Position numbers and translations under genes: made by a program
Notes under the pieces: model-generated
Told to the model about the DNA's origin: nothing
Databases searched by the model: none
Seen by the model: the letters and a program-made list of their open reading frames with translations, nothing else
Shown: positions 1 through 64,000 of the stretch, one piece after another
Numbering within the stretch: the first letter of the stretch is position 1
Layout of the letters: every line of letters starts with the position of its first letter
Assembly: GCF_002994045.1 (NCBI RefSeq)
Contig: NZ_MQUC01000003.1
Span: 2,828,501 to 2,892,500, forward strand
DNA from: Nonlabens agnitus
GTDB taxonomy: Bacteria; Bacteroidota; Bacteroidia; Flavobacteriales; Flavobacteriaceae
Direction: 5' to 3'
DNA length: 64,000 nucleotides

Positions 1-132
1 AAACTTTAGGCGCTAAAAGTATTTAATGCATTGCTTTAAGCCTAATGATTATAAAGTCAAATAAATTATTATGAGATTAAATACACTTAACAGTAATAAG
101 TTTATGTAAAAACTTTTGTGTCAATAGGAACT
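1..132. other. intergenic, nothing recognised
   Basis: AT-rich stretch at the window edge, downstream of the ABC1-family gene on the minus strand. I see no hairpin with a T-run, RNA gene or repeat in it. Confidence 0.5.
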
Positions 133-1473
133 CTACAAAGCTGGATGGTTCTTGAATCCTTTGTCTACTAGATACTGCACATAATCCCGAGTATTCACGG
201 TTGCCTTTAGATCATGTAACAAATTATAAAGACCAAAGAACGTACGGTTGATGTACAAAAAGTGCTTGCTACCACGATTACCGTTCATTTTACGCAACTC
301 TTTATCGTTGCTATACTTCTCGCTTAGCGAACTGATCTGATCCCAGAAGGATTCATCTGCAAAATTGAAGGTTTCTTCTTGAAATGGTTTGGTAAACAAA
401 CTCAACATCTCATGAAACAACGCAGAGAAATACTTGACTTCCTTCTGGCTATCGTCCTCACGTAAAATCTCTAATTGATAGAGTTTCTGCTCAAAGATTT
501 CAGGATTATTAATACTTGCAGGAACCGCTAGTTCAAAGTACGGCTGATAAAATTCATCTGGAATTTGCTTGATACAACCAAAGTCAATCGCAATCAACTC
601 ATTGTTTTCTGAGATCAAGAAATTCCCAGGATGTGGATCTGCATGAACTGCTTTTAGGCCGTGCATCTGGAACATATAAAAATCCCATAACGTCTGTCCC
701 AGTTTGTTGCCAGTTTCTTGAGCAAATTCGGTTAGGGCAAATTCGCTCAAGTGCTGGCCGTTCATCCAGTCCATCGTGATAATGCGTTTACTGGATAGAT
801 CTGGGTAGTATTCAGGGAAATGTAAATGAGGTATGTGCGAGCAAGCCTCAGTTATAGCGATGCTTTGCTCAACTTCAAGATTGTAATCGGTTTCTTCTAG
901 GAGCTTGTCTTCAACCTCGGCAAAGTATCTTTTGGAATCTTCACCCTTTAAGTTGAACATCTTGATAGCAATAGGCTTTACCATCGCAAGGTCACTACTT
1001 ATGGAATCTGCAACACCAGGATACTGAATCTTAACTGCGAGCTCCTTACCGTTTTTAGTAGCTTTATGAACTTGCCCAATGCTCGCGGCATTGATGGAAT
1101 CCTTAGAAAAAGTATCGTAGATCTCTTCAGGAAAAGCTCCTTGATAGCGCTTGAACGTTTTGCGTACCAGCGGTGCCGATAGTGGTGGCACACTAAACTG
1201 AGCCAGGCTAAACTTTTCCACATACGCGCCAGGCAATAAACTCTTATCCATGGACAGCATTTGTGCGACCTTGAGCGCGCTGCCCTTAAGACTCTTCAAG
1301 CCGTCATAAATATCGCTGGCATTATTTTCATCCAGCTCACTGCGATCCATGCCTGGATTAACAGCCTTCTTGGAATAATATTTAAGATAATTCCCACCTA
1401 TTTTCACTCCAGTCTTCACAAGCTCTGTTGTGCGACCTATTTTGCTGGTGGGTATTTTATCTAGTGTTTTCAT
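133..1473 (-). CDS. ABC1/AarF/UbiB-family atypical kinase-like protein
   Basis: A 446-residue member of the ABC1 (AarF/UbiB) protein-kinase-like family; members act as ATPases or kinases linked to isoprenoid-quinone metabolism or membrane lipids, but the substrate here is unknown. Visible motifs in order: a KxxQ motif of the N-terminal extension (K68-Q71, in LKVAQMLS), the Ala-rich nucleotide loop AASIGQVH (129-136), the AVK lysine (K148), ETDYNLE (194-200), the catalytic loop HADPHPGN (277-284) and the metal-binding DFG (297-299). No membrane anchor is obvious at the C-terminus, unlike proteobacterial UbiB. It follows the TetR-like gene at 1631-2314 on the same strand, so the regulator may control it, although a split palindromic repeat lies between them. 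The ATG start is the first in frame. Family assignment is firm; the biological role is not. Confidence 0.9.
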   Translation of the reverse strand: MKTLDKIPTSKIGRTTELVKTGVKIGGNYLKYYSKKAVNPGMDRSELDENNASDIYDGLKSLKGSALKVAQMLSMDKSLLPGAYVEKFSLAQFSVPPLSAPLVRKTFKRYQGAFPEEIYDTFSKDSINAASIGQVHKATKNGKELAVKIQYPGVADSISSDLAMVKPIAIKMFNLKGEDSKRYFAEVEDKLLEETDYNLEVEQSIAITEACSHIPHLHFPEYYPDLSSKRIITMDWMNGQHLSEFALTEFAQETGNKLGQTLWDFYMFQMHGLKAVHADPHPGNFLISENNELIAIDFGCIKQIPDEFYQPYFELAVPASINNPEIFEQKLYQLEILREDDSQKEVKYFSALFHEMLSLFTKPFQEETFNFADESFWDQISSLSEKYSNDKELRKMNGNRGSKHFLYINRTFFGLYNLLHDLKATVNTRDYVQYLVDKGFKNHPAL

Positions 1474-1528
1474 TGCTTGATTATGAATTCAGATCACTGA
1501 ATCTTGTGCTGCTGTTGGTTGATGTTAT

Positions 1529-1564
1529 CGCTTTCCTTTCTGCCGACAGGCAGGCGCGAAAGCG
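1529..1564. repeat. split copy of the 16-bp palindrome with 20-bp insert
   Basis: CGCTTT (1529-1534), then a 20-bp near-palindrome CCTTTCTGCCGACAGGCAGG (1535-1554), then CGCGAAAGCG (1555-1564). Removing the insert restores the exact 16-bp palindrome found elsewhere in the window. It lies between the ABC1 and TetR-like genes. Confidence 0.9.
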
Positions 1565-1630
1565 AACTTTTCAAAAATCATTTTCAACCTACAGTCAGTA
1601 ATATTTAAAATTTAGCCGATGGACCTAGGT

Positions 1631-2314
1631 TTAGGCCATTCGCTCTTTCCACAAAAACTTTCCAAAGTCAAAGACAGCATCCAGTGGTGTGTTATCAAAA
1701 ACATCAAAAATGGTGTTGACCGACTTCTCGATCGCCATATCTGTTTTCTCAAAACCAGCACTGTCGTCGTCCATCCAGAATTTGAGTAGGAATAACATTT
1801 GTACCCATGCACCTTCGCTATATATAGTTTCAGAGCGTTCTAGAAGTATGTTGGTTTTATTCTCGTTACGATCCTGAATCAATTCTTTGGCAAAACCTTT
1901 CACGTGCTTGCGCAAACCTTTAAGCTGTTCCATCTTGCTCATCATGTGCTGATTCTCTTGCAATGCAAACAGGACATAACTGCGGTTGAGTGTCAACAAT
2001 TCAAAGAAAGTATAGAAAAAGGTGAGCATTTTCTCACGGTTGGAAAAGCTGTGGTAATCCTCGCTTTTATGAGCCACATCCATCGTCATGGTAAAGAAGG
2101 TATTCCAAATCTCTTTGCGTAAACCTTCAAAACTTCCAAAAAAACCGTAGAAATCAGCTTCAGTCATATTATTATCCTTGGCAAACTTGAAGACACTTTT
2201 AGGTGTCTTCTCATGCTCAAGCACATATTCCATATAAGCGGTAATCACATCTTGACGATTGATTTCCTTTTTTGGGGTTGTTTTTTTTGTTGTGGTTTTC
2301 TTCACAGTCGCCAT
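1631..2314 (-). CDS. TetR-like transcriptional regulator
   Basis: A 227-residue protein with a Lys/Thr-rich N-terminal tail (about residues 1-18), then a helical region resembling a TetR DNA-binding domain (about 20-70): FAKDNNMTEADFYGFFG matches the helix-turn-helix plus the following Phe/Tyr helix. The rest is an all-helical, aromatic-rich ligand or dimer domain with no recognisable catalytic motif. It is transcribed toward the ABC1 kinase gene, about 157 nt upstream of it, and such TetR-like/ABC1 pairs suggest shared function. On its own strand TATCTTTA lies just upstream of the ATG, one base off the Bacteroidota TAnnTTTG element. The fold call is moderately sure; target and ligand are unknown. 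Confidence 0.7.
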   Translation of the reverse strand: MATVKKTTTKKTTPKKEINRQDVITAYMEYVLEHEKTPKSVFKFAKDNNMTEADFYGFFGSFEGLRKEIWNTFFTMTMDVAHKSEDYHSFSNREKMLTFFYTFFELLTLNRSYVLFALQENQHMMSKMEQLKGLRKHVKGFAKELIQDRNENKTNILLERSETIYSEGAWVQMLFLLKFWMDDDSAGFEKTDMAIEKSVNTIFDVFDNTPLDAVFDFGKFLWKERMA

Positions 2315-2452
2315 AATATCAAATCTTTAGGTAAAGATACAGTCTGTTTAATGTTTCTGTATATTTTATTAAACAAAACTGTGTTAAGATTAAGTCGTTA
2401 AAAGTGCGTATAAATTGCAGTGCGCTGTATCGTTTTTAAAACGATTCCATAA

Positions 2453-2486
2453 AAAAACCGCCTTTCAAACAAGAAAGGCGGTTTTT
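2453..2486 (-). terminator. intrinsic terminator of the MORN-repeat gene
   Basis: A 14-bp stem (AAAAACCGCCTTTC paired with GAAAGGCGGTTTTT) and a 6-nt loop. On the minus strand it ends in a run of seven T and lies just after the stop at 2506. Confidence 0.85.
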
Positions 2487-2505
2487 ACAAAATGTGTTTT
2501 ACCGA

Positions 2506-2862
2506 TTATGGCTTGTTGCTTGCTACTGGATCTTTATCGATCCACGTGTTTACAGATGCAATTTGGTTGTTTTGGTAATCAACCTCAGTCAATTCATCAC
2601 CGTTCCAGATAAACCATTTACCCGTTTTCTTGCCGTTGTCGAATTCTGCTTGCGCTGTCTTCTGGCCTTCTTTGTTGTAGCTTATCCACTCACCGTGTCG
2701 TTTGTTGTTCAGGAAAAAGCCTTGTTGGGCTATGGTTCCATCTTCGTGGAAATAAGTTGCCGCAATCTTGCCATCTTTTAACTGGTCAAATTTGGGCTTA
2801 ACTTCTTGTGCAAATGTGATCATGCTTAACATCATCACAGATAGGATCAATAAATTCTTCAT
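2506..2862 (-). CDS. secreted MORN-repeat (YwqK-like) protein
   Basis: A 118-residue exported protein starting at MKNLLILSVMMLSMITFAQ, a clear signal peptide ending in FAQ. An ATG further upstream would add 33 residues that look non-coding, so the start at 2862 is preferred. The mature part holds two or three MORN_2-type repeats (GxWxxYnxxG style: KRHGEWISYNKEG, then KKTGKWFIWN). Many databases label this family 'toxin-antitoxin system YwqK antitoxin', but no toxin gene is adjacent. A periplasmic or surface location and a binding role are inferred. It stands alone, divergent from aspS, with its own terminator. Confidence 0.75.
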   Translation of the reverse strand: MKNLLILSVMMLSMITFAQEVKPKFDQLKDGKIAATYFHEDGTIAQQGFFLNNKRHGEWISYNKEGQKTAQAEFDNGKKTGKWFIWNGDELTEVDYQNNQIASVNTWIDKDPVASNKP

Positions 2863-3063
2863 AGTTATGCCGTTTAATTCATTCAAATTTAAACATAAAT
2901 ATACATTAAATACATTATTAGATAACATTAAATTTACATTACTTATATAAACATCTAACAATCAGTAAATAAACATAAATATTAAATACCATTAAATAGG
3001 GCTTTGAACTATTTTGGCAGCTATTCTCTGTAGGTTTAAGCTATAAAATGGGTAGAATCGGCT

Positions 3064-3071
3064 TATTTTTG
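3064..3071 (+). promoter_or_regulatory. -7 promoter element for aspS
   Basis: TATTTTTG matches the Bacteroidota -7 consensus TAnnTTTG and ends 23 nt before the aspS ATG. No convincing TTG -33 element lies 19 nt upstream. Confidence 0.5.
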
Positions 3072-3094
3072 CAGGCTTATTACAAGAATTAATT

Positions 3095-4843
3095 ATGTAC
3101 AGATCACACGATTGTGGCAGCTTGCGCTCCAGCGATATCAATAAGGAAGTTACACTTGCCGGTTGGGTTCAAAAGAGCCGCGATAAAGGATTCATGGTTT
3201 GGGTAGATTTAAGAGATCGATACGGCATCACGCAATTGATCTTTGATGAAGAACGTACCAACAAAGCCGTACTCGAACAAGCCCAAAAACTAGGACGCGA
3301 GTTTGTGATTCAGGTCAAAGGGACCGTTATTGAACGTGAATCCAAAAACGACAAAATGCCTACTGGCGATGTCGAGATTCTTGTAAAAGAACTTAAAGTA
3401 TTGAGCGAGTCCAAAACGCCACCTTTTACCATAGAAGATAAAACCGATGGTGGTGAGGAACTGCGTATGAAATACCGTTATCTAGATATACGCCGTAATC
3501 CTGTGCGTGAGAATCTGATCTTCCGTTCCAAGGTGGCGATGGAGGTGCGTAATTTCCTTGCAGGTAAGGATTTTGTTGAGGTGGAAACACCAGTGCTGAT
3601 CAAATCCACTCCAGAAGGTGCCCGTGATTTTGTCGTGCCATCCAGAATGAATGAAGGCCAATTTTATGCCCTTCCACAATCGCCACAAACCTTTAAGCAA
3701 CTGCTTATGGTAGGTGGATTGGACAAATATTTCCAGATTGTGAAATGTTTTAGAGATGAGGATTTGCGAGCAGATCGCCAGCCAGAGTTTACGCAAATCG
3801 ACTGCGAGATGTCCTTTGTAGAGCAGGAAGATGTGCTCAATATATTTGAAGAGATGACACGCCACTTGCTTAAAAAAGTGAAAAATGTGGATGTGACAGA
3901 ATTTCCTCGCATGACCTACCAGCAGGCGATGGAGAAGTACGGTAACGATAAACCAGACATTCGTTTTGGGATGGAGTTTGGTGATATTTCCGCTTTCGCG
4001 AAAGCGAGAGACTTCAAAATCTTCAATGAAGCCGAGTTAGTTGTCGCCATCGCAGTTCCTGGCGGTGCATCCATGACCAGAAAGGAAATCGACGGATTGA
4101 TCGACTGGGTAAAACGCCCGCAGGTAGGAGCTATGGGAATGGTCTATGCCAAATACAACGAAGATGGCACCTTTAAATCCAGCGTAGATAAATTCTATAA
4201 TCAAGACGACCTAGCCCAATGGGCTGAAGCCACTGGCGCACAACCAGGCGACTTGATATGTGTACTTTCTGGGCCAGCTAACAAAACTAGAGCGCAATTG
4301 AGTGCCCTAAGAATGGAAATGGCAGAGCGTCTAGGCCTAAGAAACGCTGATGAATTTGCTCCGTTATGGGTAGTGGATTTCCCGTTGTTAGAATGGGATG
4401 AAGAAACCAACCGCTACCACGCGATGCACCATCCATTTACATCGCCCAAACCAGAAGATATCGAGAAACTATCGACAGATCCTGGCAATGTGCGAGCAAA
4501 TGCCTACGACCTTGTCCTTAATGGTAACGAGATAGGTGGTGGATCTGTCAGGATATTTGATAAAAAACTACAGTCTTTGATGTTTGATCATCTAGGATTC
4601 ACACCAGAAGAAGCTCGAGCGCAATTTGGCTTTTTGATGGATGCTTTTGAATATGGAGCGCCACCGCATGCAGGATTAGCTTTTGGCTTTGACCGACTGG
4701 TGTCCATTCTGGGTGGTCAGGAAACCATACGTGATTTTATCGCGTTCCCTAAAAACAATAATGGCCGCGATGTCATGATTGACGCACCTTCAAAAATTGA
4801 TGATGAGCAGTTGAAGGAACTCAACTTAAAAGTGACCGTCTAA
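3095..4843 (+). CDS. aspS: aspartyl-tRNA synthetase
   Basis: A 582-residue class II aminoacyl-tRNA synthetase that charges tRNA-Asp in the cytosol; E. coli AspRS is 590. The order is an N-terminal OB-fold anticodon-binding domain (about 1-105), the catalytic core with motif 2 ([16 protein letters not shown]), the bacterial GAD insertion, and motif 3 ([10 protein letters not shown]) near the end. The 16-bp palindrome at 3991-4006 is read in frame as AFAKA (about residues 300-304), at the edge of the GAD domain where family members vary. The start follows a TAnnTTTG promoter. The small membrane-protein gene follows 18 nt downstream. Confidence 0.98.
3991..4006. repeat. 16-bp palindrome inside aspS
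   Basis: Perfect CGCTTTCGCGAAAGCG, read as AFAKA within aspS. Confidence 0.95.
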
Positions 4844-4861
4844 ATAAATCCTGAGCCTAAC

Positions 4862-5134
4862 TTGAACGCCACAAAATTTATTGGAATTCTTCTTCTATGC
4901 ACGCTAGGCGTGATAGGATTGGGATTTTACTTTGTCAATAATGGCGATCCTGTTTTAGGGAACAAACTTGTAGGCTTTTCTACCTTGTTTATGTTTCTCA
5001 TATTGATGCCAGCGTTTATTGTAGTGCGATACAAGAACAAGGATTTGTCAAAATTCAACTTCAATAACAAGAGTAAAGAAGAGCAGGAAGAGGAACAAGA
5101 TGAGGATTGGGATGATAAAAGCAGGTGGAATTAG
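4862..5134 (+). CDS. small two-helix membrane protein
   Basis: A 90-residue protein with two predicted transmembrane segments (about residues 5-27 and 38-56) and a highly charged cytosolic tail rich in Glu/Asp/Lys (KEEQEEEQDEDWDDK). It has no family I can name. The only plausible start is TTG at 4862, because the first in-frame ATG falls inside the second helix. It lies 18 nt after aspS, so it is probably co-transcribed with it. Its stop overlaps the tadA stop by 4 nt (TTAG) in a convergent arrangement. The gene is likely real because of the compact packing and clear membrane topology; function unknown. Confidence 0.7.
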   Translation: MNATKFIGILLLCTLGVIGLGFYFVNNGDPVLGNKLVGFSTLFMFLILMPAFIVVRYKNKDLSKFNFNNKSKEEQEEEQDEDWDDKSRWN

Positions 5135-5580
5135 TTCAACCGTCTTCTAGCCTTAAAAAAATCATCTAAAATTTTAGAACATTCACTGGCTAGAATCCCA
5201 TGGCTAACTTGTGTTTTAGGGTGTAGTTGCGTTCCCATTTTACGATACCCGCGATGGTCATCACTGGCACCAAAGACGATTCGTGAAATCTGTGACCAGT
5301 AAAGTGCACCAGCACACATCTGGCAAGGCTCCAGCGTCACGTAGAGCGTGCAATCTTTTAGATATTTTCCGCCTAGAAAGCTTGAACCAGCGGTGATGGC
5401 TTGCATCTCGGCATGAGCCGTGACGTCTGTTAGGGTTTCTGTGAGGTTGTGACCTTTGGCGATGATGCGGTTATCGCTGACGATTACGGCACCCACAGGA
5501 ATTTCTCCGCGATCCAGTGCAGCTTCTGCCTCTTGCAGGGCTTTCTTCATGAAATAGGCATCGTCAAAAGGTTCTAACAT
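5131..5580 (-). CDS. tadA: tRNA-specific adenosine deaminase
   Basis: A 149-residue cytidine-deaminase-fold enzyme that converts wobble A34 to inosine in tRNA-Arg(ACG). The zinc site is complete: HAEMQAI carries the His ligand and catalytic Glu, and PCQMCAGAL carries the two Cys ligands. Length and the C-terminal tail (FFKARRRLN) match TadA rather than free-cytidine deaminases. It converges on the small membrane protein gene with a 4-nt overlap and is divergent from dxs. Confidence 0.95.
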   Translation of the reverse strand: MLEPFDDAYFMKKALQEAEAALDRGEIPVGAVIVSDNRIIAKGHNLTETLTDVTAHAEMQAITAGSSFLGGKYLKDCTLYVTLEPCQMCAGALYWSQISRIVFGASDDHRGYRKMGTQLHPKTQVSHGILASECSKILDDFFKARRRLN

Positions 5581-5674
5581 GATATAAAAGTACGTGTAAT
5601 TACAACTTCCACAGGATTCTCAAATAAGAAATTCAAATTTCAGGTAGGAGTTCGCATTCAGTTTCAATAAGAAT

Positions 5675-5682
5675 TACCTTTG
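5675..5682 (+). promoter_or_regulatory. -7 promoter element for dxs (leaderless candidate)
   Basis: TACCTTTG fits TAnnTTTG and ends only 4 nt before the dxs ATG at 5687, so transcription would start at or next to the A of the start codon. Confidence 0.4.
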
Positions 5683-5686
5683 AATC

Positions 5687-7447
5687 ATGGCACAAGACCT
5701 ACTTTCCCAGATTGATTCACCGGTTGATTTAAGACGCTTTCGCGAAAGCGAACTCCTCATTCTAGCTCAAGAATTGAGAGCGTTTATCATCGCCGCTGTG
5801 GCTGCAAAGGAAGGTCATCTGGGCGCTAGTTTAGGCGTTGTCGAGCTTACCATTGCGTTACATTATGTGTTTGATACACCGCAAGATCTGCTGGTTTGGG
5901 ATGTAGGTCATCAGGCTTATGGGCATAAAATATTGACGGGTCGGCGCGATGTGTTTCACACTAATCGTGAACTAGGTGGTATTTCTGGTTTCCCAAAACG
6001 ATCTGAAAGTGAGTACGATACCTTTGGTGTAGGCCACAGTTCTACAGCCATTAGCGCTGCGCTAGGAATGGCGATGGCGAGCCAATTAAAAGCCGAATCC
6101 CGTAAACACATTGCCGTGGTGGGCGATGCGAGTATTGCCAGCGGTATGGCCTTTGAGGCGCTCAACCATGCCGGTGTGAGCAGTGCCGATTTGCTCGTGA
6201 TTCTTAATGACAATGCGATAGGGATTGATCCAGCGGTTGGTGCGCTCAAAGATTATTTGACTAAAACCAAAAGCGGTAAAGAAACAGGTCGCGATAACAT
6301 TTTTGAATCGCTCAATTTTGATTATTCAGGACCCATCGATGGGCACGATCTACCAGCCTTGATCAAGGAATTAGAAAGGCAAAAAACTCTTGATGGGCCG
6401 CGACTGTTGCATGTGCGAACCACAAAAGGCAAAGGCCTCAAACAAGCTGAACTCGATCAAGTGCGGTACCACGCTCCTGGAAAGTTTGATAAAATTACCG
6501 GCGACATTCCTGCCAAAGATGACAGTAAGTTACCGCCTAAATTTCAAGATGTATTTGGGCATACGCTAGTAGAACTTGCCCAGCAAAATGAAAGGATCGT
6601 TGGTATCACTCCTGCCATGCCTACGGGTAGCTCCATGAAAATAATGATGGATGCCTATCCAGATCGTGCTTTTGATGTAGGCATTGCAGAGCAACATGCG
6701 GTCACGCTCGCAGCTGGAATGGCAACCCAAGGACTGATTCCTTTTTGTAATATTTATTCCACCTTTTTACAGCGCGCCTACGATCAGGTGATACACGATG
6801 TGGCACTGCAAAAGTTGCCGGTCGTTTTCTGTCTGGATCGTGCTGGTCTGGTAGGCCAAGACGGAGCGACGCATCACGGTGCCTTTGATCTTGCCTTTCT
6901 TAATTGTATTCCAGATTTGACCATCGCTGCACCTATGGACGCCATTGAGCTGCGCGATATGATGTACACTGCACAATTGGGCTTGGGCTTTCCTATTGCT
7001 ATACGTTATCCGCGAGGTCGCGGTCATCTTATGGACTGGCAACGACCCTTTTCAAAACTGGAAATAGGCCAGTCTAGATTATTAACTACTGGCAATCGCA
7101 TTGTGGTTATTAGTATAGGCACGATAGGAGTAATGGTACAGGAGCTGATAGAAACAGAAAAGCTCGAAGTCACGCACGTAGACTTAAGGTTTTTAAAGCC
7201 GTTGGATAAGAGTCAGCTGGATGAAGTTTTTGAAAATCATGATCATGTTATCACGATTGAGGATGGCACCATGGTAGGTGGAATGGGTAGTGCTGTTGGA
7301 GATTACGCTTTCGCGAAAGCGTACAAAGGATCCATCCATAAACTAGGTTTACCAGATTCTTTTATAGAACAAGGTCCCACAAGCGACCTGCAACAAATAG
7401 CAGAAATCGATCGTGGGACCTTGTTGAGCCTTATCAAAAGCCTATAA
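5687..7447 (+). CDS. dxs: 1-deoxy-D-xylulose-5-phosphate synthase
   Basis: A 586-residue thiamine-diphosphate enzyme that condenses pyruvate with glyceraldehyde-3-phosphate, the first step of the MEP isoprenoid pathway. Visible features: the HLGASLG and DVGHQAYGHK substrate/ThDP histidine motifs, the GDASIASGMAFEAL...NDN metal-ThDP motif, the catalytic Glu in GIAEQHAVTLAAG, and the transketolase C-terminal domain. It is about 35 residues shorter than E. coli Dxs, mostly in the linker after the NDN motif, which appears to be the norm in this group. Two copies of the 16-bp palindrome lie in the gene, read as RFRES (17-21) and AFAKA (541-545). Isoprenoid precursors made here also feed the polyprenyl synthase at 22998. 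Confidence 0.97.
   Translation: MAQDLLSQIDSPVDLRRFRESELLILAQELRAFIIAAVAAKEGHLGASLGVVELTIALHYVFDTPQDLLVWDVGHQAYGHKILTGRRDVFHTNRELGGISGFPKRSESEYDTFGVGHSSTAISAALGMAMASQLKAESRKHIAVVGDASIASGMAFEALNHAGVSSADLLVILNDNAIGIDPAVGALKDYLTKTKSGKETGRDNIFESLNFDYSGPIDGHDLPALIKELERQKTLDGPRLLHVRTTKGKGLKQAELDQVRYHAPGKFDKITGDIPAKDDSKLPPKFQDVFGHTLVELAQQNERIVGITPAMPTGSSMKIMMDAYPDRAFDVGIAEQHAVTLAAGMATQGLIPFCNIYSTFLQRAYDQVIHDVALQKLPVVFCLDRAGLVGQDGATHHGAFDLAFLNCIPDLTIAAPMDAIELRDMMYTAQLGLGFPIAIRYPRGRGHLMDWQRPFSKLEIGQSRLLTTGNRIVVISIGTIGVMVQELIETEKLEVTHVDLRFLKPLDKSQLDEVFENHDHVITIEDGTMVGGMGSAVGDYAFAKAYKGSIHKLGLPDSFIEQGPTSDLQQIAEIDRGTLLSLIKSL
5735..5750. repeat. 16-bp palindrome inside dxs (5' copy)
   Basis: Perfect CGCTTTCGCGAAAGCG, read as RFRES near the Dxs N-terminus. 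Confidence 0.95.
7306..7321. repeat. 16-bp palindrome inside dxs (3' copy)
   Basis: Perfect CGCTTTCGCGAAAGCG, read as AFAKA in the Dxs C-terminal domain. Confidence 0.95.
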
Positions 7448-7450
7448 TTA

Positions 7451-7884
7451 TTACTCCTTAACGAATTTGACGGTCTGGTCGATGCCGTTGCCGTGCACCT
7501 TCAATAGATACAATCCAGTGCTTAATCCAGAAACGTCAATGCGTTGACGGCTGGAAGACAAGGATTTCTTTTGCTGATACACTTGCTGGCCATTAAGATT
7601 GAAAATGGTAACATCTGCGTTGTTGTAGTTCAGTTTAGTAGAAATAAATATCTCTGAGGTGGCTTGAGTTGGAAACACCTTTAACTGATTTTCATCCAAA
7701 GGCGCCGTGATGCTGGCAGTATCTGCAGTGAACTTACCGGTAAATAAGCCTCTTCCATGTGTGGTCGCTAGAACGGTATTGTCTGCAGTTCTTAAGTCTA
7801 AGTCGTAAACAGGAACATTAGTCATACCGTTGATAGAAGGTGTCCAGGTAGGACTCGCGCTATCAAAATCATTGGTGGAAAAAA
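7451..7884 (-). pseudogene. 3' remnant of a secreted T9SS-sorted protein
   Basis: The minus-strand reading frame opens right after a stop (TAA at 7885-7887) and gives about 144 residues. The first part (TWTPSING...VYDLDLR...LATTHGRGLF) matches the end of BNR/VPS10-type beta-propeller proteins. The last ~75 residues are a type IX secretion sorting domain (LKVFPTQATSEIF...NLNGQQVYQ...LSTGLYLLKV...KFVKE). There is no signal peptide, and no propeller-coding sequence in any frame before dgt, so the 5' portion of the gene appears deleted. An ATG at 7825 could start a 124-residue peptide, but it could not be exported as a T9SS cargo. The stop lies 3 nt from the dxs stop. Confidence 0.75.
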
Positions 7885-8043
7885 GTTAGAAAGACTTATT
7901 ATTTCAATTTTAATGTACCATAACTAAATTATGTTTTCAAGCAGATTAGAGAAGAGGAAAGCAACAGTTTAAGCCCTCTTTTTAAGAAATTGACTAAAAT
8001 TTTATTTGGAGCCGATTAATTTATAGTGATTACAAGTTGATCG

Positions 8044-9372
8044 TTAAATTTTCCCGTTGATGATGTGAAATAATCGGGAAGATTTGGTATCAGTGAGTGA
8101 TGCTACATAACAGCAAGCCGCTAGTAATCTGTCGTATAGATCTTCTGAAACTAATGCCGATGCGGGCAAAATTTCCAAAATCAATCGATCATAACTGGAG
8201 ACTTGACTATTCAAATGATTGACACTTGCTGTGATCACGGCGTCAAGGATAGATGTCAATATCTTGTATCCCGCAATTTCCTTTTCCACCACATCTGGAT
8301 GGCGGTACAGTTGCTCTCTGGTAATGGAAAGTATGTCCTCAATTTGTGGCTTGAACCTGGACAAATCTGTAAGAGATGTAGTGAGACTGCCAGTCAATAA
8401 AGCATCTTGCCTCTCCATAAACACATTTACGCAATCCGTTATTAAGCTACCGATGGCGAGAGATCTTAAATATGCGATGCGATCAGCCGTGGTGGTCAGG
8501 GCCGTGTAGGTTTCCGTTTTTATGTTGTCACGTACCAGATTGATGAGCAGTTCCAGTGCATGATCTTCGGCAATGTGGCCTAAGTTGATGGCATCCTCAA
8601 AATCAATAATGGTGTAACAAATATCATCTGCAGCCTCAACCAGATAGGTCAATGGATGGCGATGAAATGGCTGATTTTCATCTGTGGAATTAAGTCCTAG
8701 TTCTAGAGCGACATCGTTAAAATGTTCCACATCTGCCTGGAAAATCCCATATTTCTTTTGAGATATGTGTGTGGTGGGCTTCTTTGGCAAAGACTCTTTC
8801 GGGTATTTCACAAAAGCTCCTAAGGTCGCATATGAAAGTCTAAGACCACCTGGAGATCCAGCTACCGTTTTGTTAAGTAGGTGATATCCATTGGCATTTC
8901 CTTCAAAATCAAGCAGGTCTTGTTGTTGCTTTCGCGAAAGCGAACTCATTAAAGCATTTCCCTTTTCATTGGCAAAATAACTGCCTATAGCCTTTTCACC
9001 ACTGTGACCAAAGGGTGGATTTCCTATATCGTGAGCTAGCGCTGCTGCTGCCACAATGGCGCCAAAATCTTGATGCTGATACCCGTTTTCCTGTAATTCT
9101 GGATGCTTTTCCAGCAGGTGCTTTCCAGCCATACGACCCAAGGATCGCCCTACTACCGAAACCTCTAAGCTATGCGTCAACCTCGTATGCACAAAACCCG
9201 TCTGGCTTAAAGGAATTACCTGCGTTTTATCCTGCAGGCTGCGGAACTGTGAGGAAAAAATAATACGGTCATAATCCACCTCAAATCCCAGTCGCAAATC
9301 GTCCTGATCCTTTCTGTGCCTGGGCATGGTATCGCCATGTTTTTTAAGGGAAAGGAGCTGTAGCCAGTTCAT
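8044..9372 (-). CDS. dgt: dGTP triphosphohydrolase
   Basis: A 442-residue HD-domain enzyme that hydrolyses dGTP to deoxyguanosine and triphosphate. Visible motifs: the N-terminal R-S-x-F-x-R-L-like stretch (FSSQFRSLQDKTQV), the HSLEVSVVGRSLGR helix, the HD metal site in ALAHDIGNPPFGHSGE, and a later EAADDICYTIIDFEDA stretch carrying the conserved acidic residues. Length is normal for the family. A near-perfect copy of the 16-bp palindrome (first base differs) is read as LSRK at about residues 144-149. Neighbours do not suggest an operon. Confidence 0.95.
   Translation of the reverse strand: MNWLQLLSLKKHGDTMPRHRKDQDDLRLGFEVDYDRIIFSSQFRSLQDKTQVIPLSQTGFVHTRLTHSLEVSVVGRSLGRMAGKHLLEKHPELQENGYQHQDFGAIVAAAALAHDIGNPPFGHSGEKAIGSYFANEKGNALMSSLSRKQQQDLLDFEGNANGYHLLNKTVAGSPGGLRLSYATLGAFVKYPKESLPKKPTTHISQKKYGIFQADVEHFNDVALELGLNSTDENQPFHRHPLTYLVEAADDICYTIIDFEDAINLGHIAEDHALELLINLVRDNIKTETYTALTTTADRIAYLRSLAIGSLITDCVNVFMERQDALLTGSLTTSLTDLSRFKPQIEDILSITREQLYRHPDVVEKEIAGYKILTSILDAVITASVNHLNSQVSSYDRLILEILPASALVSEDLYDRLLAACCYVASLTDTKSSRLFHIINGKI
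8927..8942. repeat. 16-bp palindrome inside dgt, one mismatch
   Basis: TGCTTTCGCGAAAGCG; the first base differs from the consensus. Read as LSRK on the dgt strand. Confidence 0.9.
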
Positions 9373-9417
9373 ATTATTTTTTGTTGCAAGATAAGTACCA
9401 TGAGGTAAATCAAGAGC

Positions 9418-9444
9418 ATAACATGGCTTAACCGTTTCTTAACA
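9418..9444 (+). promoter_or_regulatory. Pho-box-like direct repeats before the TonB receptor gene
   Basis: ATAACA (9418-9423), TTAACC (9428-9433) and TTAACA (9439-9444) are spaced by 10 and 11 bp, in phase with the helix. TTAACA-N5-TTAACA is the arrangement bound by Bacillus PhoP. A similar pair precedes the phosphate transporter at 13691. That this is a Pho-type operator is inferred. Confidence 0.45.
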
Positions 9445-9525
9445 ATCCCGATCATAAAGCTAATACTGTAATAACCTATCCAAGTGCATTAAGATTGTTT
9501 TTTTGTAACCTCAAAACGAAGCGTA

Positions 9526-12339
9526 ATGAACAGATTGATTTTCATTTTATCTTTTTTTATAACTGTGGTGGCTTCTGCCCAAACAGGTAAGGTAAATGGG
9601 TTGCTTACAGACAAAGATTCTCAAACTGCAGATGAACCAGTGTCGTTTGCGTCTGTGGTATTAAAGGGCACTAACTATGGCGCTCAATCAGATATTGATG
9701 GTAAGTATACCATCACAGCTCCTGCAGGAACTTACACTCTTGTAGTTTCCTTTGTAGGTATGAAGACAGTGGAGATCCCAGATGTGGTCGTGAGAAACGG
9801 ATTTACCACAACCGTTGATGTAGCGATGAGTGCAGAGGCTGCATCTCTAGATGCGGTATCCATAACAGTGACGAAATCCCGCGAGAGCGCAGAGGCTTTG
9901 CTACAAGAGCAAAAGAAATCAGTAACGATCGTACAGTCTATTGGTGCAGAAGAGCTTTCTCAAAAAGGGGTAAGTGATGCCTCTGGAGCAGTTGCAAAAA
10001 TATCTGGAGTATCAAAACAGGAAAGCAGCAGCAATGTTTATGTTCGAGGCTTAGGTGACCGCTACCAAAACTCCTCCTTAAATGGTTTATCACTTCCATC
10101 AACTGATGTGAATAAAAAAAACATTGATCTTGATATTTTCTCTTCTGATGTTATTGAGAGTATTGATGTGAGTAAGGCATATGACGTCCGTTTCTTTGGA
10201 GATTTTTCTGCAGGAAATGTGAATGTAAGATCTAAAAAACATACGGGTAATAGTTTCATCAACATTTCACTGGGAAGTGGTGCAAATACTAATGCCATAG
10301 GAGAGGATTTTCTAAGAATGGATGGCGCGAGTTTCTTTGGTTACTACAATAAATATGACAATGATCCATTTGCTGTTTTATTATCCCATGGTCTTGATCC
10401 AGTAGATGGATATGCTCCAGTGAACATTGACGCGAGTATTGATGGTGGTCATACCATTAAGTTTAATAACGATATGAGATTGAGTATTTATGGATCTGCA
10501 AGTTTTTCTAATGGTTCTTATTTCCAGACTGGTGTAGCGCGCGATTATACAAACGTTCTAAAGGTGGACTTTCCTGCAGTCGAAGAATTTAGTTATACGG
10601 CAAGAACTACCGCACAGGCTAACATTGATTTTAGTATTGATAGCTATAATCGATTTAAGTTGGTGAATTTGTTTGTAAACAAATCAGCAAATGAGGTTTC
10701 TAATTATGGTATCAATGGTTTAGGTTTTAATCGTGATGCTAACGATAGTGAAGATGGATATTTTGTAAGAAACACACAGTTCAACCAAGACAGAGTTCAC
10801 GTAACCCAATTATTAGGTGAGCATGAAGTGACAGATAGTTGGACAATCAATTGGGGAGCTGCGTACAACAAAGTTTTTTCTGACGAACCAGACAGACGTA
10901 GAAATACGCTTGAGGATTATCAGTTTGCCCTTGATAATGACCCTACAACAAATCCAAATTTATTCTCAAACATTGCCTTTGATAACCAGAGATTTACTCA
11001 GGCAGTTCAGGATGACGAATGGACTGGTTTCCTTAACGTAGAGAAAAAATTAAATGATAAAGTCAAGCTTAATCTGCGCTATAGCGGTAAGGTAAAGGAG
11101 AGAGATTTTACGTCTTATAGATATGGGTATGAGGTAGAACTTAATGGAAGCGACGTTCCAGTTCTTGACGTCAATAATCTTGATGCGATCTTCAACTTGA
11201 ATAACCTAAATACAGATGGGAATGGTGTTTATAATACTGTAGTACTCAATCCTATTTCTAATGAAATTGGAAACACGAATGTTCCAGGACTGCCAGAAAA
11301 TATCTATAACGGTGAGATGAGCTACCAAGGTGTTAGCGCAAATGCAGAAATCAACATAGGTAAATTATTAGTAATCCCAGGATTACGCTTTGAAACGTGG
11401 GATCAAAGTATTACTTACGACGTAGTGAATTTACCACCTAATGATCCAGGCTTGAGAAGTGTTTATGAAAACATCTTGTTACCTAGCTTGAACTTGAAAT
11501 ATGCCTTAACTGATGATATCAACTTGAGAGGATCATACAGTCAGACAGCCTCATTACCAGAGTTTAAAGAAGTGGCACCTTTTGTCTATGAAGATGTAAC
11601 CGTTAGATATGGTGGTAACCCAGACTTACTTGGTGGTAGAGATGGCAGCGGCCCAACTTACTCAACCATTAACAATGTTGACTTAAAGTTTGAATGGTTT
11701 TTCAATAAGTCAGAAGTGCTGTCTGTTGGAGGTTTTTACAAACAAATTAACGATCCTGTCAACAGAGTTGTTGCAGCAGATGCTACTGGGACACAGCGTT
11801 ATTTCAGGACTGGTGATAGTGCAGATGTTGTAGGTGTTGAATTGGAAACTAGAATTGGAGTCATCAAAGATCAAGAGGATGACAATGTATTAGTTGCTGG
11901 CCTTAACATGGCTTATACGCATACCACTCAGGATCTTAAAAATATATCAGGAGATAACGTGACTTATACCACGTCCTTTGACCGTGATGAGATTGAACTG
12001 CAAGGCGCGTCTCCATTTATATTCAATGCAGACTTGACCTATACTCCAACTTTCAATACCTACAAGCCTACAGCATCACTAGTGGCATCCTATTTTAGTG
12101 ATCGTATTTCTGCGATTGGTGCTGGTTCATTGGGAGATATAGTAGAAAAATCAGTGACAACTCTTGATTTTGTATGGAGCAGTCCTTTATCTGAAAACTT
12201 AAGTCTGAAATTTAGCGCTAAAAACCTACTTAATCCTGACATCGAGTATGTTAGAGAAGAAACCAGTAGTGGTGATATTACCATAAGTAGCTTTAAAGTT
12301 GGTGTGAACTTAGGCATGAGTCTTAAATATAAATTCTAA
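9526..12339 (+). CDS. TonB-dependent outer-membrane receptor
   Basis: A 937-residue outer-membrane importer. In order: a signal peptide ending in ASAQ (1-19), a carboxypeptidase-regulatory-like beta-sandwich (about 22-110, typical of Bacteroidota receptors), a plug domain (about 125-245; VYVRGLGDRYQNSSLNG is the conserved plug core), then a long beta-barrel ending in LGMSLKYKF with the terminal Phe expected for barrel insertion. It is not paired with a SusD gene. A beta-helix lipoprotein follows after 31 nt, presumably in the same operon, and a Pit phosphate transporter lies beyond. Pho-box-like repeats about 80 nt upstream suggest induction by phosphate limitation and a phosphate-containing ligand; both are inference. 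Confidence 0.93.
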   Translation: MNRLIFILSFFITVVASAQTGKVNGLLTDKDSQTADEPVSFASVVLKGTNYGAQSDIDGKYTITAPAGTYTLVVSFVGMKTVEIPDVVVRNGFTTTVDVAMSAEAASLDAVSITVTKSRESAEALLQEQKKSVTIVQSIGAEELSQKGVSDASGAVAKISGVSKQESSSNVYVRGLGDRYQNSSLNGLSLPSTDVNKKNIDLDIFSSDVIESIDVSKAYDVRFFGDFSAGNVNVRSKKHTGNSFINISLGSGANTNAIGEDFLRMDGASFFGYYNKYDNDPFAVLLSHGLDPVDGYAPVNIDASIDGGHTIKFNNDMRLSIYGSASFSNGSYFQTGVARDYTNVLKVDFPAVEEFSYTARTTAQANIDFSIDSYNRFKLVNLFVNKSANEVSNYGINGLGFNRDANDSEDGYFVRNTQFNQDRVHVTQLLGEHEVTDSWTINWGAAYNKVFSDEPDRRRNTLEDYQFALDNDPTTNPNLFSNIAFDNQRFTQAVQDDEWTGFLNVEKKLNDKVKLNLRYSGKVKERDFTSYRYGYEVELNGSDVPVLDVNNLDAIFNLNNLNTDGNGVYNTVVLNPISNEIGNTNVPGLPENIYNGEMSYQGVSANAEINIGKLLVIPGLRFETWDQSITYDVVNLPPNDPGLRSVYENILLPSLNLKYALTDDINLRGSYSQTASLPEFKEVAPFVYEDVTVRYGGNPDLLGGRDGSGPTYSTINNVDLKFEWFFNKSEVLSVGGFYKQINDPVNRVVAADATGTQRYFRTGDSADVVGVELETRIGVIKDQEDDNVLVAGLNMAYTHTTQDLKNISGDNVTYTTSFDRDEIELQGASPFIFNADLTYTPTFNTYKPTASLVASYFSDRISAIGAGSLGDIVEKSVTTLDFVWSSPLSENLSLKFSAKNLLNPDIEYVREETSSGDITISSFKVGVNLGMSLKYKF

Positions 12340-12370
12340 AACAATCAAATAATCAATAAAAACTGAAGCA

Positions 12371-13564
12371 ATGAAACTGAATAAACTTTTAATACTGTTT
12401 TTATCTGCTATTGCACTTACTAATTGTACGAGCGATGATACTGCAGATATCGTAATCAACATAAATAATGGCGGTACAGGTACGAGTGGTGCTGTGAATA
12501 TTAGCGGTGTCTATACCGAGAACTTAACACTTGATGCAAACACAGAATATCTTATCAATGGTCCATTGTTGATGAGTAGAGGTACTACGCTTACAATTCC
12601 TGCAGGTACTACACTTAAAGCACAGCCAGTAGGTGTTAATGCGTATATCGCAATACAGCAAGGAGCAAGAATTGATGCTCGCGGTACTCAAAGCAATCCT
12701 ATCGTATTGACTTCTGCAGCAGCAGATCCTCAATCTGGAGATTGGGGTGGCTTGATCATATTAGGAAATGCACCTATCAATTCGACTGCTGCTGGTTCTA
12801 CAGACACTGCAACTTCTGAAGTTGGACAACTTTCTTATGGTGGTAATGAAGTAGCAGATAATTCTGGAACTATTTCTTACCTACGTATTGAATATGCGGG
12901 TGGAGCAATCGATGGAAATGCAGAATTGAACGGTCTTTCTTTATATGCAGTTGGAAATGGAACAAGTATCGATCACGTCCAGGTTTACTTAGGGTCTGAT
13001 GATGGTGTCGAATTCTTTGGTGGTACTGTAAATCTTGATTTTGTTTCAGTAGTTGGAGCAGAGGACGATTCTATTGACTGGACAGAAGGTTATAGAGGTA
13101 ACTTGTCTAACGTTTATGTAGAGCAGCTAGCTAGTGCAGATGGAGACAGTGGATTTGAAATGGATGGATTCAATACAGATTTCTCTCTAGAAGACACTTC
13201 TTTACTATCAAGACCAACCGTGAGTAACGTAAGTATTGTTGGTAACAATGACAACAGTAGAGCATTTAGAGTTCGTGCAGGATCTGGCGGGATCTTCACA
13301 AATGTCTTAATATCAAACACAGGTAGAGGTGTTGTAGTAGAAGATGACGAGTCTGCCTTTAGAACAAGCGATAACATACCAGACGACTTATTGTTTACTG
13401 ATGTAGCCTTTACAAACGTGACTACAGAGTATTCTTATGGATTTGAAGCTGGAGTAGGAACCGCAAACCCAGCACCAACTCAAGCTGATGTTATAAAAGG
13501 TACCTCTGCAAATGCAACAGGTACAGATTATGCTACTTGGGGTGCAGGTTGGACTAGAAACTAA
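12371..13564 (+). CDS. surface lipoprotein with beta-helix repeats
   Basis: A 397-residue lipoprotein: a signal peptide with lipobox LTNC (Cys at about residue 20), a Ser/Thr/Gly linker, then a repetitive, Gly/Asn/Asp-rich region (GTTLTIPAGTTLKAQ, SGDWGGLIILGNAPIN, IEYAGG, VSVVGAEDDSIDW, SNVSIVGNNDNSRAF) with the rhythm of a right-handed parallel beta-helix. Some databases call relatives 'multidrug transporter', which is not supported: there are no transmembrane helices. Its place 31 nt after the TonB receptor and before a terminator suggests it is the receptor's partner lipoprotein on the outer membrane, possibly capturing the ligand. Ligand unknown. Confidence 0.85.
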   Translation: MKLNKLLILFLSAIALTNCTSDDTADIVININNGGTGTSGAVNISGVYTENLTLDANTEYLINGPLLMSRGTTLTIPAGTTLKAQPVGVNAYIAIQQGARIDARGTQSNPIVLTSAAADPQSGDWGGLIILGNAPINSTAAGSTDTATSEVGQLSYGGNEVADNSGTISYLRIEYAGGAIDGNAELNGLSLYAVGNGTSIDHVQVYLGSDDGVEFFGGTVNLDFVSVVGAEDDSIDWTEGYRGNLSNVYVEQLASADGDSGFEMDGFNTDFSLEDTSLLSRPTVSNVSIVGNNDNSRAFRVRAGSGGIFTNVLISNTGRGVVVEDDESAFRTSDNIPDDLLFTDVAFTNVTTEYSYGFEAGVGTANPAPTQADVIKGTSANATGTDYATWGAGWTRN

Positions 13565-13600
13565 GTATCAATAAAGACATCCTGCATGTAAATTTAAAGA

Positions 13601-13628
13601 AAGCTGCCCTCAAACGGGCAGCTTTTTT
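13601..13628 (+). terminator. terminator of the TonB receptor-lipoprotein operon
   Basis: Stem AAGCTGCCC/GGGCAGCTT with a 6-nt loop and a following T-run, about 40 nt after the lipoprotein stop. Confidence 0.85.
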
Positions 13629-13653
13629 ATTGCGGTAAAGCTGGTATGGAATA

Positions 13654-13669
13654 CGCTTTCGCGAAAGCG
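13654..13669. repeat. 16-bp palindrome, intergenic before the Pit gene
   Basis: Perfect CGCTTTCGCGAAAGCG followed by AAC. It sits between the lipoprotein terminator and the Pit upstream repeats. Confidence 0.95.
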
Positions 13670-13690
13670 AACTAAAACACTCCTATATTT

Positions 13691-13707
13691 ATAACCTTAT
13701 CATAACG
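13691..13707 (+). promoter_or_regulatory. Pho-box-like direct repeat before the Pit gene
   Basis: ATAACC (13691-13696) and ATAACG (13702-13707) with exactly 11-bp period, the same phase as two of the TAAC repeats before the TonB receptor. Operator function is inferred. Confidence 0.4.
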
Positions 13708-13756
13708 TACAAGTTCCAGCAAAAGACCATTTTTGCGGATTAATATTTCTATAAAA

Positions 13757-16024
13757 ATGGGAGACATTTATATCTACATGCTCATTATTCTTGCCGGTCT
13801 GGCGATCACTGACCTTGTCGTTGGTGTTAGTAATGATGCGGTAAACTTCTTGAACAGTGCCATAGGTTCCAAGGCCATAAGCTTCAAGACCATCATGATC
13901 ATTGCCAGTCTGGGAATCGCGCTGGGCGCGCTATCCAGCAGCGGTATGATGGAAGTGGCACGTAAGGGAATCTTTAATCCAGGTGAGTTCTATTTTGACG
14001 AGATCATGATCGTTTTCATGGCTGTGATGATTACAGACGTCCTCTTGTTGGACTTTTTCAATAGTATGGGATTGCCTACATCCACTACGGTTTCTATTGT
14101 TTTTGAATTGCTGGGTGCCGCGGTTTGTATGTCGTTACTCAAGATAGGCGAGAGCGAGACAGAGACTTTTCTGGATCTGGGCAAGTATATCGCTAGTGAT
14201 ACGGCCATAGAGATTGTGAGCGGTATACTACTATCGGTGGTTATCGCCTTTACCATAGGTGCGCTGGTGCAGTTTTTATCGCGATTGATGTTGACCTTTA
14301 ATTATAGCAAAAGACCCGCTTTTCTGGCCGGTATTTTTGGTGGTCTTTCCCTAACCAGCTTGTATTACTTCATCCTTGTCAAAGGACTTAAAGGTGCAGA
14401 CCTGGGCGCGCTTAATTTTATATTTGATTACACGACAGAGGTTTATACCACTTTAGGTTATGGATTCATATTCTGGTTGGTGTTCAGTTTGATCTATGTG
14501 TACGTCTTGAAATGGGATATCTATAAATTGATTATCATTTTGGGAACCTTTGGTCTTGCGATGGCTTTTGCCGGTAATGACCTTGTGAATTTCATTGGTG
14601 TGCCTATAGGTGCTTATGATGCTTACAACGTATGGTCTGCAGCAGGTTCACCAGCAGACTTTGCCATGGATGCACTTGCAGGTCAACTGCCTAGCCAGAG
14701 ATGGTTATTACTACTCGCGGGTGTTGTAATGGTATTGACCTTATGGTTTTCATCCAAAGCTCAAGCGGTAGTGAAAACCTCTGTAGACCTCGCGAGACAA
14801 GACAGCGGTACAGAGCGTTTCAAATCTAACGCCTTGTCTAGATACCTTGTACGTTACTCCATTTTAGCGGCCGAAGGCGTTCAACGCATCATGCCTGCAA
14901 AAGCAAGTGCCTACATCTCAAAAAGATTTGAGAAGGCACCATCGCTGGGAATTGTTTCAAAAAATGCAGACAAACCGGCCTTTGACTACGTTAGAGCATC
15001 CGTGAATCTTATGGTGGCGAGTATACTTATCTCTTTGGCAACATCCTATAAGTTACCATTATCCACGACTTATGTGACCTTTATGGTGGCTATGGGAACC
15101 TCGCTGGCAGATAAAGCTTGGGGAACAGAAAGCGCGGTGTACCGTATTGCTGGAGTCCTTAACGTTATAGGTGGTTGGTTCTTTACTGCCTTTAGCGCGT
15201 TTACCGCAGCTGCGATATTTGCTTATATCATTTATTGGGGTGGCTTTTATGCTATTATAGGATTGGTCGTTCTTGCCGTGGTCTTGATCACACGCAGTTT
15301 TATCATGCACAAGAGATCACAGACACAACAAAAGGTGACTGACGAGCTTCAAAAGGCCGAAAGCAACACCATTCAAGGAATCATTGAGGAAAGCTCTGAA
15401 ACGGTCGCTACCGTCTTCAAACGCGCCAGAGACATGTATAGCAACACGCTGGAAGGATTGATTACCCAAGATCTGGGTAGTCTTAAATCGGGTCGCAAGG
15501 CCACCAAAAAGCTGGCGGTAGAAATTGATGGTTTGCGCAACAATATCTACTTTTTTATCAAAAACCTTGATGAAAAAAGTATAGGTGCAAGTAAATTCTA
15601 CATCGACGTATTGGGACATTTACAAGACATTTCCCAGTCATTAGAATACATCTCGCGTTCCAGTACAGACCACATCAACAACAATCACAAGAGCCTTAAG
15701 TTTACGCAGATCAAGGACTTAAAAGAGATCATTGAGCGCATCCAGAAGATTTTTGACGACTCTAAAAAGATCTTTAAGTCTAAAGAATTTAGCGGTCTTG
15801 AGAAGATCATATATGAGAAGCGCGAGTTGCTACAACTGGTCGACAGCAAGATTGAAAAACAGGTCAAGCGCACAAAGAATACTGACGAGTCTCCTAAAAA
15901 CACCACGTTATACTTCGGTTTGTTGCTCGAGACCAGAGACCTTATGAATGTAACCATTCAGGTGGCAGAGCAGTACTATTCAGAGTACGACGCCAGTAGG
16001 TTCGATAACGAGGAAAGCGAGTAA
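13757..16024 (+). CDS. Pit-type inorganic phosphate transporter with PhoU-like tail
   Basis: A 755-residue inner-membrane phosphate permease (PiT/PHO4 family). The two family signatures are present: GVSNDAVNFLNSAIGSKA near the N-terminus and the inverted-repeat equivalent GNDLVNFIGVPIGA in the middle, with STT motifs (GLPTSTTVS, LPLSTTYVT) after each half. About 10-12 membrane helices occupy residues 1-530. The last ~210 residues are soluble, helical and PhoU-like (about 545-755). ATG at 13757 is chosen over an upstream TTG at 13733. The fused PhoU-like tail may gate transport. The TonB receptor-lipoprotein pair upstream and the shared repeat boxes suggest a joint role in phosphate acquisition. 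Confidence 0.93.
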   Translation: MGDIYIYMLIILAGLAITDLVVGVSNDAVNFLNSAIGSKAISFKTIMIIASLGIALGALSSSGMMEVARKGIFNPGEFYFDEIMIVFMAVMITDVLLLDFFNSMGLPTSTTVSIVFELLGAAVCMSLLKIGESETETFLDLGKYIASDTAIEIVSGILLSVVIAFTIGALVQFLSRLMLTFNYSKRPAFLAGIFGGLSLTSLYYFILVKGLKGADLGALNFIFDYTTEVYTTLGYGFIFWLVFSLIYVYVLKWDIYKLIIILGTFGLAMAFAGNDLVNFIGVPIGAYDAYNVWSAAGSPADFAMDALAGQLPSQRWLLLLAGVVMVLTLWFSSKAQAVVKTSVDLARQDSGTERFKSNALSRYLVRYSILAAEGVQRIMPAKASAYISKRFEKAPSLGIVSKNADKPAFDYVRASVNLMVASILISLATSYKLPLSTTYVTFMVAMGTSLADKAWGTESAVYRIAGVLNVIGGWFFTAFSAFTAAAIFAYIIYWGGFYAIIGLVVLAVVLITRSFIMHKRSQTQQKVTDELQKAESNTIQGIIEESSETVATVFKRARDMYSNTLEGLITQDLGSLKSGRKATKKLAVEIDGLRNNIYFFIKNLDEKSIGASKFYIDVLGHLQDISQSLEYISRSSTDHINNNHKSLKFTQIKDLKEIIERIQKIFDDSKKIFKSKEFSGLEKIIYEKRELLQLVDSKIEKQVKRTKNTDESPKNTTLYFGLLLETRDLMNVTIQVAEQYYSEYDASRFDNEESE

Positions 16025-16048
16025 ACGCAGTAAGGATTGAATAGGGTT

Positions 16049-16064
16049 CGCTTTCGCGAAAGCG
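16049..16064. repeat. 16-bp palindrome between Pit and RND genes
   Basis: Perfect copy with extended symmetry, TTCGCTTTCGCGAAAGCGAA at 16047-16066. Confidence 0.95.
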
Positions 16065-16128
16065 AACTACTTCAACACCTCTTTGCTACAAACACAGTAC
16101 CTCACATTGCCGAATTCAGGACAACAAA

Positions 16129-16157
16129 AAAATCCCAACCATGAACCGGTTGGGATT
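16129..16157 (-). terminator. terminator of the efflux operon
   Basis: Stem AATCCCAACC/GGTTGGGATT with a 7-nt loop; on the minus strand it runs into seven T, about 20 nt after the RND pump stop. Confidence 0.85.
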
Positions 16158-16178
16158 TACTTTTTAAGCACTTTTAAG

Positions 16179-19100
16179 TTATGCTGCCGTTTGGGTTGGG
16201 ATTTCTTCACCTTCTTCAGGTTGATCCCCAAACTTCCTACGGAATCTTAGCTTTGCTCTGTGTACCAAGTAAAGCAATACTGGTATGATGATAAGCGTCA
16301 GGAATGTGGCAAATAATAATCCAAAGATTACCGTCCAGGCCAGTGGTCCCCAGAAAATCACGTTGTCACCACCCATGTAAATATTAGGGTCAAACTCACT
16401 AAATAGCGAGAAGAAGTCAATATTCAAACCTATGGCCAGTGGTATAAGTCCTAGAACTGTTGTGATTGCAGTAAGCAATACAGGTCGCAAACGGGCCTTT
16501 CCAGCTTGAACGATCGCGTTAAATGAATCTTCTTTACTTATAAGGTATTTGTCATCATCGATTCCCAGCTCTTCACGTCTTCTAAGTTTTAGAATGTCCA
16601 CGTAGTCAATAAGAACCACACTATTGTTTACCACAATACCAGCGAGCGAGATAATTCCCATCATGGTCATCATGATCACAAATGGCCATCCTGTAATCAT
16701 CAAGCCTAGAAATACTCCAATAAAACTTAGGAAGATGGAGATCATGATAATGGTAGGTTTTGAAATACCGCTAAACTGAAAGATCAGAATGAAGAAAATC
16801 AGAGCCAGTCCGCCTAAAAGAGCCGTCATCAAGAAGGCTTGCTGCTTGTTTTGCTCTTCTAGCTGCCCAGTATAGTCGATTTTAATATCATCTGGAAGAT
16901 TTTCAAAATCCAGCATCTCATTCTGTATCTGTGCCACAGCGGCGCCAGCATCGGTATAACCTGGTTTGAGCGCACTGTACACGGTTACTACACGTTTGTT
17001 GTCCTTGTGCTTGATGGCACTAAAGCCACTAACATTCTCTTGTGTAGTCACTGCACTTACAGGCACTTCACGCACCTGACCGCTCGCCATATCTCTAAAG
17101 GTAATACGCTGATTGAATAGCGCGCTGCGATCATAGCGGTTCTCGTCATTGAACCTAACATAGATGTCATAGTCCTCACCATCTTTTTTGTAGACACCAG
17201 CTTTTTCACCAAAAATAGATCTGCGCAATTGCTGTCCTACTTGTCCAGCGCTAATGCCTAATTCTCCTGCTTTCTCGCGATCTACTTTTACTTGTAAAGC
17301 AGGCTTGCTTTTGTTCACATCGATTTTAAGTTCGTCTACCGGTGCGATGTTTTTCTCATTCAAGAATTTCACCATACGGTTAGCCGTTGCGATAAGCTCA
17401 CCATAATCTTCACCTTGCAGTTCAATATTCACAGGATAACCTGCTGGTGGTCCTGCTTGGTCTTTTTCAACACTTATAGCGATACCAGGAAACTTGCCTT
17501 GAACGGCTTCTTGGACCTTTTTACGCAGTACCTCACTGTCTTTTCCATTGCGATATTTGTATTCTCGCATGGAAGCTGTGATTTTCCCTTTGTTAGGCAT
17601 TTCGGCAGCGCTACCGCCATCGGTTTGTGGATTACCAGCACCTTCACCTACCTGTGAAACAGCGCTTTCTACGAGGAAGTTTTCACCGTCTTCAATGTAT
17701 TCTGGATCATTAAGAACTTCATAAACGACATCTTCAATCTCTTTGGTAGTCTTATTGGTCTTGGCAATAGAGGTACCTTCAGGATACTCAATATAAACGA
17801 TGATCTGGTTGGGTTTGTTTTCTGGGAAGAATTCCACTTTTGTTCTACCACTGGCTACAGATACACCAAAGTATAGGAACAACACCGTTACAAACATGAC
17901 CAACATACCTGCTGTAAGATAGTAGGGCTTCTTACCTCTCAAGGCAAATTTCAAAAAGCGCTCATAGGCATTGTCCAGTCTTTTCAACGTGTTCTTCTGG
18001 AATCTTAGAGTCCATCCTTTTACCACGTATTTGTAAAGCCATAAAAGAATAACGGTCACCACCATCACAGATCCAATACCACGTATCGCACCACCAAAAA
18101 TCATGATGAGTATTCCTATGCCGCCCATGATGGCCGTGATGTATATCAAGTTCGTGAAAGGAATCTTTTTCTCGTCCACACTCATGAACTTGGACACTAA
18201 CATGGAGTTGAAGAATATGGCCACTATCAGTGAACTACCTAACACAATGGAAAGTGTGATAGGGAAGTACTTCATAAATTCTCCCATGACGCCAGGCCAT
18301 AAACCGATTGGGACAAAAGCCGCCACGGTAGTCAATGTCGAGATGATGATAGGCACGGCGATTTCACCAATACCAATTTTTGCCGCTTTAATGCGTGACA
18401 TTCCTTCTTCATCCATCAATCTGTAGACGTTCTCAACGACTACAATACCATTATCCACAAGCATTCCTAGTCCCATAATCATGGCAAAAAGGATCATTGT
18501 GTTTAAGGTGTATCCTAAAAAGCTTAGAATAATAAAACTCATAAGCATGGACATAGGGATCGCAAAACCAACAAATAAGGCATTTCTAAAGCCCAAGAAG
18601 AACATCAGCACCGTGACCACGAGAATCACCCCAAAAATGATATTGTTTACAAGGTCGTCTACTTGATTGAGCGTGCGGCTGGAACCATCGTTCGTGATGG
18701 TGATCTCCACATCATCTGGAATCCTGTCGTTTTCTTGTGATGCGGCAATGATTTCCCGAATGCTTTCTGCAGCTTCAATGGTGTTTTTACCAGACTGCTT
18801 TTTCACATCAATCATCACCACTGGATCACCAAATTCCCGTGCGAAGGTTGTTTTATCTTCTTCTTGAAAGCGAACCTCTGCAATGTCAGTAAGGTAAATG
18901 GGGCCTTTCTCATTTTTGACCACAAAGTTTTCCAGCTGGTCAGGTCGAGTAATTTCTCCTAAAATACGGATGGTACGTCGCTGACTTTCGGTTTTGATAT
19001 TACCGGCACTCATGGTAGCATTACCACCAGAAACGGCATTGATTACATTATCAAAGCTCACTTGAGCTGCCGTCATTTTGTAGATATCTACGGCAACCTC

Positions 19101-19688
19101 AACCTCTAGTTCTTGAGCACCACGTATACTGGCTTCTTTGATCTGGTCCAGACCTTCAATCTCATCCTGCAGGTATTCTGCAAACTCCTTGAGGTCACGT
19201 ACTGTATAATCACCACGCAAGTTGATGTTCATGATAGGCATTTCTTCACTCAGCTTAAGGTCAAAAATGTTGGGCTCGATCTTGGCATTATTGAAAGTAG
19301 GCCAGTCCTCATTAGAGGTCTCTACATCAACTTCATCTTTTACTTTTTGTTTAGCCTCTTCAACGCTTACCTTTTCATCAAACTCTACCGTGATGATGGA
19401 GTAATCCTCTTGTGAGGTAGAAAGAATCTCCACCACATTAGAGAGGTTTTTTAATTTGTCCTCTAATGGCTCTGTGATGAGCCGCTCAATATCTTCAGCA
19501 GTGTTACCTGGGTAGACGCTGGATATGTAGATTTTCGTTTCTTTTACCTCTGGATAGTCTTCTCTAGGCATGGCAAAATAGCCTTGAATTCCCAGCACGA
19601 GAACCAAGCCTATTATGATCCATATCACTGTGGAATTATTGATCGCCCATGAGGAGAGACCAAATTCCTTTTCGCTTTTCTTTCCCAT
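16179..19688 (-). CDS. RND-family efflux pump, inner-membrane subunit
   Basis: A 1169-residue AcrB/HAE1-like proton-driven exporter. TM1 lies at about 18-38; TM2-6 are around 345-500 with the proton-relay Asp in MGLGMLVDNGIVVVEN; a large periplasmic porter domain follows each half; and the C-terminal helices end near 1140. It is over 100 residues longer than AcrB. Part of the excess is an extra hydrophobic stretch between the halves (about 515-555; IYITAIMGGIGILIMIFGG and VMVVTVILLWLY), which would add two helices. The substrate cannot be read from sequence. The gene follows the adaptor by 2 nt and closes a TetR-TolC-adaptor-pump operon. Confidence 0.95.
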   Translation of the reverse strand: MGKKSEKEFGLSSWAINNSTVIWIIIGLVLVLGIQGYFAMPREDYPEVKETKIYISSVYPGNTAEDIERLITEPLEDKLKNLSNVVEILSTSQEDYSIITVEFDEKVSVEEAKQKVKDEVDVETSNEDWPTFNNAKIEPNIFDLKLSEEMPIMNINLRGDYTVRDLKEFAEYLQDEIEGLDQIKEASIRGAQELEVEVAVDIYKMTAAQVSFDNVINAVSGGNATMSAGNIKTESQRRTIRILGEITRPDQLENFVVKNEKGPIYLTDIAEVRFQEEDKTTFAREFGDPVVMIDVKKQSGKNTIEAAESIREIIAASQENDRIPDDVEITITNDGSSRTLNQVDDLVNNIIFGVILVVTVLMFFLGFRNALFVGFAIPMSMLMSFIILSFLGYTLNTMILFAMIMGLGMLVDNGIVVVENVYRLMDEEGMSRIKAAKIGIGEIAVPIIISTLTTVAAFVPIGLWPGVMGEFMKYFPITLSIVLGSSLIVAIFFNSMLVSKFMSVDEKKIPFTNLIYITAIMGGIGILIMIFGGAIRGIGSVMVVTVILLWLYKYVVKGWTLRFQKNTLKRLDNAYERFLKFALRGKKPYYLTAGMLVMFVTVLFLYFGVSVASGRTKVEFFPENKPNQIIVYIEYPEGTSIAKTNKTTKEIEDVVYEVLNDPEYIEDGENFLVESAVSQVGEGAGNPQTDGGSAAEMPNKGKITASMREYKYRNGKDSEVLRKKVQEAVQGKFPGIAISVEKDQAGPPAGYPVNIELQGEDYGELIATANRMVKFLNEKNIAPVDELKIDVNKSKPALQVKVDREKAGELGISAGQVGQQLRRSIFGEKAGVYKKDGEDYDIYVRFNDENRYDRSALFNQRITFRDMASGQVREVPVSAVTTQENVSGFSAIKHKDNKRVVTVYSALKPGYTDAGAAVAQIQNEMLDFENLPDDIKIDYTGQLEEQNKQQAFLMTALLGGLALIFFILIFQFSGISKPTIIMISIFLSFIGVFLGLMITGWPFVIMMTMMGIISLAGIVVNNSVVLIDYVDILKLRRREELGIDDDKYLISKEDSFNAIVQAGKARLRPVLLTAITTVLGLIPLAIGLNIDFFSLFSEFDPNIYMGGDNVIFWGPLAWTVIFGLLFATFLTLIIIPVLLYLVHRAKLRFRRKFGDQPEEGEEIPTQTAA

Positions 19689-19690
19689 TG

Positions 19691-20863
19691 TTATGCTTTT
19701 ATTCTAATTTGTTGATCGTCCTTCACACTACGTGCTCCTTCAACGATAATGACATCGCCTACTTCCAGACCGTTTACGATCTCGATCATGTTGTCGCTTG
19801 TTTTACCGGTTTTAATCAGTTTCCTTTTCGCGACAGCGGTATCAAAATCATCTCCAGATTGACGATTTACGGCTACCATCACATATTGCTCACCATCTTG
19901 ATTTTCACTAATCACGGCAAGAGGAATCAAAATGGCCTCTTTATTGGTGTAGTCGTTGATTTTTAGTTTGGCCGTTAGGTTAGGCTTCACGTTCTTCTTT
20001 TCATTCTTTACGGGAACTTCAATAGAAAACGAACGGTTGGCAGGATTGATAAATGAACTGGCCTGACGCACTTTACTGTCCATTTTTTCACCCAAAACCG
20101 GGAATTCAATTTGCACATCAGTACCTTCATTGATGGATGCAATGTAGGTTTCTGGCACTTCTACCTCGATGTACATGTTATCTAGGTTGACAAGTCTGAA
20201 AAGTTCTGTCATACCAGGAGACACGACATTGCCTTGTTCTGTCATTACATTGTCAATTACTCCAGCAAATGGTGCTTTTACGATAGATTTAGCAAGTTGC
20301 TGTTGCATGGAATTAATCGCGTTTTGTTGGGATTCATAGTTAGCTTTTGCCTGTAGATATTGAATTTCAGACCCTATGTTTTGATCCCACAATCTCTTTT
20401 GTCTTTCAAATGTCGTTTTAGCGAGTTGCGCCTGGACTTTCATTTGTTCGATCTGTTGAGAGAGACCACCGTCATCAATTTTGGCAAGAGTTTGTCCTTT
20501 AGAGACTTTTTGACCTTCAGTCACATAGACGCGCTGCAGTATTCCTGAAGTTTCTGCCTTTACGGTGATGTTTTGTTTAGTATCTACACTACCTTGAAGT
20601 TCGATATAGTGGTTGAACAACGTATCCTCAATAGGTTCCACACTCACGAGCGATCCTTCTTTTTTTACACTGTTTTTGTCCAGGTAGGATTCAATGGCTT
20701 TGATCTCATCTTCCAGTTCCTTCTTCTGGTTGAGTAATTCTGTTTTCTTTTGGGAGATCGATTCTGTATCACCGTTGGCAATAAGTTCGTCCACACTGGG
20801 CTCGCCACTACCACAGGCAACGATTACAGGCAATAACAGCAGGTATAAATATTTAGTTTTCAT
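19691..20863 (-). CDS. RND efflux periplasmic adaptor lipoprotein
   Basis: A 390-residue membrane-fusion protein bridging the RND pump and TolC. ATG at 20863 gives a signal peptide with lipobox VACG, so that start is preferred over one 7 codons upstream that overlaps tolC. In order: a helical hairpin flanked by biotinyl-lipoyl-like halves (TVKAETSGILQRVYVTEGQKVSKGQ and VKAPFAGVIDNVMTEQGNVVSPG contain the two lipoyl half-motifs), a beta-barrel domain and a membrane-proximal domain. A Glu/Lys coiled coil (about 28-45) follows the lipobox. A decayed-looking copy of the 16-bp palindrome may be present at 19823-19838. Confidence 0.94.
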   Translation of the reverse strand: MKTKYLYLLLLPVIVACGSGEPSVDELIANGDTESISQKKTELLNQKKELEDEIKAIESYLDKNSVKKEGSLVSVEPIEDTLFNHYIELQGSVDTKQNITVKAETSGILQRVYVTEGQKVSKGQTLAKIDDGGLSQQIEQMKVQAQLAKTTFERQKRLWDQNIGSEIQYLQAKANYESQQNAINSMQQQLAKSIVKAPFAGVIDNVMTEQGNVVSPGMTELFRLVNLDNMYIEVEVPETYIASINEGTDVQIEFPVLGEKMDSKVRQASSFINPANRSFSIEVPVKNEKKNVKPNLTAKLKINDYTNKEAILIPLAVISENQDGEQYVMVAVNRQSGDDFDTAVAKRKLIKTGKTSDNMIEIVNGLEVGDVIIVEGARSVKDDQQIRIKA

Positions 20864-20870
20864 AATGGAA

Positions 20871-22256
20871 TCAGTCTTGGTCATTGTTGGTTAGATATTC
20901 TGGTGTATTGAGTACGGTCTCTAGGGCAGCCTTATTAGTGATGACCTGATACATACTGTTGAGGTACTCGCTTTGTGCTTCATAAAGTTGGGTTTGTGCC
21001 TGTCTCAAATCAAAGCTGGTAGCGATACCTTCGGTAAATTTTATTTCGTTCTTGTTTTCAATGCGCTCTGCGAGCTGCAGGTTTTGTTTGCTGGTGAAAT
21101 AAGTGTCTATCGCCAGTTGATATTCATTGACGGCACGTTCATATTCCAACTCAATTTCTTGTTCTGCACGTACTTGATCTGTCAATGCTTGATCCCATGC
21201 AATCTTTGCGCGGTCCACTCGTGCCTTTCTACCAAAAGAAGTAAACACGGGCCAGTTGATGCTCAATCCAGCTATGGACTGTTGGAACCATTGCGTGTTG
21301 CTATTAAAGAACACAAAATCATCATCAAATGCTTGCGTCCCATAATTCACAAAGGCAGTGACTTTAGGCAACGCCTTGCTGCGTTCCAGTTTGTATTCCA
21401 GTCTGCGTTGTTCAGAAAGGTTTCTAGCAATTTGATAATCCACACTTTGCTCCAGGTTGAGATTCTCATTGGTTAGCGCAGGATCGATGGTTTTTAAGGC
21501 AAGACTTTCCAAGTCATCTTTTAGGGTAATGGTTTCCTTAAGATCAATTCCTAAAGCCAGTTGGAGCATATTCATCGCAATTTCAGTTTGTCGACGCGCG
21601 CTATTGAGCTGGTTGGTCAACTGTAAATATGTGATTTGTAATTGCTCGACATCTTCTTCTTCAGTAAGTCCGTTCTCGTAAATCTTGCGAGTCTCGTTGA
21701 GATTTTTTTCTACCGTCTCAAGATTGCGGGTCACGATATCTACGTTTTCTTGGGATAATAGCACGCCACCATAAGCGTTGATGACACCTTTGCGCACTTC
21801 CAGTTTAGTCTTGTTATTGGCATTTTCAGAAAAATCCAGAAACGTTTTTGAGGCTTCTAGCGCCACAATGTAGCTACCGTCAAAGATGATCTGGGAAAGA
21901 GTGGCCGTAAGATTAGCACTCTGTCTAGGCGAGAATGCTACGGGAACAAAAGTTCCAGGTTCGCCGCCAGCAATCTCTCCTGGTAGTGGCGTAATGGGTT
22001 GTTTCAGCTGATTTTGATAGTCTGCCGTACCAGTGACTTGCGGCAGGCCAGTTGCTGTAGTTTCCCATTTTTGCTTGAGCGCTGCAGCGATATCTCGCTT
22101 GGCATTCAAGGCTTGGTAGTTGTTGTTGAGCGCAAAATCGATGGCTTCTTCCAGCGTGAAAGCATAACTCTCCAGACCAGTTGTGGTTTGTTGTGAGTTC
22201 GCTTTCGCGAAAGCGAAAAACATCAAAATCAACGTCACATAGGATAATCTGTTCAT
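20871..22256 (-). CDS. TolC-family outer-membrane efflux protein
   Basis: A 461-residue outer-membrane channel of the tripartite pump. The signal peptide (1-22) is followed by the two repeated OEP domains: each has a long coiled-coil region with short strands between, e.g. ALNNNYQALNAKRDI early in the first and ATSFDLRQAQTQLYEAQSEYLNS at the end of the second. The N-terminal signal peptide contains AFAKA (15-19), encoded by the 16-bp palindrome, so its cleavage region derives from the repeat. The gene starts directly at the end of the upstream tetR gene with no gap. Confidence 0.95.
   Translation of the reverse strand: MNRLSYVTLILMFFAFAKANSQQTTTGLESYAFTLEEAIDFALNNNYQALNAKRDIAAALKQKWETTATGLPQVTGTADYQNQLKQPITPLPGEIAGGEPGTFVPVAFSPRQSANLTATLSQIIFDGSYIVALEASKTFLDFSENANNKTKLEVRKGVINAYGGVLLSQENVDIVTRNLETVEKNLNETRKIYENGLTEEEDVEQLQITYLQLTNQLNSARRQTEIAMNMLQLALGIDLKETITLKDDLESLALKTIDPALTNENLNLEQSVDYQIARNLSEQRRLEYKLERSKALPKVTAFVNYGTQAFDDDFVFFNSNTQWFQQSIAGLSINWPVFTSFGRKARVDRAKIAWDQALTDQVRAEQEIELEYERAVNEYQLAIDTYFTSKQNLQLAERIENKNEIKFTEGIATSFDLRQAQTQLYEAQSEYLNSMYQVITNKAALETVLNTPEYLTNNDQD
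22200..22215. repeat. 16-bp palindrome in the tolC signal-peptide region
   Basis: Perfect copy with extended 20-bp symmetry (22198-22217), read as AFAKA at residues 15-19. Confidence 0.95.
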
Positions 22257-22871
22257 TTAGTCGTGGTTTGATTGGGTTAGTTGGTTCAATATTTTACGTC
22301 CGGTAGGCGTGACGATACCGCGCAGGTGATATTCCAGATATTGATCGTACAGTTTGTCTTGTGGGAACTGATCTACTGGAAAAATGGAAATATCCTTTAT
22401 TCCTTGAATGCCAATAAAATACATGCGTGCAACAAAGGTCTTGTCAATATTATCGCGGTAAAGTCCCAGGTCGATGCCTCTTTCTACATTGCGATAAATG
22501 CAATTATCCATAAAATCGTACATCTGTTTGTTGACCAGCTTGTGTATTTCTGGATAGTACTTTTGAAGCTGATAAATAGAAGAGGTGTTGTCACCTTTGA
22601 GTTCCCGCATGACATAGCTCTTGATCTCATAGAGCTCCTCAATGGGGTTGCGGTCCTCACAGGTAGAGATTTTTTCAACACCATTGCATATGTGATGACA
22701 CATGTGCAGAGAGGTGGCTGCGACCAGTTCGCTCTTGTTTTTATAATGGGTGTAGAGCGTCTTCTTACTCATTCCCATCTTGTTGGCAATCTCGTCCATG
22801 GTTACACTTTTGAAACCATGGTTGATGAACATGTCCAGCGACTCTGTTAAAATTAATTCTTTAGTTTCCAT
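22257..22871 (-). CDS. TetR-family repressor of the efflux operon
   Basis: A 204-residue regulator with a standard TetR N-terminal DNA-binding domain: LILTESLDMFINHGFKSVTM then the helix-turn-helix MDEIANKMGMSKKTLYTHYKNK (residues about 24-45). The C-terminal half is a helical ligand domain. It is the first gene of the operon with tolC, the adaptor and the RND pump. A 28-bp inverted repeat lies 26 nt upstream of its start and is the likely operator, consistent with autoregulation and repression of the pump. The inducer is unknown. Confidence 0.93.
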   Translation of the reverse strand: METKELILTESLDMFINHGFKSVTMDEIANKMGMSKKTLYTHYKNKSELVAATSLHMCHHICNGVEKISTCEDRNPIEELYEIKSYVMRELKGDNTSSIYQLQKYYPEIHKLVNKQMYDFMDNCIYRNVERGIDLGLYRDNIDKTFVARMYFIGIQGIKDISIFPVDQFPQDKLYDQYLEYHLRGIVTPTGRKILNQLTQSNHD

Positions 22872-22896
22872 AATTGAAGCTGCAAAAGTACACCTA

Positions 22897-22924
22897 GGAA
22901 ACTTTAAAAACTAATAAAGTTTCC
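22897..22924. promoter_or_regulatory. inverted-repeat operator for the TetR regulator
   Basis: GGAAACTTT (22897-22905) and AAAGTTTCC (22916-22924) form perfect 9-bp arms around a 10-bp spacer between the divergent tetR and polyprenyl synthase genes. Binding by the adjacent TetR protein is inferred; the site could also touch the divergent gene. Confidence 0.6.
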
Positions 22925-22997
22925 AAAGTTTTATATTTATTTAACATTGGACTATTTTTCATAGAAGATGTATGTAACCTTGCCTATTTTTGAAACC

Positions 22998-23981
22998 ATG
23001 ACATCAATGGAAAACTTGCGATCCCAATTTCTAGAATACCTACAGCAAAAGGTAACTTTAACAGAGCCTGCCGGGCTTTACGATCCCGTACATTATATCC
23101 TACAACTAGGCGGCAAGCGATTGCGACCATTAATGACGTTGATGAGCGCGCAGATGTATGGTGCGCCTGTCACTAGCGCCATGGATGCCGCCGTAGCGGT
23201 TGAGGTTTTTCACAACTTCACCTTGCTGCATGATGATATTATGGATGCTGCAGACTTGCGTCGTGGCCAGGCCACGGTCCATAAAAAATGGGATGTCAAT
23301 ACCGGTATTTTGAGTGGTGATGCGATGATGATCATGGCCTATCAACAGTTTCTATCCTATGAGCCTAAGACCTTCTATGATCTAAACAAACTATTTTCAA
23401 AGACAGCACTTGAGGTTTGTGAAGGCCAGCAATATGACGTGGATTTTGAAACTCGGGATGATGTTACTGTTGATGAATATCTATTAATGATCAAGCTCAA
23501 GACATCGGTTTTAGTGGGTTGTGCCCTGCAAATGGGAGCGATTATTGCGCAAAAAGATATTGTGGAGCAGGAAAAAATCTACAACTATGGTATCGAGTTG
23601 GGAATGGCGTTTCAATTGATGGATGACTATCTGGACGCCTTTGGTGATCCAGAGACTTTTGGAAAGGAAGTAGGCGGCGATATTAGAGAAAACAAGAAGA
23701 CCTACTTGTACTTAAAATCTATTGACAACAAAGATTTTGCTGCAGAACTTAAAGATCTTTTCGCTCAAGATTACCGCAGCTTGACTGATCAAGAAATTGA
23801 AGATAAAAAGGCCCGAGCAAAAGAACTTTTTGTCAATAGTGGTGGCGCTAATCGCACACTGGAAGCGATTGAAGATTACACTCAAAAAGCCCTCAAAACC
23901 GTTGAGTCACTCGATATGGAAAAAGAGCACAAAACCATCTTGAAAAAGTTCTCTCAAGATCTTACGTCTAGAATAAGTTAA
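22998..23981 (+). CDS. polyprenyl diphosphate synthase
   Basis: A 327-residue trans-prenyltransferase that elongates allylic diphosphates with isopentenyl diphosphate, likely for the menaquinone side chain. Visible motifs: GGKRLRPLMTL substrate clamp, the first Asp-rich motif LLHDDIMDAADLRRG, and the second, QLMDDYLDAFGD, with the KTS region (LKLKTSVL-like, MIKLKTSVLVG) between. The product length cannot be set from sequence alone. ATG at 22998 (MTSMENL) is preferred to one ten codons upstream because the family begins near this point. A small helical protein gene follows after 2 nt. Confidence 0.93.
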   Translation: MTSMENLRSQFLEYLQQKVTLTEPAGLYDPVHYILQLGGKRLRPLMTLMSAQMYGAPVTSAMDAAVAVEVFHNFTLLHDDIMDAADLRRGQATVHKKWDVNTGILSGDAMMIMAYQQFLSYEPKTFYDLNKLFSKTALEVCEGQQYDVDFETRDDVTVDEYLLMIKLKTSVLVGCALQMGAIIAQKDIVEQEKIYNYGIELGMAFQLMDDYLDAFGDPETFGKEVGGDIRENKKTYLYLKSIDNKDFAAELKDLFAQDYRSLTDQEIEDKKARAKELFVNSGGANRTLEAIEDYTQKALKTVESLDMEKEHKTILKKFSQDLTSRIS

Positions 23982-23983
23982 CC

Positions 23984-24283
23984 ATGGAACTGGCGCGCAT
24001 TCAAGAACAGCTGGAAGCTAAACATCACATTTTTATGGTGTACCGCAATCAGGTGAATAAAGATCTGGAGCGATCTGGTTATGATGCGATTGTAGAGAAT
24101 AATCCGCAAGAGTTTTTAGGAGCTTTGATCGACTTGTTGAATGAGGCGATTGAAGATCGAGACCCTAAGCTAAAGCAACTCTATTATCTCGCCGATGTCC
24201 AAGAAAAAAACCTAGAACATGGAATCGTTCTAGGTTTCTTATCCAGAGAATGGATCAAAATTAAGTATCGATTGAATCAGTAA
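23984..24283 (+). CDS. small helical protein, function unknown
   Basis: A 99-residue, soluble, mostly helical and acidic protein with no signal peptide or membrane segment. I do not recognise the family. It begins 2 nt after the polyprenyl synthase stop, so the two are almost certainly co-transcribed and probably translationally coupled, suggesting a role connected to isoprenoid synthesis or a simple passenger position. A 7-bp hairpin (GGGCTGG/CCAGCCC, 24284-24301) follows the stop but lacks a T-run. Confidence 0.75.
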   Translation: MELARIQEQLEAKHHIFMVYRNQVNKDLERSGYDAIVENNPQEFLGALIDLLNEAIEDRDPKLKQLYYLADVQEKNLEHGIVLGFLSREWIKIKYRLNQ

Positions 24284-24323
24284 GGGCTGGCGTACCAGCC
24301 CAAACCAATCATCAACAATAATT

Positions 24324-25376
24324 TTAATTGTTCATCTCTTCATTATATTCTTCAGTAGCATCTTTAATACGCTCACTCATAGTCTGATTGCTATTGCTGT
24401 TGAATTCTTCCATAAATTCTTCAATAGCATCACTTTTTTGATCGTCATATTTTTTACGTGACTTGATCAATTCCTTGTTTAGGTCGTATAATGCCTCGTC
24501 AATTTCCTCTAGGTTTTCTAGATTCTCATCAAGGTCTGTTTCGGCATTGTTTTTCTCCATCTCATACTCTTTCATCTCCTTTTGCACGTCTGCAACAGCA
24601 TCCATCACATCGTCAATTTTTAAGTAAGCTGGCATTCTATTCACCATCTCATTAAAACTCGCTCTCAAGGTTTTTTGATAGGTATTTTTTTCGTCGTCTG
24701 CAGCTTCGTACAAGGCTATGCGGTCATCCTGTACTTTAGCATAATTATCAAAATTGATGATGGTCACATATCCAGTATCGTCATAATTCACATTGTCTAC
24801 AAAATCTCTGTACGCATCATAATCTATGGAAGTATCGTTTTCAAGACTTAAGCGTATGTCCACAATCTCCTCGTTAAGATCCTGCACCGCTTCTTCTACA
24901 TCGGCAATACGGCTTTTGATAGCACCTTCTGTAGCATTATCATTGCTTAAAGTAGCGTTTAAACGATCCATTCTATTTCTTACGTCTTTCACTTCCTTCA
25001 TGACCAGATTAGTTTTTAAATAAGCCGGCATTTGTGCTACAAAAGTTTCAAAAGAAGCGTATGCTTTTTCACCATTCATCTTGTCTCTTAGATTGGGACT
25101 TGTAGAAAGATTTTTAATGTCATTCTGCAATTGGCCATATTCCTCAAAACCTGTAATGGTTAAGTTGTTATCCTTATCCACGTTTACATTGGTTTTCATT
25201 TCGTTTGCCATCGTTTCGGCATCCTCACGGGTTACAACAGCAACGACGTCAGAATCATCTTCCGTTGCGTCGTCTTCATCATACACTTCCATGACGAGCG
25301 TCTCATCCGTTTTTTCTTCTTTACATGCTGTCATCGCTAGAGAAACAGCAATCATTGTTATAAATATCTTTTTCAT
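24324..25376 (-). CDS. lipoprotein with duplicated coiled-coil domain
   Basis: A 350-residue lipoprotein starting MKKIFITMIA with lipobox MTAC (Cys18); an upstream in-frame ATG is rejected because it would bury the signal peptide. The mature protein is very acidic and helical. Two halves align: TITGFEEYGQLQNDI...MPAYLK...VMKEVKDVRNRM (about 73-136) and TIINFDNYAKVQDDR...MPAYLK...VMDAVADVQKEM (about 205-268). Each is followed by a Glu-rich coiled coil (DLNEEIVDIR, DLNKELIKSR). I know no family with this layout. It is presumably anchored in the periplasm or outer membrane; no operon partner is evident. Confidence 0.8.
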   Translation of the reverse strand: MKKIFITMIAVSLAMTACKEEKTDETLVMEVYDEDDATEDDSDVVAVVTREDAETMANEMKTNVNVDKDNNLTITGFEEYGQLQNDIKNLSTSPNLRDKMNGEKAYASFETFVAQMPAYLKTNLVMKEVKDVRNRMDRLNATLSNDNATEGAIKSRIADVEEAVQDLNEEIVDIRLSLENDTSIDYDAYRDFVDNVNYDDTGYVTIINFDNYAKVQDDRIALYEAADDEKNTYQKTLRASFNEMVNRMPAYLKIDDVMDAVADVQKEMKEYEMEKNNAETDLDENLENLEEIDEALYDLNKELIKSRKKYDDQKSDAIEEFMEEFNSNSNQTMSERIKDATEEYNEEMNN

Positions 25377-25574
25377 AGTTTTTGGTTTTGTAATAGCAAC
25401 ATACGACCATTGTGTAGGAATTACCCTTAATTTAATCATAAGTCTAGCGTGTGGAAGTCTATACCGCTTGATAATTAACACATATTATTATCGCATTAAA
25501 ACCGAATTAACATACCGAGATCATGAGATGGGAAGCATCTGCATGGAAAGGAGTTGGGATGTGTAGGATGATTT

Positions 25575-25590
25575 CGCTTTCGCGAAAGCG
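25575..25590. repeat. 16-bp palindrome, intergenic
   Basis: Perfect copy with extended symmetry TTCGCTTTCGCGAAAGCGAA (25573-25592), 6 nt from the stop of the barrel-protein gene. Confidence 0.95.
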
Positions 25591-25595
25591 AACTC

Positions 25596-26147
25596 TTAAA
25601 AAAGCACTCTTACAAACGGCTGCAACCCGTTTCTATAAATACTGCGATCCTCATTGAACAATACATCATAGCGAACGCCTATGACCACAGGACCATTAGA
25701 ATAACCAGCGCCCAGGAATAATGCAGGAACCCAGTAATTGTCATCGAGAAATTGATCGTCCTCAAAATTTCTATTTACATTAAGCAATTCAAAATCAGAG
25801 CTAAGCTGGATCTCACGAATGGGTTGAAAGATACCGATAAAGCTACCACCTAGAATGGTGCTGGTAAAATCCAGCCCATCGTTAAAGCCATTGCGGTTAT
25901 CAAAATTGCGCTTTACATAACTACCATTGAGACCGACGCCAACGCCTACATATGGATTGACCTGATAGATTGCCTGCGGTGCTACTTGAATTGCGGTGTA
26001 TCCAGTGCTAAAATTGAGACCTAGATTACCTCCATAACGCACGCGATTCCAAAAGTCTGAACCAGCATCTTGAGCAACCATGCCGCTGCAAATCGAGATC
26101 CCAAAAAGTAAAGTGATTATCAGATTTTTAGAAAAAATAGAAGCCAT
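25596..26147 (-). CDS. outer-membrane beta-barrel protein
   Basis: A 183-residue protein with a signal peptide ending VAQ (about 1-25), then alternating hydrophobic strands rich in Gly, Tyr and Asn (YGGNLGLNFSTGYTAIQV, VGVGVGLNGSYV, GVRYDVLF) ending in VRVLF with a terminal Phe, as in small outer-membrane barrels. Relatives are sometimes labelled 'alpha-ketoglutarate decarboxylase', apparently because of the neighbouring sucA; there is no ThDP motif and the label is wrong. It is divergent from sucA and its function is unknown. Confidence 0.8.
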   Translation of the reverse strand: MASIFSKNLIITLLFGISICSGMVAQDAGSDFWNRVRYGGNLGLNFSTGYTAIQVAPQAIYQVNPYVGVGVGLNGSYVKRNFDNRNGFNDGLDFTSTILGGSFIGIFQPIREIQLSSDFELLNVNRNFEDDQFLDDNYWVPALFLGAGYSNGPVVIGVRYDVLFNEDRSIYRNGLQPFVRVLF

Positions 26148-26212
26148 TGTCTGAAGTTATAGTGCAATCGTTATAAATATACAAAACGCTATGCCGTACA
26201 AAGCCAATTCTT

Positions 26213-26220
26213 TACTTTTG
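26213..26220 (+). promoter_or_regulatory. -7 promoter element for sucAB
   Basis: TACTTTTG matches TAnnTTTG, 38 nt before the sucA ATG. A small hairpin, CGGGA/TCCCG around 26236-26250, lies in the leader. Confidence 0.45.
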
Positions 26221-26258
26221 CTGTAATTATCGAAAACGGGACTTTTCCCGATAGATTT

Positions 26259-29015
26259 ATGGATAAATTTTCTTTTCTAAATGCAGCACACACTGCATTC
26301 TTTGCACAACTTTACGATGAATATCTAATCAATCCAGACCGCGTGGAGCCATCGTGGCGCGCATTTTTCCAAGGCTTTGATTTTGGAATGGAGTCTGCTG
26401 GTGATGGTGAAGTACAGGTAGTTTATGAAGATAGAGGCGAGACCAAAACAGTGGACGTGTCTGAAAAGATGCGCAAGGAATTTGAGGTGGTCCAGCTTAT
26501 TGATGGCTACAGGACTCGTGGTCACTTATTTACCAAAACAAACCCAGTAAGGGAACGTCGCAAATACGAGCCTACTTTAGAACTATCCAACTTTGGACTT
26601 TCTGATGCAGATTTGAATACAGAGTTTGAATCTGGCGAATTGATCGGTTTAGGTAAAACCACCTTGAAGAATATTGTCAATCACTTGAAGCAAGTGTATT
26701 GTGACAGTATCGGTGTAGAATATATGTATGTGCGTTCTCCAGAGCAGGTCAAATGGATACAGAGCTGGTTGCATAGAAACAACAATCACCCAGATTTTGA
26801 TAAATCCCAAAAATTACAGATTCTTAAGAAGCTTAATGAAGCAGTTTCTTTTGAATCCTTTTTGCATACAAAATACGTAGGACAGAAACGTTTCTCTTTA
26901 GAAGGGAACGAGTCGTTGATTCCTGCATTGGACAGCTTGATTGAAAACGCTGCAGATAAAGGCGTGAATCAGTTTGTGCTGGGAATGGCGCACCGTGGTC
27001 GTTTGAATGTGTTGAGTAACATCTTCGGCAAGCCGGTGTCTGATATCTTTTCAGAATTTGATGGTAAGGATTACGAGCAGGATATTTTTGATGGTGACGT
27101 TAAGTATCACTTAGGTTATACCAGCAAACGTAAAACCGATAATGGGAATCAAATCAACATCAACATTGTTCCCAACCCATCACACTTAGAAACCGTAGGC
27201 GCCGTAGTAGAAGGTATTGCGCGAGCAAAACAAGACATGCATACGCCAGACGACTTTTCTAAAGTATTGCCTATCGTACTGCACGGTGATGCGGCGATCG
27301 CAGGGCAAGGTGTAGTTTATGAAGTGGTGCAAATGGCAAAACTGGATGCCTATAAAACCGCTGGTACCATTCACCTAGTGGTGAACAACCAGGTAGGCTT
27401 TACTACAAATTATCTGGATGCTAGATCAAGCACCTATTGTACTGACATTGCTAAAGTGACTTTATCGCCTGTACTTCACGTCAATGCAGACGATGCAGAA
27501 GCTGTGGTACACGCCATGAACTTTGCATTTGAATATAGAATGCAGTTTCAGAGTGATGTATTTATCGACCTGTTGGGTTATAGAAAATACGGTCACAATG
27601 AAGGTGACGAGCCACGATTCACGCAACCACAATTGTATAAAGCCATCAGCAAGCATGAGAATCCGCGAGATATTTATGCAGATAAATTGTTGAAAGCTGG
27701 ATTCATTGAGGAAAATACAGTGGCAGATCTAGAGAAGGCCTACAAAGACAAATTAGAGGATCAATTGATCACTTCCAGAAAACAAGAAAACACGGTGATC
27801 ACGCCATTCATGCAGGATGAATGGGAAGGTTATGAAACGGCAGATGAAGAATTGATGATGAAGGTCGTCAAGTCTGGCGTGAAGAAAAAGACCCTTGAAG
27901 AGATCACTAAAACTATATCAACATTACCTAAGGATGAAAACTTCATCCGCAAGATCAAGAAGATTGTAGAATCCCGTCAGCAAATGTGGGATGAGGACAA
28001 ACTGGATTGGGCCATGGGCGAGCACCTAGCTTACGGTTCCTTGATGCTAGAAGGCTACAATGTAAGAATGAGCGGTCAGGACGTGGAACGTGGAACTTTT
28101 TCTCACCGTCATGCGGTAGTAAAATCCGAGAATCATGAGAACGAATTTATTCTGCACAATTTCCTAGATGCAGAAGGTAAGATGGAAATCTATAACTCAC
28201 ACCTTTCAGAATATGGAGTAGTAGGTTTTGAGTATGGTTATGCCATGGCACAGCCAGAGACCTTGACCATTTGGGAAGCACAGTTTGGTGATTTCTCAAA
28301 CGGTGCACAAATCATGATTGACCAGTACATCAGTGCTGGTGAGGACAAATGGAAAAATCAAAACGGACTGGTATTGCTATTGCCACATGGTTATGAAGGC
28401 CAAGGCGCAGAGCATTCCAGTGCGAGAATGGAGCGTTATTTACAATTGTGTGCTAAGGACAATATGTGGATGGCAAACTGTACGACGCCAGCAAACATGT
28501 TTCACCTATTGAGACGCCAGATGCTGGTCAACTACCGCAAGCCGTTGACCGTTTTTACTCCTAAATCATTGTTGAGAAGCCCACGTGCAGTGAGCTCTAT
28601 TGATGAGTTTGTCAATGGTCATTTTCAAGAAGTGATCGATGTGGATGGTGACGCTTTCGCGAAAGCGGAAACCCTAGTATTCACTAGTGGTAAATTCTAC
28701 TATGATCTATTGGAATATAGAGAAGAACACGACCGCAATGATGTTGCCCTTGTACGTGTGGAACAATTGTTCCCGCTACCGGTGGAGCAGATCAAGGAAG
28801 TGATCAAAAAATACGGATCCAAGGATGTCGTATGGGCGCAGGAAGAACCGCGCAACATGGGAGCTTATTCCCATTTAATGTTGCACATGCCAGAAACCAG
28901 AACATGGCGCGTGTGCTCAAGAAACATGTATGCCGCACCAGCTAGTGGAAGCTCTACAAGATCCAAAGCTAGACAGGCACGAGTAATAGAAGACGTATTT
29001 AATACCAACAAATAG
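26259..29015 (+). CDS. sucA: 2-oxoglutarate dehydrogenase E1 component
   Basis: A 918-residue thiamine-diphosphate decarboxylase of the TCA-cycle 2-oxoglutarate dehydrogenase complex. In order: the short N-terminal E2-binding helix ([18 protein letters not shown]), the dehydrogenase core with the active-site [12 protein letters not shown], the ThDP motif [14 protein letters not shown]...VVNNQVGF, then the transketolase-like pyrimidine domain ([14 protein letters not shown]) and C-terminal domain (EEPRNMGAY). Length matches E. coli SucA (933). The palindrome at 28652 is read in frame as AFAKA (799-803). sucB follows after 4 nt. Confidence 0.97.
28652..28667. repeat. 16-bp palindrome inside sucA
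   Basis: Perfect CGCTTTCGCGAAAGCG, read as AFAKA near residues 799-803 of the E1 subunit. Confidence 0.95.
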
Positions 29016-29019
29016 CATT

Positions 29020-30348
29020 ATGGCTCTAGAAATGAAAGTGCCCTCACCGGGCGAGTCGATTACAGAAGTAGAAATAGCAGAATGGCTGGTTGCCGATGGT
29101 GACTGGGTTGAAAAAGACCAGGCCATTGCAGAGGTAGATAGCGACAAGGCCACACTGGAATTACCAGCAGAGGCCAGCGGTATCATCACGCTTAAAGCTG
29201 AAGAAGGAGACGCTGTTGCCGTAGGTGCCGTCGTTTGCCTTATCGATACTGAAGCAGAAAACCCTAACGCTGGCGGCTCATCAGACAAAAAGTCTGAAGC
29301 AGATAGCAATGAAGAAGATGCTAAAAAAGCACCATCGTCCATGGGTAAAGGTGATGAAGGTGGCGGCAAGGCTCCAGAAAAAGAGATCGCCAAAAAAGAT
29401 GACAAAACTGCGGACAAAAAGAATTCTGAAAAGGCACCACAGCCTAATCAGGCCAAAGATACTTATGCCAGCGGCACACCTAGTCCTGCTGCAAGAAAGG
29501 TACTTGATGAGAAAGGAATTGATACCAATTCTGTTAGTGGTTCTGGTCGTGATGGCCGCATCACTAAAGACGATGCTGTAAAGGCAGAAGGAAAGGCATC
29601 TATGGGAACTCCAGGAAATGGATCACGTGGCGAGTCACGTTCCAAGCTTTCTATGTTGCGTAGAAAAGTAGCAGAACGTCTGGTAAGTGCCAAGAATGAA
29701 ACAGCGATGCTTACCACTTTCAACGAGGCAGACATGCACGCAATTTTTGCATTGCGTACAGAATATAAAGACGCCTTTAAAGCTAAGCATGGCGTTTCTC
29801 TAGGGTTTATGTCTTTCTTCACAAAAGCAGTGGTCAGAGCATTAGACATGTATCCAGCAGTGAACTCTATGATCGACGGTAAGGAGATGGTGTCTTATGA
29901 CTTTAAGGATATTTCCATTGCTGTATCAGGACCTAAAGGATTGATGGTTCCCGTGATTAGAAATGCAGAGAACCTATCTTTTAGAGGTGTAGAACAAGAA
30001 GTAAAACGACTGGCACTAAGAGCTCGTGACGGTGAGATCACCGTGGACGAAATGACTGGTGGAACATTTACCATCACAAATGGTGGTGTCTTTGGTAGCA
30101 TGATGAGTACACCTATTATCAATCCGCCGCAGAGTGCGATCCTAGGAATGCACAATATTATCGAGCGACCAGTGGTTATTGATGGCGATATTGTTGCAAG
30201 ACCTATGATGTACCTAGCGGTTTCTTATGATCACAGAATCATCGACGGTAAGGAATCGGTAGGATTCTTAGTAGCGATCAAAGAAGCACTGGAAAATCCC
30301 ATTGAGCTGTTGATGGATAACGATGTCAAGAAGGCATTGGAGCTATAG
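29020..30348 (+). CDS. sucB: 2-oxoglutarate dehydrogenase E2 (dihydrolipoyl succinyltransferase)
   Basis: A 442-residue core subunit that transfers the succinyl group to CoA. It has one lipoyl domain (about 1-78, lipoylated Lys in [10 protein letters not shown]), a long charged Ala/Glu/Lys/Asp linker (about 80-150), an E3-binding peripheral domain (about 152-190, [14 protein letters not shown]...[10 protein letters not shown]), and the catalytic acyltransferase domain (about 210-442) with SYDHRIIDG carrying the active His and Asp. It follows sucA by 4 nt and precedes a strong terminator. The E3 gene is not in this window. Confidence 0.97.
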
Positions 30349-30433
30349 AAATATTGTTGAACCAATAAAGAGCGACAGCATCGCACCGAGCGTGTCGAAA
30401 TGTCGAAATATGGTTTTACTATAAAATATGTTT

Positions 30434-30468
30434 AAAAAGCGACCTCAATCGAGGTCGCTTTTTATTTT
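30434..30468 (+). terminator. terminator of sucAB
   Basis: A 13-bp stem, AAAAAGCGACCTC/GAGGTCGCTTTTT, with loop AATC and a T-rich tail. Confidence 0.9.
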
Positions 30469-30470
30469 TT

Positions 30471-30506
30471 CACTTTCGCGCCTGCCTATCTGCAGACGAG
30501 AATGCG
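30471..30506. repeat. degenerate split copy of the palindrome with 20-bp insert
   Basis: CACTTTCGCG (30471-30480), a degenerate 20-bp insert CCTGCCTATCTGCAGACGAG (30481-30500), then AATGCG (30501-30506). It has the same layout as the 41414 copy, with several substitutions. Confidence 0.75.
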
Positions 30507-30579
30507 AAATAATTCAGACGCTGAGGTCATTTTCATGGAATGGCGCAGTATATTTTGCCGTTCAAAACAATCCAAATAC

Positions 30580-31566
30580 ATGAGGTGCCTATTATTCATC
30601 TTACCCGTATTATTTTTCTCTTGCAAAAATGAAAATCAGCCTGAAAAGCAACTAGAAATCCCACAATCAGAAAACGAGGTAAAAACCTATCAAGCCGAGT
30701 TAGCCTATGAATATAAGGCCCAACTAGGTGAAGGTGCCTTATGGGATGCCGCAACGCAGAGGCTTTATTGGATCGATATTTTTGGAAAGGAACTCCATGT
30801 TTTTGATCCAGTAACCCATACAGACAAAACCTATGATACAGGATCGGTTGTAGGAACGGTAGTTTCCGTAAATGATGAGAAAGTGATGGTCGCTTTGGTA
30901 GAGGGAATTTTTTCTATTGATTTAACTACTGGAGCTGTTGAGTTGTTTTCAGACACCACGGATACTGAAGTTCCGGGTCGATTTAATGACGGCAAAGTAG
31001 ATCCCAATGGGAATTTCTGGGTAGGATCCATGCCATGGGATCAAGAAGCTAGAATGGGTAAGCTCTATAAAATCGATGGTGAAGGAAATGCAACAGTAAT
31101 GCTTACTGGTATAGGTATATCCAATGGTATTGTATGGGCAAAGGATAAATCGACCATGTATTCTATAGACACCAAGCTCAATAACGTGCGAGCTTTTGAT
31201 TATGATGTCGCTACCAGTACCATAAGTAACGAGCGTGTCGTTGTTGAAGTTCCGGAAGAATTGGGAAATCCAGACGGTATGGCGATTGATGAAAATGACC
31301 AGCTCTGGATTGGACTATGGAACGGCGGTATCGTTGCCCACTATGACCCTAAAAGCGGCGAACTTTTATCTAAAATTGAAGTTCCTGCACATAATGTGAC
31401 TTCTTGCGCTTTTGGCGGCGAGAATCTGGACGAGCTTTACATCACAACCGCAACCCAAGATATGACAGATGAAGAGATTGAAAAATATCCTCTGGCAGGT
31501 TCTGTTTTTGTGGTGAAACCTGGTGTACAAGGAGTAAAAAGTGCTGTTTTCGGCAAAAGCAACTAA
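30580..31566 (+). CDS. SMP-30/gluconolactonase-family lipoprotein
   Basis: A 328-residue six-bladed beta-propeller of the SMP-30/gluconolaconase/LRE family, here exported as a lipoprotein: ATG at 30580 gives MRCLLFILPVLFFSC with an FFSC lipobox. The family's metal-site and blade motifs are visible: LGEGALWDAATQRLYWIDI, GRFNDGKVDPNGNFWVGSM, GISNGIVWAKD and NPDGMAIDENDQLWIG, supplying the Glu, Asn and Asp ligands. A lactone hydrolase acting on sugar lactones is the family guess; the substrate is unknown. An upstream in-frame ATG at 30502 overlaps the split repeat and is rejected. Confidence 0.88.
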   Translation: MRCLLFILPVLFFSCKNENQPEKQLEIPQSENEVKTYQAELAYEYKAQLGEGALWDAATQRLYWIDIFGKELHVFDPVTHTDKTYDTGSVVGTVVSVNDEKVMVALVEGIFSIDLTTGAVELFSDTTDTEVPGRFNDGKVDPNGNFWVGSMPWDQEARMGKLYKIDGEGNATVMLTGIGISNGIVWAKDKSTMYSIDTKLNNVRAFDYDVATSTISNERVVVEVPEELGNPDGMAIDENDQLWIGLWNGGIVAHYDPKSGELLSKIEVPAHNVTSCAFGGENLDELYITTATQDMTDEEIEKYPLAGSVFVVKPGVQGVKSAVFGKSN

Positions 31567-31581
31567 TACAGTAAAAAAACA

Positions 31582-31619
31582 AAGCCATCTGAAAAACGGT
31601 AGGTTTTTCAAGATGGCTT
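31582..31619 (-). terminator. terminator of fabD
   Basis: Stem AAGCCATCT-GAAAAAC paired with GTTTTTC-A-AGATGGCTT around a 5-nt loop with one bulge; the minus-strand side runs into TTTGTTTTTTT. Confidence 0.75.
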
Positions 31620-31643
31620 GATGTTGTAGGTTTTAAGATGAGA

Positions 31644-32537
31644 CTAAATCCTATCAGCAATTGAAGCTTGACTCACTGGAATGTTGCGATCTATTTTTCC
31701 AATCATACCTTGTAAAGCCTTACCTGGGCCAACCTCGATAAATTCAGTAGCACCATCTTTGATCATTTCTTGAATAGACTGCGTCCATTTTACGGGAGCT
31801 GTAAGCTGGTAGATCAAATTAGTCACTATATCGTCTGTAGCTGTGGTAGCTAGATTCGTCACATTCTGATAGACGGGACATTTAGGCTTCTCAAATTCTG
31901 TTGCGTCAATAGCTTTGGCAAGGCGTTCTCTGGCTGGTTCCATTAATGGAGAATGAAAAGCACCACCAACAGGTAAGACCAAAGTTCTCTTGGCGCCTTT
32001 TTCCTTGAGTTTTTCGCAAGCCGCCTCAACGGCAGGAATTTCTCCAGAAATCACCAACTGGCCTGGACAATTATAATTGGCCGCAACCACAACACCACGA
32101 GTATCACTACAGACACGTTCAATAATGTCGTCCTGCAAACCTAATATGGCAGCCATGGTACTGGCCTGCATCTCACAGGCATCTTGCATGGCAAGAGCGC
32201 GTTCGCTAACAATGCGTAATCCATCTTCAAAACTCAATGCGCCAACGGCAGTCAAAGCACTTAATTCGCCTAGACTGTGACCTGCGACCATATCTGGAGC
32301 AAAATCATCACCCATTACTTTAGCTAGAATAACCGAATGTAAAAAAACCGCAGGTTGTGTCACCTTGGTTTCTTTGAGCTCTTCTGCAGTGCCTTCAAAC
32401 ATGATTTTAGAAATATCAAAGCCTAAAATCTCATTGGCTTTATGAAATAGATCTCGAGCCACCTCAAAGTGGTCATATAAGTCTTTTCCCATTCCCGTAA
32501 ACTGGGCTCCTTGACCAGGAAATACGTATGCTTTCAT
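31644..32537 (-). CDS. fabD: malonyl-CoA:ACP transacylase
   Basis: A 297-residue enzyme that loads malonyl groups onto acyl-carrier protein for fatty-acid synthesis. Motifs: the oxyanion-hole GQGAQFTGMGKDLY at the N-terminus, the nucleophile Ser in GHSLGELSAL (about residues 91-100) and the catalytic His in GGAFHSPLM (about 200). Length is normal (FabD about 310). A TAnnTTTG element on the minus strand (32555-32562) lies 17 nt upstream. It is transcribed alone, with a terminator downstream. Confidence 0.96.
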   Translation of the reverse strand: MKAYVFPGQGAQFTGMGKDLYDHFEVARDLFHKANEILGFDISKIMFEGTAEELKETKVTQPAVFLHSVILAKVMGDDFAPDMVAGHSLGELSALTAVGALSFEDGLRIVSERALAMQDACEMQASTMAAILGLQDDIIERVCSDTRGVVVAANYNCPGQLVISGEIPAVEAACEKLKEKGAKRTLVLPVGGAFHSPLMEPARERLAKAIDATEFEKPKCPVYQNVTNLATTATDDIVTNLIYQLTAPVKWTQSIQEMIKDGATEFIEVGPGKALQGMIGKIDRNIPVSQASIADRI

Positions 32538-32554
32538 ATATTACTTTCTTAATT

Positions 32555-32562
32555 CAAATTTA
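32555..32562 (-). promoter_or_regulatory. -7 promoter element for fabD
   Basis: TAAATTTG on the minus strand, 17 nt before the fabD ATG; matches TAnnTTTG. Confidence 0.45.
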
Positions 32563-32657
32563 AGGGATTATTTGGAGTTTGGCTTTAGCTATCCGTTCTA
32601 GGAATACTCGTCTAAAACAACTAAATCCTGAATGTTGTAATGCAAACAACCTAAGAA

Positions 32658-33566
32658 CTAACGAAGCTCCCAAGTCTCATAATCAAAAGAGTACTTGTGG
32701 CGCTCATCAGTGCCGTGAGAAGTACTGTTTACCAGTTTCCATTTGGACTTGTCGATGCGTGGGAAGTAGGCATCAGCATCAAAGGTTCCATGTACTCTGG
32801 TCAGTTCGATTTTGTTGGCATATGACATACCTAGCGAGTAGATCTCGCCGCCACCTATAATAAATGGACTAGCATCATTACCTACAGCAGCTAGTGCCGT
32901 GTCCATATCGTGAACGATGATGGCATGATCACTGGTATAATTTTTATCACGTGTAATCACGATATGAGTACGATTAGGTAATGGCTTGTCAAAGCTGTCA
33001 AAGGTTTTGCGACCCATGATGATATGGTGACCTGTGGTCAAAGCTTTAAACCTCTTGAAATCATCTGGTAAATGCCAGACGATCTCGCCATTTTTACCTA
33101 GCTCATTATTTTCTCCAGCGGCCGCGATCATGGTGATTGTTTTGCTATTGGGAAGTGGAGCCATGGGATTATCCAGTTTCACCTCAGGCAATGGATGATT
33201 TTTGTCCACTTTGGATTGGAGCTTTTGGATCTTGTCCACTTGCTTTTGAACCAGTCTCTCGTACTGTCGCTTTTCCCATTCGGGACCTAGAATTCTCTTA
33301 GTGATGAATACATTAAAGGCGTGATAGGCAAGAAGTAGGAACCAGACCATGATAACCCAGATCCACCAGTCAATACCTAGAAACTGCGGTATTTCTTCCT
33401 GGATTAACAACTGGCTCGCAATGATCAAACCTACTGATCCTATTAGGAAAACCACAAAATGCGTGAATAATCTACGTTTTTGCTTGATGCGCAATCTCGC
33501 ATTCTCAATCATCTCCTTTTGATCGGGATCGATTGCCTTACGTTCTCTTTTCTTACTACCTAACAT
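32658..33566 (-). CDS. 2TM domain-dihydrofolate reductase fusion
   Basis: A 302-residue fusion. Residues about 26-110 are a 2TM domain (two adjacent helices at about 33-55 and 66-88, with following KRILGPEWEKRQYERLV). Residues about 143-302 are a complete dihydrofolate reductase: MIAAAGENNELGKNGEIVWHLPDDF with catalytic Asp169, the NADPH loop IIMGRKTFDSF and FIIGGGEIY. The enzyme reduces dihydrofolate to tetrahydrofolate. The frame is continuous across the join, through a Pro/Lys-rich linker (about 111-142), so this looks like a genuine membrane-tethered DHFR. No thymidylate synthase gene is adjacent. A minus-strand TAnnTTTG (33583-33590) precedes it. Confidence 0.9.
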   Translation of the reverse strand: MLGSKKRERKAIDPDQKEMIENARLRIKQKRRLFTHFVVFLIGSVGLIIASQLLIQEEIPQFLGIDWWIWVIMVWFLLLAYHAFNVFITKRILGPEWEKRQYERLVQKQVDKIQKLQSKVDKNHPLPEVKLDNPMAPLPNSKTITMIAAAGENNELGKNGEIVWHLPDDFKRFKALTTGHHIIMGRKTFDSFDKPLPNRTHIVITRDKNYTSDHAIIVHDMDTALAAVGNDASPFIIGGGEIYSLGMSYANKIELTRVHGTFDADAYFPRIDKSKWKLVNSTSHGTDERHKYSFDYETWELR

Positions 33567-33582
33567 TGGATTACATTTATAT

Positions 33583-33590
33583 CAAATTTA
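33583..33590 (-). promoter_or_regulatory. -7 promoter element for the 2TM-DHFR gene
   Basis: TAAATTTG on the minus strand, 16 nt before the ATG. Confidence 0.45.
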
Positions 33591-33620
33591 CGTGTTACAC
33601 GCCATTCACTTTCTTAACCT

Positions 33621-34697
33621 ATGTATAATTTAAGAACGCACTATCCTGCGCTCCAGGATTACACCTATCTCAACACCGCAGCTCATGGATTGATTAGTAC
33701 CGTGGTGGTAGATTATAAGGCTTCCCTAAATCATGAGCTACTTCATCATCCAGCTTATTTTGCTGAGCGGCGCACACCATTTATGAACGAAGTGCGCAAC
33801 AGTCTTTCCAGCTATCTTGATTCACATTACCATCTCACGGCTCTAGTATCTAATTTTTCACTCGCGTTCAATGCATTGCTGGAAGGTATTCCAGCCACAA
33901 AGAAGTTTTTACTGGTCAAAGGTGATTACCCATCCGTCAACTGGCCGGTAGAGGCTCGTAAATTTCAATGCTGTTATGCAGACCTCAATGCCTCTTTAGA
34001 AGAAAATATATGGCAAGCCTGTGAGCAACACCAGCCAGATTTCTTGGCATTGTCCATAGTCCAATATATTTCTGGTATTAGGATAAGCTTGAAGTTTTTG
34101 AAGGATCTAAAAGTCCAATTTCCGGACTTGATCATCATCGCAGATGGAACCCAGTATATAGGTGTGGAAGAATTTCGCTTTCGCGAAAGCGGAATAGACA
34201 TACTCGCCGCATCCTGTTATAAATGGCTCGACGCTGGCGACGGTAATGCTTTTATCACCTTCAAAGAAGATGTGGTGGAACGGATCAAACCAAAATTTAC
34301 CGGATTCAATAGCGTGCAGGATTTCAAGAACGACCGCGGCAGTTTTATGGGGCATTTTGAGCCTGGACATCAGGACATGATGGCCTTCGGTGGTTTGCAA
34401 AAAGCTGTTGAGTTTTGCGATGAATACGGTATGCAGCACATTGAAAAGCAAATAAAAATCCTTACTGATGCCGCGATGGATGCCTTTACACAACGTAACC
34501 TTTTAAAGCCTGAAGTAACGGCACGCGATCGTCATTCTTCTATTTTTAATATTAGCGGTGATGAGGTCTTGATGGAACGTCTAAGTGATCAAAACATCAT
34601 CGTATCACAGCGTGGCGATGGCTTGCGCGTGAGCTTTTCCTATTACAACTCGATGGATGACCTGCATCGTTTGCTGGATGTGATCGACAGCCATTAA
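33621..34697 (+). CDS. class V PLP-dependent aminotransferase-like protein
   Basis: A 358-residue fold-type I PLP enzyme of the class V (cysteine desulfurase/selenocysteine lyase-like) group. YLNTAAHGLIS opens the fold near the N-terminus; IIADGTQYIGVEEF carries the PLP-binding Asp; and the Schiff-base Lys is in ASCYKWLDAGDGNAF (about residue 198). No Cys-containing desulfurase loop is obvious, so a sulfur-transfer role is not indicated and the substrate is unknown. The palindrome at 34176 is read as RFRES (186-190), just before the catalytic Lys region. It is a single gene divergent from the DHFR fusion. Confidence 0.88.
   Translation: MYNLRTHYPALQDYTYLNTAAHGLISTVVVDYKASLNHELLHHPAYFAERRTPFMNEVRNSLSSYLDSHYHLTALVSNFSLAFNALLEGIPATKKFLLVKGDYPSVNWPVEARKFQCCYADLNASLEENIWQACEQHQPDFLALSIVQYISGIRISLKFLKDLKVQFPDLIIIADGTQYIGVEEFRFRESGIDILAASCYKWLDAGDGNAFITFKEDVVERIKPKFTGFNSVQDFKNDRGSFMGHFEPGHQDMMAFGGLQKAVEFCDEYGMQHIEKQIKILTDAAMDAFTQRNLLKPEVTARDRHSSIFNISGDEVLMERLSDQNIIVSQRGDGLRVSFSYYNSMDDLHRLLDVIDSH
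34176..34191. repeat. 16-bp palindrome inside the aminotransferase gene
   Basis: Perfect CGCTTTCGCGAAAGCG, read as RFRES (186-190) close to the PLP lysine. Confidence 0.95.
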
Positions 34698-34889
34698 GGT
34701 TAATGCAGACGTCACCTTAAAAATGGAGATTGATTTGAGTCAACCATTTGTCAAGATGGATCTTAAAGAAAGCGCTTTTATTACGACTGTAATATCATAT
34801 CTTAAACTTTAAAGGGTGTTGTGGTCATGTATAGTCGGTTTCTTTGAAAATGGCTAGCCTAAGCTCTAAGTTTGATAAAATTGTACTCC

Positions 34890-36461
34890 ATGTTTGTTTA
34901 TAGAAGTTTTCTCTTTGCGGTCTTACTAGCTTTTTCATCTGCTCAGGCGCAGCAAATGCCGGTTGATTTTTCAGAAGATGAAGACGTCTTCACTGGTTTT
35001 TCTGGAGCTGTATTTTCGCAAGCAAACGATCCTCAAAATAATTCAAATCCTGTAGGCAGGTTTCAAAATTCAGGGAACCAGGCTTTCGAGGGTTTCTTTA
35101 TAGATTTAGATCGTCCTATCGATACTGACGAAGATAAAATCATCAATCTAAGAGTTTATGTGACAGATGCACAAGCGCACAGCATCCTTCTAAAATTAGA
35201 ACGCGGAACAGATAACGATATTGAAGTCCCTAAAGGGATCCCAGCAGGAGCGGCAAATCGCTGGGTAGATCTAAGCTTTGATTTTGGGAATGCAGTAGTA
35301 AGCGGTACCAACACGGTAATAAATGCCAATGGTTCTTATGACCGACTCACCATTTTCTTGGAACCTAATGAAAATAAGGCAGGAACCTTCTTCATTGATG
35401 ATATCGATGACGGTTCTACCCCAACAGGTCAGAATATGATTGATATCGTTTATGATCAGTTAGTGTGGAGTGATGAATTTGAAACCACTGCCGGAGCAAA
35501 GCAACCTATCGATCCAGAGAATTGGTTTCATCAAACTCAATTGCCTGCTGGTGGTAGCTGGTTTAATGGTGAGCAACAGCATTATACGGACCGCATTGAT
35601 AATTCCTATATGGAAGATGGGTTTTTGTACATCAATGCTAAACGGGAGACTTTTACAGATCAAGGAGAAACGAAACAGTACACATCTGCCAGATTGAATT
35701 CAAAATTTGCTTTTACTTACGGCCGTGTTGACGTGAGAGCAAAACTGCCTTTAGGTGATGGTACCTGGCCAGCAATCTGGACATTAGGCAAAAACATCAA
35801 TGAAGATGGTGGATTTTGGGATGATGAATTTGGTACGGTGAACTGGCCTGCTCCTGGAGAAATAGACATTATGGAACACGGTCTTGCGGCACCTAACGAA
35901 GTTTCAAGTGCGCTACACACACCTAGTAGTTTTGGAAATACGGTCAATGTGAAGAAACGTATTTTAGAAAATGTAGCAGACAATTTTTACGTGTACTCCA
36001 TGAATTGGTCACCTAACCAAATCACCTTTTTGATTGACGATGTTCCTTATTACACCTACAGTCCAACAGTCAAGGATGATAGCACATATCCATTTACAAA
36101 GGATCAATACATTTTACTGAATGTTGCAATGGGAGGCATCGCCGGCAACATCGACCCTAACTTTACAGAAAGCCCTATGGTAATCGATTATGTGCGAGTC
36201 TATCAACAAGGCACTGCCAGCATAGGTGATGAAGAATTAAATAAAATACAATTGTTCCCTAATCCAGCCACAGACCTGGTGAGCATCCAGTCAGTCAATC
36301 CTATTGAGACCATAGAAATTTATTCTATACTAGGCTCTAAAATTCAAACATTGCAAACGTCAAACAATAGCTTCTCAGTCAGCAGTCTGTCTAGTGGAAT
36401 GTATCTGGTAAAATTATTTTCAGGAACTGCAACTAGCACAAAGAGATTGATGGTGAAGTAA
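34890..36461 (+). CDS. secreted GH16 beta-glucanase with T9SS sorting domain
   Basis: A 523-residue secreted glycoside hydrolase. ATG at 34890 gives a signal peptide ending AQAQ; a TTG 6 codons upstream is less likely. Residues about 20-175 form a beta-sandwich resembling a carbohydrate-binding module (ending TFFIDDIDDG). The GH16 domain (about 185-445) carries the catalytic ExDxxE motif in PGEIDIMEHG, flanked by TWPAIWTLG and the HYTDR/NSYMEDGFLYI strands typical of laminarinases (beta-1,3-glucanases). The final ~75 residues are a type IX sorting domain (IQLFPNPATDLVSI...LSSGMYLVKLF). Degradation of algal laminarin is the likely role. No SusC/SusD pair is adjacent. Confidence 0.92.
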   Translation: MFVYRSFLFAVLLAFSSAQAQQMPVDFSEDEDVFTGFSGAVFSQANDPQNNSNPVGRFQNSGNQAFEGFFIDLDRPIDTDEDKIINLRVYVTDAQAHSILLKLERGTDNDIEVPKGIPAGAANRWVDLSFDFGNAVVSGTNTVINANGSYDRLTIFLEPNENKAGTFFIDDIDDGSTPTGQNMIDIVYDQLVWSDEFETTAGAKQPIDPENWFHQTQLPAGGSWFNGEQQHYTDRIDNSYMEDGFLYINAKRETFTDQGETKQYTSARLNSKFAFTYGRVDVRAKLPLGDGTWPAIWTLGKNINEDGGFWDDEFGTVNWPAPGEIDIMEHGLAAPNEVSSALHTPSSFGNTVNVKKRILENVADNFYVYSMNWSPNQITFLIDDVPYYTYSPTVKDDSTYPFTKDQYILLNVAMGGIAGNIDPNFTESPMVIDYVRVYQQGTASIGDEELNKIQLFPNPATDLVSIQSVNPIETIEIYSILGSKIQTLQTSNNSFSVSSLSSGMYLVKLFSGTATSTKRLMVK

Positions 36462-36477
36462 AATATCTTTAGTGATT

Positions 36478-36513
36478 CGCTTTCCTGTCTGCCGACAGGC
36501 AGGCGCGATAGTG
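36478..36513. repeat. split copy of the palindrome with 20-bp insert
   Basis: CGCTTT (36478-36483), insert CCTGTCTGCCGACAGGCAGG (36484-36503), then CGCGATAGTG (36504-36513), the right half with two substitutions. Intergenic, just after the GH16 gene. Confidence 0.88.
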
Positions 36514-36569
36514 AAATTTTAAGACCAATATCAATTTAATCGAACTGTTTTTCTTTAAAGATTTGTTCT

Positions 36570-36606
36570 GTTAAATACTGTGAATCAAGGTTAAACGTGG
36601 TTAAAG
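36570..36606 (+). promoter_or_regulatory. phased GTTAAA repeats before a secreted-protein gene
   Basis: GTTAAA starts at 36570, 36590 and 36600, at 20- and 10-bp steps; the last two are within the 8-mers GGTTAAAC and GGTTAAAG. They lie 55-90 nt before the ATG at 36662. A regulator site is possible but unproven. Confidence 0.3.
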
Positions 36607-36661
36607 CTTAATTGCTATATCCAGCTTATCTATAATTTTAGCGTAACTAAACAGAAAGATT

Positions 36662-37132
36662 ATGAAAAATATACTTGTAACAGTGTTTGTGGCTTTATGT
36701 GCCTCATTTATCGCTACCGGTCAACAGATTAAAGACAAGTCTACTGAAACCGTCACTAAAGAAGTGATGCAGGACGGCAAAAAAGTCTTTGAATATAAAG
36801 TAATTACCGAAGAGATTAAAAACCTACAGTTCAAAAAAGAAGACGCTAACGATACCAATCAAGAATTGGACCTAGATGGTTCACCTACTAAAATCATCAA
36901 AACCGTTTGGATCGATAAAGATGTCGATGGTGTTTATGATAAGAAAATCACCTTGACATACAATAGCGAGTATGATGCAGATATGGAGTTTGAAACCATT
37001 GCAGATGGTATTGTATTCACTAACCATCAAGGTCAAACCCAAATGATTACAGATCTAGGGTTCTATGTGATGAACGCATCACAGGATGATGAGGTGTATA
37101 TCAATGTAGATACCACATCAGTGACTTATTAA
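36662..37132 (+). CDS. secreted protein, function unknown
   Basis: A 156-residue protein with a signal peptide (MKNILVTVFVALCASFIATGQ). The mature part is polar and beta-rich with repeated Lys/Asp/Glu stretches, no Cys, and ends in DTTSVTY. I recognise no family. Its own terminator follows, and it is a single-gene unit. Confidence 0.7.
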   Translation: MKNILVTVFVALCASFIATGQQIKDKSTETVTKEVMQDGKKVFEYKVITEEIKNLQFKKEDANDTNQELDLDGSPTKIIKTVWIDKDVDGVYDKKITLTYNSEYDADMEFETIADGIVFTNHQGQTQMITDLGFYVMNASQDDEVYINVDTTSVTY

Positions 37133-37153
37133 GAAAAACCATTTTTAATAAGG

Positions 37154-37187
37154 AAGCCCAGAAACTAATGTTTCTGGGCTTTTTTTA
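37154..37187 (+). terminator. terminator of the 36662 gene
   Basis: A 12-bp stem AAGCCCAGAAAC/GTTTCTGGGCTT, loop TAAT, then a T-run. Confidence 0.9.
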
Positions 37188-37525
37188 TAGGCAAGTATTT
37201 GGCTAGTGATCTATTGCTTAATCGCTTCATTTCAACTTTTAAATTAATGATCGAGATAGTAATAAAACGTCTGACACAAATTCGATCAATTCTCGACACC
37301 TGCTAATTGAGGATGTAAGTTGTTGCTTTTCTATCGACTACATCTTTCAACAGCGTAGTATTTTGCAGTTTATCTATTAAATTATCAAATGATAATAAAT
37401 TTTATAAACCACGTAAAATCAAAACATTAAAGCAAAAATGTTTTCTCATCTTGTACATTAAGCAGAAAAATAATGCTTTTTATCGATTAAAAGATTTATC
37501 TATGCTGTTCACAAGTTTTGTAAAA
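37188..37525. other. AT-rich intergenic region, nothing recognised
   Basis: About 340 bp between a terminator and the next secreted-protein gene. I find no RNA gene, palindromic repeat or convincing promoter; an in-frame upstream start for the next gene at 37451 would place its signal peptide internally. Confidence 0.5.
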
Positions 37526-38302
37526 ATGAATAAAAGATTTTTTATTGCTGTATTAGTTTGTTTCAGCTTGATTGTCGTAAAGGCTCAGGTAGGACTTAAT
37601 ACAATCACTCCAGAAGCTTTTCTTGATGTCGCCTCTACAGATGCCGGTGTATTGTTGCCTAGAATCACATTAACCAATAGGACGAGCGCAGCTCCAGTAA
37701 CTAATCCCAATGGTGGATCTCTAGTAGATGGCACCATGGTGTGGAATACAGGATTAGGAGCGTTGCAGCCTGCGGGCTTTTATTACTGGCAAAACGGTCA
37801 ATGGAATCAATTGCTAGCTGACAACGAACAACAGGTCTATTTTGGTAAGATGATAATAGATGCAGCTGGTTCAAAAACGATCACAGGAATTCCTTTTAGA
37901 CCGAAATCTATAGAATTTACAGCCTATAATAAAGTTTCTGCCTATAATGTAAAATATCGATCTGGAAATAATAATTCTAACGACTTAAGAATGGCAGCTG
38001 GTTACTCAACGGGTTATGCAACATTGGTTGGAGGGAATATTCAACAGCAAGCGATTGCAGAAGGACATAATGGAAGTAGTATTAATAATATTGGGGCTTA
38101 TTCTGCATCTGATCGTTGTATTGCGGCTTATTATGTCAATAATAACGGTTTACCTATAGGTACAACAAATGGTTCTATTACAGAGGCAGGAGTAACGGAA
38201 GCTGAACTGACCAGTTTTGACGTCAATGGATTCTCATTGAATGTTCGAAGTTTTATCTCTGGAGAAGATTTAGTGGTACTTTTTAAAGCCTACAAATATT
38301 AA
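37526..38302 (+). CDS. secreted protein with tail-fibre-like N-terminal motif
   Basis: A 258-residue exported protein beginning MNKRFFIAVLVCFSLIVVKAQ (signal peptide ending KAQ). The next segment, VGLNTITPEAFLDVASTDAGVLLPRITLTN, is the recurrent Bacteroidota surface-protein motif that resembles phage tail-fibre starts, and it is followed by WNTG...GFYYWQNGQWNQL. The C-terminal ~150 residues are beta-rich and unrecognised. Surface exposure is likely; adhesion is a guess. ATG at 37526 is preferred over 37451. A weak terminator follows. Confidence 0.7.
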   Translation: MNKRFFIAVLVCFSLIVVKAQVGLNTITPEAFLDVASTDAGVLLPRITLTNRTSAAPVTNPNGGSLVDGTMVWNTGLGALQPAGFYYWQNGQWNQLLADNEQQVYFGKMIIDAAGSKTITGIPFRPKSIEFTAYNKVSAYNVKYRSGNNNSNDLRMAAGYSTGYATLVGGNIQQQAIAEGHNGSSINNIGAYSASDRCIAAYYVNNNGLPIGTTNGSITEAGVTEAELTSFDVNGFSLNVRSFISGEDLVVLFKAYKY

Positions 38303-38332
38303 ATATTAATTATCACTCATGATAATAAAACT

Positions 38333-38358
38333 CAGAGGCAGCTGCTTCTGGTTTTTTT
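38333..38358 (+). terminator. probable terminator of the 37526 gene
   Basis: The short hairpin CAGAGGCAGCTGCTTCTG is followed by seven T. Confidence 0.6.
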
Positions 38359-38418
38359 GATTTTTTGAACTACTCCGCATTTCTCTAGCCAATAGAGAGA
38401 TCTCCGCCTAGGCAAGAT

Positions 38419-41253
38419 TTAATGCGCCTCTAACCAATTCTCACCAACTCCAACTTCTACATCTAGCGGTACGCTCATTTTATAGGCGTTTTGCATTTCT
38501 TCCTGAATCAGTTTTTTCATGTCTTCCAATTCATCATTGTGAATGTCAAAGACCAATTCATCATGTACCTGCAACAACATTTTTGATTTGCAGTTGAGCT
38601 CCTCAAGTTTCTTATGAATATTGATCATCGCAATCTTGATGATGTCTGCCGCACTACCTTGTATAGGTGCGTTCACGGCATTACGCTCGGCAGCGCCTCG
38701 CACGACCGCGTTAGAACTATTGATGTCTTTTAAATAGCGACGTCTGCCTAGCACCGTTTCCACATAACCGTTCTCTCTCGCAAAGGCGACCTGATCATCC
38801 ATATAGGCGCGCAGCTTGGGATAGGTTTTATAGTAGGTGTCGATCAGTTCTTTGGCTTCACTGCGGTCCAGGTCGGTTTGATTGCTCAACCCAAATGCCG
38901 AAACTCCATAGATGATTCCAAAATTCACGGTTTTGGCATTGCTGCGTTGTTCTCTAGTCACGTCTTCCAGAGCGACGTCAAAAACTTTAGCTGCCGTAGA
39001 GGCGTGAATATCTTCACCACTCTGGAACGCAGCCATCATGTTTTCTTCTTCACTCAACGCTGCGATAATGCGCAATTCAATTTGCGAGTAATCGGCTGCG
39101 AGAAGCGTGTAATTTTCATCACGTGGGACAAAGGCCTTGCGCACCTGTCGACCACGTTCAGTTCTGATAGGAATATTTTGCAGGTTGGGATCTGTCGAGC
39201 TCAATCTACCGGTTGCCGCCACGGTTTGCATGTAATTGGTATGGATGCGTTGCGTGTCTGGATTCACCTGATTAGGCAAGGCATCCACATAGGTGCTTTG
39301 CAACTTTGCCAGACCGCGATATTCCAGGACATCTGCGATGATCTGGTGGTCTTTGGCAAGGTAACTCAACACATCTTCAGCGGTGGAATATTGACCGGTC
39401 TTAGTCTTTTTAGGCTTGTCCACCAGCTTCAACTTCCCAAAAAGGATTTCTCCCAACTGCTTCGGCGAGCCTATGTTGAACTCTTCGCCAGCTTCCTTAT
39501 AGATGTTTTTTTCCAGCGCAGCGATATCTTCTGTTAGCTTTCGCGAAAGCGAACTCAAATAATCCTCGTCCAGATTGATTCCTTCAATTTCCATGTCAGC
39601 AAGCACTCTCAACAACGGGATCTCGATGTCTGCAAAGAGTTTATCGGTGCCTGCGGCTTTGAGCTCTGGCGTAAAATGTTGCTTGAGTTGGAAGGTGATA
39701 TCTGCATCCTCTACCGCATATTCCTTGACTTTTTCCACGTCCACATCACGCATGGATTTTTGGTTCTTGCCTTTTTTACCGATCAGCTCCACGATGGATT
39801 GAGGCGTGTAGTTGAGATAGGTTTCTGCCAAAATATCCATGTTGTGGCGCATGTCTGGATTGATGAGATAATGCGCAAGCATGGTGTCAAAAATGGGTCC
39901 TTTAACATCTACCTGGTACTTATCCAGCACCTTGATGTCATACTTTAAATTCTGTCCAATCTTCTCAATTTCTGCCGATTCAAAAAATGGCTTGAGTTGA
40001 TCCACCACGGCTTGAGCCTGCTCGCGATCTTGAGGAATAGGCAGGTAGTATCCTTTTCCTTTTTCCCAGCAAAAGGCGATCCCAACAAGTTCTGCAGCTA
40101 GTGGATCCAGACTGGTAGTCTCTGTATCAAAACAGACGCTGGTTTGCTTCATGAGGGTTTGAAGGAACAACTTGGTTCCCATTCCTTCCTGTACGACTTG
40201 GTATAGGTGGTCTGTAGTAGCTAGCGTTTGTCTGCCAGTGGCTTGGGCTTCGGCTTTGGTTCCAGAACCAGGCGTATCAAACAAGGAAAACTGACCAGCT
40301 CCTGCTGATGAATCTGAACTTGAATTGGAATTTGAATCTGCAGATTCAAGGATTTCTTTAGAAAAAATCTTAGCTAGCGTCTCCTTAGCCCTACGAAATT
40401 CCAACTCGTCAAAAATCTCGTGAACGGCTTCCACATCTGGATCGTCCAGAGTGTATTTGTCGGCACTAAAGGTGACGGGACAATCTAATTTAATGGTAGC
40501 GAGTTGTTTGGAAAGACGCCCCAATTCCGCATTCTCTCTTATTTTCTCGCCCAGTTTGCCTTTGATATTCTCTGCATTTTCCAGCAAGGCTTCCATACTG
40601 CCGTACTCTTTGATGTACTTTTTGGCCGTTTTATCACCTACACCAGGCAATCCTGGAATATTATCACTGGAATCACCCATCATTCCTAGATAATCAATCA
40701 CTTGTTCTGGTCGCTCTACTTCAAATCGCTTTTGAACCTCTGGAATGCCCCATATTTCAATGCCATTACCCATGCGGGCTGGCTTGTACATAAAAATCTT
40801 TTCAGAAACCAATTGTGCATAATCCTTATCTGGCGTGACCATATAGACGGTAAACCCTTCTTTTTCCGCTTGTTTTGAAAGTGTCCCAATCAAATCATCT
40901 GCCTCGATACCAGCTTCTACGACGATAGGAATGTGCATGGCTTTGAGTATGCGCTGTATGTACGGAATGGCTAGTCGTATGGCTTCTGGAGTTTCATCGC
41001 GATTCGCCTTATAATCCTCGTACAATTCGGTACGTTCTGCGCTTCCTTCCTTATCAAAAGCAACGGCAAGATATTCTGGTTTCTCACGGCGTATGACGTC
41101 AAATAAAGAGTTGGTAAAACCCATGATGGCACTGGTATCCATGCCCTGTGAATTGATTCTTGGGTTTTTGATGAGTGCGTAATAGCCTCTAAAAATTAGG
41201 GCATAGGCATCAAGTAAAAACAGTCTTTTATCGTCAGTTCCGTCGTTTGTCAA
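38419..41253 (-). CDS. polA: DNA polymerase I
   Basis: A 944-residue repair and Okazaki-fragment polymerase. In order: the 5'-3' exonuclease domain (about 10-300; FDKEGSAERTELYEDYKANRDE, DKDYAQLV, GLPGVGDKTA), a degenerate-looking linker with Ser-rich stretch, an apparently active 3'-5' exonuclease (CFDTETTSLDPL), then the polymerase domain with motif A (LLAADYSQIELRI), motif B (RSNAKTVNFGIIYG) and motif C (QVHDELVFD). The size is close to E. coli (928). The palindrome at 39536 is read as LSRK near residue 568, just before the polymerase core. No operon partners. Confidence 0.97.
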   Translation of the reverse strand: MTNDGTDDKRLFLLDAYALIFRGYYALIKNPRINSQGMDTSAIMGFTNSLFDVIRREKPEYLAVAFDKEGSAERTELYEDYKANRDETPEAIRLAIPYIQRILKAMHIPIVVEAGIEADDLIGTLSKQAEKEGFTVYMVTPDKDYAQLVSEKIFMYKPARMGNGIEIWGIPEVQKRFEVERPEQVIDYLGMMGDSSDNIPGLPGVGDKTAKKYIKEYGSMEALLENAENIKGKLGEKIRENAELGRLSKQLATIKLDCPVTFSADKYTLDDPDVEAVHEIFDELEFRRAKETLAKIFSKEILESADSNSNSSSDSSAGAGQFSLFDTPGSGTKAEAQATGRQTLATTDHLYQVVQEGMGTKLFLQTLMKQTSVCFDTETTSLDPLAAELVGIAFCWEKGKGYYLPIPQDREQAQAVVDQLKPFFESAEIEKIGQNLKYDIKVLDKYQVDVKGPIFDTMLAHYLINPDMRHNMDILAETYLNYTPQSIVELIGKKGKNQKSMRDVDVEKVKEYAVEDADITFQLKQHFTPELKAAGTDKLFADIEIPLLRVLADMEIEGINLDEDYLSSLSRKLTEDIAALEKNIYKEAGEEFNIGSPKQLGEILFGKLKLVDKPKKTKTGQYSTAEDVLSYLAKDHQIIADVLEYRGLAKLQSTYVDALPNQVNPDTQRIHTNYMQTVAATGRLSSTDPNLQNIPIRTERGRQVRKAFVPRDENYTLLAADYSQIELRIIAALSEEENMMAAFQSGEDIHASTAAKVFDVALEDVTREQRSNAKTVNFGIIYGVSAFGLSNQTDLDRSEAKELIDTYYKTYPKLRAYMDDQVAFARENGYVETVLGRRRYLKDINSSNAVVRGAAERNAVNAPIQGSAADIIKIAMINIHKKLEELNCKSKMLLQVHDELVFDIHNDELEDMKKLIQEEMQNAYKMSVPLDVEVGVGENWLEAH
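39536..39551. repeat. 16-bp palindrome inside polA, one mismatch
   Basis: AGCTTTCGCGAAAGCG; the first base differs. Read as LSRK on the polA strand. Confidence 0.9.
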
Positions 41254-41361
41254 AGTGTGTGGATTTTAGGAATGCTAAGATAAAATTCTCTTGCGAGAAT
41301 GAACTTGAAATTGAACTCGAACTTGGGCTGGAAAAAATAACTTGAGGTCTGTCAAACAGTA

Positions 41362-41380
41362 TCGAGCGACAGTCGCTCGA
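41362..41380. repeat. second-type inverted repeat, intergenic
   Basis: TCGAGCGAC, one base, GTCGCTCGA: perfect 9-bp arms. It lies between polA and the MFS gene and is unrelated in sequence to the 16-bp family. It resembles the TCGAGCG-type intergenic repeats I associate with flavobacteria; this is memory, not a search. Confidence 0.5.
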
Positions 41381-41413
41381 CGCAGCTCGAATAAGAGAAA
41401 ATAAATTTTATCT

Positions 41414-41449
41414 CGCTTTCGCGCCTGCCTGCCGGCAGGCAGGAAAGCG
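41414..41449. repeat. split copy of the palindrome with perfect 20-bp insert
   Basis: CGCTTTCGCG (41414-41423), insert CCTGCCTGCCGGCAGGCAGG (41424-41443, itself a perfect palindrome), then AAAGCG (41444-41449). It is the best-preserved split copy. Confidence 0.92.
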
Positions 41450-41475
41450 AACTAATTAAAAGTCAGATTTATAAT

Positions 41476-42741
41476 TCAATCCTTATCGTTGTCCTCAAAG
41501 TCTTTGGTCAAGTCCAGATTTCTAAAAGTAGGCGATACCACGGCTGTAGTAATCACCGTGATGAGCGTCATAGTACCACCAAAGACAACAGCGGTCACCG
41601 TACCCATAAGCTTCGCGGTGACGCCACTTTCAAAAGCACCCAACTCGTTGGAAGATCCCACAAACATGGAATTCACGCTGGCGACCCGACCGCGCATGTG
41701 ATCTGGTGTTTTGAGTTGCAGGATGGTCTGGCGTATGACCATGGAAACCCCATCAGTGACTCCGCTAAAAAAGAGCGCGACCAGAGACACCCAAAAAATG
41801 GAGGACAGTCCAAATGCGATGATACAAAGCCCAAACCCAAAGATGGCTACCAGTAATTTCTTACCTGCATTTTTACTGATGGGAATGTAAGCGGTAGCAA
41901 TCATCGTCAATATCGCTCCAACCGATGGTGCCGCTCGCAGGACGCCAAAACCTTCACTTCCTACTTTAAGAATATCCTGTGCAAAAATGGGCAGTAGGAT
42001 CACGGCACCACCAAAAAGTACCGATACCATGTCTAGTGTGAGCGCGCCTAAGATGGATTTGGTTTTAAATACAAAGGTCAAACCTTCTTTAAGGCTTTGT
42101 TTGATGGGTTCGTTGATTTTGGTATTGAGGATGGGTTTCTTGCCTATAAACATGACAGCTAATAACGCCAGCATCACGAGGCTAAATACAATGAGTAGCG
42201 ACCAGTGCACACCAAACCAGCTTATCGCAAAGCCTGAAAAGGCCAGTCCTACTACTGAGGCGATTTGCCACGAGGAGCTACTCCAAGTCGCTGCATTGGG
42301 GTAGACTTTTTTGGGAACGATAAGCGCGATTAACGAGAACAAAATAGGACCGAAAAAGGATCTTAAAAAGCCACCAAAAAACACCAACGCATACACAGAA
42401 TATAAAATAGTGTTGGTTTCCCAGCCATCAATAAATGCTGGCCAGGTCAATAAAAACAAACCCAAACTGATCAATGAAAATGCTCCAATGATGAGAGCCA
42501 GTAAATTCCGTTTTTCTCGTTGATCCACGATATGACCGGCAAAAAGTGCCATCCCAAATGCTGGAATAAACTCCATCAAACCTATGATGGCAAGCGACAA
42601 CGGATCTTTAGTCAACGAATACACTTCCCATTCTATGACGATAAATTGCATGGACCACCCAAAGACCAGCAAAAAACGCATGAGCAGGAAAATGTTGAAT
42701 TCTCTATATCGCAGTGCTGCGTAAGGATCGTTTTTGGCCAA
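41476..42741 (-). CDS. MFS transporter
   Basis: A 421-residue major-facilitator protein with about 12 helices. It opens with FNIFLLMRFLLVFGWSMQFIVIEWEVYSLT and carries the typical GHIVDQREKRN loop between TM2 and TM3, followed by the FGGAVILLPIFAQDIL region in the second half. It resembles the MFS_3/EntS-like exporter group. The substrate is unknown and no regulator or partner is adjacent. Confidence 0.9.
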   Translation of the reverse strand: MAKNDPYAALRYREFNIFLLMRFLLVFGWSMQFIVIEWEVYSLTKDPLSLAIIGLMEFIPAFGMALFAGHIVDQREKRNLLALIIGAFSLISLGLFLLTWPAFIDGWETNTILYSVYALVFFGGFLRSFFGPILFSLIALIVPKKVYPNAATWSSSSWQIASVVGLAFSGFAISWFGVHWSLLIVFSLVMLALLAVMFIGKKPILNTKINEPIKQSLKEGLTFVFKTKSILGALTLDMVSVLFGGAVILLPIFAQDILKVGSEGFGVLRAAPSVGAILTMIATAYIPISKNAGKKLLVAIFGFGLCIIAFGLSSIFWVSLVALFFSGVTDGVSMVIRQTILQLKTPDHMRGRVASVNSMFVGSSNELGAFESGVTAKLMGTVTAVVFGGTMTLITVITTAVVSPTFRNLDLTKDFEDNDKD

Positions 42742-42922
42742 GGTGGAATTTTTTTTGAATGCGAAATTAAATCAATTACAAAGAAATAAGTGTTTGTGCT
42801 ACATCTACTGTGGTCGAGAGTTACATCCCGATATCGATGTTGTTTCTAGAAACAAAAAAGTAATTGCCCACGAGCATGTTCATTGTTACTTTTTAGGCAG
42901 GAAAAAATGGAATGATATTTAG
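42734..42922 (+). CDS. possible small zinc-binding protein (start uncertain)
   Basis: A plus-strand frame fills the gap between two minus-strand genes. Its C-terminal 45 residues contain CYIYCGRELHPDIDVVSRN and AHEHVHCYFLG, with paired Cys and His residues in a zinc-ribbon-like pattern. No ATG exists; TTG or GTG starts at 42734, 42743, 42755 or 42794 are possible. The stop overlaps the DUF1501 stop by 4 nt, as in two other convergent pairs here. It may be a real small gene or chance; I recognise no exact family. Confidence 0.35.
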   Translation: MAKVEFFLNAKLNQLQRNKCLCYIYCGRELHPDIDVVSRNKKVIAHEHVHCYFLGRKKWNDI

Positions 42923-44076
42923 AAAATTCCTGAGTAAACGCTATTGTTAATCCCGATGAGTGACGGATCAAAGTCTAGCTTATTTTTCAATAGAGAGGCA
43001 TAAACGCTTCTAAAATCAATGTCATGAATGAGATCACCATCAGATAGGTTGGCGAGATCAGGATTCTTACCCAGCACGCGGCCGCGATTCTTGCCGCCTA
43101 TGATAAATACCGGTGCGGCAGTACCGTGATCCGTACCGCTGCCGTTATTCTTGACGCGACGACCAAACTCTGAGAAAATCACCAGCGTGATGCGCTCCAT
43201 AAGTCCGGCACTCTTCAAGTTCTTATAGAAGGAAAATACGGCATCGTTTACCTCAGTTAGTTTTCTCGCATGGGTTCCCAATTGATTGTTGTGCGTATCA
43301 AAACCACCCAAGGATGTGTAGTAGACCTTAGAATTCAACTCGCCTTTGATAAGTTGGGCAATCCATTTGAGCTGTACGCCAAGAGCTGATTTTGGATAAC
43401 CATATTCTTGCCCAGCTTTTTTCAATGCTTTCTGGATTTCCTTGCTTCCATCTTGAGTTCCTGCCGCGATTGTGCGTACAAAGTCTAGTGATGGATGACC
43501 AGATAGGTCCATTTCAGTTTGCAGGTTGGTCTTGAATCTATTGACGTCTCGTACCGTGATGCTGTTGGGTTCAGATCCTTTTAAAGCGAGATTATCGATG
43601 CGATCCACATTCATACCAGCGGTTGGGATGATGTCATCACACTGCACATCCAGATAACGTCCCAACCATCCATTGCGTAGGTATTCATTGGATTTACTGC
43701 ATGTTTGCCAGATCTCCTGACTACGGAAATGTGATTTCACCGGTTCTGGATAGCCCACATTTTGAAGAACTGTTAAATCACCAGCTTGCTGGATCGCCGC
43801 AAGGCCTTTCAATGCTTGGTGAAAGCCCATTCCTTTGTTTTTATTGATCACATCATCTGCAGATAGTTTTATGGTAGGACGATATTCCTGATATAAAGGA
43901 TCCTCAAATGGCACATAGGTATTGAGCCCGTCGTTACCACCATCCAATTGTAGAAAAACTAAGGATTGCTCACCCATAGAAGCATATTTATGGGCAGCTG
44001 CCTTTAAAAAGTTGGGCAGCATCATGGCACCGCTGGATGCGGTAGCGGTGAAAGTCATAAAATTTCTTCTGTTCAT
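42919..44076 (-). CDS. DUF1501 protein (alkaline-phosphatase-superfamily fold)
   Basis: A 385-residue exported protein; MNRRNFMTFTATASSGAMMLP resembles a Tat signal with the twin Arg. It contains the DUF1501 motifs LQLDGGNDGLNTYVP, GGFDTHNNQL, VIFSEFGRRV and GTDHGTAAPVFI, which place the metal ligands of a sulfatase/alkaline-phosphatase-like core. It follows DUF1800 by 11 nt; the two families are strongly linked and their function is unknown. Confidence 0.92.
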   Translation of the reverse strand: MNRRNFMTFTATASSGAMMLPNFLKAAAHKYASMGEQSLVFLQLDGGNDGLNTYVPFEDPLYQEYRPTIKLSADDVINKNKGMGFHQALKGLAAIQQAGDLTVLQNVGYPEPVKSHFRSQEIWQTCSKSNEYLRNGWLGRYLDVQCDDIIPTAGMNVDRIDNLALKGSEPNSITVRDVNRFKTNLQTEMDLSGHPSLDFVRTIAAGTQDGSKEIQKALKKAGQEYGYPKSALGVQLKWIAQLIKGELNSKVYYTSLGGFDTHNNQLGTHARKLTEVNDAVFSFYKNLKSAGLMERITLVIFSEFGRRVKNNGSGTDHGTAAPVFIIGGKNRGRVLGKNPDLANLSDGDLIHDIDFRSVYASLLKNKLDFDPSLIGINNSVYSGIF

Positions 44077-44087
44077 GAGGTTGCCTT

Positions 44088-45464
44088 TTAAATCACCTGA
44101 TATTCTGGTGTGGTGATGATGTATTCATAGGCTCGTAAAATCCCTAATTCTGAGCCTTCTTTATGGGGTTGGAAGTCATACTTCAATATTTCTTCTAAAT
44201 CTGCTTGTATGGTAGGTGTCGTGATGGTTAAGGTCTGATCCAATAGGTACGCGATGATTTGCTTGTTGTTTTCCAATTCTTTTGGAATTTGTAAATCGGG
44301 CAATTCAGGATCTTCAGTTCTATTCATCATGTTGCGCTTGGAAATGCGTTCCCCAGAAGCTAACATACGAGCGACTTGATTGCGTCTTAATAAAATGGAA
44401 GAGGTGATCCAGGAATTGCCGCCTTCCCAACCCTTAACATTCGGTTGATTATAAAGATCCATGGATTGATCGCGCAGGAATGTCACAATTTGTTTGGGTT
44501 CTATACGATCCTCAACTTGAAGCTCCTGTATGGTTTGTAGTGCAAACCGTAATGGATCCTTTACTTTAGTAGCGATGGGGTTTTTATCGTATTCCGATAG
44601 GAATATTTTCTCAAGAAGCGGTTGGATTTCAAAATCCTGCTCTCTAAAATAATCACCGTATTCCTTAATCAATGCAATAGATGGATTGTCGTATACAAAC
44701 CACTTGAGGATCTTTTCTGTAATAAGAAAAGGAATGGCTTCTTGTTCAAAAATAATATCCACGATGGCATCGCTATCAAAAAAACCAGTTTGCCCTAAAT
44801 AGGTGATTTCTTCATTTTCTCGCTGTCTATTGCGGTAGTTACCTGTTTGATTACCATAAGTAAGTCCAGCCAGAGCTTTGGCACCACTTTTTACATCTAT
44901 TTCTGTATAGTTGCCGATGCCTAGTGTGAAAAGCTCCAACAGTTCACGACTCAAATTTTCGTTATTGCTGCCCTTTCGGTTTTTATCATTGTCCAGATAG
45001 GAAATCACTGCGTTGGACTTAACCATCGTTTTGGTCAATTCCCTAAAGTTGCCGAAGGCTTGTTCATACAGTGCTGTATAGTGTTCAAAAATCCATGGAG
45101 CTACCTTGACTTTCTGGTAAGTAGCCACATAATGATTGTGCCAGAAACACACCATGTTTTCGCGCAAAGGGAATTGGGCATCCTGCATGCGCTGTATCCA
45201 GTCAAGGCTTATACTGCGCAGGTTTTGCCGTTGTTCCCGTCGGGCTTCGGCTTTTTGCTCTGGAGATAATTGGTTCAGTTCCCTGCGGCGAGACCTGATC
45301 GATTGAAAATCCATGGGCTGTCCTTCCAAAAACTCTGGAATATCCATTGGATCGTTATAGGCAAAGGATTTTGCAAGATATCCAGCAAGCCCCAAATCAC
45401 TAATCAAATCTTGTTGCGCGGTGCTGAATCCCAGCCGTAGCGACCATATGGCTTGCTTATTCAT
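44088..45464 (-). CDS. DUF1800 protein
   Basis: A 458-residue protein of the DUF1800 family. ATG at 45464 (MNKQAIWSLRLGFS) is preferred; an ATG 8 codons upstream is less typical. Conserved family motifs are FWHNHYVAT, SYLDNDKNRKGSNNENLSRELLELFTLG and FLRDQSMDLYNQPNVKGWEGG...W. It is co-oriented with and 11 nt from DUF1501; such pairs are common in Bacteroidota and other phyla, possibly in the cell envelope. No signal peptide is obvious, so its location is unclear. Confidence 0.92.
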   Translation of the reverse strand: MNKQAIWSLRLGFSTAQQDLISDLGLAGYLAKSFAYNDPMDIPEFLEGQPMDFQSIRSRRRELNQLSPEQKAEARREQRQNLRSISLDWIQRMQDAQFPLRENMVCFWHNHYVATYQKVKVAPWIFEHYTALYEQAFGNFRELTKTMVKSNAVISYLDNDKNRKGSNNENLSRELLELFTLGIGNYTEIDVKSGAKALAGLTYGNQTGNYRNRQRENEEITYLGQTGFFDSDAIVDIIFEQEAIPFLITEKILKWFVYDNPSIALIKEYGDYFREQDFEIQPLLEKIFLSEYDKNPIATKVKDPLRFALQTIQELQVEDRIEPKQIVTFLRDQSMDLYNQPNVKGWEGGNSWITSSILLRRNQVARMLASGERISKRNMMNRTEDPELPDLQIPKELENNKQIIAYLLDQTLTITTPTIQADLEEILKYDFQPHKEGSELGILRAYEYIITTPEYQVI

Positions 45465-45554
45465 ATCAGTGATTTGTACTAAGACCATTAAAGTTACTCA
45501 AAGTCTAGGCACGTCAACAACTTTAACATTTATAAGATTGATGTTGAGGTAGTT

Positions 45555-45570
45555 CGCTTTCGCGAAAGCG
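45555..45570. repeat. 16-bp palindrome, intergenic
   Basis: Perfect copy with extended symmetry TTCGCTTTCGCGAAAGCGAA at 45553-45572. Confidence 0.95.
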
Positions 45571-45723
45571 AAACAATTTACAAGCGGCTATTAAAAATGA
45601 AACTTTAGAGATACTTTGATCTTTGACCGCACGAGTGGTTACCGGCTAGCCTTGTAGTGTGCAACAATGACCGACGAGACGTGTAATCGTTCCAGCATGC
45701 GAACAATGGTTTTCATCTTGCTG

Positions 45724-45731
45724 TATCTTTG
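45724..45731 (+). promoter_or_regulatory. -7 promoter element for the metallophosphoesterase gene
   Basis: TATCTTTG, identical to the rimP element and matching TAnnTTTG; no TTG lies 19 nt upstream. Confidence 0.4.
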
Positions 45732-45791
45732 TTCTTTAGTTGTAAAAGCTCGCTAAGTACTGCGGGCATTTTTAATTTTTAGAATGGATTT

Positions 45792-45854
45792 ATGACAAAC
45801 TTAAGTGAGCAAAAGGTAGTTGCAGGGTTTGTTCCTAGTAGTTTCGCAGTATGA
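45792..45854 (+). CDS. possible 20-residue leader peptide
   Basis: ATG ACA AAC starts a 20-codon frame (MTNLSEQKVVAGFVPSSFAV) whose TGA overlaps the metallophosphoesterase ATG in an ATGA arrangement. The peptide has no known motif. It could couple translation of the downstream gene, or be chance. Confidence 0.3.
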   Translation: MTNLSEQKVVAGFVPSSFAV

Positions 45855-47077
45855 GATGGATTGTAGCCTTATTAGTTGTAGTTGTATTTGAATTTTATTC
45901 GTTTCAACTTATCAGAACCTTGTCACGTGGCCACTGGTGGAAATGGGTCTACCTCGCCATATCCATAGGCGTGTTTGCAAACTTAATTCTGCAATTTTAT
46001 CTGCATCCAGACCGTACCATAGTCTCTGGAGCACGAGATTTTGCAGTAACCTTGTTTCTTGCCTTGCTACTTGCTAAAGTGATTTTCACAATTTTTATGC
46101 TAGGAGAAGACCTGTATCGACTGGCCGAAGGTCTGTTTCATAAAATCAAAGGTGACTCCACAAGTGATGCTTTTCTTTCCAGCAGGCGCAAATTCATTTC
46201 TATGGTTGGATTGGGCGTGGCGGCGCTGCCTTTTGGTGCGATACTGTATGGCGCTTTTAAAGGCAAATACGATTATCAGGTACGTGAGTACGAATTGACT
46301 TTTAAAGACTTGCCAGATGCATTTGAAGGTTATAAGATTACCCAGATAAGTGACATCCATGTAGGGTCTTTTGATGATAGGGAAGAAGTAGGTTATGCAC
46401 TGAACCTGGTAAATAAACAGAAATCTGACGTTATATTATTTACAGGCGATTTAGTCAATAACGTGTCAGAAGAAATGTATGGCTGGGAAGAACTATTTGG
46501 TTCCTTGAGTGCCAAAGATGGTGTCTATTCCATACTGGGGAATCATGATTATGGAGATTATGCCACCTGGGAATCTGAAGCAGAAAAGAAAGCCAACCTC
46601 CAAGAACTTCTTGATATTCAAAAATCCATGGGCTGGCGATTGCTGCTTGATGAAAATGTTTCCATCGATCGTGGTGCGGATTCCTTAAAGCTGGTAGGTG
46701 TTCAAAATTGGGGCGGCGGCCGTTTTCCTAAATATGGTGATCTCAAGAAGGCTTCTGCCGGTTTGCAGCCTCAAGATTTTAAAGTATTGATGTCTCACGA
46801 CCCAACCCATTGGGATGCACAGGTAAAGGATAATCCAACTAACTTTCACTTGACATTGAGCGGACATACGCACGGTATGCAAATGGGAATTGAGATCCCA
46901 GGTTGGATCAAGCTGAGCCCGGCATGGTTTGTCTACAAGAAATGGGCTGGTATTTATAAGGAATACGACAGATTCTTGAACGTGAATCGAGGCTTTGGAT
47001 TTTTGGGATATTCTGGCCGCGCTGGGATCTGGCCAGAGATTACCGTAATCACATTAAGAAAGGGCACAGATTCATAA
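45851..47077 (+). CDS. membrane metallophosphoesterase
   Basis: A 408-residue calcineurin-like phosphoesterase. The N-terminal ~125 residues hold three to four membrane helices (about 1-20, 35-52, 70-92 and 115-135), then a soluble domain carrying all metal-ligand motifs: DIHVGS, GDLVNN, GNHDYG, SHDP and GHTHG. It resembles YkuE/DUF membrane phosphoesterases with an unknown lipid- or sugar-phosphate substrate. Its ATG overlaps the stop of a possible leader peptide. The thioredoxin-like gene follows after about 100 nt. Confidence 0.92.
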   Translation: MRWIVALLVVVVFEFYSFQLIRTLSRGHWWKWVYLAISIGVFANLILQFYLHPDRTIVSGARDFAVTLFLALLLAKVIFTIFMLGEDLYRLAEGLFHKIKGDSTSDAFLSSRRKFISMVGLGVAALPFGAILYGAFKGKYDYQVREYELTFKDLPDAFEGYKITQISDIHVGSFDDREEVGYALNLVNKQKSDVILFTGDLVNNVSEEMYGWEELFGSLSAKDGVYSILGNHDYGDYATWESEAEKKANLQELLDIQKSMGWRLLLDENVSIDRGADSLKLVGVQNWGGGRFPKYGDLKKASAGLQPQDFKVLMSHDPTHWDAQVKDNPTNFHLTLSGHTHGMQMGIEIPGWIKLSPAWFVYKKWAGIYKEYDRFLNVNRGFGFLGYSGRAGIWPEITVITLRKGTDS

Positions 47078-47175
47078 TATGGCGGTCAGTGTGGTTCTTA
47101 AATCATACCGTTAAGAAGACGTTTACAGCATAATTATTCAATTTCATTACATTTACCATACTAACACGGCTTTCT

Positions 47176-47475
47176 ATGTCAAAATTTGGTGAGTTAATCA
47201 GTTCCCATGTTCCTGTTCTATTCAATTTCTTTACAGATTGGAACGAGGAAAGTACGAGCATGCATCCCGTATTGCGTGAAGTAGCTGCCGCAATAGGTGA
47301 TAACGCCAGAATCATAAAAATCAACGTAGATAAAAATCCAGAACTCTCTGATGCCTTGCGCATCAAAGGTTTGCCTACCTTGATCATTTACAAACAGGGC
47401 GAGATGAAGTGGCGACAAAGCGGTGCCCAGGATAGCGAGGCGCTCATCAATTTATTGAAGCAGTACGCGTCCTAA
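47176..47475 (+). CDS. thioredoxin-fold protein without active-site cysteines
   Basis: A 99-residue thioredoxin-like protein. The beta-strand VPVLFNFFTDW and the cis-proline loop (KGLPTLIIY, Pro67) are in the family positions, but the CxxC site is replaced by WNEES (22-26) and the protein has no cysteine at all. It therefore cannot do thiol-disulfide exchange and may act as a binding or scaffold domain. It converges on the polysaccharide deacetylase gene with a 4-nt (CTAA) overlap. Confidence 0.85.
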   Translation: MSKFGELISSHVPVLFNFFTDWNEESTSMHPVLREVAAAIGDNARIIKINVDKNPELSDALRIKGLPTLIIYKQGEMKWRQSGAQDSEALINLLKQYAS

Positions 47476-48089
47476 GAAATAGGTAGGCACTCAAATTGTT
47501 GCTCCTGTAACCATTCTAAGTATTCTGGAAGTACCTCTTTTAAAATGGGAAACGCTTTCTCACTGTCGTGAAATACGACTACACTTCCATTTCTAGTGTG
47601 TCTTTTAAGGCTTTTCAAACTACTTTCAGGAGATCTGCTGGTGTCAAAGTCTCCTGATAGTACGTCCCAAAGAACAATTTTATAACCATCAGCCACGAGT
47701 TGTTGGGCAACTTTTCTATGGATGCGGCCGTATGGTGGTCTGAATAGGCTGTTGCTGGTGTTCGCTTTCGCGAAAGCGATATCCTTCAAATACATTTCAC
47801 TGGAAACCTTCCATGAGTTCAAATGGTGGAAGGTATGATTCCCAATGGAATGTCCAGCCTCCAAGACTTCCTTTTTTAGGCCGGGAAAACGCTGGGCGCG
47901 ATCACCTATTAAAAAGAAGGTGGCCTTAAATCCAAAACGCTCTAGTTGCTCCAGAACAAAATGCGTCACCATAGGTGTAGGACCATCATCAAAGGTGAGG
48001 TACACTTGCGATTTGTTGCGGTCACCATGCCAGTGATATTTGGGAAACAAACCGCTTAACCAGTCTGGTATGCGATCTGGATACCACAT
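47472..48089 (-). CDS. polysaccharide deacetylase (NodB domain)
   Basis: A 205-residue NodB-homology (CE4) deacetylase. All motifs are present: TFDDGPTP with the catalytic Asp, the HxxxH zinc site GNHTFHH, RPPYGRIH, WDVLSGDFD and the C-terminal VVFHDS. No signal peptide is obvious. The palindrome at 47763 gives AFAKA (about 105-109) between the zinc and RPPYG motifs. Its start overlaps the DUF2723 stop by 1 nt, so the two are probably translated together and may act on the same envelope glycan. Confidence 0.93.
   Translation of the reverse strand: MWYPDRIPDWLSGLFPKYHWHGDRNKSQVYLTFDDGPTPMVTHFVLEQLERFGFKATFFLIGDRAQRFPGLKKEVLEAGHSIGNHTFHHLNSWKVSSEMYLKDIAFAKANTSNSLFRPPYGRIHRKVAQQLVADGYKIVLWDVLSGDFDTSRSPESSLKSLKRHTRNGSVVVFHDSEKAFPILKEVLPEYLEWLQEQQFECLPIS
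47763..47778. repeat. 16-bp palindrome inside the deacetylase gene
   Basis: Perfect CGCTTTCGCGAAAGCG, read as AFAKA. Confidence 0.95.
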
Positions 48090-51000
48090 TATTCGTTAAC
48101 GGTATCGCCTACAGGTTCAATTGTTCTTTCGGCGTCTGCATTGTCGATTTCGCTCTCCAATAGCTTGATCAGCTCTTCATCTCCAACCTCACCAGGCAAT
48201 CTCAACTGCTCGTTATCATTGTAAACCCTAGGGAACGACTTCACATAACTATTGAAAGCATCTAGGTGTTTCTCGATCATTAGGTCATCATCATTGTCGA
48301 TCGCCGTACGTACTAAACCACGATAGCGCTCTATGGCGGTGATGATTTCGCGACTTATTAGGCTTTGCTCTTCCAGCGGCATGGCTTTATAATAATCCAA
48401 CTCATCTTGGTATTTAAGGACCACACGGTTGAGTAGGTCCTGAGCCTTTGCGGTAGTGCCTATTTCATAATAACTACTTACAAAAGGCTCGATCATGGAA
48501 TAGTGCTCAAAATATTCCAATGGCATTTTTTCCATACCTAGGTCAAGAATTTCTTCTGCTTTTTCCAGCTGGTTGTCTGCAATAAGCGCTTGCGCAGCTC
48601 TAGTTACATTACTTCTATATCCAACACTGTTGCGACGGGTCTCTACATCATGATAGATGTCTGGACTACCGCTGTTGCCCCAATCCCATCCTTTGATGAT
48701 TTTATAGGCTCTATCTGGATTGATGCGTCCCATATCAAATGGATCCCTTTGATCTACCGGCGGCGTATAAATAGGCGTCAATAGGTAGGCGGTTCCATCC
48801 AGTTGCAAATAATCCTTCATCCAGATGTAATCTTCATCTCCAAAGGCACCACCAGAGAAATACACCGGTCGTTCCCAGTTGTTAGCATTGATGATGTCCA
48901 GCATAAACATGCGGTTTTTATAAACCAGATCGGATTCTATGTTGATTATAATCTCATCCACGATCTTATTAGCATCCTTGGCAGCTACCACACCGTTTTT
49001 CAAAACAGCTTCTTTATTTACTGGAATGCGAATGTATTTAGTTGGGAACGTATGCTCGTAGTGATCGTTGCGCATCAATTCTTGCGTGATTTTGCTATCA
49101 CTCGCTACCCATTCCATCCAGTCTTTGAGATCCATGGTGTCTGGAAATACATAGTTTGGATTTTGTTGGGCTTGACGCAAGCGTTCTTGGATGCGTTCCT
49201 TTTCTGTATACCATAAGGCATCGCGCGTACCGTAGACATATTTGTCATGCGTCAAGGTAGATGGCACTGGCTCACTCTCATAGGCCTTTTTCTTCATGTC
49301 GTCCATATACCAATCAGTACTCAATAGTGAGGTACAAACGATGCGAACATCTGTGCGGTAACCTTCTACTTCTTGAGCATACCATAATGGGAATGTGTCG
49401 TTGTCACCTATGGTAAACAGTAACGCGTTAGGCAGGCAGCTGTCCAGATATTTTTTGGCGCTGGCTAGTGCCGTATATTTTTCAGACCTATCGTGATCAT
49501 CCCAATTCTGGAAGCCCATCAATAGAGGCACAGCGGCAAAACACACCGCTATCGTGGCAAATTTGACAACTTTACTTTTGGTATACTCCAGCAGGCCTTC
49601 ATAGATCGCATAAACGCCCATTCCTATCCACATGGCAAAAACTAGGAAGGATCCCACATAGGCATAATCACGCTCACGCACTTGGTACATGCTCTGGTTA
49701 AGGTACACGATGATCGCCAGACCCGTGAAGAGGAATAACATCATGGTCACTACAAAAGACTTCCAATCTTTTTTGGCATGGAACACAGCGCCTAAAATAC
49801 CCAAGATCAACGGCAGGAAATAATAGAGGTTGCGACCTTTATTGTTAAGCATGTCATCGCTCAATTCATCTTGCGAACCTATATGCAGCTCGTCAATGAA
49901 GTCTATACCGCTTAACCAATTACCATTAAAGCGATCACCCATTCCCTGAATATCATTCTGTCTACCGGTAAAATTCCACATGAAATACCGCAGGTACATG
50001 TAACTAATCTGGTAGTTAAATAGGTAACTTAAATTCTGACCAAAACTAGGTTTCTTGATATCTACAGCTTCAGAAAGGGAAGCGATGGTCTGTATATACT
50101 CATCTGCACTAATGCGCCCACGATCAAATTGACGCTCATAATCGTCAAGCACACTTATGAGCTCTTGGTTCCCTTGATAGCCTGGCTTGATTTCATATTC
50201 TAGACCACCCATAAACTCTACATAATTGCTGGCACGACTGGCATCTGTCATTCTGGGAAAGAAGCCTTTATGATCGTCATGCGTGTTTTGCAGCGCGTTT
50301 TCAAACTGGTTGACGATCACATATTTTCCTTGCTCATAATCGCGCTCATACTTGGGCTTTTCATCAATATATGGATCATCTGGATCTAGACCGGCATACA
50401 TATCTGTAAAGGCTTCTCCAAAAAATAATGCGGGCGATGGATATTGTTCCCTGTTGTAATAGGCGAGCAGCGCACGCGCATCATTAGGGTTGTTCTCATT
50501 AATAGGTGTTCCTGCATTGGCTCTTATAGGCAGCATGGTCCAGCTAGAGAAACCTATAAGGACAAACATGACGCAGATAGTGATGGTGTTGAGAAGTGGT
50601 TTGTTACGCTTTCGCGAAAGCGATATCAATCCCACAAAAGCTGCCACGATCATGATAAAGGCGATGATAGTACCGCTGTTGAAGGGCAACCCTATGTCGT
50701 TTACAAAAAAGACCTCAAGGTAACCGAAGATACTGAGCGTAGTAGGCAACAGCAATTTAAAGACAAACAGCAACACGGCTACCACAGCAATTAATGCCAC
50801 GGTAAAATTGAGTGGTGTGACTTTTCTATAGTGTCTAAAGAACCACATCATTCCTATGGCAGGAATGGTTAAAATCCCCAAGAAGTGAACTCCAAACGAT
50901 AGCCCTATAATAAAAGACATGAGGATCAACCAGCGATTACCGCGCGGCTCCATCATGTCGCGTTCCCACAACAAGCCCAGATAGAACATGCTGCTCATGA

Positions 51001-51445
51001 TCAGCGCTGCTGGTGCATAGACTTCTGCCTCAACGGCGTTGAACCAAAAACTGTCGGATACCGCAAAGGCAATCGAACCTACAAATGCCGATCCCAAAAC
51101 GACAGTGGTATCAAATTTTCCCTTCAAAATATGGCGTTTGAGCAACAATGTCATCGACCAGAACATAAATAAAATGGTCAAAGCGCTGGAAAATCCAGCC
51201 ATCCAGTTGACCATGTAAGCGATGTTAGTCACGTCTGTGGCAAATATGGCTGCGGTCGCTACCATCATTTGGTACAGTGGTGCACCAGGTGGATGGCCTA
51301 CTTCTAATTTTGCTGAGGTGGTAATGTATTCTCCAGCATCCCAGAAGCTTACTGTAGGTTCTAGGGTGATCCAGTATATGGTTAGGGCGATCAAGAAGAC
51401 CGTCCAGCCTAATATTTTGTTGAGTTGATTGTAACTTAGGTTCAT
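48089..51445 (-). CDS. DUF2723 (GT117-like) integral membrane protein
   Basis: A 1118-residue membrane protein. The N-terminal part (about 1-300) is the DUF2723 domain with about 8 helices and the acidic loop WDAGEYITTSAKLEVGHPPG, the mark of GT-C type glycosyltransferases. More helices follow around 540-640. Residues about 640-1118 are soluble with TPR-like helical repeats near the end (NQLEKAEEILDLGMEKM). The family is assigned to protein or lipid glycosylation (GT117). The palindrome at 50607 gives LSRK (about 275-279). The downstream deacetylase gene overlaps by 1 nt. Confidence 0.93.
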   Translation of the reverse strand: MNLSYNQLNKILGWTVFLIALTIYWITLEPTVSFWDAGEYITTSAKLEVGHPPGAPLYQMMVATAAIFATDVTNIAYMVNWMAGFSSALTILFMFWSMTLLLKRHILKGKFDTTVVLGSAFVGSIAFAVSDSFWFNAVEAEVYAPAALIMSSMFYLGLLWERDMMEPRGNRWLILMSFIIGLSFGVHFLGILTIPAIGMMWFFRHYRKVTPLNFTVALIAVVAVLLFVFKLLLPTTLSIFGYLEVFFVNDIGLPFNSGTIIAFIMIVAAFVGLISLSRKRNKPLLNTITICVMFVLIGFSSWTMLPIRANAGTPINENNPNDARALLAYYNREQYPSPALFFGEAFTDMYAGLDPDDPYIDEKPKYERDYEQGKYVIVNQFENALQNTHDDHKGFFPRMTDASRASNYVEFMGGLEYEIKPGYQGNQELISVLDDYERQFDRGRISADEYIQTIASLSEAVDIKKPSFGQNLSYLFNYQISYMYLRYFMWNFTGRQNDIQGMGDRFNGNWLSGIDFIDELHIGSQDELSDDMLNNKGRNLYYFLPLILGILGAVFHAKKDWKSFVVTMMLFLFTGLAIIVYLNQSMYQVRERDYAYVGSFLVFAMWIGMGVYAIYEGLLEYTKSKVVKFATIAVCFAAVPLLMGFQNWDDHDRSEKYTALASAKKYLDSCLPNALLFTIGDNDTFPLWYAQEVEGYRTDVRIVCTSLLSTDWYMDDMKKKAYESEPVPSTLTHDKYVYGTRDALWYTEKERIQERLRQAQQNPNYVFPDTMDLKDWMEWVASDSKITQELMRNDHYEHTFPTKYIRIPVNKEAVLKNGVVAAKDANKIVDEIIINIESDLVYKNRMFMLDIINANNWERPVYFSGGAFGDEDYIWMKDYLQLDGTAYLLTPIYTPPVDQRDPFDMGRINPDRAYKIIKGWDWGNSGSPDIYHDVETRRNSVGYRSNVTRAAQALIADNQLEKAEEILDLGMEKMPLEYFEHYSMIEPFVSSYYEIGTTAKAQDLLNRVVLKYQDELDYYKAMPLEEQSLISREIITAIERYRGLVRTAIDNDDDLMIEKHLDAFNSYVKSFPRVYNDNEQLRLPGEVGDEELIKLLESEIDNADAERTIEPVGDTVNE
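50607..50622. repeat. 16-bp palindrome inside the DUF2723 gene
   Basis: Perfect CGCTTTCGCGAAAGCG, read as LSRK on the gene strand. Confidence 0.95.
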
Positions 51446-51548
51446 GGGAATTTTTAACAGCTGCTAAAATAGTAAAACTATAAGGACACGAGTAATAACA
51501 ACGCAGCTAGTCTATTTTCATTTTATGCAAGATTAAATTTAAAAGTAG

Positions 51549-51578
51549 TTGCATAAAAAAAGAATTGTTTTAAATTTG
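51549..51578 (+). promoter_or_regulatory. tRNA-Gln promoter
   Basis: TTG (51549-51551), a 19-bp gap, then TAAATTTG (51571-51578): a full match to the Bacteroidota -33/-7 pattern, 11 nt before the tRNA. Confidence 0.75.
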
Positions 51579-51588
51579 CAGCCGCAAT

Positions 51589-51659
51589 TGTCCCATGGTG
51601 TAATGGTAACACTACGGTTTTTGGTACCGTCATTCAAGGTTCGAATCCTTGTGGGACAA
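51589..51659 (+). tRNA. tRNA-Gln (anticodon UUG)
   Basis: The acceptor stem TGTCCCA/TGGGACA, a short D-arm, anticodon stem ACGGT/ACCGT with loop TTTTGGT (anticodon TTG at 51621-51623) and T-arm CAAGG-TTCGAAT-CCTTG all pair. The discriminator is A; CCA is not encoded. A terminator follows. Confidence 0.96.
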
Positions 51660-51664
51660 CTGGT

Positions 51665-51697
51665 AAATCCCGATTCTATTTAGAATCGGGATTTTTT
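51665..51697 (+). terminator. terminator of tRNA-Gln
   Basis: A 13-bp stem, AAATCCCGATTCT/AGAATCGGGATTT, loop ATTT, with a T-run. Confidence 0.9.
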
Positions 51698-51840
51698 GTT
51701 GCGTTTATTTTAATTAGTTTACTGTCTTTCAGACGGTTGCTGTGTAAGCAGTTTATTGCCTCAATCCACGGTCTTTAAAATCATTGATGGATTCTGCATG
51801 TATCTGAGATACCTAAACTCAAGCTTATATGATCAGGTTT

Positions 51841-52698
51841 TTACTGTTTACCAGTTATTATCTCGTGCAGCATTCCAGGATAATCGGTGATGATGCCATC
51901 TACATTCATGTGTAGCAACGTTTTCATGTCTTTTTTCTGGTTAACCGTCCATGGAATGAATTTCATACCCATCGATTGGACCTCATTGACCAGTTCCTGA
52001 TGGGCTAATTTGTAGTAAGGACTATAAAAGTTGGGCTTAAAACCCAGTCTATCTATTTGATCCTGTACGGTCTTTCTTTTATCCTCGGTCAGAAAACCCA
52101 AAGGAATGGACTTGTCCCGCCTTCTCACTTCTTGAAGTTGGCGTATATCAAATGACTGAATGTAGAATCGGTTATTGATGTTTTTTTGTTTTAATAGAGA
52201 TACAACCATAGTAGCTATATGCTGTGGAGATGGATGATACATTCCATCGGTTTTAGGGCTGGCTTTGATTTCTATGTTATAGATAATAGGATCTCGTTTG
52301 CTGGATTCTGTAAATTCTTCTACGGCATCAATAAGCTCACCCAATTCTGGGATATGGGTTTTTAATTTGCACTGTTTGGGGTATGAGGGATAATGCTTGC
52401 TGCCCACGTCGTACTGACGCACCTGCTGGTAATCCATTTGGTAGATGACAAGTTTTTGCTTTTGGGGTATTTCCTGTCCTTTAGGATCGAGACTATAACG
52501 ATGATTGATAAAGGGATCATGCGCTACAACCACCTTTCCGTCTGCAGTAAATTGTATGTCCATCTCCAGCACGTTTGCGCCGTCTTCAATGGCTTTGATC
52601 ATACTGGGAATGGTGTTTTCTGGCATGAGCCCGCGAGTGCCTCTATGACCGGCGAGCATAAAAGTTGGAAGTAGTTTGTTATTCAAAATGCTGCACAT
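51841..52698 (-). CDS. glycerophosphodiester phosphodiesterase
   Basis: A 285-residue GDPD-family enzyme that hydrolyses glycerophosphodiesters to glycerol-3-phosphate and an alcohol. Motifs: GHRGTRGLMPENT (catalytic His and metal Glu), LEMDIQFTADGKVVVAHDPF (second His and metal ligands), YNIEIKASP and the C-terminal PWTVNQKKDM. The N-terminus is short (16 residues before HRG), with no clear signal peptide, so it may be cytosolic or the true start may differ. Its stop is preceded by no obvious partner. Confidence 0.93.
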   Translation of the reverse strand: MCSILNNKLLPTFMLAGHRGTRGLMPENTIPSMIKAIEDGANVLEMDIQFTADGKVVVAHDPFINHRYSLDPKGQEIPQKQKLVIYQMDYQQVRQYDVGSKHYPSYPKQCKLKTHIPELGELIDAVEEFTESSKRDPIIYNIEIKASPKTDGMYHPSPQHIATMVVSLLKQKNINNRFYIQSFDIRQLQEVRRRDKSIPLGFLTEDKRKTVQDQIDRLGFKPNFYSPYYKLAHQELVNEVQSMGMKFIPWTVNQKKDMKTLLHMNVDGIITDYPGMLHEIITGKQ

Positions 52699-52772
52699 TA
52701 AGCAAACTCATTTCAAAAGCTCTTTCCTGCAGAGAAGCTAGAAGATGAATGAGGTAGATTGTTGATGGGTTT

Positions 52773-52788
52773 CGCTTTCGCGAAAGCG
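52773..52788. repeat. 16-bp palindrome, intergenic before rimP
   Basis: Perfect copy with extended symmetry TTCGCTTTCGCGAAAGCGAA at 52771-52790. Confidence 0.95.
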
Positions 52789-52883
52789 AACTAAAAATAA
52801 TCTCCAGCCGTTTTGAAACCGTCATTGTTTTTAAAATTGTCCACCTAAAATAACTCTTTAAAAAGCAATGCGTTACAGACCTA

Positions 52884-52913
52884 TTGCAGAACCTTAAAAA
52901 ATTACTATCTTTG
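52884..52913 (+). promoter_or_regulatory. promoter of rimP-nusA-infB
   Basis: TTG (52884-52886), 19-bp gap, TATCTTTG (52906-52913). Transcription would start near 52919 and leave a leader of about 45 nt. Confidence 0.75.
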
Positions 52914-52932
52914 CACGGTATTTGAGCAATAT

Positions 52933-52958
52933 GAGGGGACAAAAAGTCCCCTCTTTTT
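52933..52958 (+). promoter_or_regulatory. attenuator-like hairpin in the rimP leader
   Basis: GAGGGGAC, loop AAAAA, GTCCCCTC followed at once by five T, ending 7 nt before the rimP ATG and about 15 nt after the predicted start site. It has the form of an intrinsic terminator inside the leader. Attenuation is inferred. Confidence 0.6.
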
Positions 52959-52965
52959 ATAAAAT

Positions 52966-53433
52966 ATGTTGGAAAAGAGAGTTCGTGAGCTGCTAGACGC
53001 AGCATTTGAAGAAAGACCAGACCTGTTTTTGATCGATCTGGATATCACATCTGGAAATATCATTAAGGTGATTATCGATGGTGATCAGGATGTTAAGGTT
53101 GCAGATTGTATTTTTGTGTCTCGCGCCGTTGAACATCAACTAGATAGAGAAGAAGAAGATTTCTCTCTTGAAGTCACTAGTGCTGGAGTAGGTAAACCGT
53201 TAAAGCACCACAGGCAATTTGTCAAAAACATTGGTAGAAAGCTGGAAGTTCTGGATCGTGAGAAGGTAAAGGAGACAGGAACCCTTGAAGCTGCCGATGA
53301 AAATGGTATCAAGATCGTCTGGAAAGTTAGAGAGCCCAAACCAGTAGGAAAAGGCAAAGTTACCGTTGACAAGGAATGGTCAATAGAGTACGATAAAATT
53401 AAGCAAGCAAAAGTTGTTATAACATTTAATTAA
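52966..53433 (+). CDS. rimP: ribosome maturation factor RimP
   Basis: A 155-residue 30S assembly factor. The N-terminal KH-like domain (VRELLDAAFEERPDLFLIDLDI...NIIKVIIDGD) and the family signature LEVTSAGVGKPLKHHRQF are clear, followed by the SH3-like C-terminal domain. It is the first gene of the rimP-nusA-infB operon, with nusA starting 9 nt downstream. An attenuator-like hairpin lies just before the ATG. Confidence 0.95.
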   Translation: MLEKRVRELLDAAFEERPDLFLIDLDITSGNIIKVIIDGDQDVKVADCIFVSRAVEHQLDREEEDFSLEVTSAGVGKPLKHHRQFVKNIGRKLEVLDREKVKETGTLEAADENGIKIVWKVREPKPVGKGKVTVDKEWSIEYDKIKQAKVVITFN

Positions 53434-53442
53434 AAAGTGAAT

Positions 53443-54675
53443 ATGGAAAATCTCGCACTGATCGAGTCTTTTTCTGAGTTTAAAGATGATAAAATGATAG
53501 ATCGCGTCACGTTGATGGCGATCTTGGAAGACGTTTTTAGAAGTGCCTTGAAAAGGAAATATGGTGAGGATGACAATTTTGACATCATTATCAATCCAGA
53601 TAAAGGTGACCTAGAGATATGGCGTAATCGTGTGGTTGTGGCAGATGGTGAGGTTGAAGATGACAATTCTGAGATTTCATTGACTGAAGCGAGAAAAATT
53701 GAGCCGGATTATGAAGTGGGCGAGGACGTTGCAGAAGAAGTAAAACTGATCCAGTTGGGTCGTAGAGCGATACTGGCATTACGTCAAAATCTAATTTCCA
53801 AAATTCACGAGCACGATAATACGAACATCTTCAAGCACTTTAAAGAATTAGAAGGTGAGCTGTATAATGCAGAGGTGCACCACATAAGACATCGCGCTAT
53901 TATTTTGTTGGATGACGACGGTAATGAAATTATCATGCCTAAAGACCGACAAATACCTTCAGACTTCTTCCGTAAAGGAGAAAGTGTGCGTGGTATCATT
54001 GAAAGTGTAGAGTTAAGAGGTAACAAGCCTAATATTATTCTTTCTAGAACATCTCCACGATTCTTGGAGAAGCTTTTTGAACAAGAGATTCCTGAAGTAT
54101 TTGATGGTGTGATTACTGTAAAAGCGGTAGTTCGTGAGCCAGGCGAAAAGGCTAAAGTTGCTGTTGATAGTTATGACGATAGAATTGACCCGGTTGGTGC
54201 CTGTGTAGGTGTTAAGGGTAGCCGTATTCATGGTATAGTTCGTGAGTTAGGTAATGAGAATATTGATGTCATCAACTGGACAGCAAATACTCAATTATAT
54301 ATAGGACGTGCTTTAAGTCCTGCCAAAATCGTTTCCATGGTGATCGATGAGGAAAACAAGAAGGTAGAAGTTAGACTCAACCCAGAAGAGGTTTCTAAGG
54401 CCATAGGTCGTAGAGGTCATAACATTAGACTAGCTGGTAAGCTTACCGGTTATGAAATTGATGTGATAAGAGAAGGAGTTGAGGAAGATGTAGAATTGAC
54501 AGAGTTCTCTGATGAAATCGAAGGATGGATCATAGAAGAACTTAGTAAAATAGGTCTAGATACTGCAAAAAGTGTATTGGAGCAGGATGTAGACGATTTA
54601 GTAAAGCGTACAGATCTGGAAGAGGAAACCATCGTAGCATTGATGAACATCCTCAAGTCAGAATTTGAAGATTAG
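53443..54675 (+). CDS. nusA: transcription termination/antitermination factor NusA
   Basis: A 410-residue RNA-polymerase elongation factor. The N-terminal domain (ALIESFSEFKDDKMIDR, about 1-125), S1 domain (about 130-200), KH1 with GVKGSRIHGIVRELGNENIDV and KH2 with AIGRRGHNIRLAGKLTGYEIDV are present. There are no E. coli-style acidic repeats beyond a short helical C-terminus, as usual in this phylum. ATG at 53443 is chosen over a GTG two codons upstream. It lies between rimP and infB, 26 nt before infB. Confidence 0.96.
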   Translation: MENLALIESFSEFKDDKMIDRVTLMAILEDVFRSALKRKYGEDDNFDIIINPDKGDLEIWRNRVVVADGEVEDDNSEISLTEARKIEPDYEVGEDVAEEVKLIQLGRRAILALRQNLISKIHEHDNTNIFKHFKELEGELYNAEVHHIRHRAIILLDDDGNEIIMPKDRQIPSDFFRKGESVRGIIESVELRGNKPNIILSRTSPRFLEKLFEQEIPEVFDGVITVKAVVREPGEKAKVAVDSYDDRIDPVGACVGVKGSRIHGIVRELGNENIDVINWTANTQLYIGRALSPAKIVSMVIDEENKKVEVRLNPEEVSKAIGRRGHNIRLAGKLTGYEIDVIREGVEEDVELTEFSDEIEGWIIEELSKIGLDTAKSVLEQDVDDLVKRTDLEEETIVALMNILKSEFED

Positions 54676-54701
54676 AAATTAAAGACAACTTTTAGGTATT
54701 T

Positions 54702-57518
54702 ATGGCCGAAGTAAAAAACATGAGACTCAATAAAGTTCTTAGGGAATTCAATATTTCCTTAGATCGCGCAGTGGAACATCTCAATGCCCAAGGTATTGAG
54801 ATCGAGGCTCGTCCTACCACAAAAATAGATGCGACGGTCTATCAAGCACTTGCTGATGAGTTTCAAACAGACAAAAGCAAAAAAGTAGCCTCCAAAGAAG
54901 TTGGTGCAGAACGCAGGAAAGAGCAGGAAGAACTGCGCATCCAACGTGAGCAGGAACAGGAAGAGAGACAGCGCAAGCAGCAACAGGTCATCAAGGCCAA
55001 GGCTGAGGTTACTGGCCCTAAAACGGTTGGAAGTATCGATCTTGATGCCTCTAAAAAAACGGCTCCTGAAAAGGCGACGGATAACGTTGAGGTCAACAAG
55101 CAGCCTGAAGAAAAGATGGCTGAGGCCGTCAAGGAAGCTGTTCAAGAGCCAGAAGTGGTATCCAATAGGCCTAAGGCAGGTGGAACTACCATCAAGGGTA
55201 AAATTGATTTAGATAAGGACAAGCCTAAGAAAGCAGCAGATAAGCCAGCTCCAGAGGCAAAAGCAGAAACTGCAAAAGCACCTGAATCTAAAGAGACTTC
55301 TAAGCCAGCTGAAAAAATTACCACTGATGAGCCTACAGCAAAAGCTGCTGAGACTCCAGTGAAAGAAGAGCCTGCTGCAACTGCTGACGCAGAATCAGGA
55401 GAGTCTGAGGTCATCAAAACAGAATACAAAAAATTAGGAGGCTTAAAAGTGACAGGTCAAAAAATCGACCTTTCCAAATTTGCCAAACCTAAGAAGAAGG
55501 ACGACAAACGTAAGCGCAAACGTATTACAAAACCTGGAGCTGCCGCTGGTGGTGCTAAGGGTAATCGACGTGGCGCACCAAGTGGTGGTCGTAAAAATAT
55601 TGTCAAGGCAGAGCCTACTGAAGAAGAAATCCAAAAGCAGGTAAGAGAAACTCTTGAGAAGCTTCAAGGGAAATCTTCTAAGTCTAAAGCTGCAAGATAT
55701 CGTCGTGATAAACGTGATACGCACCGTGAAAAAGTGGAGGCTCAAGAACAAGAGCAAGCAGAAGACAAGAAAATACAGGTTACAGAGTTCGTAACCGTAA
55801 GCGATTTATCTACCATGATGGATGTGCCAGTGAACCAAGTAATTGGCGCCTGTATGTCATTAGGTATGATGGTGACCATGAACCAACGTCTGGATGCAGA
55901 AACAATGTCAATCGTTGCAGAGGAGTTTGGTTTTGAAATGGACTTCGTTAATGCAGACATTGAAGAGAGTATTGCAGAGGTAGAAGATTCTGAAGAGGAT
56001 CTGGTTTCTCGTGCTCCTATTGTTACCGTAATGGGTCACGTTGACCACGGTAAAACATCCTTACTGGATTACATCCGTGAAGAGAATGTAATAGCAGGTG
56101 AAAGTGGTGGTATCACACAGCACATTGGTGCTTATGGTGTGGAACTGAAAGGCGGTCAAAAAATTGCATTCCTTGATACACCAGGTCACGAGGCGTTTAC
56201 CGCTATGCGTGCACGTGGTGCTCAAGTAACCGACCTTGCTATTATCGTAATTGCTGCAGATGATGATGTGATGCCTCAAACTAAGGAGGCGATAAGTCAC
56301 GCTCAAGCGGCTAATGTGCCGATCATTTTTGCTATCAATAAGGTGGACCGTGATGCGGCAAACCCAGAGAAGATTAAAGAATCTTTAGCTAACATGAATT
56401 TGTTGGTAGAAGATTGGGGTGGAAAAATCCAGTCTCAAGATATTTCAGCAAAAACTGGTTTAGGAGTTGAAGAACTTCTAGAGAAAGTGTTGTTGGAGGC
56501 AGAATTATTGGATCTTAAAGCTAATCCTAATAAGCAAGCGACAGGTACGGTTGTAGAAGCGTTCCTTGACAAAGGTCGTGGATATGTATCTACCATTCTA
56601 GTTCAAGCAGGAACGCTTAAAGTTGGAGATTATGTACTCGCAGGGCGCACGCATGGTAAGGTAAAAGCGATGCAGGATGAGCGTGGTCATGATGTGGCAA
56701 AAGCAGGTCCATCGACTCCAGTTTCTATACTAGGTCTGGACGGTGCGCCACAGGCAGGTGACAAGTTCCATGTATTTGAAGATGAAAGAGAGGCTAAATC
56801 TATTGCTTCCCGTAGAACTCAATTACAACGTGAGCAGTCGGTTAGAACGCAGAAAACATTGTCTCTTGACGAGATAGGTAGACGTATTGCACTAGGTGAC
56901 TTTAAAGAATTGAACTTGATCCTTAAAGGTGATGTGGATGGTTCTGTAGAGGCATTGACGGACTCGTTCCAGAAATTATCTACTGAAGAGATTCAGGTGA
57001 ATATTATTCACAAGGCTGTAGGTGCGATCACTGAAAGTGATGTACTTCTTGCAAGTGCTTCAGACGCGATCATCATTGGATTTAACGTTCGTCCGCAAGG
57101 GAATGCTAGATCAGTTGCAGATCAGGAAGAAGTCGATATTAGAATGTACTCCATCATCTATGACGCGATCAACGATCTTAAAGATGCTATGGAAGGAATG
57201 CTTTCTCCAGAGCTCAAAGAAGAGATCACAGGATCTGCAGAGGTTCGTGCAACCTTCAAGATTTCCAAAGTGGGAACCATCGCAGGTTGTATGGTTCAAG
57301 ACGGGAAAATCTACCGCAACAGCGGCGTGAGATTGATACGCGATGGAGTAGTGGTGTACACAGGTGAGCTCGCTACCTTGAAGAGATTTAAGGACGATGT
57401 CAAGGAAGTGGCCAAAGGCTATGAGTGTGGTATACAAATCAAGAACTACAACGACCTACAGGAAGGTGACGTGATAGAAAGTTTCCGTGAAGTGGAGGTA
57501 AGAAAGAAGCTCAAGTAA
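54702..57518 (+). CDS. infB: translation initiation factor IF-2
   Basis: A 938-residue GTPase that places initiator tRNA on the 30S subunit. The N-terminal IF2_N domain ([20 protein letters not shown]) leads into a long, low-complexity Lys/Glu/Ala/Pro linker (about 75-330). The second IF2_N ([14 protein letters not shown]) precedes the G domain: G1 GHVDHGKT, G2 [11 protein letters not shown]3 DTPGHEAF, G4 NKVD and G5 [12 protein letters not shown]1 and C2 domains follow. It closes the operon with a strong terminator. Confidence 0.97.
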
Positions 57519-57541
57519 AACCTTGAGGTCATTATAAAAAG

Positions 57542-57575
57542 AAAGCCGTTTCAAGTATTTGAAACGGCTTTTTTA
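57542..57575 (+). terminator. terminator of rimP-nusA-infB
   Basis: A 13-bp stem AAAGCCGTTTCAA/TTGAAACGGCTTT, 4-nt loop, T-run. Confidence 0.9.
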
Positions 57576-57657
57576 TGCTTTGAAATTATTGAGGTGGCTT
57601 GGTTATCAATTTCTGTCAGATCACTGCCACTAGGTCATTTTTAAAATGATCAACTTC

Positions 57658-58032
57658 TTAAGGCTTTAAAACCTTAGCGTTTGGAAAGGTTTTTTTGATC
57701 TCCAGTAATGCGCGGTCAGCTTCTAATCGGCTACTGTATTTTCCTACCCAAACTTTATGGTTGGGCGACTCATACCTTAATTCCGATTTCCAGACCAGGT
57801 CTAGAGCATCATATCTAGACTTCGCGGCATTGGCCGGCTGATTTTCTCCTTGGAAGATGTGTATGGTATAACGATCGTTGAATGCACCTTCCTTATCCAT
57901 GGAAATTTTGGTGGTAATTAAGCGCTCAAGAGTGCTCTCGCTCACCTTGTCGGTTGTCTGTGCCGTGGTCATCTGAAGTGTAAAAATCAGAGCGCCAGCG
58001 CATAATGTGTTTTTGATAGTTTTTCTAATCAT
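57658..58032 (-). CDS. exported SPOR-domain protein
   Basis: A 124-residue protein with a signal peptide (to about residue 25, ending TAQ) and a C-terminal SPOR domain (about 53-122: RYTIHIFQGENQPANA, VWVGKYSSRLEADRALLEIKKTFPNAKVL). SPOR domains bind denuded peptidoglycan glycan strands, so a periplasmic role at septa is likely. It is divergent from the complex III operon. Confidence 0.87.
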   Translation of the reverse strand: MIRKTIKNTLCAGALIFTLQMTTAQTTDKVSESTLERLITTKISMDKEGAFNDRYTIHIFQGENQPANAAKSRYDALDLVWKSELRYESPNHKVWVGKYSSRLEADRALLEIKKTFPNAKVLKP

Positions 58033-58052
58033 AGCAGTATGTTTGGTGAATT

Positions 58053-58068
58053 CGCTTTCGCGAAAGCG
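58053..58068. repeat. 16-bp palindrome, intergenic before the act operon
   Basis: Perfect copy with extended symmetry TTCGCTTTCGCGAAAGCGAA at 58051-58070. Confidence 0.95.
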
Positions 58069-58138
58069 AACATCTATTTAGAACCTTTATAAATTAATTT
58101 CTTCATTATCTCCTCTCAAAATTAAACCATTTATGACC

Positions 58139-58146
58139 TATTTTTG
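58139..58146 (+). promoter_or_regulatory. -7 promoter element of the act operon
   Basis: TATTTTTG matches TAnnTTTG, about 70 nt before the actA ATG. Confidence 0.45.
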
Positions 58147-58216
58147 CAAGGCATTAAAGAAACAGTTGACTACTGTAAATATTGTGCCAAAGTTATCGTA
58201 ATAATTATAGAACGAG

Positions 58217-59578
58217 ATGACAAAAAAGAAATTACATATTTCACTATATCAGTTTATTATCGCTTCCCTTTTTGTGGTTTTCTCCTTTTCTGGAGCGGCT
58301 GCACAAGAGGATGCAACGACCTCTGATGGTGAATCTTCAGCTCCTGTAGAAGCCACTGACGCTCCTGCAGATTCAGGCGCTGGAGGAAACGCGACTCAAG
58401 GAGAAGCGCTATTTAAAGCTAATTGTGCATCCTGCCACAGGCTGTATAAAGATGCAGTAGGTCCTGCGTTATTTAATGTGACGCAAAGACACGATCGCGA
58501 GTGGTTGTATAAATGGATCAAGAATTCATCTGCACTTATCGCAAGTGGTGATGCAGAAGCTGTAGCTCTTTACAATGAATGGGGACAGTCCAACATGAAC
58601 GCTTTCCCGCAATTGAGCAACAGCGATATTGACGATATTCTTGCCTATACGGATACACCTAAGCCAGTTGCTACAACAATCGAAAGAACTGAAGAAGTTG
58701 GTGGTGGAACCGTCGATAATACGATGACCAACAATTTGGTCTTGGGTGCTCTTGCTTTAGTTCTTGTAGTTTTGATCGTTGTTCTTTTTGCTGTCAACAC
58801 GACTTTAAAAAGATTTGCTGCAGCTAACGGTATACAAACGGAGTTTGAAGAAGAAAAGCCTGCTCGTACACCTATTTGGCAATTATTTATACAAAATCAA
58901 TTCCTGGTGTTAGTGTCTGCAGTGTTTCTATTGCTTGCAAGTGCCTACTTTGTGTATGGCGGCTTGATGAGTGTAGGCGTGGATCAAGGTTATGCGCCAG
59001 TGCAGCCTATTCACTACTCACACAGGATTCACGCAGGTGTGAGTCAGATAGAGTGTAAATATTGTCACTCCAGTGTAAGAGAATCTAAGCATGCAGGTAT
59101 TCCATCGCTTAACGTCTGTATGAACTGTCACAAGTCCATCGCTGAGGTTGCCGAATCTACGTATGCAGAAGGAATGGAAGAATACGGTATCGACTATAAC
59201 AAAGAGATCCAAAAGCTTTACAAAGCCACGGGTTGGTCTGATGCAGAGCAAGCGTTTGTAGGTGAAGAGGAGCCTGTAAGATGGGTGCGTATTCACAACT
59301 TACCAGATCTTGCCTACTTTAATCACGCACAGCACGTACAAGCGGGTAACATAGCATGTCAAACGTGTCATGGTGAAGTGCAGGAAATGGAAATCATGTA
59401 CCAATACTCACCATTAACCATGGGCTGGTGTATCAATTGTCACCGTGAGACTAATGTTGACTTACAAGGAAACGGGTATTACGAAGAGATTCATAAGGAG
59501 TTATCTGAAAAGCGTGGCGGTCGCCAATTGACTATCGCAGACTTAGGAGGACTTGAATGTGGTAAGTGCCACTATTAA
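58217..59578 (+). CDS. actA: alternative complex III multihaem cytochrome c subunit (ActA, with fused monohaem domain)
   Basis: A 453-residue exported cytochrome with six CxxCH haem sites: C70, C280, C301, C381, C405 and C448 (first Cys). The signal peptide ends at AAAQ (about 30). Residues about 60-150 form a monohaem class I-like domain, and residues about 172-193 and 225-247 are membrane segments. The C-terminal pentahaem domain is the ActA electron-transfer part. The monohaem domain resembles a separate subunit (ActE) in other alternative complex III operons. The complex oxidises menaquinol and passes electrons to cytochrome oxidase. actB follows after 20 nt. Confidence 0.9.
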   Translation: MTKKKLHISLYQFIIASLFVVFSFSGAAAQEDATTSDGESSAPVEATDAPADSGAGGNATQGEALFKANCASCHRLYKDAVGPALFNVTQRHDREWLYKWIKNSSALIASGDAEAVALYNEWGQSNMNAFPQLSNSDIDDILAYTDTPKPVATTIERTEEVGGGTVDNTMTNNLVLGALALVLVVLIVVLFAVNTTLKRFAAANGIQTEFEEEKPARTPIWQLFIQNQFLVLVSAVFLLLASAYFVYGGLMSVGVDQGYAPVQPIHYSHRIHAGVSQIECKYCHSSVRESKHAGIPSLNVCMNCHKSIAEVAESTYAEGMEEYGIDYNKEIQKLYKATGWSDAEQAFVGEEEPVRWVRIHNLPDLAYFNHAQHVQAGNIACQTCHGEVQEMEIMYQYSPLTMGWCINCHRETNVDLQGNGYYEEIHKELSEKRGGRQLTIADLGGLECGKCHY

Positions 59579-59598
59579 TATTATAGCTTAAGAAATTT

Positions 59599-62500
59599 AT
59601 GGCTACTACTAAAAAATACTGGAAGAGCACAGCACAACTCGATGAGAGCAATGAGATGGTTAAAAATCTCGAGCAAAACGAGTTTGCTACAGCTATTCCT
59701 ACTGAAGAATTTTTAGGAAATGATGAAGTGTTGGAAGCCTCCAGCACTACGCGTCGTGACTTCTTGAAATATGTTGGGTTCAGTACTGCAGCGGCATCAC
59801 TTGCTGCCTGTGAAGGTCCTGTGATCCACTCGGTTCCTTATGTGAACCAACCAGATCGTATCATTCCTGGTATGGCAAACTATTATGCCACTACCATAGC
59901 AGATGGTTATGATTTTGCCAGTGTTGTCATCAAGACACGTGAAGGTCGACCTATCAAGGTTGAAGGGAATCGTGATATTCCTGCACGTGGTAACGCAAAC
60001 GCAAGAGTTCATGCTTCTGTTTTGGGATTGTATGACAACAACAGATTAAAGACTCCTTTAGTTAAAGGTAAAGAAGCAACCTGGTCAGAGCTTGACAAAG
60101 AAGTGCGTCAGCAATTGAATGCCAATGCTGGGAAACAAATTGTTTTCTTGACACAGACATTTGCTAGCCCATCAACAGCTAGACTTATTGAAGACTTTAA
60201 AGCTGCTTATCCTAACGTACGTCAAGTGATTTATGATACTGTTGGTGAAGAAGCTGCTCTTGATGCATTTGAGGCAAAATACTTCCAGCGTGGTCTTGCA
60301 GATTATGATTTTAAGGATGCAGAGTGTATTGTAGGTGTAGGTGCTGACTTTGTAGGTGACTGGCAAGGTGGTGGTTTTGATACCAACTACGCACAGTCTA
60401 GAGTTCCCAAGAATGATAAAATGTCGCACCACATACAGTTTGAGGCTAACATGACTCTTTCTGGTGCTAATGCAGACAAGCGTTATCCTGTAACTCCTAC
60501 AGAGCAAAAACAAATTATTGCTGCGCTTTACAGCAAGTTGGTAGGCGGTTCGGCTAACAATAACCTTTCTGAAAAAGTGAATAAAGCAGTTGAAGAAGCT
60601 GCTCAAAAATTGAGAAGAGCTGGTAGTAAAGCCGTCGTTCTTTGTGGATTGCCTGATCAAGGTGCCCAACAATTGACATTGGAAATCAATGAGCGATTGG
60701 GTAGTACGATCATTGATACAGCAGCGCCGGTGATGACCCGTCAAGGTAACCGTCGCGCCGTAGCTCAATTAGTAAAAGATATGGAAAGCGGTGCTGTAGG
60801 TGCTGTTTTTGTAGCTGGAGTTGATCCAGTATATAGCTATTCTGATAGTGACGCTTTCGCGAAAGCGTGGAAAAATGTACCCTTAACCGTTTCATTTGCA
60901 TCTAGGTTAGATGCAACTGCAAAGGAGTCGATGTATGTGGCTACAACGCCTCATTATCTGGAATCTTGGGGTGATGTAGAAATGAAAAAGGGAACAGTGT
61001 CCCTGATGCAGCCTACGATCAAGCCATTGTTTGACACGCGCCAAATGCAAGATTCACTTTTGAAGTGGTCTGGAAGTGATGTGTCTTATAAAGATTATAT
61101 CAAAACCTTCTCCACTGGAAATGGTGCTTCATGGAATCAATCCTTACAGGATGGTTTTTATGCTGCGGCAGGCTCTGAAACGTTGTCCTCTGGCGATCAA
61201 GTTCCTAACATAAATAATACTTCTGCCTTAAGAGATCTTTCTGGAGCTACCGCTGCTGGTGATTTTGAGTTGGTATTGTACACTAAAATATCAATGGGTG
61301 ATGGTACACAAGCCAATAATCCATGGTTACAAGAATTACCAGATCCTATCACTAGAACGACTTGGGATAATTACCTGACCATCTCGCAAAAGGATGCAGA
61401 TGCTTTAGGTATTGAAAACTTCAACGTTGCCAACGGTGCTCTTGATGGTACATATGCTATCGTGAAAATGGACGGTGTGGAACGTAAGATTCCTGCTTTG
61501 ATCCAGCCAGGACAAGCGCCAGGTACTATAGGTATCGCTTTAGGTTATGGTAGAACTTCGGGCATACAAGAAGAAATGCAAACCGGTGTTAATGCTTTCC
61601 CTTTCTATAAAGATGGGATTTCAGTTCAATCTGTAAGTGTTGAAGCTGCAGGTGAAGTTCATGAATTTGCATGTACACAATTGCAAAATACCATGATGGG
61701 TCGCGATATTATTCGTGAGACAGACCTAGCTACTTATATTGCAGGTGATCAGCATGAGTTTAACCCAATGCCTGAAGTTTCCTTGAATCACATTGAAACT
61801 CCAGTGACATCACCAGATGTTGATCTTTGGGAAAGTTTTGACCGCTCAGTAGGACATCATTTCAATATGTCTATTGACTTGAATGCTTGTACCGGTTGTG
61901 GTGCATGTGTTGTAGCATGTCATGCAGAAAATAACGTACCTGTTGTTGGAAAAACAGAAGTAAGAAGATCCAGAGATATGCACTGGTTGCGTATTGACAG
62001 ATATTACTCATCCACAGATAGTTTTGAAGATGATGAATCCAAAAAAGATGGATTCTCAGGATTGTTTGGTGAGAATGGTTCTCTAGGTGGTTTTGGTGAG
62101 TTGGAAATTCCAGCAGACCAACCGCAGGTAGCTTTCCAGCCTTTGATGTGTCAGCACTGTAACCACGCTCCATGTGAGACGGTTTGTCCAGTCGCAGCAT
62201 CGTCACACGGTCGTCAAGGTCAAAACCACATGATTTACAACCGTTGTGTAGGTACAAGATATTGTGCTAACAACTGTCCATATAAAGTACGTAGATTCAA
62301 CTGGTTCTTGTATAACGGCAATGACGAGTTTGATTACCACATGAATAATGATCTAGGTCGTATGGTGATCAATCCTGATGTTACCGTGAGATCTCGTGGT
62401 GTGATGGAAAAATGTTCTATGTGTATGCAAATGACGCAAATGACCATTCTAGAGGCCAAGAAAGACGGAAGAATGATCAAAGACGGTGAATTTGCAACAG

Positions 62501-62664
62501 CATGTTCCAACGCTTGTTACAATGGAGCTATCAAATTTGGTGATATCAACGATAAGGAGTCTGAGATATTTAAATTGAAGCAACAAGATCGTATGTACCA
62601 CTTGTTGGAAGAAGTAGGAACAGAGCCTAACGTGATGTATCAGGTTAAGGTAAGAAACGTATAA
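59599..62664 (+). CDS. actB: alternative complex III molybdopterin-like/iron-sulfur subunit (ActB)
   Basis: A 1021-residue subunit with a Tat signal (TTRRDFLKYVG, about residues 50-60). The first ~750 residues resemble a molybdopterin oxidoreductase, and in known ActB no cofactor is bound there. The C-terminal part is a ferredoxin module with Cys clusters ACTGCGACVVACH (about 764-775), CQHCNHAPCETVCP (about 850), CVGTRYCANNCP (about 883) and CSMCMQ...ACSNACYNGAI (about 938-975), giving four Fe-S clusters. The palindrome at 60852 is read as AFAKA (about 419-423). actC begins 26 nt later. Confidence 0.95.
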   Translation: MATTKKYWKSTAQLDESNEMVKNLEQNEFATAIPTEEFLGNDEVLEASSTTRRDFLKYVGFSTAAASLAACEGPVIHSVPYVNQPDRIIPGMANYYATTIADGYDFASVVIKTREGRPIKVEGNRDIPARGNANARVHASVLGLYDNNRLKTPLVKGKEATWSELDKEVRQQLNANAGKQIVFLTQTFASPSTARLIEDFKAAYPNVRQVIYDTVGEEAALDAFEAKYFQRGLADYDFKDAECIVGVGADFVGDWQGGGFDTNYAQSRVPKNDKMSHHIQFEANMTLSGANADKRYPVTPTEQKQIIAALYSKLVGGSANNNLSEKVNKAVEEAAQKLRRAGSKAVVLCGLPDQGAQQLTLEINERLGSTIIDTAAPVMTRQGNRRAVAQLVKDMESGAVGAVFVAGVDPVYSYSDSDAFAKAWKNVPLTVSFASRLDATAKESMYVATTPHYLESWGDVEMKKGTVSLMQPTIKPLFDTRQMQDSLLKWSGSDVSYKDYIKTFSTGNGASWNQSLQDGFYAAAGSETLSSGDQVPNINNTSALRDLSGATAAGDFELVLYTKISMGDGTQANNPWLQELPDPITRTTWDNYLTISQKDADALGIENFNVANGALDGTYAIVKMDGVERKIPALIQPGQAPGTIGIALGYGRTSGIQEEMQTGVNAFPFYKDGISVQSVSVEAAGEVHEFACTQLQNTMMGRDIIRETDLATYIAGDQHEFNPMPEVSLNHIETPVTSPDVDLWESFDRSVGHHFNMSIDLNACTGCGACVVACHAENNVPVVGKTEVRRSRDMHWLRIDRYYSSTDSFEDDESKKDGFSGLFGENGSLGGFGELEIPADQPQVAFQPLMCQHCNHAPCETVCPVAASSHGRQGQNHMIYNRCVGTRYCANNCPYKVRRFNWFLYNGNDEFDYHMNNDLGRMVINPDVTVRSRGVMEKCSMCMQMTQMTILEAKKDGRMIKDGEFATACSNACYNGAIKFGDINDKESEIFKLKQQDRMYHLLEEVGTEPNVMYQVKVRNV
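60852..60867. repeat. 16-bp palindrome inside actB
   Basis: Perfect CGCTTTCGCGAAAGCG, read as AFAKA. Confidence 0.95.
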
Positions 62665-62689
62665 TAATTAAGAAACTAATCAACGCATT

Positions 62690-64000
62690 ATGGCTCATTA
62701 CGAAGCGTCCATAAGAAGACCACTGGTAACCGGCGACAAAACGTATGCTGATGTTACTAAGGACATTGCCTTTCCTGTTGAGGGTCCGGCAAATAAGCAA
62801 TGGTGGCTGGTATTTACCATCGCTCTTATTGCTTTTCTTTATGGAATAGGATGTATTACTTACACAATATCTACCGGTATTGGAGTTTGGGGATTGAACA
62901 AGACCATTGGATGGGCTTGGGATATTACCAACTTCGTTTGGTGGGTAGGAATCGGTCACGCAGGGACATTGATTTCGGCGGTACTGTTATTGTTCCGTCA
63001 AAAATGGAGAATGGCGATCAACCGTTCTGCAGAGGCGATGACAATCTTCTCGGTAATTCAGGCAGGTTTGTTCCCGATTATTCATATGGGTCGTCCATGG
63101 TTGGCTTACTGGGTATTACCTATACCTAACCAGTTTGGTTCCTTATGGGTGAACTTTAACTCACCATTGCTTTGGGACGTATTTGCGATCTCTACGTACC
63201 TCTCGGTTTCACTGGTATTCTGGTGGACAGGATTGCTTCCTGATTTTGCCATGATACGCGATAGAGCGATAACTCCTTTTAACAAAAAGATATACGGCAT
63301 CCTTTCTTTTGGATGGTCAGGTAGAGCTAAGGATTGGCAACGTTTTGAAGAGGTTTCTCTGGTACTTGCAGGTTTGGCAACACCATTGGTACTTTCGGTA
63401 CACACCATCGTATCCTTTGACTTTGCAACATCAGTTATTCCAGGATGGCACACGACTATCTTCCCACCATACTTCGTTGCTGGTGCGGTATTCTCTGGTT
63501 TTGCCATGGTAAATACGCTTTTGATAGTGATGAGAAAAGTATGTCACTTAGAAAACTATATTACTATTCAACACATTGAGTTGATGAACCTGGTCATTAT
63601 GATTACGGGATCCATCGTAGGTGTCGCTTATATCACAGAGTTATTCATGGCTTGGTATTCTGGAGTAGAGTATGAGCAATACGCCTTCTTGAACAGAGCA
63701 ACTGGTCCTTATGCATGGGCATACTGGGCAATGATGACTTGTAATGTGTTCTCACCGCAGTTCATGTGGTTTAAAAAGTTAAGAACAAGTATTATGTTCT
63801 CCTTCGCAATATCTATTGTAGTAAACATAGGAATGTGGTTTGAACGTTTCGTAATTATTGTCACATCATTGCACCGTGACTACGTACCATCTTCATGGAC
63901 GATGTTCTCACCTACGTTTGTTGATATAGGTATCTTCATAGGTACTATTGGATTCTTCTTTGTACTATTCTTGTTGTATTCTAGAACATTCCCAGTAATT
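62690..64000 (+). CDS. actC: alternative complex III NrfD-like quinol subunit (ActC), partial
   Basis: An open frame of 437 codons that runs off the window end. MAHYEASIRRPLVTGDKTYADV starts the subunit and is followed by repeated hydrophobic segments (WWLVFTIALIAFLYGIGCITY, WVGIGHAGTLISAVLLLFRQKWR, AGLFPIIHMGRPWLAYWVLP). These are typical NrfD/PsrC quinol-binding membrane proteins with about 10 helices. ActC is one of two such subunits; its stop and the later genes (actD-F) are beyond the window. Confidence 0.93.
   Translation, partial: MAHYEASIRRPLVTGDKTYADVTKDIAFPVEGPANKQWWLVFTIALIAFLYGIGCITYTISTGIGVWGLNKTIGWAWDITNFVWWVGIGHAGTLISAVLLLFRQKWRMAINRSAEAMTIFSVIQAGLFPIIHMGRPWLAYWVLPIPNQFGSLWVNFNSPLLWDVFAISTYLSVSLVFWWTGLLPDFAMIRDRAITPFNKKIYGILSFGWSGRAKDWQRFEEVSLVLAGLATPLVLSVHTIVSFDFATSVIPGWHTTIFPPYFVAGAVFSGFAMVNTLLIVMRKVCHLENYITIQHIELMNLVIMITGSIVGVAYITELFMAWYSGVEYEQYAFLNRATGPYAWAYWAMMTCNVFSPQFMWFKKLRTSIMFSFAISIVVNIGMWFERFVIIVTSLHRDYVPSSWTMFSPTFVDIGIFIGTIGFFFVLFLLYSRTFPVI

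Follow-up and report, generated by a model that had tools for sequence, protein, structure and literature searches.

The described systems closest to the repeat reported here are the USS of Haemophilus and the DUS of Neisseriaceae, HIP1 (GCGATCGC) of cyanobacteria, the parS and Noc sites, the Chi sites of RecBCD/AddAB and the REP/BIME elements. USS has AT-rich flanking tracts. The parS site is read by a dimer and carries TTTC and GAAA 4 bp apart, and the Noc, MatP and SMC-loading sites show an ori or ter pattern. Chi is short (5-8 nt) and orientation-dependent, and occurs at a density like that of the sites described below. REPs are extragenic and copied as units, and IS1397 inserts in BIMEs. 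For HIP1, a model of a methyltransferase acting with biased mismatch repair was reportedly put forward by Elhai in 2015. In the portion of PMC1939737 drawn upon here, a declining mismatch series is reported for DUS and USS, and the uptake sequences treated there are not palindromes; the corresponding portion of PMC3630211 gives 2245-5918 copies per genome for DUS dialects, the sites in Nonlabens being fewer, and that of PMC4390886 indicates that methylase-linked HIPs exist. Searches of an open-access library showed no description of the present repeat, nor any paper bringing together 'Nonlabens' and 'natural competence'.

The window, which is the whole 64-kb stretch of Nonlabens agnitus DNA that was analysed, contains 15 exact copies of the 16-bp palindrome CGCTTTCGCGAAAGCG and two copies with one mismatch, all of them where the preliminary description had placed them. 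These 17 are the sole matches in the window at up to two mismatches (100 shuffles of the window gave a mean of 0.01 matches). By the ORF list, a gene map made with a crude ORF caller, 11 copies lie in ORFs and 6 between ORFs. Exact copies in ORFs are found at 3991..4006 (within ORF 3095-4843), 5735..5750 (close to the 5' end of ORF 5687-7447), 7306..7321 (within the same ORF), 22200..22215 (in ORF 20871-22256 on the minus strand, within its N-terminal, signal-peptide-like part), 28652..28667 (ORF 26259-29015, where it codes for AFAKA), 34176..34191 (ORF 33621-34697), 47763..47778 (ORF 47472-48089), 50607..50622 (ORF 48089-51445) and 60852..60867 (ORF 59599-62664). The two copies with the outermost base changed are also genic, at 8927..8942 (TGCTTTCGCGAAAGCG, 14-bp core intact, within ORF 8044-9372) and 39536..39551 (AGCTTTCGCGAAAGCG, ORF 38419-41253). 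Between ORFs, exact copies occur at 13654..13669 (the core in relative G007 having one point mutation), 16049..16064 (between convergent ORFs, as part of a perfect 20-bp palindrome), 25575..25590, 45555..45570 and 52773..52788 (both between divergent ORFs) and 58053..58068 (between co-oriented ORFs). The perfect 20-bp palindrome TTCGCTTTCGCGAAAGCGAA occurs six times in the window. Regarding the four split copies also claimed earlier, three were recovered, each with a 20-bp palindromic insert, and a fourth was not found by the patterns used. At 1529..1564, CGCTTT and CGCGAAAGCG flank the insert, and G007 is likewise split; at 36478..36513 the site is both split and decayed, and is intact in relative G020; at 41414..41449 the arrangement is CGCTTTCGCG, CCTGCCTGCCGGCAGGCAGG, AAAGCG, and the insert in G007 is flanked by CGCG on both sides.

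The whole genome contains 676 exact 16-mers (0.0003 expected from base composition) and 762 copies of the 14-bp core; a reversed control pattern was found 0 times. In an 800-kb sample, CTTTCGCGAAAG occurred 200 times and the runner-up among 12-bp palindromes 4 times, so the count is neither near that of other palindromes nor confined to the window. Over 864 kb, the 14-mer was found 212, 23, 17 and 50 times at 0, 1, 2 and 3 mismatches (expected 0.002, 0.08, 1.7 and 21.8), the counts approaching expectation by three mismatches.

The site is an extended dyad consisting of a strict core and degenerate, C-poor, T-rich flanks of about 32 bp per side; together with the 14-bp core, these make up a motif that can be discerned across about 78 bp, and past 32 bp the flank bias almost vanishes. 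This extended motif is present in genic and intergenic sites alike, as well as in other Nonlabens and in genome G274; in genome G258 the flanks are weak. Strands with their 3' end at the dyad are C-poor and T/G-rich, and the T-rich flank stretches may have a weak peak near 9.5 bp. Lone half-sites are rare, 385 of 435 occurrences of the half-site CGAAAGCG and 385 of 398 occurrences of TTTCGCGAAAGCG lying within full sites. Mirrored flank positions vary independently, with position -2 as the sole exception (z 5.3), which argues for a symmetric protein and not for a hairpin. A hairpin, cruciform or RNA terminator was accordingly rejected, mirrored flanks showing no pairing above marginal frequencies except at position -2, no T-run being seen beside the window copies, and convergent gaps not being preferred.

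Among 212 sampled sites, 132 are genic and 80 intergenic, with a 6-fold higher density between genes; per kb of gap there are 1.20 sites in tandem, 1.09 in convergent and 0.88 in divergent arrangements. The spacing is over-even: gaps shorter than 1 kb number 6 of 171 (42 expected), and the CV is 0.52 vs 0.91, with 0 of 5000 simulations equally extreme. In three other sets the spacing deviates in the same direction, the 'other Nonlabens' set for spacing and motif consisting of orthologous stretches and hence not being independent, and the CV test being weaker outside Nonlabens (p 0.033 for G274, p 0.087 for G258). No ori-ter trend was detected over forty 20-kb stretches (p 0.38). The even spacing and the flanking footprint are features that had not been part of that description.

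The core is present in all 23 Nonlabens genomes searched (288-857 copies each). Two other genera, with one genome each, hold 630 and 153 16-mers, and the remaining family genomes drawn hold 0-13. The genomes G274 and G258 are site-rich genomes outside Nonlabens. In the related genus g95, for which we infer site loss, there are 12-13 16-mers per genome and a different iterated 10-mer. (Note that the tree is from one protein, in which the branch of Nonlabens, G274 and g95 has a support of 88 and is not starred.) Outside the family, no genome searched has more than 4 cores. In at least seven other genera, sites flag a shared DNA segment whose source was probably a site-rich donor. Two Nonlabens phages (70.7 kb) contain 0 sites, and 3 sites occur in 56 kb of a region that is poor in sites and carries mobility and defence genes, such island stretches having been picked for visible gaps in the list of genome copies.

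When close relatives are compared, change in the core is 17-40 times rarer than around it, the higher end of this range coming from a comparison that set out from sites intact in the own genome and is thereby biased towards a low core rate. With both directions counted between G000 and G007, core change is 3 in 896 vs 5.6% overall (about 17-fold lower); 61 of 64 sites are shared, and the other three differ by single core mutations. At 28652..28667 (site 28653) the core is intact in 10 of 11 Nonlabens loci, with a single mismatch in one, and the outgroups code for other residues, most of them having a segment of equal length. The sites at 22200..22215 and 34176..34191 each occur in all six Nonlabens loci for which the alignment is long, matches of 29-38 bp (one each, 22201 and 34177) having been dropped as they may be other sites. 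For 16049..16064 (site 16050), three of four rows stop short of the core, the remaining row being a match of 32 bp. Not every site is kept: that at 39536..39551 (39537) is absent in the sole aligned relative (L052), and of the 11 aligned Nonlabens rows for 25575..25590 (25576), two show the site and the other nine do not span the whole core. Of five genic sites of Nonlabens for which a G274 orthologue aligned, only two are shared.

Our preferred reading, to which we give somewhat less than an even chance, is a recognition site on whose individual copies selection or drive acts, serving most probably as a self mark of the uptake type. According to this proposal, CGCTTTCGCGAAAGCG would be the core of a dyad-symmetric site bound by a symmetric (dimeric) candidate protein, and point substitution would create and keep sites under a force on each of them, a second site being disfavoured where another already lies less than about 1 kb away. 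The sites would mark self DNA for uptake and recombination: one-site fragments would be preferentially taken up or processed, a single site per fragment would suffice, and imported alleles with intact sites would replace broken alleles, so that sites would spread through permissive positions. What we observe directly are the sequence, its numbers, the extended motif, the independent half-sites, the spacing, the conservation, the change by point mutation and the distribution; what we infer are a dimeric reader, a drive and a connection with DNA uptake. The distribution is uptake-like in being genic and intergenic, point-mutational, free of an ori-ter trend, lineage-specific and scarce in sampled phage and island DNA. 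The preliminary description had likened the repeat to uptake sequences and to HIP1; the former likeness holds for the distribution, whereas a HIP1-like methylase origin fits poorly. Parts for uptake exist, as ComEC is present in 20 of 20 genomes and all 42 genomes examined for it have the DUF5689 family; since both occur throughout the bacterial family irrespective of the sites, they speak neither for nor against uptake. The comEC neighbourhoods (10 proteins scanned, 7 own and 3 from G274) yielded no DUF5689 and no receptor candidate. A type IV pilus-like ATPase (E<=1e-60, a threshold that misses remoter homologues) occurs in 3 of 19 Nonlabens and in neither G274 nor G258; since so few site-bearing genomes have it, reading by way of a pilus and ComP is not general. 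One pilin of N. agnitus matched ComP_DUS below threshold (E 4.2e-4, 21.6 bits, cut-off 27.3), and as its locus is accessory (3 of 19 Nonlabens), a ComP-like pilin was a false lead for a genus-wide reader.

An intracellular dimer would account just as well for the need for both halves and for the strong conservation of individual sites. The main rival, which we consider possible though doubtful, is a chromosome-organising grid, in which a dimeric nucleoid protein at about 700 even sites would bend, bridge or load, regular spacing and conservation reflecting direct selection for function in cis. The perfect dyad with its independent flanks and required halves, the possible weak peak near 9.5 bp in T-rich stretches (as for bent DNA), the over-even spacing, the core constraint and the missing ori-ter trend all suit such a grid, but the last is also unlike Noc, MatP and SMC-loading sites, and the near-absence of sites in g95 and outside the family speaks against it. 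So does the lack of a second ParB/Noc-type protein: one PF02195 protein was found in each of 27 genomes, by which a ParB/Noc/KorB-type reader was rejected; the preliminary description had also set parS and Noc aside. An undescribed dimeric chromosome protein on a genome-wide even grid of symmetric sites, with a reader mobile between genera, might constitute a new architecture or self-recognition system, a proposal to which we give comparably limited credence. On mobility, there is one site-rich genome in a distant branch. Such a reader would force its sites into genes at amino-acid cost and space them mostly more than 1 kb apart.

A Chi-like recombination or repair signal, by which the sites would regulate an end-processing nuclease, is unlikely; the density is close to that of Chi in E. 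coli, the sites are scarce in sampled phages and island stretches, and the C-poor, T/G-rich strands ending 3' at the dyad would suit RecA loading, yet known Chi sites are short and orientation-dependent, unlike a strict 14-bp palindrome, and the flank bias is nearly absent beyond 32 bp. Rather improbable is a HIP-type mutational drive, in which a methyltransferase acting in the palindrome and biased mismatch repair would create and keep sites. Occurrence in and between genes agrees with it, but the unit is at least 14 bp, with counts near expectation by three mismatches and most half-sites within full sites, and local mutation bias predicts neither the repulsion below 1 kb nor the 32-bp flank motif. 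Moreover, among 18 Nonlabens genomes, 8 are without PF00145, 7 without PF01555 and 3 without either, these three still having 563-752 cores; of the two methylase families covered here, neither tracks the sites. Least probable, and by our estimate very much so, is a dispersed mobile or structural palindrome of REP/BIME or terminator type that is copied around. The palindrome is perfect and 20-bp palindromic elements insert into sites, but most sampled sites are genic, convergent gaps are not preferred, the three sites that differ between G000 and G007 do so by point mutation, and site 28653 faces an equal-length segment in most outgroups; the flanks, too, follow a motif instead of repeating a copied sequence, and when mirrored pair no more than expected, one position excepted.

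In this sampled marine genus the repeat stands out strongly across the genome. Were it an uptake mark, it would be the first palindromic one to present knowledge and would offer a way into the DNA uptake without pili that is studied in Riemerella (same family); were it a nucleoid grid, chromosomes would be organised here in a new way. Under either reading the palindrome is a precise bait to find the reader protein.

Compared with known systems, REP/BIME elements are likewise palindromes preferred as insertion targets, but REPs are extragenic and copied in blocks, whereas the Nonlabens sites are mostly genic (132 of 212) and change by substitution. Chi shares a similar density and a candidate role as a mark of self DNA; it is short, asymmetric and active in one orientation, whereas the Nonlabens site is a long, strict palindrome of at least 14 bp with a wide flanking motif. 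The parS and Noc sites are likewise 16-bp palindromes with TTTC and GAAA, but the gap between these is 2 bp here and 4 bp in parS, and the approximately 700 sites show neither a replichore concentration or ori-ter trend nor an extra ParB-family reader, with a single ParB per genome. HIP1 is likewise palindromic, highly iterated, genic and intergenic, and lineage-wide; the Nonlabens site is twice as long, the enriched unit being a 14-16-mer with wider flanks and not an octamer (GCGATCGC) or a unit of methylase-site length, and it has a flanking motif, even spacing and no genus-wide methylase (two families tested). USS and DUS differ in that the Nonlabens site is perfectly palindromic over 14-16 bp, needs both of its halves and has flanks that mirror each other, in a genus without a genus-wide pilus-type machine. 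Like these sites, however, USS and DUS are over-represented, with hundreds of copies in and between genes and an intergenic excess; they share change by point mutation and a mismatch series that declines from a strict core, and both are lineage-specific, with another motif in a related genus and scarcity in sampled phage or mobile DNA.

The 15 exact and two one-mismatch copies of the 16-bp palindrome reported in the preliminary description were all found in place, and the window holds no other match with two or fewer mismatches. The genome of Nonlabens agnitus (GCF_002994045.1; 3.216 Mb, with the window at positions 2,828,501-2,892,500 on a contig of 3.19 Mb) contains 676 exact 16-mers, whereas base composition predicts 0.0003, and 762 copies of the 14-bp core GCTTTCGCGAAAGC. 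Among 212 sites in 864 kb of this genome, density is lower within ORFs (132 sites, 0.168 per kb) than between them (80 sites, 1.03 per kb), where density is 1.20, 1.09 and 0.88 per kb in tandem, convergent and divergent gaps, respectively; the preferred frame within ORFs encodes A-F-A-K-A (80 of 132). Spacing in this genome is over-even (CV 0.52 vs 0.91 by chance), with six of 171 gaps shorter than 1 kb compared with 42 expected, and spacing as extreme arose in none of 5000 uniform and none of 3000 class-preserving placements. Gaps below 1 kb numbered 0/30 in other Nonlabens (5.6 expected), 2/42 in G274 (10.5 expected) and 0/18 in G258 (3.3 expected), the latter two being site-rich genomes of other genera. 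No trend from ori to ter was found in counts per 20 kb (p 0.38).

Flanks were analyzed for 212 cores in 864 kb of the N. agnitus genome (the window plus 40 stretches of 20 kb each), with both sides of the sites folded together. The folded flanks form a mirror-image motif, in which a C adjoins the core (0.95 at intergenic sites) and is followed by TT and a C-poor zone to about -16, with A favored at -5, a T-rich run at -14 to -10 and G at -16/-15; a weaker T-rich zone lies at -32 to -24. The frequency of C is 0.068 (positions 2-9), 0.073 (10-16), 0.140 (17-24), 0.146 (25-32) and 0.193 (33-60), against a background of 0.205. The motif is alike in genic and intergenic sites, the same in other Nonlabens and G274, and present in a weak version in G258. 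Within one site, the left flank varies independently of the right at every position but -2, which argues for two putative protein-DNA half-contacts rather than a hairpin. On both strands, 385 of 398 copies of half-site TTTCGCGAAAGCG and 385 of 435 of half-site CGAAAGCG lie within full sites; lone half-sites are rare.

In 216,583 bases aligned with the relative G007 (94.4% identity), 61 of 64 sites are common to both genomes; the three unshared sites differ in one core base each, and one of them shows 13 differences within about 100 bp. Core changes (3 in 896 bases) are thus about 17-fold fewer than the overall 5.6%. With a further relative, G020 (53,745 bases, 79.9% identity), 16 of 17 sites are shared, the exception being split in the window and intact in G020. 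Starting from intact N. agnitus sites, the core difference rate is 0.0012 vs 0.048 at 33-50 bp for G007, a 40-fold reduction that is conditioned on the N. agnitus site being intact, and 0/210 vs 0.187 for G020. Among eleven further Nonlabens loci, the site at window position 28653 is kept in 10, with one near-miss, and those at 22201 and 34177 in 6/6 with long alignments; the site at 25576 is seen in two of 11 rows, the other nine not spanning the whole core, and that at 39537 in 0/1 aligned locus. For the site at 16050, three of four rows end short of the core and the fourth matches over 32 bp. Site 28653 encodes AFAKA in 11/11 Nonlabens loci and outgroups carry other residues, mostly at equal length, which indicates, on the aligned residues, that at least this site arose by substitution, at a cost in amino acids, and was then held.

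Sites are split by a 20-bp palindromic insert of the CCTGCCTGCCGGCAGGCAGG type at window positions 1529-1564, 36478-36513 and 41414-41449, and also in stretch L320. By our own count from the sample listings, 10 of 12 copies lie inside sites, a figure that omits two diverged variants, one in a site (L125:494) and one not (L125:741). The usual insertion point is CGCG^AAAGCG or its mirror, near the dyad; in one case, the G007 orthologue of 41414, CGCG flanks the insert on both sides, which looks like a 4-bp duplication. The insert also occurs in the G274 and G258 samples; its strict pattern gave no match in 300 kb of g95 (a related genus with few 16-mers), in three other genomes (400 kb) or in other, named genera (1.38 Mb). 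Apparently the element is a guest for which the sites serve as target. A different, repeat-like sequence, CACTTCGACCGTGCTCAGTGACCG, interrupts one site at L135:1350; the dyad may therefore be a target of further elements.

In a protein search of named genomes, the 11 nearest of 77 loci (82-92% identity) belong to Nonlabens: 10 carry the genus name in their titles, and the remaining one is entered as Flavobacteria bacterium BBFL7 (Flavobacteriaceae). The genus assignment is also borne out by the tree. Among 59 genomes searched, the 14-mer numbers 288-857 in 23/23 of the genus, N. agnitus included, six in one and zero in 12 genomes of other genera of the family, and zero in 23 genomes of other families. 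Of 24 genomes reached via named loci, 11/11 Nonlabens, which judging by counts are among the former 23, hold 478-701 copies and the 13 others 0-4. The 16-mer was matched in 48 of 397 family genomes: 448-676 copies in 4/4 Nonlabens, 630 in G274 and 153 in G258 (each a single genome of its genus), and 1-13 in 42 others. The 14-mer was matched in 24 of 395 genomes of the class, with more than four copies in N. agnitus only.

A tree of a single protein with 98 rows groups G274 with g95 (G354 and G144, with 13 and 12 16-mers) as sister to Nonlabens, with support of 88, and places G258 in a separate branch. Our inference is an old origin of the trait in the Nonlabens/G274 line, with loss in g95 and a separate presence in G258; this is supported by genic Nonlabens sites with aligned orthologues, of which 2/5 are at the same place in G274 and 0/10 in g95 (small numbers). 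For G258, none of the sampled pairs aligned. In G258 (L150-L155, L172-L175), on its distant branch, the 153 exact 16-mers have a weak flanking motif, and a recent, independent gain of the putative reader is perhaps involved. Genus g95 (L228-L239 of G354; L245-L247 of G144) is without an abundant palindrome; 240 kb of G354 contain an iterated 10-mer, ATTTCCGAAG (27 copies vs 0.6 expected); no comparable motif emerged from samples of G035, G277 and G376. At least seven low-count genera (L156-L164) have in common a segment that holds sites at fixed spacings of 933, 2446 and 3460 bp and that from its resemblance we take to be a metal-efflux operon; these genera are otherwise nearly site-free, which suggests transfer from a site-rich, Nonlabens-like donor.

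Two Nonlabens phages (70.7 kb) contain no sites, and the 16-mer is present in 41 stretches of the viral collection. Three stretches of the N. agnitus genome (56 kb in total), chosen from gaps in the site list, hold three sites vs about 13 expected at the genome mean; genes for integrase and MobA relaxase, and defence-like genes such as Wadjet, are among their contents. Stretches L240 and L241 (C4:270-318 kb in N. agnitus) are site-poor and of lower GC, and carry a tyrosine integrase, MobA relaxase, a STAND/Mrr-like gene and a Wadjet-type operon, with JetD assigned by Pfam and JetA-C presumptively from domain names.

Three things would be required by this pattern: a reader that acts in trans and recognizes both halves of a site, a force working on each site singly, and saturation at distances below about 1 kb. 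All three would follow from uptake bias with recombination, one site being enough for an imported fragment. That the sites are an uptake-type self mark is a tentative reading, to which we give somewhat less than an even chance. A dimer binding the sites to organize the chromosome would account for the dyad as well as or better than an uptake mark, and for the spacing equally well; we consider it rather unlikely. Against the uptake mark stand the palindromic site, competence still undemonstrated in Nonlabens, and an accessory pilus locus. This type IV pilus/type II secretion-like locus (L030:8738-18698; C4:328.7-338.7 kb in N. agnitus) encodes PilB/GspE, a secretin, GspF and pilin-like proteins, including a pilin with a weak match to ComP_DUS; its ATPase is found in 3/19 Nonlabens. 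By analogy, a pilus may be dispensable for uptake, since Riemerella, of the same family, is reported to transform via ComEC, ComF, DprA, RecA and four proteins that have no known relatives in competence (PMC8459023). For R. columbina, a preference for own DNA is reported, with no motif established (PMC7965970).

No earlier description of the repeat was found in the open-access literature under the core letters, HIP in Bacteroidetes, palindromes or natural competence in Nonlabens, DNA uptake sequence in Flavobacteri-, or palindromic and overrepresented motifs in Flavobacteriaceae. We place the repeat among the highly iterated genomic recognition signals, outside all of the named families. Its distribution is like that of DUS/USS, as outlined in PMC1939737 and PMC3630211, but differs from them in that the site is palindromic.
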